This document shows positions 1 to 64,000 of a DNA stretch of 64,000 bases, one piece after another. Source of the DNA: Sipunculus nudus. Lineage: Eukaryota > Annelida > Sipuncula > Golfingiida > Sipunculidae. Position 1 is the stretch's first letter. Each line of letters begins with the position of its first letter. A model generated the notes under the pieces. It made no database searches, was not told the origin of the DNA, and worked only from the letters and a program-made list of their open reading frames with translations. Where the stretch lies: positions 24,359,956-24,423,955 of the forward strand of contig CM049312.1 of the NCBI GenBank assembly GCA_026874595.1, given 5' to 3'. Made by a program: the position numbers and the translations under genes.

Positions 1-2628
1 TTTTGGACATTGAAGGAGTCTAATTATGTCGTTTATATTAAAATACTGTAGACAAAATGTGTTAAAATTGGATAATTGGTCACCATAATCTATACATTAC
101 TTTTAGAAAGTAGCAGCATTATGTATATGTGATTTTGATTGAACGATTTTGCCCTTTATTTTGATATTCATGTTCACAAACCGCCAGTGTTGTGTAGCCA
201 GGGAAACCTTCTGCGTCCCATTGGGTCATTTCTGTGGGTAATTTTAGGAATATGTTTTATTTCTGTGGTGATTTCGCCGTAAGCAAAGAATAAGAAAAGT
301 ATAGGCAAAGCGTAAGCAAAGGGATTTTTGTCTTCATAAGTGCTTCTTGTCACCATTTTCTAAAGAAAAAATGTATTATTGGACTTTGCGGTAATCTAAT
401 TATGTCAAAAATATTACAACACTGTAGTAAAATTGTGTTAAAATTGGAAAATGGGTCCCCAAAATTCATATATAACTTTTAGAGAGTACAAGATTTATAT
501 ATTTGTAATTTTGATTGATTGGATTTTATCTGTATTTTGATATTCATGTTCACTCTCTGGCACTGTTGTGTAGCCAGGGAACCCTTCTGCGCCCCTACCG
601 GTCATAGATGAGTGTATTTTAGGAAAGTTTTTCATTTCTGTGGTGATTTCGACGTAACTAAAGAATAAGCAAAACATAAGCAAAGTGTAAGCAAAGGGGT
701 TCTCTCTTCATCAAAACTTCTACGGTCCATTTCCTGAAGAAATAATGTTATAGGACTTTCTGTGAGTCTTATTATTTCAGAAATAGTAAAATACTGTAGG
801 TATATTGTGTTAAAATAAGAAAATGGGTCTAAAAATCAATTAATTACTTTTAGAAAGGCAGTATTATACATTTGTGAAATTCACTGAACGAGTTTTTCCT
901 TTATTTTTTTATTCCTGTTCACTCTCCGGCACGGTTGTGTAGCCAGGGAACTCTTCTGTGTTCCTTTGGGTCATATATGTGTGTATATTTAGGAAAATGA
1001 TTCATTTCTGTGCTGATTTCGACAAAAGCAAAGAATAAGCAAAGCAAAAGCACAGTGAAGGCAAAGCTACTCTCTCTTCATCAAAACTTCTAGGGTCCAT
1101 TTCCTGAAGAAATAATGTGTTACAGGACTTTCTGTGAGTCTTATTATTTCAGAAATAGTAAAATACTGTAGGTATATTGTGTTAAAATAAGAAAATGGGT
1201 CTAAAAATCAATTAATTACTTTCAGAAAGGCAGAATTATACATTTGTGAAATTCATTGAACGATTTTTCCCTTTATTTTTTTTATTCCTGTTCACTCTCC
1301 GGCACGGTTGTGTAGCCAGGGAACTATTCTGTGTTCCTTTGGGTCATATCTGTGTGTATATTTAGGAAAAAGATTCATTTCTGTGGTGATTTCGACAAAA
1401 GCAAAGAATAAGCAAAGCAATAGCACAGTGTAGGCAAACTACTCTCTCTTCATCAAAACTTCTAGGGTCCATTTCCTGAAGAAATAATGTGTTACAGGAC
1501 TTCCTGTGAGTCTTATTATTTCAGAAATAGTAAATTACTGTAGGTATATTGTGTTAAAATAAGAAAATGGGTCTAAAAATCAATTAATTACTTTTAGAAG
1601 GTAGCAGTGTTATACATTTGTGAAATTCATTGAACGATTTTTCCTTTTATTTTTTTTATTCCTGTTCACTCTCCGGCACGGTTGTGTAGCCAGGGAACAT
1701 TTCTGCGTCCCAATGGGTCATATCTGTGTGTATTTTTAGGAATATGTTTGATTTCTGTGGTGATTTCGCCGTAAGCAAAGAAAAGGCAAAGCAAAGGCAA
1801 AGTGTAAGCAAAGGGATTATGTCTTCATAAATGCTTCTTGGCACCATTTTCTGAAGAAATAATGTTTTATTAGAAATTGCTGGAGTCTAATTATGTCGGA
1901 AATATTAAAATATTGTAGACAAATTGTGTTAAAATTTGAAAACGGGTCACCATAATCCAAAAAAATTACTTTTAGAACCTAGCAGAATTATATATTGTGA
2001 TATTGAATGAACGATTTTGCCCTTTATTTTGATATTCATGTTCACAAACCGGCACTGTTGTGTAGCCAGGGAACTCTTCTGCGTACCTTTGGGTCATATC
2101 TGTGTGTATTTTTAGGAATATGTTTGATTTCTGTGCTGATTTCGCCGTGAGCAAAGAAAAGGCAAAGCAAAGGCAAAGTGTAAGCAAAGGGTTCTGTCTT
2201 CACAAATGCTTTTTGGCACCATTTTCTGAAGAAAAAATGTGCTATTAGACTTTCTGGGGGTCTAATTATTTCAGAAATAGTAAAATACTGTAGGTATATT
2301 GTGTGAAATTAGTAAATAGGCCTAAAAATCAATACATTACTTTTAGAAAGTAGGAGTATTACAAATTTGTGAAATTCATTGAACTATCTGTCCCTTTATT
2401 TTTTATTCATGTTCAATCTCCGGCACTGTTGTGTAACCAGGGAACACTTCTGCGTCCGTTTGGGTTATATTTGTGTGTACATTTAGGGAAATGTTTCATT
2501 TCTGTAGTGATTTTGCCATAAGCAAAGAATATGCAAAGCATAGGCGATGTGTAAGCAATGGCATTATGTCTTCAAAAAAGCTTCTTGTCACCATTTTCTG
2601 AAGAAATAATGTATTTTTGGACATTGAA
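1..2628 (+). repeat. HOR unit U0, 7 monomers with undeleted A monomer
   Basis: Register point GGAGTCTAATTATGTCG at 15; the next is at 2629, giving 2614 bp. Monomer order is A0-B-C-D-E-F-G. Its first monomer is full length, whereas the equivalent A monomer that opens units U1 to U7 lacks about 46 bp. It also carries the variant GTCGTTTATATT (others read GTCGGTTATATT), shared with the monomer at 34633 in the right flank. This unit therefore looks like the pre-deletion form of the short HOR. Confidence 0.9.
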
Positions 2629-5600
2629 GGAGTCTAATTATGTCGGTTATATTAAAACACTGTAGACAAAATGTGTTAAAATTGGATAATTGGTCACCAT
2701 AATCTATACATTACTTTTAGAAAGTAGCAGCATTATATATATGTGATTTTGATTGAACGATTTTGCCCTTTATTTTGATATTCATGTTCACAAACCGCCA
2801 GTGTTGTGTAGCCAGGGAAACCTTCTGCGTCCCATTGGGTCATTTCTGTGGGTAATTTTAGGAATATGTTTTATTTCGCGTAAGCAAAGGGATTTTTGTC
2901 TTCATAAGTGCTTCTTGTCACCATTTTCTAAAGAAAAAATGTATTATTGGACTTTGCGGTAATCTAATTATGTCAAAAATATTACAACACTGTAGTTAAA
3001 TTGTGTTAAAATTGGAAAATGGGTCCCCAAAATTCATATATAACTTTTAGAGAGTAAAAGATTTATATATTTGTAATTTTGATTGATTGGATTTTATCTG
3101 TATTTTGATATTCATGTTCACTCTCTGGCACTGTTGTGTAGCCAGGGAACCCTTCTGCGCCCCTACGGGTCATAGATGAGTGTATTTTAGGAAAGTTTTT
3201 CATTTCTGTGGTGATTTCGACGTAACTAAAGAATAAGCAAAACATAAGCAAAGTGTAAGCAAAGGGGTTCTCTCTTCATCAAAACTTCTACGGTCCATTT
3301 CCTGAAGAAATAATGTTATAGGACTTTCTGTGAGTCTTATTATTTCAGAAATAGTAAAATACTGTAGGTATATTGTGTTAAAATAAGAAAATGGGTCTAA
3401 AAATCAATTAATTACTTTTAGAAAGGCAGTATTATACATTTGTGAAATTCACTGAACGAGTTTTTCCTTTATTTTTTTATTCCTGTTCACTCTCCGGCAC
3501 GGTTGTGTAGCCAGGGAACTCTTCTGTGTTCCTTTGGGTCATATCTGTGTGTATATTTAGGAAAATGATTCATTTCTGTGGTGATTTCGACAAAAGCAAA
3601 GAATAAGCAAAGCAATAGCACAGTGAAGGCAAAGCTACTCTCTCTTCATCAAAACTTCTAGGGTCCATTTCCTGAAGAAATAATGTGTTACAGGACTTTC
3701 TGTGAGTCTTATTATTTCAGAAATAGTAAAATACTGTAGGTATATTGTGTTAAAATAAGAAAATGGGTCTAAAAATCAATTAATTACTTTCAGAAAGGCA
3801 GAATTATACATTTGTGAAATTCATTGAACGATTTTTCCCTTTATTTTTTTTATTCCTGTTCACTCTCCGGCACGGTTGTGTAGCCAGGGAACTATTCTGT
3901 GTTCCTTTGGGTCATATCTGTGTGTATATTTAGGAAAATGATTCATTTCTGTGGTGATTTCGACAAAAGCAAAGAATAAGCAAAGCAATAGCACAGTGTA
4001 GGCAAACTACTCTCTCTTCATCAAAACTTCTAGGGTCCATTTCCTGAAGAAATAATGTGTTACAGGACTTTCTGTGAGTCTTATTATTTCAGAAATAGTA
4101 AATTACTGTAGGTATATTGTGTTAAAATAAGAAAATGGGTCTAAAAATCAATTAATTACTTTTAGAAGGTAGCAGTGTTATACATTTGTGAAATTCATTG
4201 AACGATTTTTCCTTTTATTTTTTTTATTCCTGTTCACTCTCCGGCACGGTTGTGTAGCCAGGGAACATTTCTGCGTCCCAATGGGTCATATCTGTGTGTA
4301 TTTTTAGGAATATGTTTGATTTCTGTGGTGATTTCGCCGTAAGCAAAGAAAAGGCAAAGCAAAGGCAAAGTGTAAGCAAAGGGATTATGTCTTCATAAAT
4401 GCTTCTTGGCACCATTTTCTGAAGAAATAATGTTTTATTAGAAATTGCTGGAGTCTAATTATGTCGGAAATATTAAAATATTGTAGACAAATTGTGTTAA
4501 AATTGGAAAACGGGTCACCATAATCCAAAAAAATTACTTTAAGAACCTAGCAGAATTATATATTGTGATATTGAATGAACGATTTTGCCCTTTATTTTGA
4601 TATTCATGTTCACAAACCGGCACTGTTGTGTAGCCAGGGAACTCTTCTGCGTACCTTTGGGTCATATCTGTGTGTATTTTTAGGAATATGTTTGATTTCT
4701 GTGCTGATTTCGCCGTAAGCAAAGAAAAGGCAAAGCAAAGGCAAAGTGTAAGCAAAGGGTTCTGTCTTCACAAATGCTTTTTGGCACCATTTTCTGAAGA
4801 AAAAATGTGCTATTAGACTTTCTGGGGGTCTAATTATTTCAGAAATAGTAAAATACTGTAGGTATATTGTGTGAAATTAGTAAATAGGCCTAAAAATCAA
4901 TACATTACTTTTAGAAAGTAGGAGTATTACAAATTTGTGAAATTCATTGAACTATCTGTCCCTTTATTTTTTATTCATGTTCAATCTCCGGCACTGTTGT
5001 GTAACCAGGGAACACTTCTGCGTCCGTTTGGGTTATATTTGTGTGTACATTTAGGGAAATGTTTCATTTCTGTAGTGATTTTGCCATAAGCAAAGAATAT
5101 GCAAAGCATAGGCGATGTGTAAGCAATGGCATTATGTCTTCAAAAAAGCTTCTTGTCACCATTTTCTGAAGAAATAATGTATTTTTGGACATTGAAGGAG
5201 TCTAATTATGTCGGTTATATTAAAATACTGTAGACAAAATGTGTTAAAATTGGATAATTGGTCACCATAATCTATACATTACTTTTAGAAAGTAGCAGCA
5301 TTATGTATATGTGATTTTGATTGAACGATTTTGCCCTTTATTTTGATATTCATGTTCACAAACCGCCAGTGTTGTGTAGCCAGGGAAACCTTCTGCGTCC
5401 CATTGGGTCATTTCTGTGGGTAATTTTAGGAATATGTTTTATTTCTGTGGTGATTTCGCCGTAAGCAAAGAATAAGAAAAGTATAGGCAAAGCGTAAGCA
5501 AAGGGATTTTGTCTTCATAAGTGCTTCTTGTCACCATTTTCTGAAGAAAAAATGTATTATTGGACTTTGCGGTAATCTAATTATGTCAAAAAATATTACA

Positions 5601-6318
5601 ACACTGTAGTTAAATTGTGTTAAAATTGGAAAATGGGTCCCCAAAATTCATATATAATTTTAGAGAGTACAAGATTTATATATTTGTAATTTTGATTGAT
5701 TGGATTTTATGTGTATTTTGATATTCATGTTCACTCTCTGGCACTGTTGTGTAGCCAGGGAACCCTTCTGCGCTCCTACCGGTCATAGATGAGTGTATTT
5801 TAGGAAAGTTTTTCATTTCTGTGGTGATTTCGACGTAACTCAAGAATAAGCAAAACATAAGCAAAGTGTAAGCAAAGGGGTTCTATCTTCATCAAAACTT
5901 CTACGGTCCATTTCCTGAAGAAATAATGTTATAGGACTTTCTGTGAGTCTTATTATTTCAGAAATAGTAAAATACTGTAGGTATATTGTGTTAAAATAAG
6001 AAAATGGGTGTAAAAACCAATTAATTACTTTTAGAAAGTAGCAGTGTTATACATTTGTGAAATTCATTGAACGATTTTTCCCTTTATTTTTTTTATTCCT
6101 GTTCACTCTCCGGCACGGTTGTGTAGGCAGGGAACTCTTCTGTGTTCCTTTGGGTCAAATCTGTGTGTATATCTAGGAAAATGTTTCATTTCTGTACTGA
6201 TTTGGCTGTAAGCAAAGAAAAAGCAAAGAATAGGCAAAGTGTTAGCAAAGGGATTATGTCTTCATATATGCTTCTTGTCTCCATTTTCTGAAGAAATAAT
6301 GTATTTTTGAACATTGAA
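2629..6318 (+). repeat. HOR unit U1, 10-monomer long form (3690 bp)
   Basis: Monomer order is A(deleted)-B-C-D-E-F-G-A'-B'-H, with conserved-box positions near 2804, 3134, 3503, 3876, 4250, 4626, 4997, 5372, 5747 and 6119. The 330-bp spacing between A and B shows the deletion in A. A' and B' are full-length relatives of A and B (B' reads GCGCTCCTACCGG where B reads GCGCCCCTACCGG). H carries GTGTAGGCAGGG in place of GTGTAGCCAGGG. The A'-B'-H triplet of about 1123 bp is what separates the long from the short unit. A private change reads CCCCTACGGG near 3172. Confidence 0.93.
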
Positions 6319-9300
6319 GGAGTCTAATTATGTCGGTTATATTAAAACACTGTAGACAAAATGTGTTAAAATTGGATAATTGGTCACCATAATCTATACA
6401 TTACTTTTAGAAAGTAGCAGCATTATATATATGTGATTTTGATTGAACGATTTTGCCCTTTATTTTGATATTCATGTTCACAAACCGCCAGTGTTGTGTA
6501 GCCAGGGAAACCTTCTGCGTCCCATTGGGTCATTTCTGTGGGTAATTTTAGGAATATGTTTTATTTCGCGTAAGCAAAGGGATTTTTGTCTTCATAAGTG
6601 CTTCTTGTCACCATTTTCTAAAGAAAAAATGTATTATTGGACTTTGCGGTAATCTAATTATGTCAAAAATATTACAACACTGTAGTTAAATTGTGTTAAA
6701 ATTGGAAAATGGGTCCCCAAAATTCATATATAACTTTTAGAGAGTAAAAGATTTATATATTTGTAATTTTGATTGATTGGATTTTATCTGTATTTGGATA
6801 TTCATGTTCACTCTCTGGCACTGTTGTGTAGCCAGGGAACCCTTCTGCGCCCCTACCGGTCATAGATGAGTGTATTTTAGGAAAGTTTTTCATTTCTGTG
6901 GTGATTTCGACGTAACTAAAGAATAAGCAAAACATAAGCAAAGTGTAAGCAAAGGGGTTCTCTCTTCATCAAAACTTCTACGGTCCATTTCCTGAAGAAA
7001 TAATGTTATAGGACTTTCTGTGAGTCTTATTATTTCAGAAATAGTAAAATACTGTAGGTATATTGTGTTAAAATAAGAAAATGGGTCTAAAAATCAATTA
7101 ATTACTTTTAGAAAGGCAGTATTATACATTTGTGAAATTCACTGAACGAGTTTTTCCTTTATTTTTTTATTCCTGTTCACTCTCCGGCACGGTTGTGTAG
7201 CCAGGGAACTCTTCTGTGTTCCTTTGGGTCATATCTGTGTGTATATTTAGGAAAATGATTCATTTCTGTGGTGATTTCGACAAAAGCAAAGAATAAGCAA
7301 AGCAATAGCACAGTGAAGGCAAAGCTACTCTCTCTTCATCAAAACTTCTAGGGTCCATTTCCTGAAGAAATAATGTGTTACAGGACTTTCTGTGAGTCTT
7401 ATTATTTCAGAAATAGTAAAATACTGTAGGTATATTGTGTTAAAATAAGAAAATGGGTCTAAAAATCAATTAATTACTTTCAGAAAGGCAGAATTATACA
7501 TTTGTGAAATTCATTGAACGATTTTTCCCTTTATTTTTTTTATTCCTGTTCACTCTCCGGCACGGTTGTGTAGCCAGGGAACTATTCTGTGTTCCTTTGG
7601 GTCATATCTGTGTGTATATTTAGGAAAATGATTCATTTCTGTGGTGATTTCGACAAAAGCAAAGAATAAGCAAAGCAATAGCACAGTGTAGGCAAACTAC
7701 TCTCTCTTCATCAAAACTTCTAGGGTCCATTTCCTGAAGAAATAATGTGTTACAGGACTTTCTGTGAGTCTTATTATTTCAGAAATAGTAAATTACTGTA
7801 GGTATATTGTGTTAAAATAAGAAAATGGGTCTAAAAATCAATTAATTACTTTTAGAAGGTAGCAGTGTTATACATTTGTGAAATTCATTGAACGATTTTT
7901 CCTTTTATTTTTTTTATTCCTGTTCACTCTCCGGCACGGTTGTGTAGCCAGGGAACATTTCTGCGTCCCAATGGGTCATATCTGTGTGTATTTTTAGGAA
8001 TATGTTTGATTTCTGTGGTGATTTCGCCGTAAGCAAAGAAAAGGCAAAGCAAAGGCAAAGTGTAAGCAAAGGGATTATGTCTTCATAAATGCTTCTTGGC
8101 ACCATTTTCTGAAGAAATAATGTTTTATTAGAAATTGCTGGAGTCTAATTATGTCGGAAATATTAAAATATTGTAGACAAATTGTGTTAAAATTGGAAAA
8201 CGGGTCACCATAATCCAAAAAAATTACTTTAAGAACCTAGCAGAATTATATATTGTGATATTGAATGAACGATTTTGCCCTTTATTTTGATATTCATGTT
8301 CACAAACCGGCACTGTTGTGTAGCCAGGGAACTCTTCTGCGTACCTTTGGGTCATATCTGTGTGTATTTTTAGGAATATGTTTGATTTCTGTGCTGATTT
8401 CGCCGTAAGCAAAGAAAAGGCAAAGCAAAGGCAAAGTGTAAGCAAAGGATTCTGTCTTCACAAATGCTTTTTGGCACCATTTTCTGAAGAAAAAATGTGC
8501 TATTAGACTTTCTGGGGGTCTAATTATTTCAGAAATAGTAAAATACTGTAGGTATATTGTGTGAAATTAGTAAATAGGCCTAAAAATCAATACATTACTT
8601 TTAGAAAGTAGGAGTATTACAAATTTGTGAAATTCATTGAACTATCTGTCCCTTTATTTTTTATTCATGTTCAATCTCCGGCACTGTTGTGTAACCAGGG
8701 AACACTTCTGCGTCCGTTTGGGTTATATTTGTGTGTACATTTAGGGAAATGTTTCATTTCTGTAGTGATTTTGCCATAAGCAAAGAATATGCAAAGCATA
8801 GGCGATGTGTAAGCAATGGCATTATGTCTTCAAAAAAGCTTCTTGTCACCATTTTCTGAAGAAATAATGTATTTTTGGACATTGAAGGAGTCTAATTATG
8901 TCGGTTATATTAAAATACTGTAGACAAAATGTGTTAAAATTGGATAATTGGTCACCATAATCTATACATTACTTTTAGAAAGTAGCAGCATTATGTATAT
9001 GTGATTTTGATTGAACGATTTTGCCCTTTATTTTGATATTCATGTTCACAAACCGCCAGTGTTGTGTAGCCAGGGAAACCTTCTGCGTCCCATTGGGTCA
9101 TTTCTGTGGGTAATTTTAGGAATATGTTTTATTTCTGTGGTGATTTCGCCGTAAGCAAAGAATAAGAAAAGTATAGGCAAAGCGTAAGCAAAGGGATTTT
9201 GTCTTCATAAGTGCTTCTTGTCACCATTTTCTGAAGAAAAAATGTATTATTGGACTTTGCGGTAATCTAATTATGTCAAAAAATATTACAACACTGTAGT

Positions 9301-10008
9301 TAAATTGTGTTAAAATTGGAAAATGGGTCCCCAAAATTCATATATAATTTTAGAGAGTACAAGATTTATATATTTGTAATTTTGATTGATTGGATTTTAT
9401 GTGTATTTTGATATTCATGTTCACTCTCTGGCACTGTTGTGTAGCCAGGGAACCCTTCTGCGCTCCTACCGGTCATAGATGAGTGTATTTTAGGAAAGTT
9501 TTTCATTTCTGTGGTGATTTCGACGTAACTCAAGAATAAGCAAAACATAAGCAAAGTGTAAGCAAAGGGGTTCTATCTTCATCAAAACTTCTACGGTCCA
9601 TTTCCTGAAGAAATAATGTTATAGGACTTTCTGTGAGTCTTATTATTTCAGAAATAGTAAAATACTGTAGGTATATTGTGTTAAAATAAGAAAATGGGTG
9701 TAAAAACCAATTAATTACTTTTAGAAAGTAGCAGTGTTATACATTTGTGAAATTCATTGAACGATTTTTCCCTTTATTTTTTTTATTCCTGTTCACTCTC
9801 CGGCACGGTTGTGTAGGCAGGGAACTCTTCTGTGTTCCTTTGGGTCAAATCTGTGTGTATATCTAGGAAAATGTTTCATTTCTGTACTGATTTGGCTGTA
9901 AGCAAAGAAAAAGCAAAGAATAGGCAAAGTGTTAGCAAAGGGATTATGTCTTCATATATGCTTCTTGTCTCCATTTTCTGAAGAAATAATGTATTTTTGA
10001 ACATTGAA
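6319..10008 (+). repeat. HOR unit U2, 10-monomer long form (3690 bp)
   Basis: Same ten monomer types in the same order as U1 and exactly the same length. I saw only isolated base differences between the two, for example TGTATTTGGATA near 6791 where other units read TGTATTTTGATA. The lack of indels over 3.7 kb indicates recent amplification or ongoing gene conversion. Confidence 0.93.
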
Positions 10009-12575
10009 GGAGTCTAATTATGTCGGTTATATTAAAACACTGTAGACAAAATGTGTTAAAATTGGATAATTGGTCACCATAATCTATACATTACTTTTAG
10101 AAAGTAGCAGCATTATATATATGTGATTTTGATTGAACGATTTTGCCCTTTATTTTGATATTCATGTTCACAAACCGCCAGTGTTGTGTAGCCAGGGAAA
10201 CCTTCTGCGTCCCATTGGGTCATTTCTGTGGGTAATTTTAGGAATATGTTTTATTTCGCGTAAGCAAAGGGATTTTTGTCTTCATAAGTGCTTCTTGTCA
10301 CCATTTTCTAAAGAAAAAATGTATTATTGGACTTTGCGGTAATCTAATTATGTCAAAAATATTACAACACTGTAGTTAAATTGTGTTAAAATTGGAAAAT
10401 GGGTCCCCAAAATTCATATATAACTTTTAGAGAGTAAAAGATTTATATATTTGTAATTTTGATTGATTGGATTTTATCTGTATTTTGATATTCATGTTCA
10501 CTCTCTGGCACTGTTGTGTAGCCAGGGAACCCTTCTGCGCCCCTACCGGTCATAGATGAGTGTATTTTAGGAAAGTTTTTCATTTCTGTGGTGATTTCGA
10601 CGTAACTAAAGAATAAGCAAAACATAAGCAAAGTGTAAGCAAAGGGGTTCTCTCTTCATCAAAACTTCTACGGTCCATTTCCTGAAGAAATAATGTTATA
10701 GGACTTTCTGTGAGTCTTATTATTTCAGAAATAGTAAAATACTGTAGGTATATTGTGTTAAAATAAGAAAATGGGTCTAAAAATCAATTAATTACTTTTA
10801 GAAAGGCAGTATTATACATTTGTGAAATTCACTGAACGAGTTTTTCCTTTATTTTTTTATTCCTGTTCACTCTCCGGCACGGTTGTGTAGCCAGGGAACT
10901 CTTCTGTGTTCCTTTGGGTCATATCTGTGTGTATATTTAGGAAAATGATTCATTTCTGTGGTGATTTCGACAAAGCAAAGAATAAGCAAAGCAATAGCAC
11001 AGTGAAGGCAAAGCTACTCTCTCTTCATCAAAACTTCTAGGGTCCATTTCCTGAAGAAATAATGTGTTACAGGACTTTCTGTGAGTCTTATTATTTCAGA
11101 AATAGTAAAATACTGTAGGTATATTGTGTTAAAATAAGAAAATGGGTCTAAAAATCAATTAATTACTTTCAGAAAGGCAGAATTATACATTTGTGAAATT
11201 CATTGAACGATTTTTCCCTTTATTTTTTTTATTCCTGTTCACTCTCCGGCACGGTTGTGTAGCCAGGGAACTATTCTGTGTTCCTTTGGGTCATATCTGT
11301 GTGTATATTTAGGAAAATGATTCATTTCTGTGGTGATTTCGACAAAAGCAAAGAATAAGCAAAGCAATAGCACAGTGTAGGCAAACTACTCTCTCTTCAT
11401 CAAAACTTCTAGGGTCCATTTCCTGAAGAAATAATGTGTTACAGGACTTTCTGTGAGTCTTATTATTTCAGAAATAGTAAATTACTGTAGGTATATTGTG
11501 TTAAAATAAGAAAATGGGTCTAAAAATCAATTAATTACTTTTAGAAGGTAGCAGTGTTATACATTTGTGAAATTCATTGAACGATTTTTCCTTTTATTTT
11601 TTTTATTCCTGTTCACTCTCCGGCACGGTTGTGTAGCCAGGGAACATTTCTGCGTCCCAATGGGTCATATCTGTGTGTATTTTTAGGAATATGTTTGATT
11701 TCTGTGGTGATTTCGCCGTAAGCAAAGAAAAGGCAAAGCAAAGGCAAAGTGTAAGCAAAGGGATTATGTCTTCATAAATGCTTCTTGGCACCATTTTCTG
11801 AAGAAATAATGTTTTATTAGAAATTGCTGGAGTCTAATTATGTCGGAAATATTAAAATATTGTAGACAAATTGTGTTAAAATTGGAAAACGGGTCACCAT
11901 AATCCAAAAAAATTACTTTTAGAACCTAGCAGAATTATATATTGTGATATTGAATGAACGATTTTGCCCTTTATTTTGATATTCATGTTCACAAACCGGC
12001 ACTGTTGTGTAGCCAGGGAACTCTTCTGCGTACCTTTGGGTCATATCTGTGTGTATTTTTAGGAATATGTTTGATTTCTGTGCTGATTTCGCCGTAAGCA
12101 AAGAAAAGGCAAAGCAAAGGCAAAGTGTAAGCAAAGGGTTCTGTCTTCACAAATGCTTTTTGGCACCATTTTCTGAAGAAAAAATGTGCTATTAGACTTT
12201 CTGGGGGTCTAATTATTTCAGAAATAGTAAAATACTGTAGGTATATTGTGTGAAATTAGTAAATAGGCCTAAAAATCAATACATTACTTTTAGAAAGTAG
12301 GAGTATTACAAATTTGTGAAATTCATTGAACTATCTGTCCCTTTATTTTTTATTCATGTTCAATCTCCGGCACTGTTGTGTAACCAGGGAACACTTCTGC
12401 GTCCGTTTGGGTTATATTTGTGTGTACATTTAGGGAAATGTTTCATTTCTGTAGTGATTTTGCCATAAGCAAAGAATATGCAAAGCATAGGCGATGTGTA
12501 AGCAATGGCATTATGTCTTCAAAAAAGCTTCTTGTCACCATTTTCTGAAGAAATAATGTATTTTTGGACATTGAA
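10009..12575 (+). repeat. HOR unit U3, 7-monomer short form (2567 bp)
   Basis: Order A(deleted)-B-C-D-E-F-G, then directly the A monomer of the next unit. The A'-B'-H triplet present in the flanking long units is absent, and the G-to-A junction is clean and in monomer register. A one-base deletion is visible near 10972 (GACAAAGCAAAG where others read GACAAAAGCAAAG). Confidence 0.93.
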
Positions 12576-15500
12576 GGAGTCTAATTATGTCGGTTATATT
12601 AAAACACTGTAGACAAAATGTGTTAAAATTGGATAATTGGTCACCATAATCTATACATTACTTTTAGAAAGTAGCAGCATTATATATATGTGATTTTGAT
12701 TGAACGATTTTGCCCTTTATTTTGATATTCATGTTCACAAACCGCCAGTGTTGTGTAGCCAGGGAAACCTTCTGCGTCCCATTGGGTCATTTCTGTGGGT
12801 AATTTTAGGAATATGTTTTATTTCGCGTAAGCAAAGGGATTTTTGTCTTCATAAGTGCTTCTTGTCACCATTTTCTAAAGAAAAAATGTATTATTGGACT
12901 TTGCGGTAATCTAATTATGTCAAAAATATTACAACACTGTAGTTAAATTGTGTTAAAATTGGAAAATGGGTCCCCAAAATTCATATATAACTTTTAGAGA
13001 GTAAAAGATTTATATATTTGTAATTTTGATTGATTGGATTTTATCTGTATTTTGATATTCATGTTCACTCTCTGGCACTGTTGTGTAGCCAGGGAACCCT
13101 TCTGCGCCCCTACCGGTCATAGATGAGTGTATTTTAGGAAAGTTTTTCATTTCTGTGGTGATTTCGACGTAACTAAAGAATAAGCAAGACATAAGCAAAG
13201 TGTAAGCAAAGGGGTTCTCTCTTCATCAAAACTTCTACGGTCCATTTCCTGAAGAAATAATGTTATAGGACTTTCTGTGAGTCTTATTATTTCAGAAATA
13301 GTAAAATACTGTAGGTATATTGTGTTAAAATAAGAAAATGGGTCTAAAAATCAATTAATTACTTTTAGAAAGGCAGTATTATACATTTGTGAAATTCACT
13401 GAACGAGTTTTTCCTTTATTTTTTTATTCCTGTTCACTCTCCGGCACGGTTGTGTAGCCAGGGAACTCTTCTGTGTTCCTTTGGGTCATATCTGTGTGTA
13501 TATTTAGGAAAATGATTCATTTCTGTGGTGATTTCGACAAAAGCAAAGAATAAGCAAAGCAATAGCACAGTGAAGGCAAAGCTACTCTCTCTTCATCAAA
13601 ACTTCTAGGGTCCATTTCCTGAAGAAATAATGTGTTACAGGACTTTCTGTGAGTCTTATTATTTCAGAAATAGTAAAATACTGTAGGTATATTGTGTTAA
13701 AATAAGAAAATGGGTCTAAAAATCAATTAATTACTTTCAGAAAGGCAGAATTATACATTTGTGAAATTCATTGAACGATTTTTCCCTTTATTTTTTTTAT
13801 TCCTGTTCACTCTCCGGCACGGTTGTGTAGCCAGGGAACTATTCTGTGTTCCTTTGGGTCATATCTGTGTGTATATTTAGGAAAATGATTCATTTCTGTG
13901 GTGATTTCGACAAAAGCAAAGAATAAGCAAAGCAATAGCACAGTGTAGGCAAACTACTCTCTCTTCATCAAAACTTCTAGGGTCCATTTCCTGAAGAAAT
14001 AATGTGTTACAGGACTTTCTGTGAGTCTTATTATTTCAGAAATAGTAAATTACTGTAGGTATATTGTGTTAAAATAAGAAAATGGGTCTAAAAATCAATT
14101 AATTACTTTTAGAAGGTAGCAGTGTTATACATTTGTGAAATTCATTGAACGATTTTTCCTTTTATTTTTTTATTCCTGTTCACTCTCCGGCACGGTTGTG
14201 TAGCCAGGGAACATTTCTGCGTCCCAATGGGTCATATCTGTGTGTATTTTTAGGAATATGTTTGATTTCTGTGGTGATTTCGCCGTAAGCAAAGAAAAGG
14301 CAAAGCAAAGGCAAAGTGTAAGCAAAGGGATTATGTCTTCATAAATGCTTCTTGGCACCATTTTCTGAAGAAATAATGTTTTATTAGAAATTGCTGGAGT
14401 CTAATTATGTCGGAAATATTAAAATATTGTAGACAAATTGTGTTAAAATTGGAAAACGGGTCACCATAATCCAAAAAAATTACTTTTAGAACCTAGCAGA
14501 ATTATATATTGTGATATTGAATGAACGATTTTGCCCTTTATTTTGATATTCATGTTCACAAACCGGCACTGTTGTGTAGCCAGGGAACTCTTCTGCGTAC
14601 CTTTGGGTCATATCTGTGTGTATTTTTAGGAATATGTTTGATTTCTGTGCTGATTTCGCCGTAAGCAAAGAAAAGGCAAAGCAAAGGCAAAGTGTAAGCA
14701 AAGGGTTCTGTCTTCACAAATGCTTTTTGGCACCATTTTCTGAAGAAAAAATGTGCTATTAGACTTTCTGGGGGTCTAATTATTTCAGAAATAGTAAAAT
14801 ACTGTAGGTATATTGTGTGAAATTAGTAAATAGGCCTAAAAATCAATACATTACTTTTAGAAAGTAGGAGTATTACAAATTTGTGAAATTCATTGAACTA
14901 TCTGTCCCTTTATTTTTTATTCATGTTCAATCTCCGGCACTGTTGTGTAACCAGGGAACACTTCTGCGTCCGTTTGGGTTATATTTGTGTGTACATTTAG
15001 GGAAATGTTTCATTTCTGTAGTGATTTTGCCATAAGCAAAGAATATGCAAAGCATAGGCGATGTGTAAGCAATGGCATTATGTCTTCAAAAAAGCTTCTT
15101 GTCACCATTTTCTGAAGAAATAATGTATTTTTGGACATTGAAGGAGTCTAATTATGTCGGTTATATTAAAATACTGTAGACAAAATGTGTTAAAATTGGA
15201 TAATTGGTCACCATAATCTATACATTACTTTTAGAAAGTAGCAGCATTATGTATATGTGATTTTGATTGAACGATTTTGCCCTTTATTTTGATATTCATG
15301 TTCACAAACCGCCAGTGTTGTGTAGCCAGGGAAACCTTCTGCGTCCCATTGGGTCATTTCTGTGGGTAATTTTAGGAATATGTTTTATTTCTGTGGTGAT
15401 TTCGCCGTAAGCAAAGAATAAGAAAAGTATAGGCAAAGCGTAAGCAAAGGGATTTTGTCTTCATAAGTGCTTCTTGTCACCATTTTCTGAAGAAAAAATG

Positions 15501-16264
15501 TATTATTGGACTTTGCGGTAATCTAATTATGTCAAAAAATATTACAACACTGTAGTTAAATTGTGTTAAAATTGGAAAATGGGTCCCCAAAATTCATATA
15601 TAATTTTAGAGAGTACAAGATTTATATATTTGTAATTTTGATTGATTGGATTTTATGTGTATTTTGATATTCATGTTCACTCTCTGGCACTGTTGTGTAG
15701 CCAGGGAACCCTTCTGCGCTCCTACCGGTCATAGATGAGTGTATTTTAGGAAAGTTTTTCATTTCTGTGGTGATTTCGACGTAACTCAAGAATAAGCAAA
15801 ACATAAGCAAAGTGTAAGCAAAGGGGTTCTATCTTCATCAAAACTTCTACGGTCCATTTCCTGAAGAAATAATGTTATAGGACTTTCTGTGAGTCTTATT
15901 ATTTCAGAAATAGTAAAATACTGTAGGTATATTGTGTTAAAATAAGAAAATGGGTGTAAAAACCAATTAATTACTTTTAGAAAGTAGCAGTGTTATACAT
16001 TTGTGAAATTCATTGAACGATTTTTCCCTTTATTTTTTTTATTCCTGTTCACTCTCCGGCACGGTTGTGTAGGCAGGGAACTCTTCTGTGTTCCTTTGGG
16101 TCAAATCTGTGTGTATATCTAGGAAAATGTTTCATTTCTGTACTGATTTGGCTGTAAGCAAAGAAAAAGCAAAGAATAGGCAAAGTGTTAGCAAAGGGAT
16201 TATGTCTTCATATATGCTTCTTGTCTCCATTTTCTGAAGAAATAATGTATTTTTGAACATTGAA
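12576..16264 (+). repeat. HOR unit U4, 10-monomer long form (3689 bp)
   Basis: Ten monomers in the U1 order. It is one base shorter, from a T-run length difference in monomer E near 14165. A private change gives AAGCAAGACATAAGC near 13182 in monomer B. Otherwise it matches U1 and U2 closely. Confidence 0.93.
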
Positions 16265-19200
16265 GGAGTCTAATTATGTCGGTTATATTAAAACACTGTA
16301 GACAAAATGTGTTAAAATTGGATAATTGGTCACCATAATCTATACATTACTTTTAGAAAGTAGCAGCATTATATATATGTGATTTTGATTGAACGATTTT
16401 GCCCTTTATTTTGATATTCATGTTCACAAACCGCCAGTGTTGTGTAGCCAGGGAAACCTTCTGCGTCCCATTGGGTCATTTCTGTGGGTAATTTTAGGAA
16501 TATGTTTTATTTCGCGTAAGCAAAGGGATTTTTGTCTTCATAAGTGCTTCTTGTCACCATTTTCTAAAGAAAAAATGTATTATTGGACTTTGCGGTAATC
16601 TAATTATGTCAAAAATATTACAACACTGTAGTTAAATTGTGTTAAAATTGGAAAATGGGTCCCCAAAATTCATATATAACTTTTAGAGAGTAAAAGATTT
16701 ATATATTTGTAATTTTGATTGATTGGATTTTATCTGTATTTTGATATTCATGTTCACTCTCTGGCACTGTTGTGTAGCCAGGGAACCCTTCTGCGCCCCT
16801 ACCGATCATAGATGAGTGTATTTTAGGAAAGTTTTTCATTTCTGTGGTGATTTCGACGTAACTAAAGAATAAGCAAAACATAAGCAAAGTGTAAGCAAAG
16901 GGGTTCTCTCTTCATCAAAACTTCTACGGTCCATTTCCTGAAGAAATAATGTTATAGGACTTTCTGTGAGTCTTATTATTTCAGAAATAGTAAAATACTG
17001 TAGGTATATTGTGTTAAAATAAGAAAATGGGTCTAAAAATCAATTAATTACTTTTAGAAAGGCAGTATTATACATTTGTGAAATTCACTGAACGAGTTTT
17101 TCCTTTATTTTTTTATTCCTGTTCACTCTCCGGCACGGTTGTGTAGCCAGGGAACTCTTCTGTGTTCCTTTGGGTCATATCTGTGTGTATATTTAGGAAA
17201 ATGATTCATTTCTGTGGTGATTTCGACAAAAGCAAAGAATAAGCAAAGCAATAGCACAGTGAAGGCATAGCTACTCTCTCTTCATCAAAACTTCTAGGGT
17301 CCATTTCCTGAAGAAATAATGTGTTACAGGACTTTCTGTGAGTCTTATTATTTCAGAAATAGTAAAATACTGTAGGTATATTGTGTTAAAATAAGAAAAT
17401 GGGTCTAAAAATCAATTAATTACTTTCAGAAAGGCAGAATTATACATTTGTGAAATTCATTGAACGATTTTTCCCTTTATTTTTTTTATTCCTGTTCACT
17501 CTCCGGCACGGTTGTGTAGCCAGGGAACTATTCTGTGTTCCTTTGGGTCATATCTGTGTGTATATTTAGGAAAATGATTCATTTCTGTGGTGATTTCGAC
17601 AAAAGCAAAGAATAAGCAAAGCAATAGCACAGTGTAGGCAAACTACTCTCTCTTCATCAAAACTTCTAGGGTCCATTTCCTGAAGAAATAATGTGTTACA
17701 GGACTTTCTGTGAGTCTTATTATTTCAGAAATAGTAAATTACTGTAGGTATATTGTGTTAAAATAAGAAAATGGGTCTAAAAATCAATTAATTACTTTTA
17801 GAAGGTAGCAGTGTTATACATTTGTGAAATTCATTGAACGATTTTTCCTTTTATTTTTTTTATTCCTGTTCACTCTCCGGCACGGTTGTGTAGCCAGGGA
17901 ACATTTCTGCGTCCCAATGGGTCATATCTGTGTGTATATTTAGGAATATGTTTGATTTCTGTGGTGATTTCGCCGTAAGCAAAGAAAAGGCAAAGCAAAG
18001 GCAAAGTGTAAGCAAAGGGATTATGTCTTCATAAATGCTTCTTGGCACCATTTTCTGAAGAAATAATGTTTTATTAGAAATTGCTGGAGTCTAATTATGT
18101 CGGAAATATTAAAATATTGTAGACAAATTGTGTTAAAATTGGAAAACGGGTCACCATAATCCAAAAAAATTACTTTAAGAACCTAGCAGAATTATATATT
18201 GTGATATTGAATGAACGATTTTGCCCTTTATTTTGATATTCATGTTCACAAACCGGCACTGTTGTGTAGCCAGGGAACTCTTCTGCGTACCTTTGGGTCA
18301 TATCTGTGTGTATTTTTAGGAATATGTTTGATTTCTGTGCTGATTTCGCCGTAAGCAAAGAAAAGGCAAAGCAAAGGCAAAGTGTAAGCAAAGGGTTCTG
18401 TCTTCACAAATGCTTTTTGGCACCATTTTCTGAAGAAAAAATGTGTTATTAGACTTTCTGGGGGTCTAATTATTTCAGAAATAGTAAAATACTGTAGGTA
18501 TATTGTGTGAAATTAGTAAATAGGCCTAAAAATCAATACATTACTTTTAGAAAGTAGGAGTATTACAAATTTGTGAAATTCATTGAACTATCTGTCCCTT
18601 TATTTTTTATTCATGTTCAATCTCCGGCACTGTTGTGTAACCAGGGAACACTTCTGCGTCCGTTTGGGTTATATTTGTGTGTACATTTAGGGAAATGTTT
18701 CATTTCTGTAGTGATTTTGCCATAAGCAAAGAATATGCAAAGCATAGGCGATGTGTAAGCAATGGCATTATGTCTTCAAAAAAGCTTCTTGTCACCATTT
18801 TCTGAAGAAATAATGTATTTTTGGACATTGAAGGAGTCTAATTATGTCGGTTATATTAAAATACTGTAGACAAAATGTGTTAAAATTGGATAATTGGTCA
18901 CCTTAATCTATACATTACTTTTAGAAAGTAGCAGCATTATGTATATGTGATTTTGATTGAACGATTTTGCCCTTTATTTTGATATTCATGTTCACAAACC
19001 GCCAGTGTTGTGTAGCCAGGGAAACCTTCTGCGTCCCATTGGGTCATTTCTGTGGGTAATTTTAGGAATATGTTTTATTTCTGTGGTGATTTCGCCGTAA
19101 GCAAAGAATAAGAAAAGTATAGGCAAAGCGTAAGCAAAGGGATTTTGTCTTCATAAGTGCTTCTTGTCACCATTTTCTGAAGAAAAAATGTATTATTGGA

Positions 19201-19954
19201 CTTTGCGGTAATCTAATTATGTAAAAAAATATTACAACACTGTAGTTAAATTGTGTTAAAATTGGAAAATGGGTCCCCAAAATTCATATATAATTTTAGA
19301 GAGTACAAGATTTATATATTTGTAATTTTGATTGATTGGATTTTATGTGTATTTTGATATTCATGTTCACTCTCTGGCACTGTTGTGTAGCCAGGGAACC
19401 CTTCTGCGCTCCTACCGGTCATAGATGAGTGTATTTTAGGAAAGTTTTTCATTTCTGTGGTGATTTCGACGTAACTCAAGAATAAGCAAAACATAAGCAA
19501 AGTGTAAGCAAAGGGGTTCTATCTTCATCAAAACTTATACGGTCCATTTCCTGAAGAAATAATGTTATAGGACTTTCTGTGAGTCTTATTATTTCAGAAA
19601 TAGTAAAATACTGTAGGTATATTGTGTTTAAATAAGAAAATGGGTGTAAAAACCAATTAATTACTTTTAGAAAGTAGCAGTGTTATACATTTGTGAAATT
19701 CATTGAACGATTTTTCCCTTTATTTTTTTTATTCCTGTTCACTCTCCGGCACGGTTGTGTAGGCAGGGAACTCTTCTGTGTTCCTTTGGGTCAAATCTGT
19801 GTGTATATCTAGGAAAATGTTTCATTTCTGTACTGATTTGGCTGTAAGCAAAGAAAAAGCAAAGAATAGGCAAAGTGTTAGCAAAGGGATTATGTCTTCA
19901 TATATGCTTCTTGTCTCCATTTTCTGAAGAAATAATGTATTTTTGAACATTGAA
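16265..19954 (+). repeat. HOR unit U5, 10-monomer long form (3690 bp)
   Basis: Ten monomers in the U1 order. It shares derived bases with its right-hand neighbour U6 and not with U1 to U4: CACCTTAATC near 18899 in A', AAAACTTATACGG near 19532 in B', and GTGTTTAAATAAG near 19624 in the following monomer. Confidence 0.93.
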
Positions 19955-22900
19955 GGAGTCTAATTATGTCGGTTATATTAAAACACTGTAGACAAAATGT
20001 GTTAAAATTGGATAATTGGTCACCATAATCTATACATTACTTTTAGAAAGTAGCAGCATTATATATATGTGATTTTGATTGAACGATTTTGCCCTTTATT
20101 TTGATATTCATGTTCACAAACCGCCAGTGTTGTGTAGCCAGGGAAACCTTCTGCGTCCCATTGGGTCATTTCTGTGGGTAATTTTAGGAATATGTTTTAT
20201 TTCGCCTAAGCAAAGGGATTTTTGTCTTCATAAGTGCTTCTTGTCACCATTTTCTAAAGAAAAAATGTATTATTGGACTTTGCGGTAATCTAATTATGTC
20301 AAAAATATTACAACACTGTAGTTAAATTGTGTTAAAATTGGAAAATGGGTCCCCAAAATTCATATATAACTTTTAGAGAGTACAAGATTTATATATTTGT
20401 AATTTTGATTGATTGGATTTTATCTGTATTTTGATATTCATGTTCACTCTCTGGCACTGTTGTGTAGCCAGGGAACCCTTCTGCGCCCCTACCGGTCATA
20501 GATGAGTGTATTTTAGGAAAGTTTTTCATTTCTGTGGTGATTTCGACGTAACTAAAGAATAAGCAAAACATAAGCAAAGTGTAAGCAAAGGGGTTCTCTC
20601 TTCATCAAAACTTCTACGGTCCATTTCCTGAAGAAATAATGTTATAGGACTTTCTGTGAGTCTTATTATTTCAGAAATAGTAAAATACTGTAGGTATATT
20701 GTGTTAAAATAAGAAAATGGGTCTAAAAATCAATTAATTACTTTTAGAAAGGCAGTATTATACATTTGTGAAATTCACTGAACGAGTTTTTCCTTTATTT
20801 TTTTATTCCTGTTCACTCTCCGGCACGGTTGTGTAGCCAGGGAACTCTTCTGTGTTCCTTTGGGTCATATCTGTGTGTATATTTAGGAAAATGATTCATT
20901 TCTGTGGTGATTTCGACAAAAGCAAAGAATAAGCAAAGCAATAGCACAGTGAAGGCAAAGCTACTCTCTCTTCATCAAAACTTCTAGGGTCCATTTCCTG
21001 AAGAAATAATGTGTTTCAGGACTTTCTGTGAGTCTTATTATTTCAGAAATAGTAAAATACTGTAGGTATATTGTGTTAAAATAAGAAAATGGGTCTAAAA
21101 ATCAATTAATTACTTTCAGAAAGGCAGAATTATACATTTGTGAAATTCATTGAACGATTTTTCCCTTTATTTTTTTTATTCCTGTTCACTCTCCGGCACG
21201 GTTGTGTAGCCAGGGAACTATTCTGTGTTCCTTTGGGTCATATCTGTGTGTATATTTAGGAAAATGATTCATTTCTGTGGTGATTTCGACGAAAGCAAAG
21301 AATAAGCAAAGCAATAGCACAGTGTAGGCAAACTACTCTCTCTTCATCAAAACTTCTAGGGTCCATTTCCTGAAGAAATAATGTGTTACAGGACTTTCTG
21401 TGAGTCTTATTATTTCAGAAATAGTAAATTACTGTAGGTATATTGTGTTAAAATAAGAAAATGGGTCTAAAAATCAATTAATTACTTTTAGAAGGTAGCA
21501 GTGTTATACATTTGTGAAATTCATTGAACGATTTTTCCTTTTATTTTTTTTATTCCTGTTCACTCTCCGGCACGGTTGTGTAGCCAGGGAACATTTCTGC
21601 GTCCCAATGGGTCATATCTGTGTGTATTTTTAGGAATATGTTTGATTTCTGTGGTGATTTCGCCGTAAGCAAAGAAAAGGCAAAGCAAAGGCAAAGTGTA
21701 AGCAAAGGGATTATGTCTTCATAAATGCTTCTTGGCACCATTTTCTGAAGAAATAATGTTTTATTAGAAATTGCTGGAGTCTAATTATGTCGGAAATATT
21801 AAAATATTGTAGACAAATTGTGTTAAAATTGGAAAACGGGTCACCATAATCCAAAAAAATTACTTTTAGAACCTAGCAGAATTATATATTGTGATATTGA
21901 ATGAACGATTTTGCCCTTTATTTTGATATTCATGTTCACAAACCGGCACTGTTGTGTAGCCAGGGAACTCTTCTGCGTACCTTTGGGTCATATCTGTGTG
22001 TATTTTTAGGAATATGTTTGATTTCTGTGCTGATTTCGCCGTAAGCAAAGAAAAGGCAAAGCAAAGGCAAAGTGTAAGCAAAGGGTTCTGTCTTCACAAA
22101 TGCTTTTTGGCACCATTTTCTGAAGAAAAAATGTGCTATTAGACTTTCTGGGGGTCTAATTATTTCAGAAATAGTAAAATACTGTAGGTATATTGTGTGA
22201 AATTAGTAAATAGGCCTAAAAATCAATAAATTACTTTTAGAAAGTAGGAGTATTACAAATTTGTGAAATTCATTGAACTTTCTGTCCCTTTATTTTTTAT
22301 TCATGTTCAATCTCCGGCACTGTTGTGTAACCAGGGAACACTTCTGCGTCCGTTTGGGTTATATTTGTGTGTACATTTAGGGAAATGTTTCATTTCTGTA
22401 GTGATTTTGCCATAAGCAAAGAATATGCAAAGCATAGGCGATGTGTAAGCAATGGCATTATGTCTTCAAAAAAGCTTCTTGTCACCATTTTCTGAAGAAA
22501 TAATGTATTTTTGGACATTGAAGGAGTCTAATTATGTCGGTTATATTAAAATACTGTAGACAAAATGTGTTAAAATTGGATAATTGGTCACCTTAATCTA
22601 TACATTACTTTTAGAAAGTAGCAGCATTATGTATATGTGATTTTGATTGAACGATTTTGCCCTTTATTTTGATATTCATGTTCACAAACCGCCAGTGTTG
22701 TGTAGCCAGGGAAACCTTCTGCGTCCCATTGGGTCATTTCTGTGGGTAATTTTAGGAATATGTTTTATTTCTGTGGTGATTTCGCCGTAAGCAAAGAATA
22801 AGAAAAGTATAGGCAAAGCGTAAGCAAAGGGATTTTGTCTTCATAAGTGCTTCTTGTCACCATTTTCTGAAGAAAAAATGTATTATTGGACTTTGCGGTA

Positions 22901-23644
22901 ATCTAATTATGTCAAAAAATATTACAACACTGTAGTTAAATTGTGTTAAAATTGGAAAATGGGTCCCCAAAATTCATATATAATTTTAGAGAGTACAAGA
23001 TTTATATATTTGTAATTTTGATTGATTGGATTTTATGTGTATTTTGATATTCATGTTCACTCTCTGGCACTGTTGTGTAGCCAGGGAACCCTTCTGCGCT
23101 CCTACCGGTCATAGATGAGTGTATCTTAGGAAAGTTTTTCATTTCTGTGGTGATTTCGACGTAACTCAAGAATAAGCAAAACATAAGCAAAGTGTAAGCA
23201 AAGGGGTTCTATCTTCATCAAAACTTATACGGTCCATTTCCTGAAGAAATAATGTTATAGGACTTTCTGTGAGTCTTATTATTTCAGAAATAGTAAAATA
23301 CTGTAGGTATATTGTGTTTAAATAAGAAAATGGGTGTAAAAACCAATTAATTACTTTTAGAAAGTAGCAGTGTTATACATTTGTGAAATTCATTGAACGA
23401 TTTTTCCCTTTATTTTTTTTATTCCTGTTCACTCTCCGGCACGGTTGTGTAGGCAGGGAACTCTTCTGTGTTCCTTTGGGTCAAATCTGTGTGTATATCT
23501 AGGAAAATGTTTCATTTCTGTACTGATTTGGCTGTAAGCAAAGAAAAAGCAAAGAATAGGCAAAGTGTTAGCAAAGGGATTATGTCTTCATATATGCTTC
23601 TTGTCTCCATTTTCTGAAGAAATAATGTATTTTTGAACATTGAA
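19955..23644 (+). repeat. HOR unit U6, 10-monomer long form (3690 bp)
   Basis: Ten monomers in the U1 order. It shares three derived sites with U5 (near 22589, 23222 and 23314). It also shares TTTCGCCTAAGC in the deleted A monomer (near 20200) and AATCAATAAATTAC in G (near 22224) with U7. It is thus a link between U5 and U7, as expected if homogenisation acts between neighbours. Confidence 0.93.
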
Positions 23645-26355
23645 GGAGTCTAATTATGTCGGTTATATTAAAACACTGTAGACAAAATGTGTTAAAATTG
23701 GATAATTGGTCACCATAATCTATACATTACTTTTAGAAAGTAGCAGCATTATATATATGTGATTTTGATTGAACGATTTTGCCCTTTATTTTGATATTCA
23801 TGTTCACAAACCGCCAGTGTTGTGTAGCCAGGGAAACCTTCTGCGTCCCATTGGGTCATTTCTGTGGGTAATTTTAGGAATATGTTTTATTTCGCCTAAG
23901 CAAAGGGATTTTTGTCTTCATAAGTGCTTCTTGTCACCATTTTCTAAAGAAAAAATGTATTATTGGACTTTGCGGTAATCTAATTATGTCAAAAATATTA
24001 CAACACTGTAGTTACATTGTGTTAAAATTGGAAAATGGGTCCCCAAAATTCATATATAACTTTTAGAGAGTACAAGATTTATATATTTGTAATTTTGATT
24101 GATTTGATTTTATCTGTATTTTGATATTCATGTTCACTCTCTGGCACTGTTGTGTAGCCAGGGAACCCTTCTGCGCCCCTACCGGTCATAGATGAGTGTA
24201 TTTTAGGAAAGTTTTTCATTTCTGTGGTGATTTCGACGTAACTAAAGAATAAGCAAAACATAAGCAAAGTGTAAGCAAAGGGGTTCTCTCTTCATCAAAA
24301 CTTCTACGGTCCATTTCCTGAAGAAATAATGTTATAGGACTTTCTGTGAGTCTTATTATTTCAGAAATAGTAAAATACTGTAGGTATATTGTGTTAAAAT
24401 AAGAAAATGGGTCTAAAAATCAATTAATTACTTTTAGAAAGGCAGTATTATACATTTGTGAAATTCACTGAACGAGTTTTTCCTTTATTTTTTTATTCCT
24501 GTTCACTCTCCGGCACGGTTGTGTAGCCAGGGAACTCTTCTGTGTTCCTTTGGGTCATATCTGTGTGTATATTTAGGAAAATGATTCATTTCTGTGGTGA
24601 TTTCGACAAAAGCAAAGAATAAGCAAAGCAATAGCACAGTGAAGGCAAAGCTACTCTCTCTTCATCAAAACTTCTAGGGTCCATTTCCTGAAGAAATAAT
24701 GTGTTACAGGACTTTCTGTGAGTCTTATTATTTCAGAAATAGTAAAATACTGTAGGTATATTGTGTTAAAATAAGAAAATGGGTCTAAAAATCAATTAAT
24801 TACTTTTAGAAAGGCAGAATTATACATTTGTGAAATTCATTGAACGATTTTTCCCTTTATTTTTTTATTCCTGTTCACTCTCCGGCACGGTTGTGTAGCC
24901 AGGGAACTATTCTGTGTTCCTTTGGGTCATATCTGTGTGTATATTTAGGAAAATGATTCATTTCTGTGGTGATTTCGACAAAAGCAAAGAATAAGCAAAG
25001 CAATAGCACAGTGTAGGCAAACTACTCTCTCTTCATCAAAACTTCTAGGGTCCATTTCCTGAAGAAATAATGTGTTACAGGACTTTCTGTGAGTCTTATT
25101 ATTTCAGAAATAGTAAATTACTGTAGGTATATTGTGTTAAAATAAGAAAATGGGTCTAAAAATCAATTAATTACTTTTAGAAGGTAGCAGTGTTATACAT
25201 TTGTGAAATTCATTGAACGATTTTTCCTTTTATTTTTTTTATTCCTGTTCACTCTCCGGCACGGTTGTGTAGCCAGGGAACATTTCTGCGTCCCAATGGG
25301 TCATATCTGTGTGTATTTTTAGGAATATGTTTGATTTCTGTGGTGATTTCGCCGTAAGCAAAGAAAAGGCAAAGCAAAGGCAAAGTGTAAGCAAAGGGAT
25401 TATGTCTTCATAAATGCTTCTTGGCACCATTTTCTGAAGAAATAATGTTTTATTAGAAATTGCTGGAGTCTAATTATGTCGGAAATATTAAAATATTGTA
25501 GACAAATTGTGTTAAAATTGGAAAACGGGTCACCATAATCCAAAAAAATTACTTTTAGAACCTAGCAGAATTATATATTGTGATATTGAATGAACGATTT
25601 TGCCCTTTATTTTGATATTCATGTTCACAAACCGGCACTGTTGTGTAGCCAGGGAACTCTTCTGCGTACCTTTGGGTCATATCTGTGTGTATTTTTAGGA
25701 ATATGTTTGATTTCTGTGCTGATTTCGCCGTAAGCAAAGAAAAGGCAAAGCAAAGGCAAAGTGTAAGCAAAGGGTTCTGTCTTCACAAATGCTTTTTGGC
25801 ACTATTTTCTGAAGAAAAAATGTGCTATTAGACTTTCTGGGGGTCTAATTATTTCAGAAATAGTAAAATACTGTAGGTATATTGTGTGAAATTAGTAAAT
25901 AGGCCTAAAAATCAATAAATTACTTTTAGAAAGTAGGAGTATTACAAATTTGTGAAATTCATTGAACTATCTGTCCCTTTATTTTTTATTCATGTTCAAT
26001 CTCCGGCACTGTTGTGTAACCAGGGAACACTTCTGCGTCCGTTTGGGTTATATTTGTGTGTACATTTAGGGAAATGTTTCATTTCTGTAGTGATTTTGCC
26101 ATAAGCAAAGAATATGCAAAGCATAGGCGATGTGTAAGCAATGGCATTATGTCTTCAAAAAAGCTTCTTGTCACCATTTTCTGTAGAAATAATGTATTTT
26201 TGGACATTGAAGGAGTCTAATTATGTCGGTTATATTAAAATACTGTAGACAAAATGTGTTAAAATTGGATAATTGGTCACCATAATCTATACATTACTTT
26301 TAGAAAGTAGCAGCATTATGTATATGTGATTTTGATTGAACGATTTTGCCCTTTA
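23645..26355 (+). repeat. HOR unit U7, left part, interrupted by insertion
   Basis: Monomers A(deleted) to G are complete (23645-26211). A' then begins at 26212 and is cut after CCCTTTA at 26355, where the Helitron-like element begins. The unit resumes at 30288. TTTCGCCTAAGC near 23890 and AATCAATAAATTAC near 25911 tie it to U6. Confidence 0.93.
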
Positions 26356-26357
26356 TT

Positions 26358-26385
26358 GCTTGCCGGAATCAAAGATTTCGGCAAG
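26358..26385 (+). repeat. 5' terminal inverted repeat and hairpin of the insertion
   Basis: GCTTGCCGGAA (26358-26368) is the exact reverse complement of 30256-30266 near the other end. Immediately after it, TTTCGGCAAG (26376-26385) is a near-perfect inverted copy separated by seven bases, giving a 10-bp stem with one G:T position. The 5' tip can therefore pair either locally or with the 3' end. Confidence 0.85.
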
Positions 26386-26404
26386 CATATTGGTCAGTTG
26401 CGTA

Positions 26405-26437
26405 TGTCTGTTTGTCTGTCTGTCTGTTTGTTTGTCT
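26405..26437 (+). repeat. TGTC/TTTG microsatellite near the 5' end
   Basis: A run built from TGTC and TTTG steps, 20 bp downstream of the 5' hairpin. Related short tracts recur near 28407, 29103 and 30093 inside the element. Confidence 0.85.
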
Positions 26438-26534
26438 ACACTCTCCTGGCCACAATTTTGCCACAATCACCTTGAAACTTACAGGGATGATGAAAAACAT
26501 AATTTCTAGGTGCCCTATTGTTTTTGGTTAAAAT

Positions 26535-26559
26535 AGGTCAAAGGTCAAGGTCAAGGTCA
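26535..26559 (+). promoter_or_regulatory. Cluster of four AGGTCA half-sites
   Basis: AGGTCA occurs at 26535-26540, 26542-26547, 26548-26553 and 26554-26559. The first pair is a direct repeat with one-base spacing (DR1), a form known to bind RXR-, HNF4- and COUP-TF-type nuclear receptors. TCAAGGTCA within it matches the extended monomer site used by ERR/FTZ-F1-type receptors. Binding is not shown; the match may simply be a property of this repeat family. Confidence 0.6.
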
Positions 26560-26825
26560 CGACAGGTATGGTTAACGGTTTTTGCACTATAACTTCGCCA
26601 TAAATAGGCTTATCCACTTCTGCAATAGCTCATTTTTTTCGTCATCACCTGGCCTTTCTTTTGACATGTAACTTACATAAATTTGCTGTTACCATGGTTA
26701 CGCAATTTTGGGGAGAATTCATGGAATTTCCTGATATTTTTCAAATTTGCAGCAATCATACTGATTCTGAGATATTTTATGTAACACAAGAATATCTCGA
26801 AATTGTTTTTTCAGATTTTGGAAAT

Positions 26826-26846
26826 GGCCGCCAGGGGGCGTTGCAG
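26826..26846 (+). promoter_or_regulatory. CTCF-like motif 1
   Basis: GGCCGCCAGGGGGCGTTGC matches the widely used CTCF core consensus TGGCCACCAGGGGGCGCTA at most positions, including the CCAGGGGGCG centre. A TATCTCGAAA segment lies about 35 bp upstream, as it does at four of the five sites. Confidence 0.5.
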
Positions 26847-27146
26847 ATGAAAAAACATGAAAATTTGTTTTGGTGCTATACCTCCAGAACTATTAAACAT
26901 TGGGCCATTTCCATCACAGCAACTTCAACTGGGGTCCATGGGCTTATTTTTGCGCATAGGTGCCAAAGTGCGCTATTGCCAGATTTCTCTATTTTTGGGG
27001 TAAAACTTTTGAATTTTGAAAATATGCAGTTTTCAGCTTCTAACTCTGTCAGTTTTCATGCTGGAGAGGTCAATTTTTTTGCATCTTGTAGCCCTTGGTG
27101 AGCTCTCGGTGATCCAATCAAAAATCTTGCAAAATCTCGCACCGTT

Positions 27147-27161
27147 TCTCGTCAAACGAGA
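27147..27161. repeat. Short palindrome TCTCGT-CAA-ACGAGA
   Basis: A perfect 6-bp inverted repeat with a 3-base loop. The same or a one-base variant recurs at 27749-27763, 28047-28060, 28195-28209 and 28343-28357, once per 148-bp repeat, and in degenerate form near 27604 and 28835. Confidence 0.8.
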
Positions 27162-27281
27162 GTCTTCGAGATTTCATTTAATATGACCTACAGGTTGCAT
27201 TTTTTTAACAATAGCTTTGAAATTGATATATTTTGTGTTATTTATAAATATCTCGAAATCAGTTTTTCATTTTTTGAAAAT

Positions 27282-27300
27282 AGCCACCAGGGGGCGTGGT
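27282..27300 (+). promoter_or_regulatory. CTCF-like motif 2
   Basis: AGCCACCAGGGGGCGTGGTA has the intact CCACCAGGGGGCG core, with mismatches only towards the 3' end. It lies 457-458 bp after motif 1 in an equivalent repeat context (TATCTCGAAATC upstream). Confidence 0.5.
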
Positions 27301-27599
27301 ACCTGAAACACTGTAACATATCATTTTTCTGCAATATCGAAAATAATTTTAAACATGGCACAATTTTTATCGCTGTATCTTAAACTAGGAACATTGGCTT
27401 ATTCCACCGCACATGTAGCTTTGTGCTGCCGTTACCATGGTTACCAAATTTGTGGGTTAAACTTGACGATCTGAAAATATGCAGTTTTTGGCTTTTATCT
27501 CGGTTAATATTTATGTTTCAAGGGTCTAGTTTTTTGCATAAGGCTGCTTCCCCTTGGTTCTAAGTCATTCAATTGCAAGTCTCGTCAAATTTAGCTCGG

Positions 27600-28400
27600 T
27601 TTATCGTCAAACGAGAAAAAACGAGATTTCACAGAAATGCTTATAACTCGGCGACTTTTACAGCTACACAGGTCTAGTTTTCGGCATTTCATAACATAAG
27701 ACCAGCTTGACACGCCAGAAAAGAAATCAGGCCAAATCTCGCACCATATCTCGTCAAGCGAGAAAAAAACGAGATATCATGGAAATGCTTATAACTAGGC
27801 GACTTTTACAGCTACTCAGGTCTAGTTTTTGGCATTTGGTAACATTTGGCCAATTTGACATAGTAAAACTGCATTACTTGGCGAAATCTCGCACTACATC
27901 TGGTCAAATGTGGAAAAACGAGATTTCACAGAAATGCATATAAGTCGGCGACTTTCACGGCTAGACAGGTCTAGTTTTTGGCATTCATTAACATTTGGAT
28001 GGCTTGACATGACAAACCTGCAAGACTGGCCAAATCTCGCACCATATCTCGTCAAACGATAAAAAAGGAGATTTCACAGAAATGCTAATAACTCGGCAAC
28101 TTTTACTGCTAGACAGATGTAGTTTTCGCAATTTCATAACATTTAGAGAGTTTGATATGACAAATCTACAAGACTGGCCAAATCCTGCACCATATCTCGT
28201 CAAACGAGAAAACATGAGAGTACACGGAAATGCTTATAACTCGGCGACTTTTACAGCTAGACGGATCTAGTTTTCGCCATTTCGTAACGTTTGGCCGTCT
28301 TGACATAATAAAACTGCTCGTCTTGCCAAATCTCGTACTATATCTCGTCAAGCGAGAAAAAAACATGATTTCACGTAAATGCTGATAACACGGCGACTTT
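27600..28400 (+). repeat. Internal tandem repeat of about 148 bp, 5-6 copies
   Basis: The segment AAATGCTTATAACTCGGCGA and variants starts at 27635, 27783, 27932, 28080, 28228 and 28378, giving steps of 148, 149, 148, 148 and 150 bp. Each copy carries AGCTA followed by AGGTCTAGTTTT or a variant, a CAAATCTCGCACCATATCTC stretch and the TCTCGT palindrome. Copies differ by many substitutions, so this array is older than the HOR amplification around it. Short open frames in it shift between copies and I do not consider them genes. Confidence 0.9.
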
Positions 28401-28403
28401 TGC

Positions 28404-28700
28404 AGCTAGTTTGTTTGTTTGTCTGCACTCTCCTGGCCACAATTTTGCCACAATCACCTTGAAACTTTCAGAGATGATGGACAACCAAAATTCTAGGTGC
28501 CCTATTTTTTTTGCTCCAAATAGGTCAAAGGTCAAGGTCGAGGTCATTAAAGTCTACAAAACGGGTTTTTCTTCATATCTTTGTAACTATTAGTCGTATC
28601 TACTTGAACTATAGCTCATTTTAATCGTCATCCAATGGCCTTTCTTCTGGTGGGTAGCTGACTTAAATTTTCCGTTTCCATGGTAACACATTTTCGGGGA
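28404..28700 (+). repeat. Internal direct repeat, copy 2
   Basis: Diverged second copy of 26405-26725, about 2.0 kb downstream. It starts with the TTTG/TGTC tract, then CACTCTCCTGGCCACAATTT, the AGGTCA cluster and the CCATGGT segment. Confidence 0.85.
28522..28546 (+). promoter_or_regulatory. Second AGGTCA half-site cluster
   Basis: AGGTCA at 28522-28527 and 28529-28534 (DR1 spacing), then AGGTCG (28535-28540) and AGGTCA (28541-28546). The four-site layout of the first cluster is kept, with one base changed in the third site. Confidence 0.55.
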
Positions 28701-29265
28701 AAAATATCATATTTGAAAATCAATGGACTAATTTGTCAGTTTTAATGCTAGAGAGGTCTAGATTTTTGCATGAGGTAGCATTCGTTTAGTACTACATGAT
28801 TTTATTAAAAGTCTGGCAATATCTCGTAAGATATCTCATCAAACGAAATATTTCGAGATTTCATTAATCTTGCCCTGGAGGCCACAGTTTTGCAGGAATT
28901 TTTTTAAAACTGATATATTTCAAGTCTTACCCTAGTATCTCGAATTTGTTTTTTTTTTTTGGATAGGACCGCAACATATCGTATTTTGGCCATATCTCCA
29001 AAATTATAAGCCTCAATTACATAAACTATAGCTTATTTTCTTTCTCTGAGTTTTCTCCATAACCTGGTGTAGTCATCTGGTCACAATTTTGTGTCACCTT
29101 GTCAGTGTGTCTGTCTGTTTGTCAGTTGTCCTCCAATTTGCCTGCTTGCTCTTGCGTCTCACATTTAGCATTCTACAGGCCACAGTTTTAAAAGAATCCT
29201 TTTGAAACTATTACATCTGAAGTCTTACACTAATATCTCGAAATCAATTTTTCATTTCCGGATAT

Positions 29266-29284
29266 GGCCGCTAGGCGGCGCTGA
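29266..29284 (+). promoter_or_regulatory. CTCF-like motif 3
   Basis: TGGCCGCTAGGCGGCGCTGA agrees with the CTCF consensus at the GGCCRC start and the GGCGCT end, with CTAGG in the centre. It lies in a copy of the 330-bp internal tandem repeat. Confidence 0.45.
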
Positions 29285-29595
29285 ACTCGAACCTCTCCCA
29301 ACATATCATGCTTTGGCAATATCTCCAAAACTATAAACCTCAGTTACATAAACTGTAGCTTTTTCTTCCGTTGAGTCTTCTCCATAATCTGAAGTAGTCA
29401 TCTGGACTCAATCTTGAGTCACTTTGTCAGTGTTTTCGTCTGTTTTTCAGTTGTCCTCAAATTCGCCTGCTTGTTGGCTCTTGCGTCTCACATATAGCAT
29501 TCTATAGGCCACAGTTTTGACGGAATCCTTTTGAAAGTATTACATCTTATGTCTTACACTAATATCTAGAAATAAATTTTTCATTTTCCGGATAT

Positions 29596-29614
29596 GGCCA
29601 CCAGTGGGCGCTGC
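29596..29614 (+). promoter_or_regulatory. CTCF-like motif 4
   Basis: TGGCCACCAGTGGGCGCTGC differs from the 19-bp CTCF consensus at only two positions by eye. It is the best match of the five and lies 330 bp after motif 3. Confidence 0.5.
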
Positions 29615-29927
29615 ACACGACCCTCACACACATACCATTGTATTGGCCATATCTCTACACCCAAAGCCTCAGTTACATAAGCTATCGCTTATTTTCTTCC
29701 TTTGAGTTTTTTCCATAACCTGATTAAGGCATCTGGTTTCAATCTTCTGTCACTTTGTCAGTGTGTCCATCTGTTTGTCCGTTATCCTAAAAGTCGCCTG
29801 CTTGCTGGTTCTTACGCCTTACATATAGCATTCTACAGGCCACAGCTTTGACGGAATCCTTTTGAAACTGGGACATCTCATGTCAGACACTTATAATACG
29901 AAACGCATTTGTCGTCTTGGGAATATG

Positions 29928-29946
29928 TCTGCTAGAGGGCGCTACA
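29928..29946 (+). promoter_or_regulatory. CTCF-like motif 5
   Basis: TCTGCTAGAGGGCGCTACAG keeps the AGGGCGCTA 3' half of the consensus; the 5' half is degenerate. It lies 332 bp after motif 4. Confidence 0.4.
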
Positions 29947-30255
29947 GTCGAGCCTCCCAAGTATATCATTAATTCGCCATACCTCCAAAACTATAAATCT
30001 AAATTACATAAATTATAACTCATTTTCTTCCTTTGAATCTTCTCAATCACTAGGTTATGTCATCTGGTGTCAATCTTGTCTCACAAAGTCACTATGTCTG
30101 TCTGTTCGTCTTTTGTTGTCAGCTTTGCTTGCCTGTTCTTTTGTCTTATATGTCATTCTAAGGGCCACATATTCTCAGCATTGTCCCTGAGAGTCATTCC
30201 ATTAATAGAAAACCGACCATATGTTCTGTCTGTCCGTCTGTGTTTCACTTCCGAT

Positions 30256-30287
30256 TTCCGGCAAGCGTTCGACCTATGGTCGTCTAG
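30256..30287 (+). repeat. 3' end of the insertion: inverted repeat, hairpin, CTAG
   Basis: TTCCGGCAAGC (30256-30266) pairs with the 5' tip. It is followed by the hairpin CGACC-TAT-GGTCG (30270-30282) and then TCTAG, with T next in the host satellite. A short GC-rich hairpin a few bases before CTRR at the 3' end is the known termination signal of Helitrons. Confidence 0.82.
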
Positions 30288-31264
30288 TTTTGATATTCAT
30301 GTTCACAAACCGCCAGTGTTGTGTAGCCAGGGAAACCTTCTGCGTCCCATTGGGTCATTTCTGTGGGTAATTTTAGGAATATGTTTTATTTCTGTGGTGA
30401 TTTCGCCGTAAGCAAAGAATAAGAAAAGTATAGGCAAAGCGTAAGCAAAGGGATTTTGTCTTCATAAGTGCTTCTTGTCACCATTTTCTGAAGAAAAAAT
30501 GTATTATTGGACTTTGCGGTAATCTAATTATGTCAAAAAAATTACAACACTGTAGTTAAATTGTGTTAAAATTGGAAAATGGGTCCCCAAAATTCATATA
30601 TAATTTTAGAGAGTACAAGATTTATATATTTGTAATTTTGATTGATTGGATTTTATGTGTATTTTGATATTCATGTTCACTCTCTGGCACTGTTGTGTAG
30701 CCAGGGAACCCTTCTGCGCTCCTACCGGTCATAGATGAGTGTATTTTAGGAAAGTTTTTCATTTCTGTGGTGATTTCGACGTAACTCAAGAATAAGCAAA
30801 ACATAAGCAAAGTGTAAGCAAAGGGGTTCTATCTTCATCAAAACTTATACGGTCCATTTCCTGAAGAAATAATGTTATAGGACTTTCTGTGAGTCTTATT
30901 ATTTCAGAAATAGTAAAATACTGTAGGTATATTGTGTTAAAATAAGAAAATGGGTGTAAAAACCAATTAATTACTTTTAGAAAGTAGCAGTGTTAAACAT
31001 TTGTGAAATTCATTGAACGATTTTTCCCTTTATTTTTTTTATTTCTGTTCACTCTCCGGCACGGTTGTGTAGGCAGGGAACACTTCTGTGTTCCTTTGGG
31101 TCAAATCTGTGTGTATATCTAGGAAAATGTTTCATTTCTGTACTGATTTGGCTGTAAGCAAAGAAAAAGCAAAGAATAGGCAAAGTGTTAGCAAAGGGAT
31201 TATGTCTTCATATATGCTTCTTGTCTCCATTTTCTGAAGAAATAATGTATTTTTGAACATTGAA
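30288..31264 (+). repeat. HOR unit U7, right part (rest of A', then B', H)
   Basis: Resumes inside the same A' monomer cut at 26355 and continues through B' (box near 30693) and H (near 31065). AAAACTTATACGG near 30842 is the derived variant shared with U5 and U6, confirming that both sides belong to one unit. This is the last unit with the canonical HOR order. Confidence 0.92.
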
Positions 31265-33504
31265 GGAGTCTAATTATGTCGGTTATATTAAAACACTGTA
31301 GACAAAATGTGTTAAAATTGGATAATTGGTCACCATAATCTATACATTACTCTTAGAAAGTAGCAGCATTATATATATGTGATTTTGATTGAACGATTTT
31401 GTCCTTTATTTTGATATTCATGTACACAAACCGCCCGTGTTGTGTAGCCAGGGAAACCTTCTGCGTCCCATTGGGTCATTTCTGTGTGTATTTTTAGGAA
31501 TATGTTTTATTTCTGTGGTGATTTCGCCGTAAACAAAGAATAAGAAAAGCAAAGGCAAAGCGTAAGCAAAGCGATTTTGTCTTCATAAGTGCTTCTTGTC
31601 ACCATTTTCTGAAGAAAAAATGTATTATTGGACTTTGCGGTAATCTAATTATGGCAAAAATATTACAATACTGTAGTTAAATTGTGTTAAAATTGGAAAA
31701 TGGGTCCCCAAAATTCATATATATCTATTAGTGAGTACAAGATTTATATATTTGTGATTTTGATTGATTTGATTTTATCTGTATTTTGATATTCATGTTT
31801 ACTCTCTAGCACTGTTGTGTAGCCAGGGAACTCTTCTGCGCTCCTACCGGTCATAGATGAGTGTATTTTATGAAGGTTTTTCATTTCTGTGGTGATATGG
31901 ACGTAACTAAAGAATAAGCAAAGCACAGGCAAAGTGTAAGCAAAGATATTATGTCTTCAAAAATGCTTCTTGGGACCATTTTCTGAAGAAATTATGTGTT
32001 ATTGGACATTGTAGGAGTCTAATTATGTGGAAAATATTAAAACACTGTAGTTAAATTGGCGTACAATTGGAAAATGGGTCTCCAAAATCCATATATAACT
32101 TTTAGAAAGTAGCAGAATTATATATTTGTGAATTTGATTGAACGGTTTTGACCTGTATTTTCATATTCATGTTCACAAATCGGCACTGTTGTGTAGCCAG
32201 GGAACATTTCTGCGTCCCTACTGGTCATATCTGTATGTATTTTAGGAAATTATTTCATTTCTGTGGTGATTTCTACATAAGCAAAGTTAAAGCAAAGCAC
32301 AGGCAAAGTGTAAGCAAAGGGTTTCCCTCTTCATAAATGCTTTCTTGCACCATTTTCTGAAGATATATTGTATTATTTGACTTTGGGTGAGTCTAATTAT
32401 GTGGAAAATATTAAAACACTGTAGTAAAATTGTGTTACAATTGGAATATAGGTCCCCAAAATCCATATATAACTTTTAGAAAGTAGCAGAATTATATATT
32501 TGTGAATTTGATTGAACGGTTTTGACCTGTATTTTCATAATCTTGTTCACAAACCGGCACTGTTGTGTAGCCAGGGAACAATTCTTCGTCCCTACCTGTC
32601 ATATCTCTATGTATTTTAGGAAATTGTTTCATTTCTGTGGTGATTTCTACGTAAGCAAAGAATAAGCATAGCACAGGCAAAGTGTAAGCAAAGATATTAT
32701 GTCTTCAAGAATGCTTCTTGGGACCATTTTCTGAAGAAATAATGTGTTATTGGACATTGTAGGTGTCTAATTATGTCGGTTATATTAAAACACTGTAGAC
32801 AAATTGTGGTAACATTGGAAAATGGGTCGCCAAAATTCATATATAACTTTTAGAAAGTAGCAGAACTATATATTTGTTAATTTGATTGAACGGTTTTGAC
32901 CTGTATTTTGATATTCCTGTTCACAAACCGGCACTGTTGTGTAGCCAGGGAACAATTCTGCGTCCCTACTGGTCATATCTGTGTGTATTTTAGGAAATTG
33001 TTTCATTTCTGTGGTGATTTCTACGTAAGCAAAGAATAAGCAATGCATAAGTCAAGTGTAAGCAAAAGGTTTCCCTCTTCAGAAATGCTTTTTGGTACCA
33101 TTTTCTGAAGAAATAATGCATTATTGGACTGTCCGGGAGTGTAATTCTGTCGGAAATGGTTAAACAATGTAGCTATATTGTGTCTTAATTTGAAAATTGC
33201 TCCAACAGATCAGTAAATTACTGTTAACAAGTAGCTGTATTATACATTTGTGAATATCATTGAACGATTTTCCCCTTTATTTTTATTTATTTCTGATCAC
33301 TCTCCGACACTGAATTGTAGCCAAGGAACAATTCTGTGTCCCTACGGGTCATATCTGTGTGTATTTTTAGGAATATGTTTGATTTATGTGGTGATTGCGC
33401 CTAACGCAAAGAATAAGCAAAGCATAGGCAAAGTATAAGCAAAGGGTTTTCCTCTTCATAAATGCTTTTTGGCACCATTTTCTGAAAAAAATAACGCGTT
33501 ATTA
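31265..33504 (+). repeat. Diverged satellite monomers beyond the HOR array
   Basis: Six monomers with boxes near 31440, 31815, 32189, 32563, 32937 and 33315. The first two resemble A and B but with CGCCCGTGTTG and other changes. The next ones are types not present in the HOR (TTTGACCTGTATTTTCATA, AACAATTCTTCGTCCC). The monomer at 33315 has a degenerate box, GAATTGTAGCCAAGG. Similar monomers reappear at 39.9-41.2 kb and 53.3-55.1 kb. Confidence 0.92.
32181..32205 (+). repeat. Conserved monomer box (example)
   Basis: The segment containing GTTGTGTAGCCAGGGAAC is the most constant part of the monomer by eye and is retained in both the homogenised HORs and the oldest flanking monomers. It is followed by CTTCTGCGTCCC and a GGGTCATAT segment that is also well kept. 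Recurring variants are GTGTAACCAGGG (G monomers), GTGTAGGCAGGG (H) and TTATTTAGCCAGGG (a right-flank subfamily). A bound protein could explain the constancy, but this is inference. Confidence 0.8.
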
Positions 33505-36128
33505 GACTGTCCGGGAATGTAATTCTGTCAGGAATGGTTAAACAATGTAGCTATATTGTGTCAAAATTAGAAATTGGGTCTAAAAGTCTATAAATTACTT
33601 TTAAAAAGTAGCCGTTTTATACATTTGTGCATAACATTGAACGATTTTTCCCTTTATTTTTCTTTATTTCAGTTCACTCTCCGACACTGTTGTGTAGCCA
33701 GGGAACACTTCTGCGTCCCAATGGGTCATATCTGTGTGTATTTTTAGGAATATGTTTGATTTCTGTGGTGATTTCCCCGTAAGCAAAGAAAAGGCAAAGC
33801 AAAGGCAAAGTGTAACCAAAGGGTTCTGTCTTCATAAATGCTTCTTGTCACCATTTTCTGAAGAAATAATGTTTTATTTGAAATTGCTGGAGTCTAATTA
33901 TGTCGGAAATATTAAAATATTGTAGACAAATTGTGTTAAAATTGGAAAACGGGTCACCATAATCCAAAAAAATTACTTTTAGAACCCAGCAGAATTATAT
34001 ATTGTGATATTGAATGAACGATTTTGCCCTTTATTTTGATATTCATGTTCACAAACCGGCACTGTTGTGTAGCCAGGGAACACTTCTGCCTCCCATTGGG
34101 TCACATCTGTGTGTAATTTTAGGAATATGTTTGATTTCTGTGGTGATTTCGCCGTAAGCAAAGAAAAAAAGGAAAAGCAAAGGCAAAGTGTAAGCAAAGG
34201 CTTCTGTCTTCACAATTGCTTTTTGGCACCATTTTTTGAAGTAATAATGTGCTATTAGACTTTCTGGGGGTCTAATTATGTCAGAAATAGTAAAATACTG
34301 TAGGTATATTGTGTGAAATTAGTAAATAGGCCTAAAAATCAATAAATTACTATTAGAAAGTAGGAGTATTACAAATTTGTGAAATTCATTGAACTATTTG
34401 TCCCTATATTTTTTATTCATGTTCAATCTCCGGCACTGTTGTGTAACCAGGGAACACTTCTGCGTCCGTTTGGGTTATATCTGTGTGTACATTTAGGGAA
34501 ATGTTTCATTTCTGTAGTGATTTTGCCACAAGCAAAGAATATGCAAAGCGATGTGTAAGCAATGGCATTATGTCTTCATAAAAGCTTCTTGTCACCATTT
34601 TCTGAAGAAATAATGTATTTTTTGACATTGAAGGAGTCTAATTATGTCGTTTATATTAAAATACTGTAGACAAAATGTGTTAAAATTGGATAATTGGTCA
34701 CCATAATCTATACATTACTTTTAGAAAGTAGCAGCATTATGTATATGTGATTTTGATTGAACGATTTTGCCCTTTATTTTGATATTCATGTTCACAAACC
34801 GCCAGTGTTGTGTAGCCAGGGAAACCTTCTGCGTCCCATTGGGTCATTTCTGTGGGTAATTTTAGGAATATGTTTTATTTCTGTGGTGATTTCGCCGTAA
34901 GCAAAAAATAAGAAAAGTGTAGGCAAAGCGTAAGCAAAGGGATTTTTGTCTTCATAAGTGCTTCTTGTCACCATTTTCTAAAGAAAAAATGTATTATTAG
35001 ACTTTGCGGTAATCTAATTATGTCAAAAATATTACAACACTGTAGTTAAATTGTGTTAAAATTGGAAAATGGGACCCCAAAATTCATATATAACTTTTAG
35101 AGAATACAAGATTTATATATTTGTAATTTTGATTGATTGGATTTTATCTGTATTTTGATATTCATGTTCACTCTCTGGCACTGTTGTGTAGCCAGGGAAC
35201 CCTTCTGCGCCCCTACCGGTCATAGATGAGTGTATTTTAGGAAAGTTTTTCATTTCTGTGGTGATTTCGACGTAACTAAAGAATAAGCAAAACATAAGCA
35301 AAGTGTAAGCAAAGGGGTTCTCTCTTCATCAAAACTTCTACGGTCCATTTTCTGAAGAAATAATGTTATAGGACTTTCTGTGAGTCTTATTATTTCAGAA
35401 ATAGTAAAATACTGTAGGTATATTGTGTTAAAATAAGAAAATGGGTCTAAAAATCAATTAATTACTTTTAGAAAGGCAGTATTATACATTTGTGAAATTC
35501 ACTGAACGAGTTTTTCCTTTATTTTTTTTATTCCTGTTCACTCTCCGGCACGGTTGTGTAGCCAGGAAACTCTTCTGTGTTCCTTTGGGTCATATCTGTG
35601 TGTATATTTAGGAAAATGATCCATTTCTGTGGTGATTTCGACAAAAGCAAAGAATAAGCAAAGCAATAGCACCGTGTAGGCAAACTACTCTCTCTTCATC
35701 AAAACTTCTAGGGTCCATTTCCTGAAGAAATAATGTGTTACAGGACTTTCTGTGAGTCTTATTATTTCAGAAATAGTAAAATACTGTAGGTATATTGTGT
35801 TAAAATAAGAAAATGGGTGTAAAAACCAATTAATTACTTTTAGAAAGTAGCAGTGTTATACATTTGTGAAATTCATTGAACAATTTTTCCCTTTATTTTT
35901 TTTTATTCCTGTTCACTCTCCGGCACGGTTGTGTAGGCAGGGAACTCTTCTGTGTTCCTTTGGGTCATATCTGTGTGTATATCTAGGAAAATGTTTCATT
36001 TCTGTACTGATTTGGCTGTAAGCAAAGAAAAAGCAAAGAATAGGCAAAGTGTTAGCAAAGGGATTATGTCTTCATAAATGCTTCTTGTCTCCATTTTCTG
36101 AAGAAATAATGTATTTTTGAACATTGAC
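33505..36128 (+). repeat. Flanking block with HOR-like monomer order E-F-G-A0-B-C-H
   Basis: Register points near 33505, 33889, 34268, 34633, 35009, 35381 and 35753. Types and order match the HOR, but with more differences, and the A monomer is undeleted as in U0. This looks like a relic of an earlier state of the repeat outside the homogenised zone. Confidence 0.85.
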
Positions 36129-37622
36129 GGAGTCTAACTATGTCGGTTATATTTAAACACTGTAGACAAAATGTGTTAAAATTGGATAATTGGTCACCAT
36201 AATCTATACATTACTTTTAGAAAGTAGCAGCATTATATATATGTGATTTTGATTGAACGATTTTGCCCTTTATTTTGATATTCATGTACACAGACCGCCC
36301 GTGTTGTGTAGCCAGGGAAACCTGCGTCCCATTGGGTCATTTCTGTGGGTATTTTTAGGAATATGTTTTATTTCTGTGGTGATTTCGACGTAAGCAAAGA
36401 ATAAGAAAAGCAAAGGCAAATCGTAAGCAAAGGGATTTTGTCTTATTTAGTGCTTCTTGTCACCATTTTTTATAGAAAAAATGTATTATTAGACTTTGCG
36501 GTAATCTTATTATGTCAAAAATATTACAACACTGTAGTTAAATTGTGTTAAAATTGGAAAATTGGTCCCCAAAATTCATATATATCTATTAGTGAGTACA
36601 AGATTTATATATTTGTGATTTTGATTGATTGGATTTTATCTGTATTTTGATATTCATGTTCACTCTCTGGCACTGTTGTGTAGCCAGGCAACTCTTCTGC
36701 GCTCCTACCGGTCATAGATGAGTGTATTTTAGGAAAGTTTTTCATTTCTGTGGTGATATCGACGTAACTAAAGAATAAGCAAAGCATAAGCAAAGTGTAA
36801 GCAAGGGGTTCGTTCTTCATTAAAGCTTTTTGGAACCATTTTCTGAAGAAATAATGTATTATTGGACTTAACGGGAGTCTAATTATGTCGGAAATATTAA
36901 AGCCCTGTAGGTAAATTGTAGTACAATTGCAAAATGGGTCCCTTAAATCCATATATAACTTGTAGAAAGTAGCAGAATTAAATATTTGTGATTTTGATTG
37001 AACGGTTTTAATCTGTATTTTCATATTCATGTTCACAATCCAGCATGGTTGTGTAGCCAGGGAACCCTTCTGCTTCACTACCGGTCATATCTTTGTGTAT
37101 TTTAGGAAAATGTTTCATTTCTGTGGTGATTTCGACAAAAGCAAAGAATAAGCAAAGCAATAGCACCGTGTAGGCAAAGGGATTCTCTCTTCATCGAAAC
37201 TTCTAGGGTCCATTTCCTGAAGAAATAATGTGTTATAGGACTTTCTGTGAGTCTTATTATTTCAGAAATAGTAAAATCCTGTAGGTATATTGTGTTAAAA
37301 TAAGAAAATGGGTGTAAAAACCAATTAATTACTTTTAGAAAGTAGCAGTGTTATACATTTGTGAAATTCATTGAACAATTTTTCCCTTTATTTTTTTTAT
37401 TCCTGTTCACTCTCCGGCACGGTTGTGTAGGCAGGGAACTCTTCTGTGTTCCTTTGGGTCATATCTGTGTGTATATCTAGGAAAATGTTTCATTTCTGTA
37501 CTGATTTGGCTGTGAGCAAAGAAAAAGCAAAGAATAGGCAAAGTGTTAGCAAAGGGATTATGTCTTCATAAATGCTTCTTGTCTCCATTTTCTGAAGAAA
37601 TAATGTATTTTTGAACATTGAA
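36129..37622 (+). repeat. Four-monomer HOR, copy 1 (1494 bp)
   Basis: Monomers A2 (CGCCCGTG type, box near 36304), B'' (near 36675), X (CTTCTGCTTCACTACCGG, near 37049) and H (near 37423). It is followed immediately by a second, incomplete copy. Confidence 0.87.
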
Positions 37623-38464
37623 GGAGTCTAATTATGTCGGTTATATTAAAACACTGAAGACAAAATGTGTTAAAATTGGATAATTGGTCACCATAATCTA
37701 TACATTACTTTTATAAAGTAGCAGCATTATATATATGTGATTTTGATTGAACGATTTTGCCCTTTATTTTGATATTCATGTACACAAACCGCCCGTGTTG
37801 TGTAGCCAGGGAAACCTTCTGCGTCCCATTGGGTCATTTCTGAGGGTATTTTTAGGAATATGTTTTATTTCTGTGGTGATTTCGCCGTAAGCAAAGAATA
37901 AGAAAAGCAAAGGCAAACCGTAAGCAAAGGGATTTTGTCTTCATAAGTGCTTCTTGTCACCATTTTCTTAAGAAAAAATGTATTATTGGACTTTGCGGTA
38001 ATCTAATTATGTCAAAAATGTTACAACACTGTAGTTAAATTGTGTTAAATTTGGAAAATGGGTCCCCAAAATTCATATATACCTATTAGTGAGTACAAGA
38101 TTTATATATTTGTGATTTTGATTGATTGGATTTTATCTGTATTTTGATATTCATGACTCTCTGGCACTGTTGTGTAGCAAGGGAACTCTTCTGCGCTCCT
38201 ACCGGTCATAGATGAGTGTATTTTAGGAAGGTTTTTCATTTCTGTGGTGATATCGACGTAACTAAAGAATAAGCAAAGCATAAGCAAAGTGTAAGCAAAG
38301 GGGTTCGTTTTTCATTAAAGCTTTTTGGAACCATTTTCTGAAGAAATAATGTATTATTGGACTTAACGGGAGTCTAATTATGTCGGAAATATTAAAGCCC
38401 TGTAGGTAAATTGTAGTACAATTGCAAAATGGGTCCCTAAAATCCATTTATAACTTTTAGAAAG
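37623..38464 (+). repeat. Four-monomer HOR, copy 2 (partial)
   Basis: A2 and B'' are complete (boxes near 37798 and 38170; B'' has a 3-bp deletion, giving TTCATGACTCTC). X follows only to about 38450, where the sequence switches to a different type (AGAAAGTGGCAAAATT). This marks a recombination junction. Confidence 0.82.
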
Positions 38465-41400
38465 TGGCAAAATTATATATTTGTGAATTTGATTGAACGG
38501 TTTTGTCCTGTATTTTTTATATTCATGTTCACAAACTGGCACTGTTATTTAGCCAGGGAACCCTTTTGCGTCCCTACGGATCATATATCAGTGTATTTAG
38601 GAAAATGTTTTATTTCTGGGGTGACTTCAACGTCAGCAATGAATAAGCAAAGCATAAGCGAAGTGTAAGCAAAAGGATTCTGTCATCATAAATGCTTTTT
38701 GGCTCCATTTTCTGAAAAAAATAATGCCTTTTTGGACTTTGTCCTGAGTCTAATTATGTCGGAAATATTTATACAATATAGTTAAATTGTGGCAAACTTG
38801 GAAAATGGGTCACCATAATTGATAGATAAGTATTAGAACATAGCAGAATTATATATTTGTGATTTTGATTGAACGATTTTGCCCTTTATTTTGATATTCA
38901 TGATCATAACCGGGACTGTTGTGTAGCCAGGGAAACCTTCTGTGTCTCTAGGGTTCACATATGTGTGTATTTCAGGAAAAAGTTCATTTCTGTAGTGATT
39001 TCGTCTTCAGCAAAGAATAAGCAAAGCACGGGCAAAGTATAAGCAAAGGAATTATGTCTTCATAAGTGCTTCTTGGCACCATTTTCTGAAGAAATAATGT
39101 ATTATTTGACTTTGCGGGAGTCTAATTGTGTCGAAAATATTAAAATACTGTAGTTAAATTGTGGTAAAATTGGAAAAAGGGTCCCCAAAATCCATTTATA
39201 ACTTTTAGAAAGTGGCAAAATTATATATTTGTGAATTTCATTTAACGATTTTGACCTGTATTTTTAATATTCATGTTCACGAACGGGCACTGTTATTTAG
39301 CCAGGGAACCCTTTTGCGTCCCTACGGGTCACATATGTGTGTATTTAGGAAAATGTTTCATTTCTGTGGTGATTTCGACGTAGGCAAAGAATAAGCAAAG
39401 CATTAGCAAAGTGTAAGCAAAGGGTTTCCCTCTTCATAAATGCTTCTTGACACCATTTTCTGAAGAAATAATGGATTAATGGACTTTGAAGGAGTTTAAT
39501 TTTGTCAAAAATAACAAAACACTGTAGATAAATCGTGGTAAAATTGGAAAACGGGTCCCCAAAATCCATTTATAACTTTTAGAAAGTATCAGAATTATAT
39601 ATTTATGAATTTGATTGAACGTCTTTGACCTGTATTTTGATATTCATGTTCACAAACTGGCACTGTTATTTAGCCAGAGATCCCTTTTGCGTCCCTACGG
39701 GTCATATATGTATGTATTTAGGAAAATGTTTTATTTCTGTGGTGACTTCAACGTCAGCAATGAATTAGCATAGCACAAGCAAAGTGTAAGCAAACGGATT
39801 CTGTCATCCTAAATGCTTTTTGGTTCCATTTTCTGAAGAAATAATGCATTATTTGACTTTGCGGGAGTCTCATTATGTGGAAAATATTAAAACACTGTAG
39901 CTAAATTGTGTTACAATTGGAATATAGGTCCCCAAAATCCATATATAACTTTTAGAAAGTAGCAGAATTATATATTTGTGAATTTGGTTGAACGGTTTTG
40001 ACCTGTATTTTCATAATCTTGTTCACAAACCGGCACTGTTGTGTAGCCAGGGAACAATTCTTCGTCCCTACCTGTCATATCTCTATGTATTTTAGGAAAT
40101 TGTTTCATTTCTGTGGTGATTTCTACGTAAGCAAAGAATAAGCAAAGCACAGGCAAAGTGTAAGCAAAGATATTAGGTCTTCAAAAATGCTTCTTGGGAC
40201 CATTTTCTGAAGAAATAATGTGTTATTGGACATTGTAGGAGTCTAATTATGTCGGTTATATTAAAACACTGTAGACAAATTGTGTTAAAATTGGATAATG
40301 TGTCACCATAATCAATATATTACTTTTAGAAAGTAGCAGCATTATATATATGTGATTTTGATTGAACGATTTTGCCCTTTATTTTGATATTCGTGTTCAC
40401 AAACTGGCACTGTTGTGCAGCCAGGGAACCCTTCTGCGTCCTTACGGGTCATATATGTGTGTATTTAAGGAATATGTTTGATTTCTGTGGTGATTTCGAC
40501 GTAAGCAAAGAATACGCAGAGCATTAGCAAAATGTAAGCAAAGGATTTCCCTCTTCATAAATGCTTTTTTGCACCATTTTCTGAAGATACAATGTTTTAT
40601 TTTACTTTGCGGGAGTCTAATTATATAAAAAATATTAAACCACTGTAGTTAAATTGTGGTAACATTGGAAAATGGGTCCCCAAAATTCATATATAACTTT
40701 TAGAAAGTAGCAGAACTATATATTTGTTAATTTGATTGAACAGATTTGACCTGTATTTTGATATTCCTGTTCACAAACTGGCACTGTTGTGTAGCCAGGG
40801 AACAATTCTGCGTCCCTACTGGTCATATCTGTGTGTATTTTAGGATATTGTTTCATTTCTGTGGTGATTTCTACGTAAGCAAAGAATAAGCAAAGCACAG
40901 GCAAAGTGTAAGCAAAGCTATTAGGTCTTCAAAAATGCTTCTTGGGACCATTTTCTGAAGAAATAATGCATTATTGGACTGTCCGGGAGTGTAATTCTGT
41001 CAGAAATGGTTAAACAATGTAGCTATATTGTGTCTTAATTTGAAAATTGCTCCAACAGATCAGTAAATTACTGTTAACAAGTAGCTGTATTATACATTTG
41101 TGAATATCATTGAACGATTTTCCCCTTTATTTTTATTTATTTCTGTTCACTCTCCGACACTGAATTGTAGCCAGGGAACAATTTTGTGTCCCTACGGGTT
41201 ATATCTCTGTGTATTTTTAGGAATATGTTTGATTTATGTGGTGATTGCGCCTAACGCAAAGAATAAGCAAAGCATAAGCAAGTATAAGCAAAGGGTTTTC
41301 CTCTTCATAAATGCTTTTTGGCACCATTTTCTGAAAAAAAATAACGCGTTATTAGACTGTCCGGGAGTGTAATTCTGTCAGGAATGGTTAAACAATGTAG

Positions 41401-41587
41401 CTATATTGTGTCAAAATTAGAAATTGGGTCTAAAAGTCTATACATTACTTTTAAAAAGTAGCCGTATTATACATTTGTGCATAACATTGAACGATTTTTC
41501 CCTTAATTTTTCTTTATTTCAGTTCACTCTCCGACACTGTTGTGTAGCCAGGGAACACTTCTGCGTCCCAATGGGTCATATCTGTGT
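38465..41587 (+). repeat. Diverged monomers, including the TTATTTAGCC subfamily
   Basis: Boxes near 38545, 38919, 39293, 39666, 40039, 40413, 40787, 41165 and 41540. Three of these (38545, 39293, 39666) read TTATTTAGCC in place of TTGTGTAGCC. The stretch from about 40960 to 41587 parallels 33100-33740, but the following monomer is an E/F fusion. Confidence 0.88.
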
Positions 41588-44500
41588 GTAATTTTAGGAA
41601 TATGTTTGATTTCTGTGGTGATTTCGCCGTAAGCAAAGAAAAGGAAAAGCAAAGGCAAAGTGTAAGCAAAGGGTTCTGTCTTCACAAATGCTTTTTGGCA
41701 CCATTTTTTGAAGAAATAATGTGCTATTAGACTTTCTGGGGGTCTAATTATGTCAGAAATAGTAAAATACTGTAGGTATATTGTGTGAAATTAGTAAATA
41801 GGCCTAAAAATCAATAAATTACTTTTAGAAAGTAGGAGTATTACAAATTTGTGAAATTCATTGCACTATTTGTCCCTATATTTTTTATTCATGTTCAATC
41901 TCCGGCACTGTTGTGTAACCAGGGAACACTTCTGCGTCCGTTTGGGTTATATCTGTGTGTACATTTAGGGAAATGTTTCATTTCTGTAGTGATTTTGCCA
42001 TAAGCAAAGAATATGCAAAGCATAGGCGATGTGTAAGCAATGGCATTATGTCTTCATAAAAGCTTCTTGTCACCATTTTCTGAAGAAATAATGTATTTTT
42101 GGAAATTGAAGGAGTCTAATTATGTCGGTTATATTAAAATACTGTAGACAAAATGTGTTAAAATTGGATAATTGGTCACCATAATCTATACATTACTTTT
42201 AGAAAGTAGCAGCATTATGTATATGTGATTTTGATTGAACGATTTTGCCCTTTATTTTGATATTCATGTTCACAAACCGCCCGTGTTGTGTAGCCAGGGA
42301 AACCTTCTGCGTCCCATTGGGTCATTTCTGTGGGTAATTTTAGGAATATGTTTTATTTCTGTGGTGATTTCGCCGTAAGCAAAGAATAAGAAAAGTATAG
42401 GCAAAGCGTAAGCAAAGGGATTTTTGTCTTCATAAGTGCTTCTTGTCACCATTTTCTGAAGAAAAAATGTATTATTGGACGTTGCGGTAATCTAATTATG
42501 TCAAAAATATTACAACACTGTAGTTAAATTGTGTTAAAATTGGAAAATGGGTCCCCAAAATTCATATATAATTTTAGAGAGTACAAGATTTATATATTTG
42601 TAATTTTGATTGATTGGATTTTATCTGTATTTTGATATTCATGTTCACTCTCTGGCACTGTTGTGTAGCCAGGGAACCCTTCTGCGCCCCTACCGGTCAT
42701 AGATGAGTGTATTTTAGGAATGTTTTTCATTTCTGTGGTGATTTCGACGTAACTAAAGAATAAGCAAAACATAAGTGTAAGCAAAGGGGTTCTCTCTTCA
42801 TAAATGTAATTTTAGGAATATGTTTGATTTCTGTGGTGATTTCGCCGTAAGCAAAGAAAAGGAAAAGCAAAGGCAAAGTGTAAGCAAAGGGTTCTGTCTT
42901 CACAAATGCTTTTTGGCACCATTTTTTGAAGAAATAATGTGCTATTAGACTTTCTGGGGGTCTAATTATGTCAGAAATAGTAAAATACTGTAGGTATATT
43001 GTGTGAAATTAGTAAATAGGCCTAAAAATCAATAAATTACTTTTAGAAAGTAGGAGTATTACAAATTTGTGAAATTCATTGCACTATTTGTCCCTATATT
43101 TTTTATTCATGTTCAATCTCCGGCACTGTTGTGTAACCAGGGAACACTTCTGCGTCCGTTTGGGTTATATCTGTGTGTACATTTAGGGAAATGTTTCATT
43201 TCTGTAGTGATTTTGTCATAAGCAAAGAATATGCAAAGCATAGGCGATGTGTAAGCAATGGCATTATGTCTTCATAAAAGCTTCTTGTCACCATTTTCTG
43301 AAGAAATAATGTATTTTTGGAAATTGAAGGAGTCTAATTATGTCGGTTATATTAAAATACTGTAGACAAAATGTGTTAAAATTGGATAATTGGTCACCAT
43401 AATCTATACATTACTTTTAGAAAGTAGCAGCATTATGTATATGTGATTTTGATTGAACGATTTTGCCCTTTATTTTGATATTCATGTTCACAAACCGCCC
43501 GTGTTGTGTAGCCAGGGAAACCTTCTGCGTCCCATTGGGTCATTTCTGTGGGTAATTTTAGGAATATGTTTTATTTCTGTGGTGATTTCGCCGTAAGCAA
43601 AGAATAAGAAAAGTATAGGCAAAGCGTAAGCAAAGGGATTTTTGTCTTCATAAGTGCTTCTTGTCACCATTTTCTGAAGAAAAAATGTATTATTGGACGT
43701 TGCGGTAATCTAATTATGTCAAAAATATTACAACACTGTAGTTAAATTGTGTTAAAATTGGAAAATGGGTCCCCAAAATTCATATATAATTTTAGAGAGT
43801 ACAAGATTTATATATTTGTAATTTTGATTGATTGGATTTTATCTGTATTTTGATATTCATGTTCACTCTCTGGCACTGTTGTGTACCCAGGGAACCCTTC
43901 TGCGCCCCTACCGGTCATAGATGAGTGTATTTTAGGAAAGTTTTTCATTTCTGTGGTGATTTCGACGTAACTAAAGAATAAGCAAAACATAAGTGTAAGC
44001 AAAGGGGTTCTCTCTTCATAAATGTAATTTTAGGAATATGTTTGATTTTTGTGGTGATCTTGCCGGCAGCAAAGAAAAGGAAAAGCAAAGGCAAAGTGTA
44101 AGCAAAGGGTTATGTCTTCACAAATGCTTTTTGGCACCATTTTTTGAAGAAATAATGTGCTATTAGACTTTCTGGGGGTCTAATTATGTCAGAAATAGTA
44201 AAATACTGTAGGTATATTGTGTGAAATTAGTAAATAGGCCTAAAAATCAATAAATTACTTTTAGAAAGTAGGAGTATTACAAATTTGTGAAATTCATTGC
44301 ACTATTTGTCCCTATATTTTTTATTCATGTTCAATCTCCGGCACTGTTGTGTAACCAGGGAACACTTCTGTGTCCGTTTGGGTTATATCTGTGTGTACAT
44401 TTAGGGAAATGTTTCATTTCTGTAGTGATTTTGCCATAAGCAAAGAATATGCAAAGCATAGGCGATGTGTAAGCAATGGCATTATGTCTTCATAAAAGCT

Positions 44501-45241
44501 TCTTGTCACCATTTTCTGAAGAAATAATGTATTTTTGGAAATTGAAGGAGTCTAATTATGTCGGTTATATTAAAATACTGTAAACAAAATGTGTTAAAAT
44601 TGGATAATTGGTCACCATAATCTATACATTACTTTTAGAAAGTAGCAGCATTATGTATATGTGATTTTGATTGAACGATTTTGCCCTTTATTTTGATATT
44701 CATGTTCACAAACCGCCCGTGTTGTGTAGCCAGGGAAACCTTCTGCGTCCCATTGGGTCATTTCTGTGGGTAATTTTAGGAATATGTTTTATTTCTGTGG
44801 TGATTTCGCCGTAAGCAAAGAATAAGAAAAGTATAGGCAAAGCGTAAGCAAAGGGATTTTTGTCTTCATAAGTGCTTCTTGTCACCATTTTCTGAAGAAA
44901 AAATGTATTATTGGACGTTGCGGTAATCTAATTATGTCAAAAATATTACAACACTGTAGTTAAATTGTGTTAAAATTGGAAAATGGGTCCCCAAAATTCA
45001 TATATAATTTTAGAGAGTACAAGATTTATATATTTGTAATTTTGATTGATTGGATTTTATCTGTATTTTGATATTCATGTTCACTCTCTGGCACTGTTGT
45101 GTAGCCAGGGAACCCTTCTGCGCCCCTACCGGTCATAGATGAGTGTATTTTAGGAAAGTTTTTCATTTCTGTGGTGATTTCGACGTAACTAAAGAATAAG
45201 CAAAACATAAGCAAAGTGTAAGCAAAGGGGTTCTCTCTTCA
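41588..45241 (+). repeat. Local HOR of 1218 bp, three tandem copies
   Basis: GTAATTTTAGGAATATG starts at 41588, 42806 and 44024, an exact 1218-bp step; GGAGTCTAAT points at 42111, 43329 and 44547 give the same step. The unit is the 3' part of F, G, A0, and B joined directly into F (TCTTCATAAATGTAATTTTA). The out-of-register B/F junction leaves box-to-box distances of about 468 bp (42661 to 43129, 43879 to 44347). The third copy runs into a normal, complete B. Confidence 0.92.
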
Positions 45242-46029
45242 TCAAAACTTCTACGGTCCATTTCCTGAAGAAATAATGTTATAGGACTTTCTGTGAGTCT
45301 TATTATTTCAGAAATAGTAAAATACTGTAGGTATATTGTGTTAAAATAAGAAAATGGGTCTAAAAATCAATTAATTACTTTTAGAAAGGCAGTATTATAC
45401 ATTTGTGAAATTCATTGAACGAGTTTTTCCTTTATTTTTTTATTCCTGTTCACTCTCCGGCACGGTTGTGTAGCCAGGGAACTCTTCTGTGTTCCTTTGG
45501 GTCATATCTGTGTGTATATTTAGGAAAATGATTCATTTCTGTGGTGATTTCGACAAAAGCAAAGCAATAGCACAGTGTAGGCAAAGCTACTCTCTCTTCA
45601 TCAGAACTTCTAGGGTCCATTTCCTGAAGAAATAATGTATTACAGGACTTTCTGTGAGTCTTATTATTTCAGAAATAGTAAAATACTGTAGGTATATTGT
45701 GTTAAAATAAGAAAATGGGTCTAAAAATCAATTAATTACTTTTAGAAAGTAGCAGTGTTATACATTTGTGAAATTCATTGAACGATTTTTCCTTTTATTT
45801 TTTTTATTCCTGTTCACTCTCCGGCACGGTTGTGTAGGCAGGGAACTCTTCTGTGTTCCTTTGGGTCAAATCTGTGTGTATATCTGGGAAAATGTTTCAT
45901 TTCTGTACTGATTTGGCTGTAAGCAAAGAAAAAGCAAAGAATAGGCAAAGTGTTAGCAAAGGGATTATGTCTTCATAAATGCTTCTTGTCTCCATTTTCT
46001 GAAGAAATACTGCATTTTTGAACATTGAA
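45242..46029 (+). repeat. C-like and H monomers linking two local HORs
   Basis: C-like monomer (box near 45465, with a 10-bp deletion giving GACAAAAGCAAAGCAATAGC) and H (near 45830), both close to their HOR counterparts. Confidence 0.85.
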
Positions 46030-47527
46030 GGAGTCTAATTATGTCGGTTATATTAAAACACTGTAGACAAAATATGTTAAAATTGGATAATTGGTCACCA
46101 TAATCTATACATTACTTTTAGAAAGTAGCAGCATTATATATATGTGATTTTGATTGAACGATTTTGCCCTTTATTTTGATATTCATTTACACAAACCGCC
46201 CGTGTTGTGTTGCCAGGGAAACCTTCTGCGTCCCATTGGGTCATTTCTGTGGGTATTTTTAAGAATATGTTTTATTTCCGTGGTGAATTCGCCGTAAGCA
46301 AAGAATAAGAAAAGCAAAGGTAAAGCGTAATCAAAGGAATTTTGTCTTCATAAGTGCTTCTTGTCACCATTTTCTGAAGACAAAATGTATTATTAGACTT
46401 TGCGGTAATCTAATTATGTCAAAAATATTACAACACTGTAGTTAAATTGTGTTAAAATTGGAAAATGGGTCCCCAAAATTCATATATATCTATTAGTGAG
46501 TACAAAATTTATATATTTGTGATTTTGATTGATTGGATTTTATCTGTATTTTGATATTCATGTTCACTCTCTGGCACTGTTGTGTAGCCAGGCAACTCTT
46601 CTGCGCTCCTACCGGTCATAGATAAGTGTATTTTAGGAAGGTTTTTCATTTCTGTGGTGATATCGACGTAACTAAAGAATAAGCAAAGCATAAGCAAAGT
46701 GTAAGCAAAGGGGTTCGTTCTTCATTAAAGCTTTTTGGAACCATTTTCTGAAGAAATAATGTATTATTGGACTTAACGGGAGTCTTATTATGTCGGAAAT
46801 ATTAAAGCCCTGTAGGTAAATTGTAGTACAATTGCAAAATGGGTCCCTAAAATCCATATACAACTTGTAGAAAGTAGCAGAATTAAATATTTGTGATTTT
46901 GATTGAACGGTTTTAATCTGTATTTTCATATTCATGTTCACAAACCGGCAAGGTTGTGTAGCCAGGGAACCCTTCTGCTTCACTACCGGTCATATCTTTG
47001 TGTATTTTAGGAAAATGTTTCATTTCTGTGGTGATTTCGACAAAAGCAAAGAAAAAGCAAAGCAATAGCACAGTGTAGGCAAAGGGATTCTCTCTTCATC
47101 GAAACTTCTAGGGTCCATTTCCTGAAGAAATAATGTGTTATAGGACTTTCTGTGAGTCTTATTATTTCAGAAATAGTAAAATACTGTAGGTATATTGTGT
47201 TAAAATAAGAAAATGGGTGTAAAAACCAATTAATTACTTTTAGAAAGTAGCAGTGTTATACACTTGTGAAATTCATTGAACGATTTTTCCCTTTATTTTT
47301 TTTATTCCTGTTCACTCTCCGGCACGGTTGTGTAGGCAGGGAACTCTTCTGTGTTCCTTTGGGTCATATCTGTGTGTATATCTAGGAAAATGTTTCATTT
47401 CTGTACTGATTTGGCTGTAAGCAAAGAAAAAGCAAAGAATAGGCAAAGTGTTAGCAAAGGGATTATGTCTTCATAAATGCTTCTTGTCTCCATTTTCTGA
47501 AGAAATAATGTATTTTTGAACATTGAA
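46030..47527 (+). repeat. Four-monomer HOR, copy 3 (1498 bp)
   Basis: Order A2-B''-X-H, as at 36129. The A2 here reads GTGTTGTGTTGCCAGGG and GGTATTTTTAAGAATATG, shared with the next copy only. B'' has GATAAGTGTATT. The repeat step to the next copy is 1498 bp. Confidence 0.9.
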
Positions 47528-48808
47528 GGAGTCTAATTATGTCGGTTATATTAAAACACTGTAGACAAAATGTGTTAAAATTGGATAACTGGTCACCATA
47601 ATCTATACATTACTTTTAGAAAGTAGCAGCATTATATATATGTGATTTTGATTGAACGATTTTGCCCTTTATTTTGATATTCATTTACACAAACCGCCCG
47701 TGTTGTGTTGCCAGGGAAACCTTCTGCGTCCCATTGGGTCATTTCTGTGGGTATTTTTAAGAATATGTTTTATTTCCGTGGTGATTTCGCCGTAAGCAAA
47801 GAATAAGAAAAGCAAAGGCAAAGCGTAGGCAAAGGGATTTTGTCTTCATAAGTGCTTCTTGTCACCATTTTCTGAAGACAAAATGTATTATTAGACTTTG
47901 CGGTAATCTAATTATGTCAAAAATATTACAACACTGTAGTTAAATTGTGTTAAAATTGGAAAATGGGTCCCCAAAATTCATATATATCTATTAGTGAGTA
48001 CAAAATTTATATATTTGTGATTTTGATTGATTGGATTTTATCTGTATTTTGATATTCATGTTCACTCTCTGGCACTGTTGTGTAGCCAGGCAACTCTTCT
48101 GCGCTCCTACCGGTCATAGATAAGTGTATTTTAGGAAGGTTTTTCATTTCTGTGGTGATATCGACGTAACTAAAGAATAAGCAAAGCATAAGCAAAGTGT
48201 AAGCAAAGGGGTTCGTTCTTCATTAAAGCTTTTTGGAACCATTTTCTGAAGAAATAATGTATTATTGGACTTAACGGGAGTCTTATTATGTCGGAAATAT
48301 TAAAGCCCTGTAGGTAAATTGTAGTACAATTGCAAAATGGGTCCCTAAAATCCATATACAACTTGTAGAAAGTAGCAGAATTAAATATTTGTGATTTTGA
48401 TTGAACGGTTTTAATCTGTATTTTCATATTCATGTTCACAAACCGGCAAGGTTGTGTAGCCAGGGAACCCTTCTGCTTCACTACCGGTCATATCTTTGTG
48501 TATTTTTAGGAAAATGTTTCATTTCTGTGGTGATTTCGACAAAAGCCAAGAATAAGCAAAGCAATAGCACAGTGTAGGCAAAGGGATTCTCTCTTCATCG
48601 AAACTTCTAGGGTCCATTTCCTGAAGAAATAATGTGTTATAGGACTTTCTGTGAGTCTTATTATTTCAGAAATAGTAAAATACTGTAGGTATATTGTGTT
48701 AAAATAAGAAAATGGGTGTAAAAAACAAATAATTACTTTTAGAAAGTAGCAGTGTTATACACTTGTGAAATTCATTGAACGATTTTTCCCTTTATTTTTT
48801 TTATTCCT
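47528..48808 (+). repeat. Four-monomer HOR, copy 4, truncated
   Basis: A2, B'' and X are nearly identical to copy 3. H is cut within its T-rich tract at about 48808 and joined (TTATTCCTTTTATTCCAAAA) to the middle of another A2 monomer, removing roughly 260 bp including the conserved box. Confidence 0.88.
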
Positions 48809-51800
48809 TTTATTCCAAAATGTGTTAAAATTGGATAATTGGTCACCATAATCTATACATTACTTTTAGAAAGTAGCCGCATTATATATATGTGATTTTG
48901 ATTCAACGATTTTGCCCTTTATTTTGATATTCATGTACACAAAAAGCCCGTGTTATGTAGCCAGGGAAACCTTCTGCGTCCCATTGGGTCATTTTTGTGG
49001 GTATTTTTAGGAATATGTTTTATTTCTGTGGTGATTTCGCCGTAAGCAAAGAATAAGAAAAGCAAAGGCAAAGCGTAAGCAATAGGGATTTTGTCTTCAT
49101 AAGTGCTTCTTGTCACCATTTTTTGAAAAAAAAATGTATTATTGGACTTTGCGGTAATCTAATTATGTCAAAAATATTACAACACTGTAGTTAAATTGTG
49201 TTAAAATTGGAAAATGGGTCCCCAAAATTCATATTTATCTATTAGTGAGTACAAGATTTATATATTTGTGATTTTGATTGATTGGATTTTATCTGTATTT
49301 TGATATTCATGTCCACAAACTGGCACTGTTGTGTAGCCAGGGAACAATTCCGCGTCCCTACGGGTCATATCTGTATGTATTTTAGGAAATTGTTTCATTT
49401 CTGTGGTTATTTCTACGTAAGCAAAGAATAAGCAAAGCATTTGAAAAGTGTAAGCAAAGGGATTATGTCTTCATAAGTGCTTCTTGGCACCATTTTCTGA
49501 AGAAATAATGTATTATTTGACTTTGCGTGAGTCTAATTATGTCGAAAATATTAAAATACTGTAGTTAAATTGTGGAAAATTGGAAAATGTTTCCCCAAAA
49601 TCCATTTATAACTTTTAGAAAGTGGCAAAATTATATATTTGTGAATTTGATTGAACGGGTTTGACCTGTATTTTTTATATTCATGTTCACAAACTGGCAC
49701 TGTTATTTAGCCAGGGAACCCTTTTGCGTCCCTACGAATCATATATCAGTGTATTTAGGAAAATGTTTTATTTCTGTGGTGACTTCAACGTCAGCAATGA
49801 ATAAGCAAAGCATTAGCAAAGTGTAAGCAAAGGGTTTCCCTCTTCATAAATGCTACTTGACACCATTTTCTGAAGAAATAATGTATTAATGGACTTTGCA
49901 GGAGTTTAATTTTGTCAAAAATAACAAAACACTGTAGATAAATGGTGGTAAAATTGGAAAATGGGTCCCCAAAATTCATATATATCTATTAGTCAGTACA
50001 AGATTTATATATTTGTGATTTTGATTGATTGGATTTTATCTGTATTTTGATATTCATGTCCACAAACTGGCACTGTTGTGTAGCCAGGGAACAATTCCGT
50101 GTCCCTACGGGTCAGATCTGTATGTATTTTGGGAAATTTTTTCATTTCTGTGGTTATTTCTACGTAAGCAAAGAAAAAGCAAAGCATTTGCAAAGTTTAA
50201 GCAAAAGGATTCTGTCATCATAAATGCTTTTTGGCTCCATTTTCTGAAAAAAATAATGCCTTTTTGGACTTTGTCCTGAGTCTAATTATGTCGGAAATAT
50301 TTATACAATGTAGTTAAATTGTGGCAAACTTGGAAAATGGGTCACCATAATTGATAGATAAGTATTAGAACATAGCAGAATTATATATTTGTGATTTTGA
50401 TTGAACGATTTTGACCTGTATTTTTTATATTCATGTTCACAAACGGGCACTGTTTTTTAGCCAGGGAACCCTTTTGCGTCCCTACGGGTTACATATGTGT
50501 GTATTTAGGAAAATGTTTCATTTCTGTGGTGATTTCGACGTAGGCAAAGAATAAGCAAAGCATTAGCAAAGTGTAAGCAAAGGGTTTCCCTCTTCATAAA
50601 TGCTTCTTGACACCATTTTCTGAAGAAATAATGTATTAATGGACTTTGCAGGAGTTTAATTTTGTCAAAAATAACAAAACACTGTAGATAAATGGTGGTA
50701 AAATTGGAAAACTGGTCCCCAAAATCCATTTGTAACTTTTAGAAAGTATCAGAATTATATATTTATGAATTTGATTGAACGTCTTTGACCTGTATTTTGA
50801 TATTCATGTTCACAAACTGGCACTGTTATTTAGCCAGAGAACCCTTTTGCGTCCCTACGGGTCATATATGTGTGTACTTAGGAAAATGTTTTATTTCTGT
50901 GGTGACTTCAACGTCAGCAATGAATAAGCAAAGCATAAGCAAAGTGTAAGCAAAGGGATTCTGTCATCATAAATGCTTTTTGGTTCCATTTTCTGAAGAA
51001 ATGATGTATTATTTGACTTTGCGGGAGTCTAATTATGTCAAAAATATTAAAATACTGTAGTTAAATTGTGGTAAAATTGGAAAATGGGTCCCCAAAATCC
51101 ATTTATAACTTTTAGAAAGTGGCAAAATTATATATTTGTGAATTTGATTGAACGATTTTGACCTGCATTTTTTATATTCATGTTCACAAACGGGCACTGT
51201 TATTTAGCCAGGGAACCCTTTTCCGTTCCTACGGGTCATATATGTGTGTATTTAGGAAAATGTTTTATTTCTGTGGTGACATCAACGTCAGCAATGAATA
51301 AGCAAAACATAAGCAAAGTGTAAGCAAAGGGATTCTGTCATCATAAATGCTTTTTGGCTCCATTTTCTAAAAAAAATAATGCCTTTTTGGACTTTGTCCT
51401 GAGTCTAGTCATGTCGGAAATATTTATAAAATGTAGTTAAATTGTGGTAAAATTGGAAAATGGGTCCCCAAAATCCATATATAACTTTTAGAAAGTAGCA
51501 GAATTATAAATTTCTGATTTTGTTTGAACGGTTTTGACATGTATTTTGATATTCATGTTCACAAACGGGCACTGTTGTGTAGCCAGGTAACCCTTCTGCG
51601 TTCCTACGGGTCATATCTGTGTGTATTTTAGAAACATGTTTGATTTCTGTTGTGATTTCGACGTAAGCAAAGAATAAGCAAAGCCTAAGCAAAGTGTAAG
51701 CAAAGGGGTTCTGTCTTCATAAATACTTTTTTGCATTATTGGACTGTCCGGGAGTGTAATTCTGTCAGGAATGGTTAAACAATGTAGCTATATTGTGTCA

Positions 51801-53280
51801 AAATTAGAAATTGGGTCCAAAAAGTCAATAAATTACTTTTAAAAAGTAGCCGTATTATAGATTTGTGAATTTCATTGAAAGATTTTCCCCTTTATTTTTT
51901 TTTTTTTATTCCTGGTCACTCTCCGACACTCTCTCTTCCTAAAATCCATATATAACTTTAGAAAGTAGCAGAACTATATATTTGTGAATATTATTGAACG
52001 GTTATGACCTTTATTTTTTATTCATGTTCACTCTCTGGCACTGTTGTGTAGCCAGGGAACCCTTCTGCGTCCCTACTGGTCATATCTGTGTGTATTTTAG
52101 GAAATTGTTTCATTTCTGTGGTGATTTCGACGTAAGCAAAAAATAAGGAAAGCATAAGCACAGTGTAAGCAAAGGGATTCTCTCTTCATCAAAACTTCTA
52201 GGGTCCATTTCCTGAAGAAATAATGTGTTATAGGACTTTCTGTGAGTCTTATTATTTCAGAAATAGTAAAATACTGTAGGTATATTGTGTTAAAATAAGA
52301 AATTGGGTCTAAAAATCAATTAATTACTTTTAGAAAGTAGCAGTATTATACATTTGTGAAATTCATTGAACGATTTTTCCCTTTATTTATTTTTATTCCT
52401 GTTCACTCTCCGGCACGGTTGTGTAGCCAGGGAACTCTTCTGTGTTCCTTTGGGTCATATCTGTGTGTATATTTAGGAAAATGTTTCATTCATGTACTGA
52501 TTTTGCTGAAAGCAAAGAAAAAGCAAAGAATAGGCAAAGTGTTAGCAAAGGGATTATGTCTTCATAAATGCTTCTTGGCACCATTTTCTGAAGAAAAAAT
52601 GTATTATTGGACTTTGCGGGAATCTTTTTATGTCGATAATATTAAAGCACTGTGGTTAAAGTGTGTTAAAATTTTGAAATGGGTCCGCAAAATCTGTATA
52701 TAGCTTTCAGAGAGTAACAGTTAACAGTCAACAATCTGGCACTGTGGTGTAGCCAGGAAACAATTCTTCGACCCTACTTGTCATATCTGTATGTATTTTA
52801 GGAAATTGTTTCATTTCTGTGGTGTTTTCTACGTAAGCAAAGAATAAGCAAAGCATAAGCAAAGTGACACAATTTTTTGAAGAAATAATGCATTATTGGA
52901 CTTTCCGGGAGTCTAATTATGTCATCAATGAAAAAACACTGTAGCTAAATTGTGGTAACATTGGAAAATCTGTACCCAAAATCCATATATACTTTTAGAA
53001 AGTAGCAGAATTATATATTTGTGAATTTGATTTAAAGGTTTTGACCTGTATTTTTATATTCATGTTCACAAACCGGTACAGTTGTGTACCCAGGGAACAT
53101 TCCTGTGTCCCTACTGGTCATATCTGTATGTATTTTAGGAAATTGTTTCATTTCTGTGGTGATTTCTACGTAAGCAAAGAATAAGCAAAGCATAAGCAAA
53201 GTGTAAGCAAAGGGTTTCCTTCTTCATAAATGCTTTCTTGCACCATTTTCTGAAGAAATAATGTATTATTTGACTTTGGG
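48809..53280 (+). repeat. Diverged monomers, right flank 1
   Basis: Boxes near 48952, 49328, 49703, 50075, 50453, 50826, 51200, 51575, 52044, 52419, 52746 and 53082. Spacing is mostly 372-378 bp. It becomes about 469 bp at 51575-52044, where a monomer is broken at 51930, and about 327 and 336 bp around 52746, where two deletions lie (junctions near 52710 and 52868). The 50040-51320 part is duplicated at 55290-56570, and 51235-53250 at 57230-59240. Confidence 0.9.
53171..53214 (+). repeat. 11-bp subrepeat, four copies (clear example of an element in every monomer)
   Basis: Four consecutive copies of TAAGCAAAGNN: TAAGCAAAGAA, TAAGCAAAGCA, TAAGCAAAGTG, TAAGCAAAGGG. The same four-copy run is seen in most monomers downstream of the GTGATTTC segment, for example at 51664-51707 and 59161-59204. 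Many HOR monomers have degenerate versions with AGGCAAAG or AAAGCAAAG units. The 11-bp step is close to one helical turn, so the repeated A tracts face about the same side of the helix. Confidence 0.9.
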
Positions 53281-55150
53281 GGAGTCTAATTATGTGGAAA
53301 ATATTAAAACACTGTAGTTAAATTGGCGTACAATTGGAAAATGGGTTCCCAAAATCCATATATAACTTTTAGAAAGTAGCAGAATTATATATTTGTGAAT
53401 TTGATTGAACGGTTTTGACCTGTATTTTCATATTCATGTTCACAAATCGGCACTGTTGTGTAGCCAGGGAACATTTCTGCGTCCCTACTGGTCATATCTG
53501 TATGTATTTTAGGAAATTATTTCATTTCTGTGGTGATTTCTACATAAGCAAAGTAAAAGCAAAGCACAGGCAAAGTGTAAGCAAAGGGTTTCCCTCTTCA
53601 TAAATGCTTTCTTGCACCATTTTCTGAAGATATATTGTATTATTTGACTTTGGGTGAGTCTAATTATGTGGAAAATATTAAAACACTGTAGTAAAATTGT
53701 GTTACAATTGGAATATAGGTCCCCAAAATCCATATATAACTTTTAGAAAGTAGCAGAATTATATATTTGTGAATTTGATTGAACGGTTTTGACCTGTATT
53801 TTCATATTCATGTTCACAAATCGGCACTGTTGTGTAGCCAGGGAACATTTCTGCGTCCCTACTGGTCATATCTGTATTTATTTTAGGAAATTATTTCATT
53901 TCGGTGGTGATTTCTACATAAGCAAAGTAAAAGCAAAGCACAGGCAAAGTGTAAGCAAAGGGTTTCCCTCTTCATAAATGTTTTCTTGCACCATTTTCTG
54001 AAGATATATTGTATTCTTTGACTTTGGGTGAGTCTAATTATGTGGAAAATATTAAAACACTGTAGTATAATTGTGTTACAATTGGAATATAGGTCCCCAA
54101 AATCCATATATAACTTTTAGAAATTAGCAGAATTATATATTTGTGAATTTGATTGAACGGTTTTGACCTGTATTTTCATATTCATGTTCACAAATCGGCA
54201 CTGTTGTGTAGCCAGGGAACATTTCTGCGTCCCTACCTGTCATATCTGTATGTATTTTAGGAAATTATTTCATTTCTGTGGTGATTTCTACATTAGCAAA
54301 GTAAAAGCAAAACACAGGCAAAGTGTAAGCAAAGGGTTTCCCTCTTCATAAATGCTTTCTTGCACCATTTTCTGAAGATATATTGTATTATATGACTTTG
54401 GGTGAGTCTAATTATGTGGAAAATATTAAAACACTGTAGTAAAATTGTGTTACAATTGGAATATAGGTCCCCAAAATCCATACATAACTTTTAGAAAGTA
54501 GCAGAATTATATATTTGTGAATTTGATTGAAAGGTTTTGACCTGTATTTTCATAATCTTGTTCACAAACCGGCACTGTTGTGTAGCCAGGGAACAATTCT
54601 TCGTCCCTACCTGTCATATCTCTATGTATTTTAGGAAATTGTTGCATTTCTGTGGTGATTTCTACGTAAGCAAAGAATAAGCAAAGCACAGGCAAAGTGT
54701 AAGCAAAGATATTATGTCTTCAAAAATGCTTCTTGGGACCATTTTCTGAAGAAATAATGTGTTATTGGACATTGTAGGAGTCTAATTATGTGGAAAATAT
54801 TAAAACACTGTAGTTAAATTGGCGTACAATTGGTAAATGGGTCCCCAAAATCCATATATAACTTTTAGAAAGTAGCAGAATTATATATTTGTGAATTTGA
54901 TTGAACGGTTTTGACCTGTATTTTCATATTCATGTTCACAAATCGGCACTGTTGTGTAGCCAGGGAACATTTCTGCGTCCCTACTGGTCATATCTGTATT
55001 TATTTTAGGAAATTATTTCATTTCGGTGGTGATTTCTACATAAGCAAAGTAAAAGCAAAGCACAGGCAAAGTGTAAGCAAAGGGTTTCCCTCTTCATAAA
55101 TGCTTCTTGGGACCATTTTCTGAAGAAATAATGTGTTATTGGACATTGTA
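53281..55150 (+). repeat. Locally homogenised monomer run, exact 374-bp period
   Basis: Register points at 53281, 53655, 54029, 54403, 54777 and 55151 are each exactly 374 bp apart. Three consecutive monomers (boxes near 53456, 53830, 54204) are almost identical. The fourth is the TTCTTCGTCCC type also seen at 32563 and 40039. The fifth repeats the first type, including TCTGTATTTATTTTAGG shared with the second monomer. Confidence 0.9.
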
Positions 55151-57229
55151 GGAGTCTAATTTTGTCGGTTATATTAAAACACTGTAGACAAATTGTGTTA
55201 AAATTGGATAATGTGTCACCATAATCAATATATTACTTTTAGAAAGTAGCAGAATTAAATATTTGTGAATTTGATTGAACGGTTTTGACCTGTATTTTGA
55301 TATTCGTGTTCACAAACTGGCACTGTTGTGTCGCCAGGGAACAATTCCGCGTCCCTACGGGTCTTATCTGTATGTATTTTAGGAAATTGTTTCATTTCTG
55401 TGGTTATTTCTACGTAAGCAAAGAATAAGCAAAGCATTTGCAAAGTGTAAGCAAAAGGATTCTGTCATCATAAATTCTTTTTGGCTCCATTTTCTGAAAA
55501 AAATAATGCCTTTTTGGACTTTGTCCTGAGTCTAATTATGTCGGAAATATTTATACAATGTAGTTAAATTGTGGTAAACTTGGAAAATGGGTCACCATAA
55601 TTGATGGATAAGTATTAGAACATAGCAGAATTATATATTTGTGATTTTGATTGATCGATTTTGACCTGTATTTTTTATATTCATGTTTACAAACGGGCAC
55701 TGTTTTTTAGCCAGGGAACCCTTTTGCGTCCCTACGGGTCACATATGTGTGTATTTAGGAAAATGTTTCATTTCTGTGGTGATTTCGACGTAGGCAAAGA
55801 ATAAGCAAAGCATTAGCAAAGTGTAAGCAAAGGGTTTCCCTCTTCATAAATGCTTCTTGACACCATTTTCTGAAGAAATAATGTATTAATGGACTTTGCA
55901 GGAGTTTAATTTTGTCAAAAATAACAAAACACTGTAGATAAATGGTGGTAAAATTGGAAAACGGGTCCCCAAAATCCATTTATAACTTTTAGAAAGTATC
56001 AGAATTATATATTTATGAATTTGATTGAACGTCTTTGACCTGTATTTTGATATTCATGTTCACAAACTGGCACTGTTATTTAGCCAGAGAACCCTTTTGC
56101 GTCCCTACGGGTCATATATGTGTGTATTTAGGAAAATGTTTTATTTCTGTGGTGACTTCAACGTCAGCAATGAATAAGCAAAGCATAAGCAAAGTGTAAG
56201 CAAAGGGATTCTGTCATCATAAATGCTTTTTGGTTCCATTTTCTGAAGAAATGATGTATTATTTGACTTTGCGGGAGTCTAATTATGTCAAAAATATTAA
56301 AATACTGTAGTTAAATTGTGGTAAAATTGGAAAATGGGTCCTCAAAATCCATTTATAACTTTTAGAAAGTGGCAAAATTATATATTTGTGAATTTGATTG
56401 AACGATTTTGACCTGCATTTTTTATATTCATGTTCACAAACGGGCACTGTTATTTAGCCAGGGAACCCTTTTCCGTCCCTACGGGTCATATATGTGTGTA
56501 TTTAGGAAAATGTTTTATTTCTGCGGTGACTTTAACGTCAGCAATGAATAAGCAAAACATAAACAAAGTGTAAGCGAAGGGATTCTCTCTTCATCAAATC
56601 TTTTTTGAACCATTTTCTAAAGATAAAATGTGTTATTGGCCTTTGCGGGATTCAAATTGTGTCGAAAATATTAAAAAGCTGTAGTTAAATTGTGGTAAAA
56701 TTGGAAAATGGGTCCCCAATATAGATACCTTAATTTTTAGAAAGTAGCAGAATTATATATTTCCTAATTTGATTGAACTCTTTTGACCTGTATTTTGATA
56801 TTCATGTTCATAACCGGGACTGTTGTGTAGCCAGAGAACCTTCTGTGTCTCTACGGATCATATATATGTGTATTTTAGGAAATTGTTTCATTTCTGTGGT
56901 TATTTCTACCTAAGCAAAGAATAAGCAAAGTATTAGCAAAGTGTAAGCAAAGGGATTCCCTCTTCATAAATGCTTCTTGACACCATTTTCTGAAGAAATA
57001 ATGTATAAATGGACTTTGCAGGAGTTTAATTTTGTCAAAAATAACAAAACACTGTAGATAAATCGTGGTAAAATTGGAATATCGGTCCCCAAAATCCATT
57101 TATAACTTTAAGAAAGTAGCAGAATTATATATTTATCAATTTGATTGAACGTCTTTGGCCTGTATTTTGATATTCCTGTTCACAAACTGGCACTGTTATT
57201 TAGCCATGGAACCCTTTTGCGTCCCTTCG
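55151..57229 (+). repeat. Diverged monomers, containing a duplicate of 50040-51320
   Basis: From about 55290 to 56570 the sequence follows 50040-51320 at an offset near 5250 bp, with few differences, then departs. Boxes near 55703, 56076, 56450 and 57196 are of the TTATTTAGCC or TTTTTTAGCC subfamily. Confidence 0.87.
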
Positions 57230-59244
57230 GGTCATATATGTGTGTATTTAGGAAAATGGTTATTTCTGTGGTGACATCAACGTCAGCAATGAATAAGCAA
57301 AACATAAGCAAAGTGTAAGCAAAGGGATTATGTCATCATAAATGCTTTTTGGCTCCATTTTCTGGAAAAAATAATGCCTTTTTGGACTTTGTCCTGAGTC
57401 TAGTTATGTCGGAAATATTTATAAAATGTAGTTAAATTGTGGTAAAATTGGAAAATGGGTCCCCAAAATCCATATATAACTTTTAGAAAGTAGCAGAATT
57501 ATATATTTCTGATTTTGTTTGAACGGTTTTGACATGTATTTTGATATTCATGTTCACAAACGGGCACTGTTGTGTAGCCAGGTAACCCTTCTGCGTTCCT
57601 ACGGGTCATATCTGTGTGTATTTTAGGAACATGTTTGATTTCTGTTGTGATTCGACGTAAGCAAAGAATAAGCAAAGCCTAAGCAAAGTGTAATCAAAGG
57701 GGTTCTGTCTTCATAAATACTTTTTTGCATTATTGGACTGTCCGGGAGTGTAATTCTGTCAGGAATGGTTAAACAATGTAGCTATATTGTGTCAAAATTA
57801 GAAATTGGGTCCAAAAAGTCAATAAATTACTTTTAAAAAGTAGCCGTATTATAGATTTGTGAATTTCATTGAACGATTTTCCCCTTTATTTTTTTTTATT
57901 CCTGTTCACTCTCCGACACTCTCTCTTCCTAAAATCCATATATAACTTTAGAAACTAGCAGAACTATATATTTGTGAATATTATTGAACGGTTATGACCT
58001 TTATTTTTTATTCATGTTCACTCTCTGGCACTGTTGTGTAGCCAGGGAACCCTTCTGCGTCCCTACTGGTCATATCTGTGTGTATTTTAGGAAATTGTTT
58101 CATTTCTGTGGTGATTTCGACGTAAGAAAAAAATAAGCAAAGCATAAGCACAGTGTAAGCAAAGGGATTCTCTCTTCATCAAAACTTCTAGGTTCCATTT
58201 CCTGAAGAAATAATGTGTTATAGGACTTTCTGTGAGTCTTATTATTTCAGAAATAGTAAAATACTGTAGGTATATTGTGTTAAAATAAGAAATTGGGTCT
58301 AAAAATCAATTAATTACTTTTAGAAAGTAGCAGTATTATACATTTGTGAAATTCATTGAACGATTTTTCCCTTTATTTATTTTTATTCGTGTTCACTCTC
58401 CGGCACGGTTGTGTAGCCAGGGAACCCTTCTGTGTTCCTTTGGGTCATATCTGTGTGTATATTTAGGAAAATGTTTCATTCATGTACTGATTTTGCTGTA
58501 AGCAAAGAAAAAGCAAAGAATAGGCAAAGTGTTAGCAAAGGGATTATGTCTTCATAAATGCTTCTTGGCACCATTTTCTGAAGAAAAAATGTATTATTGG
58601 ACTTTGCGGGAATCTTTTTATGTCGATAATATTAAAACACTGTGGTTAAAGTGTGTTAAAATTTTGAAATGGGTCCGCAAAATCTGTATATATCTTTCAG
58701 AGAGTAACAGTTAACAGTCAACAATCTGGCACTGTGGTGTAGCCAGGAAACAATTCTTCGTCCCTACTTGTCATATCTGTATGTATTTTAGGAAATTGTT
58801 TCATTTCTGTGGTGGTTTCTACGTAAGCAAAGAATAAGCAAAGCATAAGCAAAGTGACACAATTTTTTGAAGAAATAATGCATTATTGGACTTTCCGGGA
58901 GTCTAATTATGTCATCAATAATAAAACACTGTAGCTAAATTGTGGTAACATTGGAAAATCTGTACCCAAAATCCATATATACTTTTAGAAAGTAGCAGAA
59001 TTATATATTTGTGAATTTGATTGAACGGTTTTGACCTGTATTTTTATATTCATGTTCACAAACCGGTACAGTTGTGTACCCAGGGAACATTCCTGTGTCC
59101 CTACTGGTCATATCTGTATGTATTTTAGGAAATTGTTTCATTTCTGTGGTGATTTCTACGTAAGCAAAGAATAAGCAAAGCATAAGCAAAGTGTAAGCAA
59201 AGGGTTTCCTTCTTCATAAAAGCTTTCTTGCACCATTTTCTGAA
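57230..59244 (+). repeat. Segmental duplicate of 51235-53250
   Basis: Follows 51235-53250 at an offset of about 5990-5995 bp. It includes the same broken monomer (CTCCGACACTCTCTCTTCCT at 57911, cf. 51921), the same unusual junction GAGTAACAGTTAACAGTC (near 58700, cf. 52702) and the same deletion AAAGTGACACAATTTTTT. Shared junctions show that they arose before the duplication. Confidence 0.9.
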
Positions 59245-60737
59245 GATATATTGTATTCTTTGACTTTGGGTGAGTCTAATTATGTGGAAAATATTAAAAC
59301 ACTGTAGTATAATTGTGTTACAATTGGAATATGGGTCCCCAAAATCCATATATAACTTTTAGAAAGTAGCAGAATTATATATTTGTGAATTTGATTGAAC
59401 GTTTTTGACCTGTATTTTGATATTCATATTCACAAACTGGAACTGTTTTTTAGCCAGGGAAAACTTCTGCGTCTCTACCGGTTATTTATGTGTATATTTT
59501 AGAAAAATGTTTCATTTCTGTGGTGATATCTACGTAAGCAAAGAATAAGCAAAGCATAAGCAAAGTGTAAGCAAAGGTTTTCCCTCTTCATAAATTCTTC
59601 TTGACACTATTTTCTGAAGAAATAATGTATTATTGGACTTTGCAGGAGTCTAATTATGTCGAAAATATTAAAATACTGAAGTTAAATTATGGTAAAATTG
59701 AAAAATGTGTCCCCAAAAACCATACCTTAATTTTTAGAAAGTAGCAGAATTATATATTTGTAAATTTGATTAAACGGTTTTGCCCTTAATTTTGATATTC
59801 ATGTTCATAACCGGGACTGTTGTGTAGCCAGAGAACCCTTCTGCGTCTCCACGGGTCATATATGTGAGTATTTCAGGAAAATATTTCATTTCTGTGGTGA
59901 TTTCGTCGTAAGCAAAAAATAAGCAAAGCACAGGCAAAGTGTATGAAAAGGGATTATGTCTTCAGAAGTGCTTCTTGTCACCATTTTCTGAAGAAATAAT
60001 GTATTATTTGACTTTGCGGGAGTTTAATTATGTCGAAAATATTCATATACTGTAGGTAAATTGTGGTAAAATTGGAAAATCGGTCCCCAAAATCCATATG
60101 CAAATTTTAGAAAGTAGCAGAATTATATATTTGTGAAACTGATTGAACGGTTTTGACCTGTATTTTAGATATTCATGTTCAGAAACGGGCACTGTTGTGT
60201 AGCCTGGGAACCCTTCTGCGTCCCTACGGGTCATATATGTGTGTATTTCAGGAAAATATTTCATTTAGGGGTGATTTCGTCGTAAGCAAAAAATAAGCAA
60301 AGCACAGGCAAAGTGTATGAAAATTGATTATGTATTCATAAGTGCTTCTTGTCACCATTTTCTGAAGAAATAATGTATTATTTGACTTTGCGGTTGTCTG
60401 ATTATGTCGAAAATATTCATATACTGTAGATAAATTGTGGTAAAATTGGAAAATGGGTCCCCAAAATCAATACCTTAATTTTTAGAAAGTAGCAGAATTC
60501 TATTTGTGAATTTGATTGAACGATTTTGCCCTTTATTTTGATATTCATGTTCTTAACCGGGACTGTTGTGTTGCCAGGGAACCCCTCTGCGTCCCTACGT
60601 GTGATATGTGTGTGTATTTAAGGAAAATGTTTCATTTCTGTGGTGATTTCGACATAAGTAAAGAATAAGCAAAGCATAAGCAAAGTGTAAGCAAAGGGTT
60701 CCCTCTTCATAAATGCTTTCTTGAACCATTTTCTGAA
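59245..60737 (+). repeat. 1493-bp four-monomer unit, copy 1
   Basis: Starts at GATATATTGTATTCTTTGAC (59245), which recurs at 60738. Boxes near 59444 (CTGTTTTTTAGCC), 59820, 60195 and 60566. Two of its four monomers have the GGGACTGTTGTG variant. Confidence 0.92.
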
Positions 60738-62230
60738 GATATATTGTATTCTTTGACTTTGGGTGAGTCTAATTATGTGGAAAATATTAAAACACTGTAG
60801 TATAATTGTGTTACAATTGGAATATGGGTCCCCAAAATCCATATATAACTTTAAGAAAGTAGCAGAATTATATATTTGTGAATTTGATTGAACGTTTTTG
60901 ACCTGTATTTTGATATTCATATTCACAAACTGGAACTGTTTTTTAGCCAGGGAAAACTTCTGCGTCTCTACCGGTTATTTATGTGTATATTTTAGAAAAA
61001 TGTTTCATTTCTGTGGTGATATCTACGTAAGCAAAGAATAAGCAAAGCATAAGCAAAGTGTAAGCAAAGGTTTTCCCTCTTCATAAATTCTTCTTGACAC
61101 TATTTTCTGAAGAAATAATGTATTATTGGACTTTGCAGGAGTCTAATTATGTCGAAAATATTAAAATACTGTAGTTAAATTATGGTAAAATTGAAAAATG
61201 TGTCCCCAAAAACCATACCTTAATTTTTAGAAAGTAGCAGAATTATATATTTGTAAATTTGATTAAACGGTTTTGCCCTTAATTTTGATATTCATGTTCA
61301 TAACCGGGACTGTTGTGTAGCCAGAGAACCCTTCTGCGTCTCCACGGGTCATATATGTGAGTATTTCAGGAAAATATTTCATTTCTGTGGTGATTTCGTC
61401 GTAAGCAAAAAATAAGCAAAGCACAGGCAAAGTGTATGAAAAGGGATTATGTCTTCAGAAGTGCTTCTTGTCACCATTTTCTGAAGAAATAATGTATTAT
61501 TTGACTTTGCGGGAGTTTAATTATGTCGAAAATATTCATATACTGTAGGTAAATTGTGGTAAAATTGGAAAATCGGTCCCCAAAATCCATATGCAAATTT
61601 TAGAAAGTAGCAGAATTATATATTTGTGAAACTGATTGAACGGTTTTGACCTGTATTTTAGATATTCATGTTCAGAAACGGGCACTGTTGTGTAGCCTGG
61701 GAACCCTTCTGCGTCCCTACGGGTCATATATGTGTGTATTTCAGGAAAATATTTCATTTAGGGGTGATTTCGTCGTAAGCAAAAAATAAGCAAAGCACAG
61801 GCAAAGTGTATGAAAATTGATTATGTATTCATAAGTGCTTCTTGTCACCATTTTCTGAAGAAATAATGTATTATTTGACTTTGCGGTTGTCTAATTATGT
61901 CGAAAATATCCATATACTGTAGATAAATTGTGGTAAAATTGGAAAATGGGTCCCCAAAATCAATACCTTAATTTTTAGAAAGTAGCAGAATTCTATTTGT
62001 GAATTTGATTGAACGATTTTGCCCTTTATTTTGATATTCATGTTCTTAACCGGGACTGTTGTGTTGCCAGGGAACCCCTCTGCGTCCCTACGTGTGATAT
62101 GTGTGTGTATTTAAGGAAAATGTTTCATTTCTGTGGTGGTTTCGACATAAGTAAAGAATAAGCAAAGCATAAGCAAAGTGTAAGCAAAGGGTTCCCTCTT
62201 CATAAATGCTTTCTTGAACCATTTTCTGAA
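60738..62230 (+). repeat. 1493-bp four-monomer unit, copy 2
   Basis: Nearly identical to copy 1. I noted about five base differences, such as TTTAAGAAAGTAG for TTTTAGAAAGTAG near 60851, CTGTAGTT for CTGAAGTT near 61178, and GTGGTGGTTTCGAC for GTGGTGATTTCGAC near 62133. This is a young tandem duplication inside an old flank. Confidence 0.92.
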
Positions 62231-64000
62231 GAAATAATGTATTATTTGACTTTGCGGGAGTCTAATCATGTCGAAAATACAAAGCAATGTAGTAAAATTG
62301 AGGTAAAATTGGAAAATGAGTCCCTAAAATCCATATACAACTTTTAGAAAGTAGCAGAATTATATATTTGTGAATCTGATTGAACGGTTTTGACCTGTAT
62401 TTTGATATTCATGTTCAGAAACGGGCACTGTTGTGTAGCCAGGGAATCCTTTCGGGTCCCTACGGGTCATATATGTTTAATTTTAGGAAAATGTTTCATT
62501 TCTGTGGTGATTTCGACGTAAGGAAAGAATAAGCAAAGCATAGGCTAAGTGTAAGCAAAGGGATTTTCTCTTCATCAAAACTTTTTTGGACCCTTTTTCT
62601 AAAGATATAATGTGTTATTGGCCTTTGCGGGATTGTAATTGTGTCGAAAATATCTAAACATTGTAGTTAAATTGTGGACAAATTGAAAAATGGGTCCCCA
62701 AAAGCAATATATAACTTTTACAAAGCAGCAGAATTATATTTGTGATTTTGATTGAACGGGTTTGTCCTTTATTTTGATATTCATGTTCACTAACAGGCTC
62801 TGTTGTGTAGCCAGGGAGCCCTTTTGCGTCCCTACGGGTGATATGTGTGTATTTAGGGAAAATGGTTCATTTCTGTGGTAATTTCGACGTAAGCAAAGAA
62901 TAAGCAAAGCATAAGCAAAGTGTAACCAAAGGGTTTCCCTCTTCATAAATGCTTCTTGACACCATTTTCTGAAGTAATAATGTATCATTTCACTTTGCTG
63001 GAGTCTAATTAGGGGGAAAATATTAAAAAACTGAAGTTAAATTGTGGTAAAATTGGAAAATGGGTCCCCAAAATCCATATATAACTTTTAGAAAGTAGCA
63101 GAATTATATATTTGTTAATTTGATTAAACGGTTTTGACCTGTATTTTGATATTCATGTTCACAAACCGGCACTGTTGTGTACACAGGGAACAATTCTGCG
63201 TCCCTGCTGGTCATGTCTGTATGTATTTGAGGAAATTGTTTCATTCCTGTGATGATTTCTACGTAAGCAAAGAATAAGCAAAGCATAAGCAAAGTGAAAG
63301 AAACTTGATTCTCTCTTCATCAAAACATTTTGGGACCATTTTCTGAAGAAATAATGCGTCATTGGACTTTCTGTGAGTATAATTCTGTCAGGAATGGTTA
63401 AACAATAAATCTATATTGTGTCAAAATGAGAAAATGGGTCGAAAAAAATCAATAAATTACTTTAAAAAGTAGCAGTATTATACATTTGTAAATATCATTG
63501 AACGAACTTTCCCTTTATTTTTTCTTTATTCCTGTTCATTCTCCGGCACTCTTGTGTAGTCAGGGAAACCTTCTTCCACCCTACGGGTCATATAAGTGTG
63601 TATTCTAGGAAAATGTTTCATTTCTGTGGTGATTTCGACGTAAGCAAATAATAAGCAAAACATAAGCAAAGTGTAAGCAAAGGGTTTCCCTCTTCATAAA
63701 TGCTTTTTGCACAATTTTCTAAAGAAATAATGTATATTTGACTTTGCTGGAGTCCTTTTTATGTGGAAAATATTAAATAACTGTAGTTAAATTGTGGTAA
63801 AACTGGAAAATGGGTCCCCAAATTCCATATATAACTTTTAGCAAGCAGTAGAATTATAGATTTGTGATTTTGATTGAACGATTTAGCCCTTTATTTTGAT
63901 ATTCATGTTCATAACCGGCACTGCTGTGTAGCCAGGGAACCCTACGTAGCATATCTGGGTTACACATGTGTGTATTTTAGAAAAAAAAAATTCGTTTTTG
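62231..64000 (+). repeat. Diverged monomers to the right edge
   Basis: Boxes near 62430, 62801, 63174 (TACACAGGGAAC), 63552 (TAGTCAGGG) and 63925. The last monomer loses similarity after about 63945 (CCCTACGTAGCATATCTGGG) and ends in an A-run then TTCGTTTTTG. The family is still recognisable at the edge, so the array may continue or may be near its border. Confidence 0.85.

What the first reader, a model, noticed from the sequence alone, without database searches (positions are those of the whole stretch)
1..31264. Higher-order satellite repeat with two alternating unit lengths
Units of 2567 bp (7 monomers) and about 3690 bp (10 monomers) alternate as S, L, L, S, L, L, L. The only structural difference is an A'-B'-H triplet of about 1123 bp. 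Multi-monomer HORs are well known in primate alpha satellite but described in few invertebrates. A fixed ten-type unit with an optional three-monomer cassette is a striking organisation, and it suggests repeated unequal exchange in monomer register.
Basis: seen in the sequence. Interest (0 to 1): 0.75.

Follow-up and report, generated by a model that had tools for sequence, protein, structure and literature searches.

The report
Satellite repeat with two unit lengths
A repeated non-coding DNA block on one chromosome of an unnamed animal (probably a mollusc) is built from long composite units of ten or seven copies; the shorter unit was made from the longer by a mismatched exchange, the same process known from human centromere repeats.

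Summary
Seven complete units run S-L-L-S-L-L-L from 312 to 23896 (2567-2568 and 3689-3691 bp). An eighth, ten-monomer unit (23897-31560) is split by a 3.9-kb Helentron-like transposon. They sit inside a 74.8-kb array of ~374-bp monomers that extends beyond both window ends.

The mechanism is readable. In both S units the last monomer is a chimera: monomer 7 on the left, monomer 10 on the right of the same 38-bp interval. It carries a base seen only in core monomer 7 and a 47-bp deletion seen only in core monomer 10. So S came from L by an in-register exchange that removed 1,123 bp. Four-gamete violations show further exchange; the middle units are nearly identical and the edges have diverged.

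This is ordinary satellite biology, well resolved. An array on contig C13 obeys the same rule: 51 of 51 marker spacings under 10 kb are whole monomers. The family (about 16,600 motif hits) forms arrays both interstitially and near chromosome ends. Closest parallels: human D17Z1 and D5Z2. No centromere function is shown. New member of a known kind.

The parts
1..64000 (+). The window lies inside a 74.8-kb array of ~374-bp monomers (window coordinates -7155 to 67661), broken in the window by one 3.9-kb transposon insertion
   Evidence: 194 nhmmer profile hits over the window plus 40 kb upstream and 20 kb downstream
312..2879 (+). U1, S unit (7 monomers, 2568 bp)
2880..6569 (+). U2, L unit (10 monomers, 3690 bp)
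6570..10259 (+). U3, L unit (3690 bp)
10260..12826 (+). U4, S unit (2567 bp)
12827..16515 (+). U5, L unit (3689 bp)
16516..20206 (+). U6, L unit (3691 bp); carries both U2/U3-like and U7-like variants
20207..23896 (+). U7, L unit (3690 bp)
23897..31560 (+). U8, ten-monomer unit without the 47-bp deletion, interrupted by a transposon; taken as the ancestral form of L, at the edge of the core
2551..2877 (+). Chimeric last monomer of U1: monomer-7 states up to 2620, monomer-10 states from 2658, then the 47-bp deletion
12498..12824 (+). Chimeric last monomer of U4: same breakpoint interval (12567-12605)
5119..6241 (+). The three-monomer stretch (1,123 bp; positions 7-8-9 in U2) by which L exceeds S
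26358..30287 (+). 3.93-kb non-autonomous Helentron (HINE)-like insertion splitting monomer 7 of U8
31562..48798 (+). Older part of the array; its first part (32310-35303) repeats the type series T10-T13-T14-T15-T16-T17-T18-T19 also found left of the core

Best explanation
A satellite array grew by repeated exchange between misaligned copies. An older array of ~374-bp monomers (mean pairwise identity 81%) produced a ten-monomer unit; an undeleted form survives as U8 (shown). A 47-bp deletion then arose in monomer 10, and this form was amplified into a compact block (shown by its presence in U1-U7 and absence in U8; order inferred). Inside the block, an exchange between monomer 7 and monomer 10, three monomers apart in register, removed 1,123 bp and made the seven-monomer S unit (chimeric junction shown; one event followed by copying is inferred from the shared breakpoint). 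Continuing exchange homogenises the middle while the edges gather private mutations (pattern shown, cause inferred). Whether each step was crossover, gene conversion, single-strand annealing or replication-based cannot be told. No coding or centromere function is shown; the array most likely behaves as non-coding heterochromatin shaped by recombination (inferred).
For: Chimera: the S last monomer matches monomer 7 at 8 of 8 substitution sites up to 2620 and monomer 10 at 2 of 2 sites from 2658, plus the 47-bp deletion, in both S units. It has an A found in core monomer 7 but in 0 of 9 flanking T18 monomers, together with the deletion unique to core monomer 10. Inter-unit exchange: 7 of 15 pairs of informative sites show all four gametes. 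Homogenisation: U2-U5 differ by 1-4 substitutions pairwise; private substitutions are U1 8, U2 1, U3 2, U4 0, U5 1, U6 5, U7 4, U8 16. Layering: both sides of the core carry the same series of types. Generality: on C13, 60 copies of an unrelated junction marker give 59 spacings; 51 are under 10 kb and 51 of these 51 are whole monomers plus 62 bp within 0.05 monomer, from 1 to 18 monomers.
Against: No raw reads or second haplotype were available. The simplest copy history, a duplicated S-L-L block, is not supported: U1 and U4 differ at 9 sites while U4 and U5 differ at 1, so the spread of S needs conversion or further exchange. Two independent S events in the same interval are not excluded (38 of about 326 bp, roughly 12% by chance if breakpoints were uniform; my estimate). 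Some changes are out of register (47-bp deletion; 1,218-bp unit). The four-gamete pairs should be read with care, since the U8 row used there was made by joining its two flanks.
Confidence: 0.88

Rival explanations
1. S is the older unit and L arose from it by inserting or duplicating three monomers.
For: Monomers 8 and 10 resemble 1 and 7 (98% and 97%), as a duplication would leave.
Against: The S terminal monomer joins a state unique to core monomer 7 with a deletion unique to core monomer 10, so both parents existed first. An undeleted ten-monomer unit exists at the edge (U8). Both 7-like and 10-like monomers already occur in the older flanks.
Confidence: 0.05
2. The S/L mixture is an assembly artefact (collapsed, duplicated or mis-joined copies, or a switch between haplotypes).
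For: U1-U7 are 99.45-99.96% identical, which is hard to assemble, and no reads were available.
Against: Each unit has a private substitution or gap; the two S junctions are true chimeras at one site, not random joins; the same register rule holds in another chromosome's array.
Confidence: 0.06
3. The array is the (peri)centromere of this chromosome, and unit turnover is driven by centromere activity.
For: Array-specific subfamilies (mean identity 82-93% within C7, C11, C13 and C17, 68-81% between them; C12 79% within), HOR organisation, a youngest core, and, in the capped listings, mostly one interstitial block on each of C6, C7, C11, C12 and C13.
Against: The motif also marks arrays near chromosome ends on C10, C13, C16 and C17, and C13 carries both kinds. 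No place on C1-C4 is among those listed; this is weak, since the lists are capped and that omits a copy that I had read on C13. Only 75 kb here, with a CUB-domain stretch about 9.6 kb from the edge. No CENP-B-box-like core in the array or in 6 of the 8 loci fetched from other arrays (motif recalled).
Confidence: 0.2

Closest known systems
Human alpha satellite D17Z1 (16-mer HOR with 15-, 14-, 13- and 12-mer variants)
   Same: A long unit and a unit three monomers shorter coexist; such size variants are attributed to deletion by unequal exchange (PMC3966626, passages).
   Different: 374-bp instead of 171-bp monomers, eight units instead of a long array, no centromere evidence, no population data. 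Sequences were not compared.
Human alpha satellite D5Z2 (ancestral ten-mer at the array edge, derived four- and six-mers)
   Same: An ancestral ten-monomer unit sits at the edge while shorter deletion derivatives lie inside; primate arrays are most identical at the centre (PMC11062924, passages).
   Different: One exchange and two short units here; scale is tens of kb.
Satellite HORs of invertebrates (Tribolium TCAST HORs; usually dimeric HORs of beetles; crayfish PlSAT75-664)
   Same: Satellite monomers amplified as composite units in an invertebrate (PMC7598501, PMC5615363, PMC7859515; passages).
   Different: Those passages describe dimeric units or complex units with foreign or inverted parts; here seven or ten monomers stand head to tail. 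The primary Tribolium HOR paper was not held.
Cg_HINE non-autonomous Helentrons of Crassostrea gigas
   Same: The 3.9-kb insertion has the left subterminal repeat with its complementary repeat, GTCT-type microsatellite, central tandem repeats, right subterminal repeat and 3' palindrome described there (PMC7492417, passages).
   Different: Sequences were not compared; concerns only the insertion, not the satellite.

Membership tests
Higher-order repeat (HOR) satellite | Diverged tandem monomers amplified together as a composite unit | tested here: met
   75-98% identity between positions within a unit, 98.9-100% between units at like positions
Higher-order repeat (HOR) satellite | Composite unit repeated in tandem | tested here: met
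   7 complete units and one interrupted unit
HOR length variant by unequal exchange (D17Z1 type) | Shorter unit equals longer unit minus whole monomers, with a chimeric monomer at the junction | tested here: met
   1,123 bp = three monomers; 7/10 chimera at 2620-2658 and 12567-12605
HOR length variant by unequal exchange (D17Z1 type) | Variant segregates between haplotypes or individuals | not testable with these tools
   One assembly, no reads
Alpha satellite | ~171-bp monomer | tested here: not met
   374-bp monomer
Alpha satellite | Alpha-satellite sequence | not tested
   No comparison with an alpha-satellite sequence was run
Centromeric satellite | Occupied by CENP-A / kinetochore | not testable with these tools
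   No chromatin data
Centromeric satellite | Present at one site on every chromosome | tested here: inconclusive
   Places listed on 9 of 17 chromosome-sized contigs (C5, C6, C7, C10, C11, C12, C13, C16, C17), two well separated on C7, C12, C13 and C16 (some single hits); most lists are capped
Centromeric satellite | CENP-B-box core NTTCGNNNNANNCGGGN (recalled; not required outside mammals) | tested here: not met
   0 in 74.8 kb and 0 in 6 of the 8 loci fetched from other arrays
HINE (non-autonomous Helentron), for the insertion | Subterminal inverted repeats, microsatellite, central tandem repeats, 3' palindrome | tested here: met
   Read from the sequence at 26358-30287 against the description in PMC7492417; 2,090 genome hits of the 3' end at up to 2 mismatches, control 0
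HINE (non-autonomous Helentron), for the insertion | Mobilised by an autonomous Helentron in the same genome | not tested
   No search for an autonomous partner was run

The most novel reading that the evidence does not exclude
The full pattern known from primate centromeres (a young HOR core inside older layers, edge divergence, register-locked unit variants, ancestral unit kept at the rim) arises here in a small, possibly non-centromeric array of an invertebrate without detectable CENP-B boxes. That would mean HOR formation and layering are generic products of recombination in tandem arrays and need no kinetochore.
Probability: 0.3. Interest if true: 0.55.

Novelty: new member of a known kind. 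Interest (0 to 1): 0.34.

Why it matters
It is a compact, assembled case in which the origin of a HOR length variant can be read base by base: both parental monomers, the chimeric product, an undeleted relative of the ancestor and the homogenisation gradient lie within 32 kb. With the C13 array it offers a small system for asking whether HOR turnover follows the primate rules with or without a centromere. I found no description of this family: 0 papers of the held library contain three probe strings, two of them reverse complements of each other (main texts only), and searches for HORs in bivalves or molluscs listed no multi-monomer case (listings). One bivalve paper does speak of HOR units formed from subrepeats in molluscan satellites (PMC5874043, passages).

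Tried and rejected
Self-BLAST of the array merged and culled alignments and showed few of the S/L pairs, so monomer typing was used instead.

A duplicated S-L-L block was considered as the cause of the order and rejected on unit distances.

The first 17-mer was taken at first as a marker of one large C13 array; counting in fetched loci showed that it matches few C13 monomers and about half of C17 monomers. A degenerate 25-mer replaced it. I took the single C5 and C6 hits for chance, but one search lists further places beside them.

Listings of repeats are incomplete. One search, made with a piece of the window, lists only C13 and not the window itself; one search lists only C17. Searches show the first 100 of 1,909, 16,603 and 2,862 hits. 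One search also omits an exact copy at about C13:17.4008 Mb that is visible, so its order of places cannot be used to show absence. Complete lists: 7 of 7; 35 of 35; 13 of 13; 60 of 60.

CENP-B-box search: nothing. Species identification was not attempted: no eukaryote sequence collection was at hand. Two papers (Tribolium HORs, D17Z1 1986) were not held. One search for bivalve HORs listed unrelated papers.

Full report
SETTING. The window is G000:C7:24359956-24423955 in a 1.43-Gb assembly of 153 contigs. C1-C17 are 61-111 Mb long, C18-C20 under 0.1 Mb and C147 0.56 Mb, so 17 chromosomes are likely. A transposon with the architecture of oyster HINE elements (below) makes a mollusc plausible but does not prove it.

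OBSERVATION. A 374-bp profile matched 167 times in the window and 194 times in the window plus 60 kb of flanks; the array runs from -7155 to 67661 in window coordinates. A 47-bp deletion marks unit ends. Its junction occurs 7 times in the window with 0 expected in shuffles and 7 times in the genome at up to 2 mismatches. Monomer typing gives U1-U7 = S L L S L L L with lengths 2568, 3690, 3690, 2567, 3689, 3691 and 3690.

WHAT LIES BEYOND. The next unit, U8 (23897-31560), is a ten-monomer unit whose monomer 10 lacks the deletion, split by an insertion. To both sides lie older monomers. The series T10, T13, T14, T15, T16, T17, T18, T19 appears left of and into the core (-3055 to 685, with T11 and T12 between T10 and T13; its T19 is the first monomer of U1) and right of it (32310-35303). 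So the core is a young layer inside an older array. Pairwise identity over all 194 hits averages 81%.

HOW S AROSE. At 8 of 8 sites where core monomers 7 and 10 differ by substitution, from the start of the monomer to window 2620, the last monomer of U1 has the monomer-7 state; at the 2 remaining sites (2658, 2737) and at the 47-bp deletion it has the monomer-10 state. U4 is the same, with the switch between 12567 and 12605. A further difference at the first column is a hit-boundary effect and was not counted. Nine of ten T18 monomers outside the core served as outgroup (the tenth is partial and starts too late). All 9 have T where core monomer 7 and S have A, and all 9 profile hits run through the deleted region. 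S therefore holds two derived states from two different parents, which requires recombination and makes L the older form. The product is L minus three monomers, 1,123 bp.

HOMOGENISATION. Among six informative sites in U1-U8, 7 of 15 site pairs show all four combinations, which implies exchange between units. Private substitutions are 8, 1, 2, 0, 1, 5, 4 and 16 for U1 to U8 (the U8 row was made by joining its two flanks and holds one base of the insert). U2-U5 differ by 1-4 substitutions pairwise. Edges diverged and middle uniform is the classic expectation of unequal exchange (recalled).

GENERALITY. The C13 array carries a different marker, a 61-62-bp partial duplication. It occurs 60 times, all on C13. 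Of 59 spacings, 51 are under 10 kb, and 51 of these 51 fit an integer number of monomers plus 62 bp within 0.05 monomer (1 to 18 monomers, most often 6; R = 0.997). The monomer length (374.9) and the 62 bp were set from fetched C13 sequence, not independently. The eight longer spacings were left out of the test; they lie within about 0.05 of an integer too. C17 carries a 750-bp dimeric HOR at the three places read, C12 a unit of about 5.72 kb with about 3.3 kb of other DNA (five hits at that spacing).

FAMILY AND LOCATION. A degenerate 25-mer found 16,603 sites against 4 for the reversed control; at ~375 bp each this is about 6 Mb, an inference. It finds 146 sites in the C7 array where the profile has 194 hits, fragments included. 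Places were listed on C5, C6, C7, C11, C12 and C13 and C17, and, by a related motif only, near the ends of C10, C13 and C16. C13 has both an interstitial block (17.04-17.42 Mb) and a terminal one (70.79-70.92 of 70.94 Mb). Mean identity is 81.6% within C7, 78.7% C7-C13 and 68.5% C7-C17. These are chromosome- or location-specific subfamilies. The two location classes weaken a simple centromere reading. A CUB match (above its curated cut-off) and EGF-like matches (below theirs) lie 9.6-19.3 kb upstream of this array. A small centromere here is still not excluded.

COMPARISON. In human D17Z1 a 16-mer coexists with shorter units, the 13-mer being the commonest of these, attributed to deletion by unequal exchange (PMC3966626, passages read). 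In D5Z2 a ten-monomer ancestor at the array edge gave four- and six-monomer derivatives by monomer deletion, and primate arrays are most identical at the centre; the same paper holds that simple unequal crossover alone does not explain the spread of new HORs (PMC11062924, passages). The present array follows the same pattern, that caveat included. HORs in invertebrates are reported: usually dimeric in beetles, otherwise complex (PMC5615363, passages), Tribolium TCAST HORs (PMC7598501, passages), crayfish (PMC7859515, passages), and a grasshopper title in a reference list (PMC10048060). For molluscs one paper speaks of HOR units built from subrepeats (PMC5874043, passages); no multi-monomer mollusc HOR turned up in the listings, which is weak evidence of absence.

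VERDICT. Real, well resolved, and mechanistically clear; new member of a known kind. The level of interest is modest: a clean natural example, not a surprise.

Noticed in passing
26358-30287: 3.93-kb HINE-like (non-autonomous Helentron) insertion at a T-run: GCTTGCCGG subterminal repeats, GTCT microsatellite, 5.4 central 148-bp repeats, 3' palindrome and CTAG end; 2,090 genome hits of its 3' end, and among the first 100 listed many lie on C1 near 64-67 Mb.
   Followed up: partly
beyond the window, window coordinates about 64577-66448 (L005): 1.87-kb insertion with a DDE_1 match and a sub-threshold Tc5-type HTH match, resembling a pogo/Tigger transposon (relatives of CENP-B, recalled), frame broken.
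   Followed up: partly
41587-45245: 1,218-bp unit in three near-identical copies (98.8-99.2%), about 3.25 monomers, so an out-of-register duplication.
   Followed up: partly
51696-58854 and 59193-62178: Two further local duplications, about 5,990 bp (16 monomers) and about 1,493 bp (4 monomers).
   Followed up: no
monomer ends, e.g. 2880-2890 and 51664-51705: Many monomers end in degenerate 11-bp subrepeats (TAAGCAAAGAA); the 47-bp deletion lies across this region, consistent with slippage between short repeats.
   Followed up: partly
L009 (C12:61895000-61904999): Composite unit of about 5.72 kb: diverged monomers plus about 3.3 kb of other DNA; two copies in the locus and five hits at that spacing on C12.
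   Followed up: partly
L011-L013 (C17) and C10, C13, C16 ends: Location class near chromosome ends; on C17 the three places read between 0.22 and 1.41 Mb are a 750-bp dimeric HOR, one on the + and two on the - strand; the arrays at the other ends were located by a motif only.
   Followed up: partly
window coordinates -39463 to -38173 (L001): Open stretches of 345 and 419 codons in overlapping frames, made of short tandem repeats, 31 kb upstream of the array.
   Followed up: no
L010 (C11:31164000-31168999): Satellite block that switches strand within about 22 bp (+ up to 3984, - from 4007), an inverted junction inside the array.
   Followed up: no
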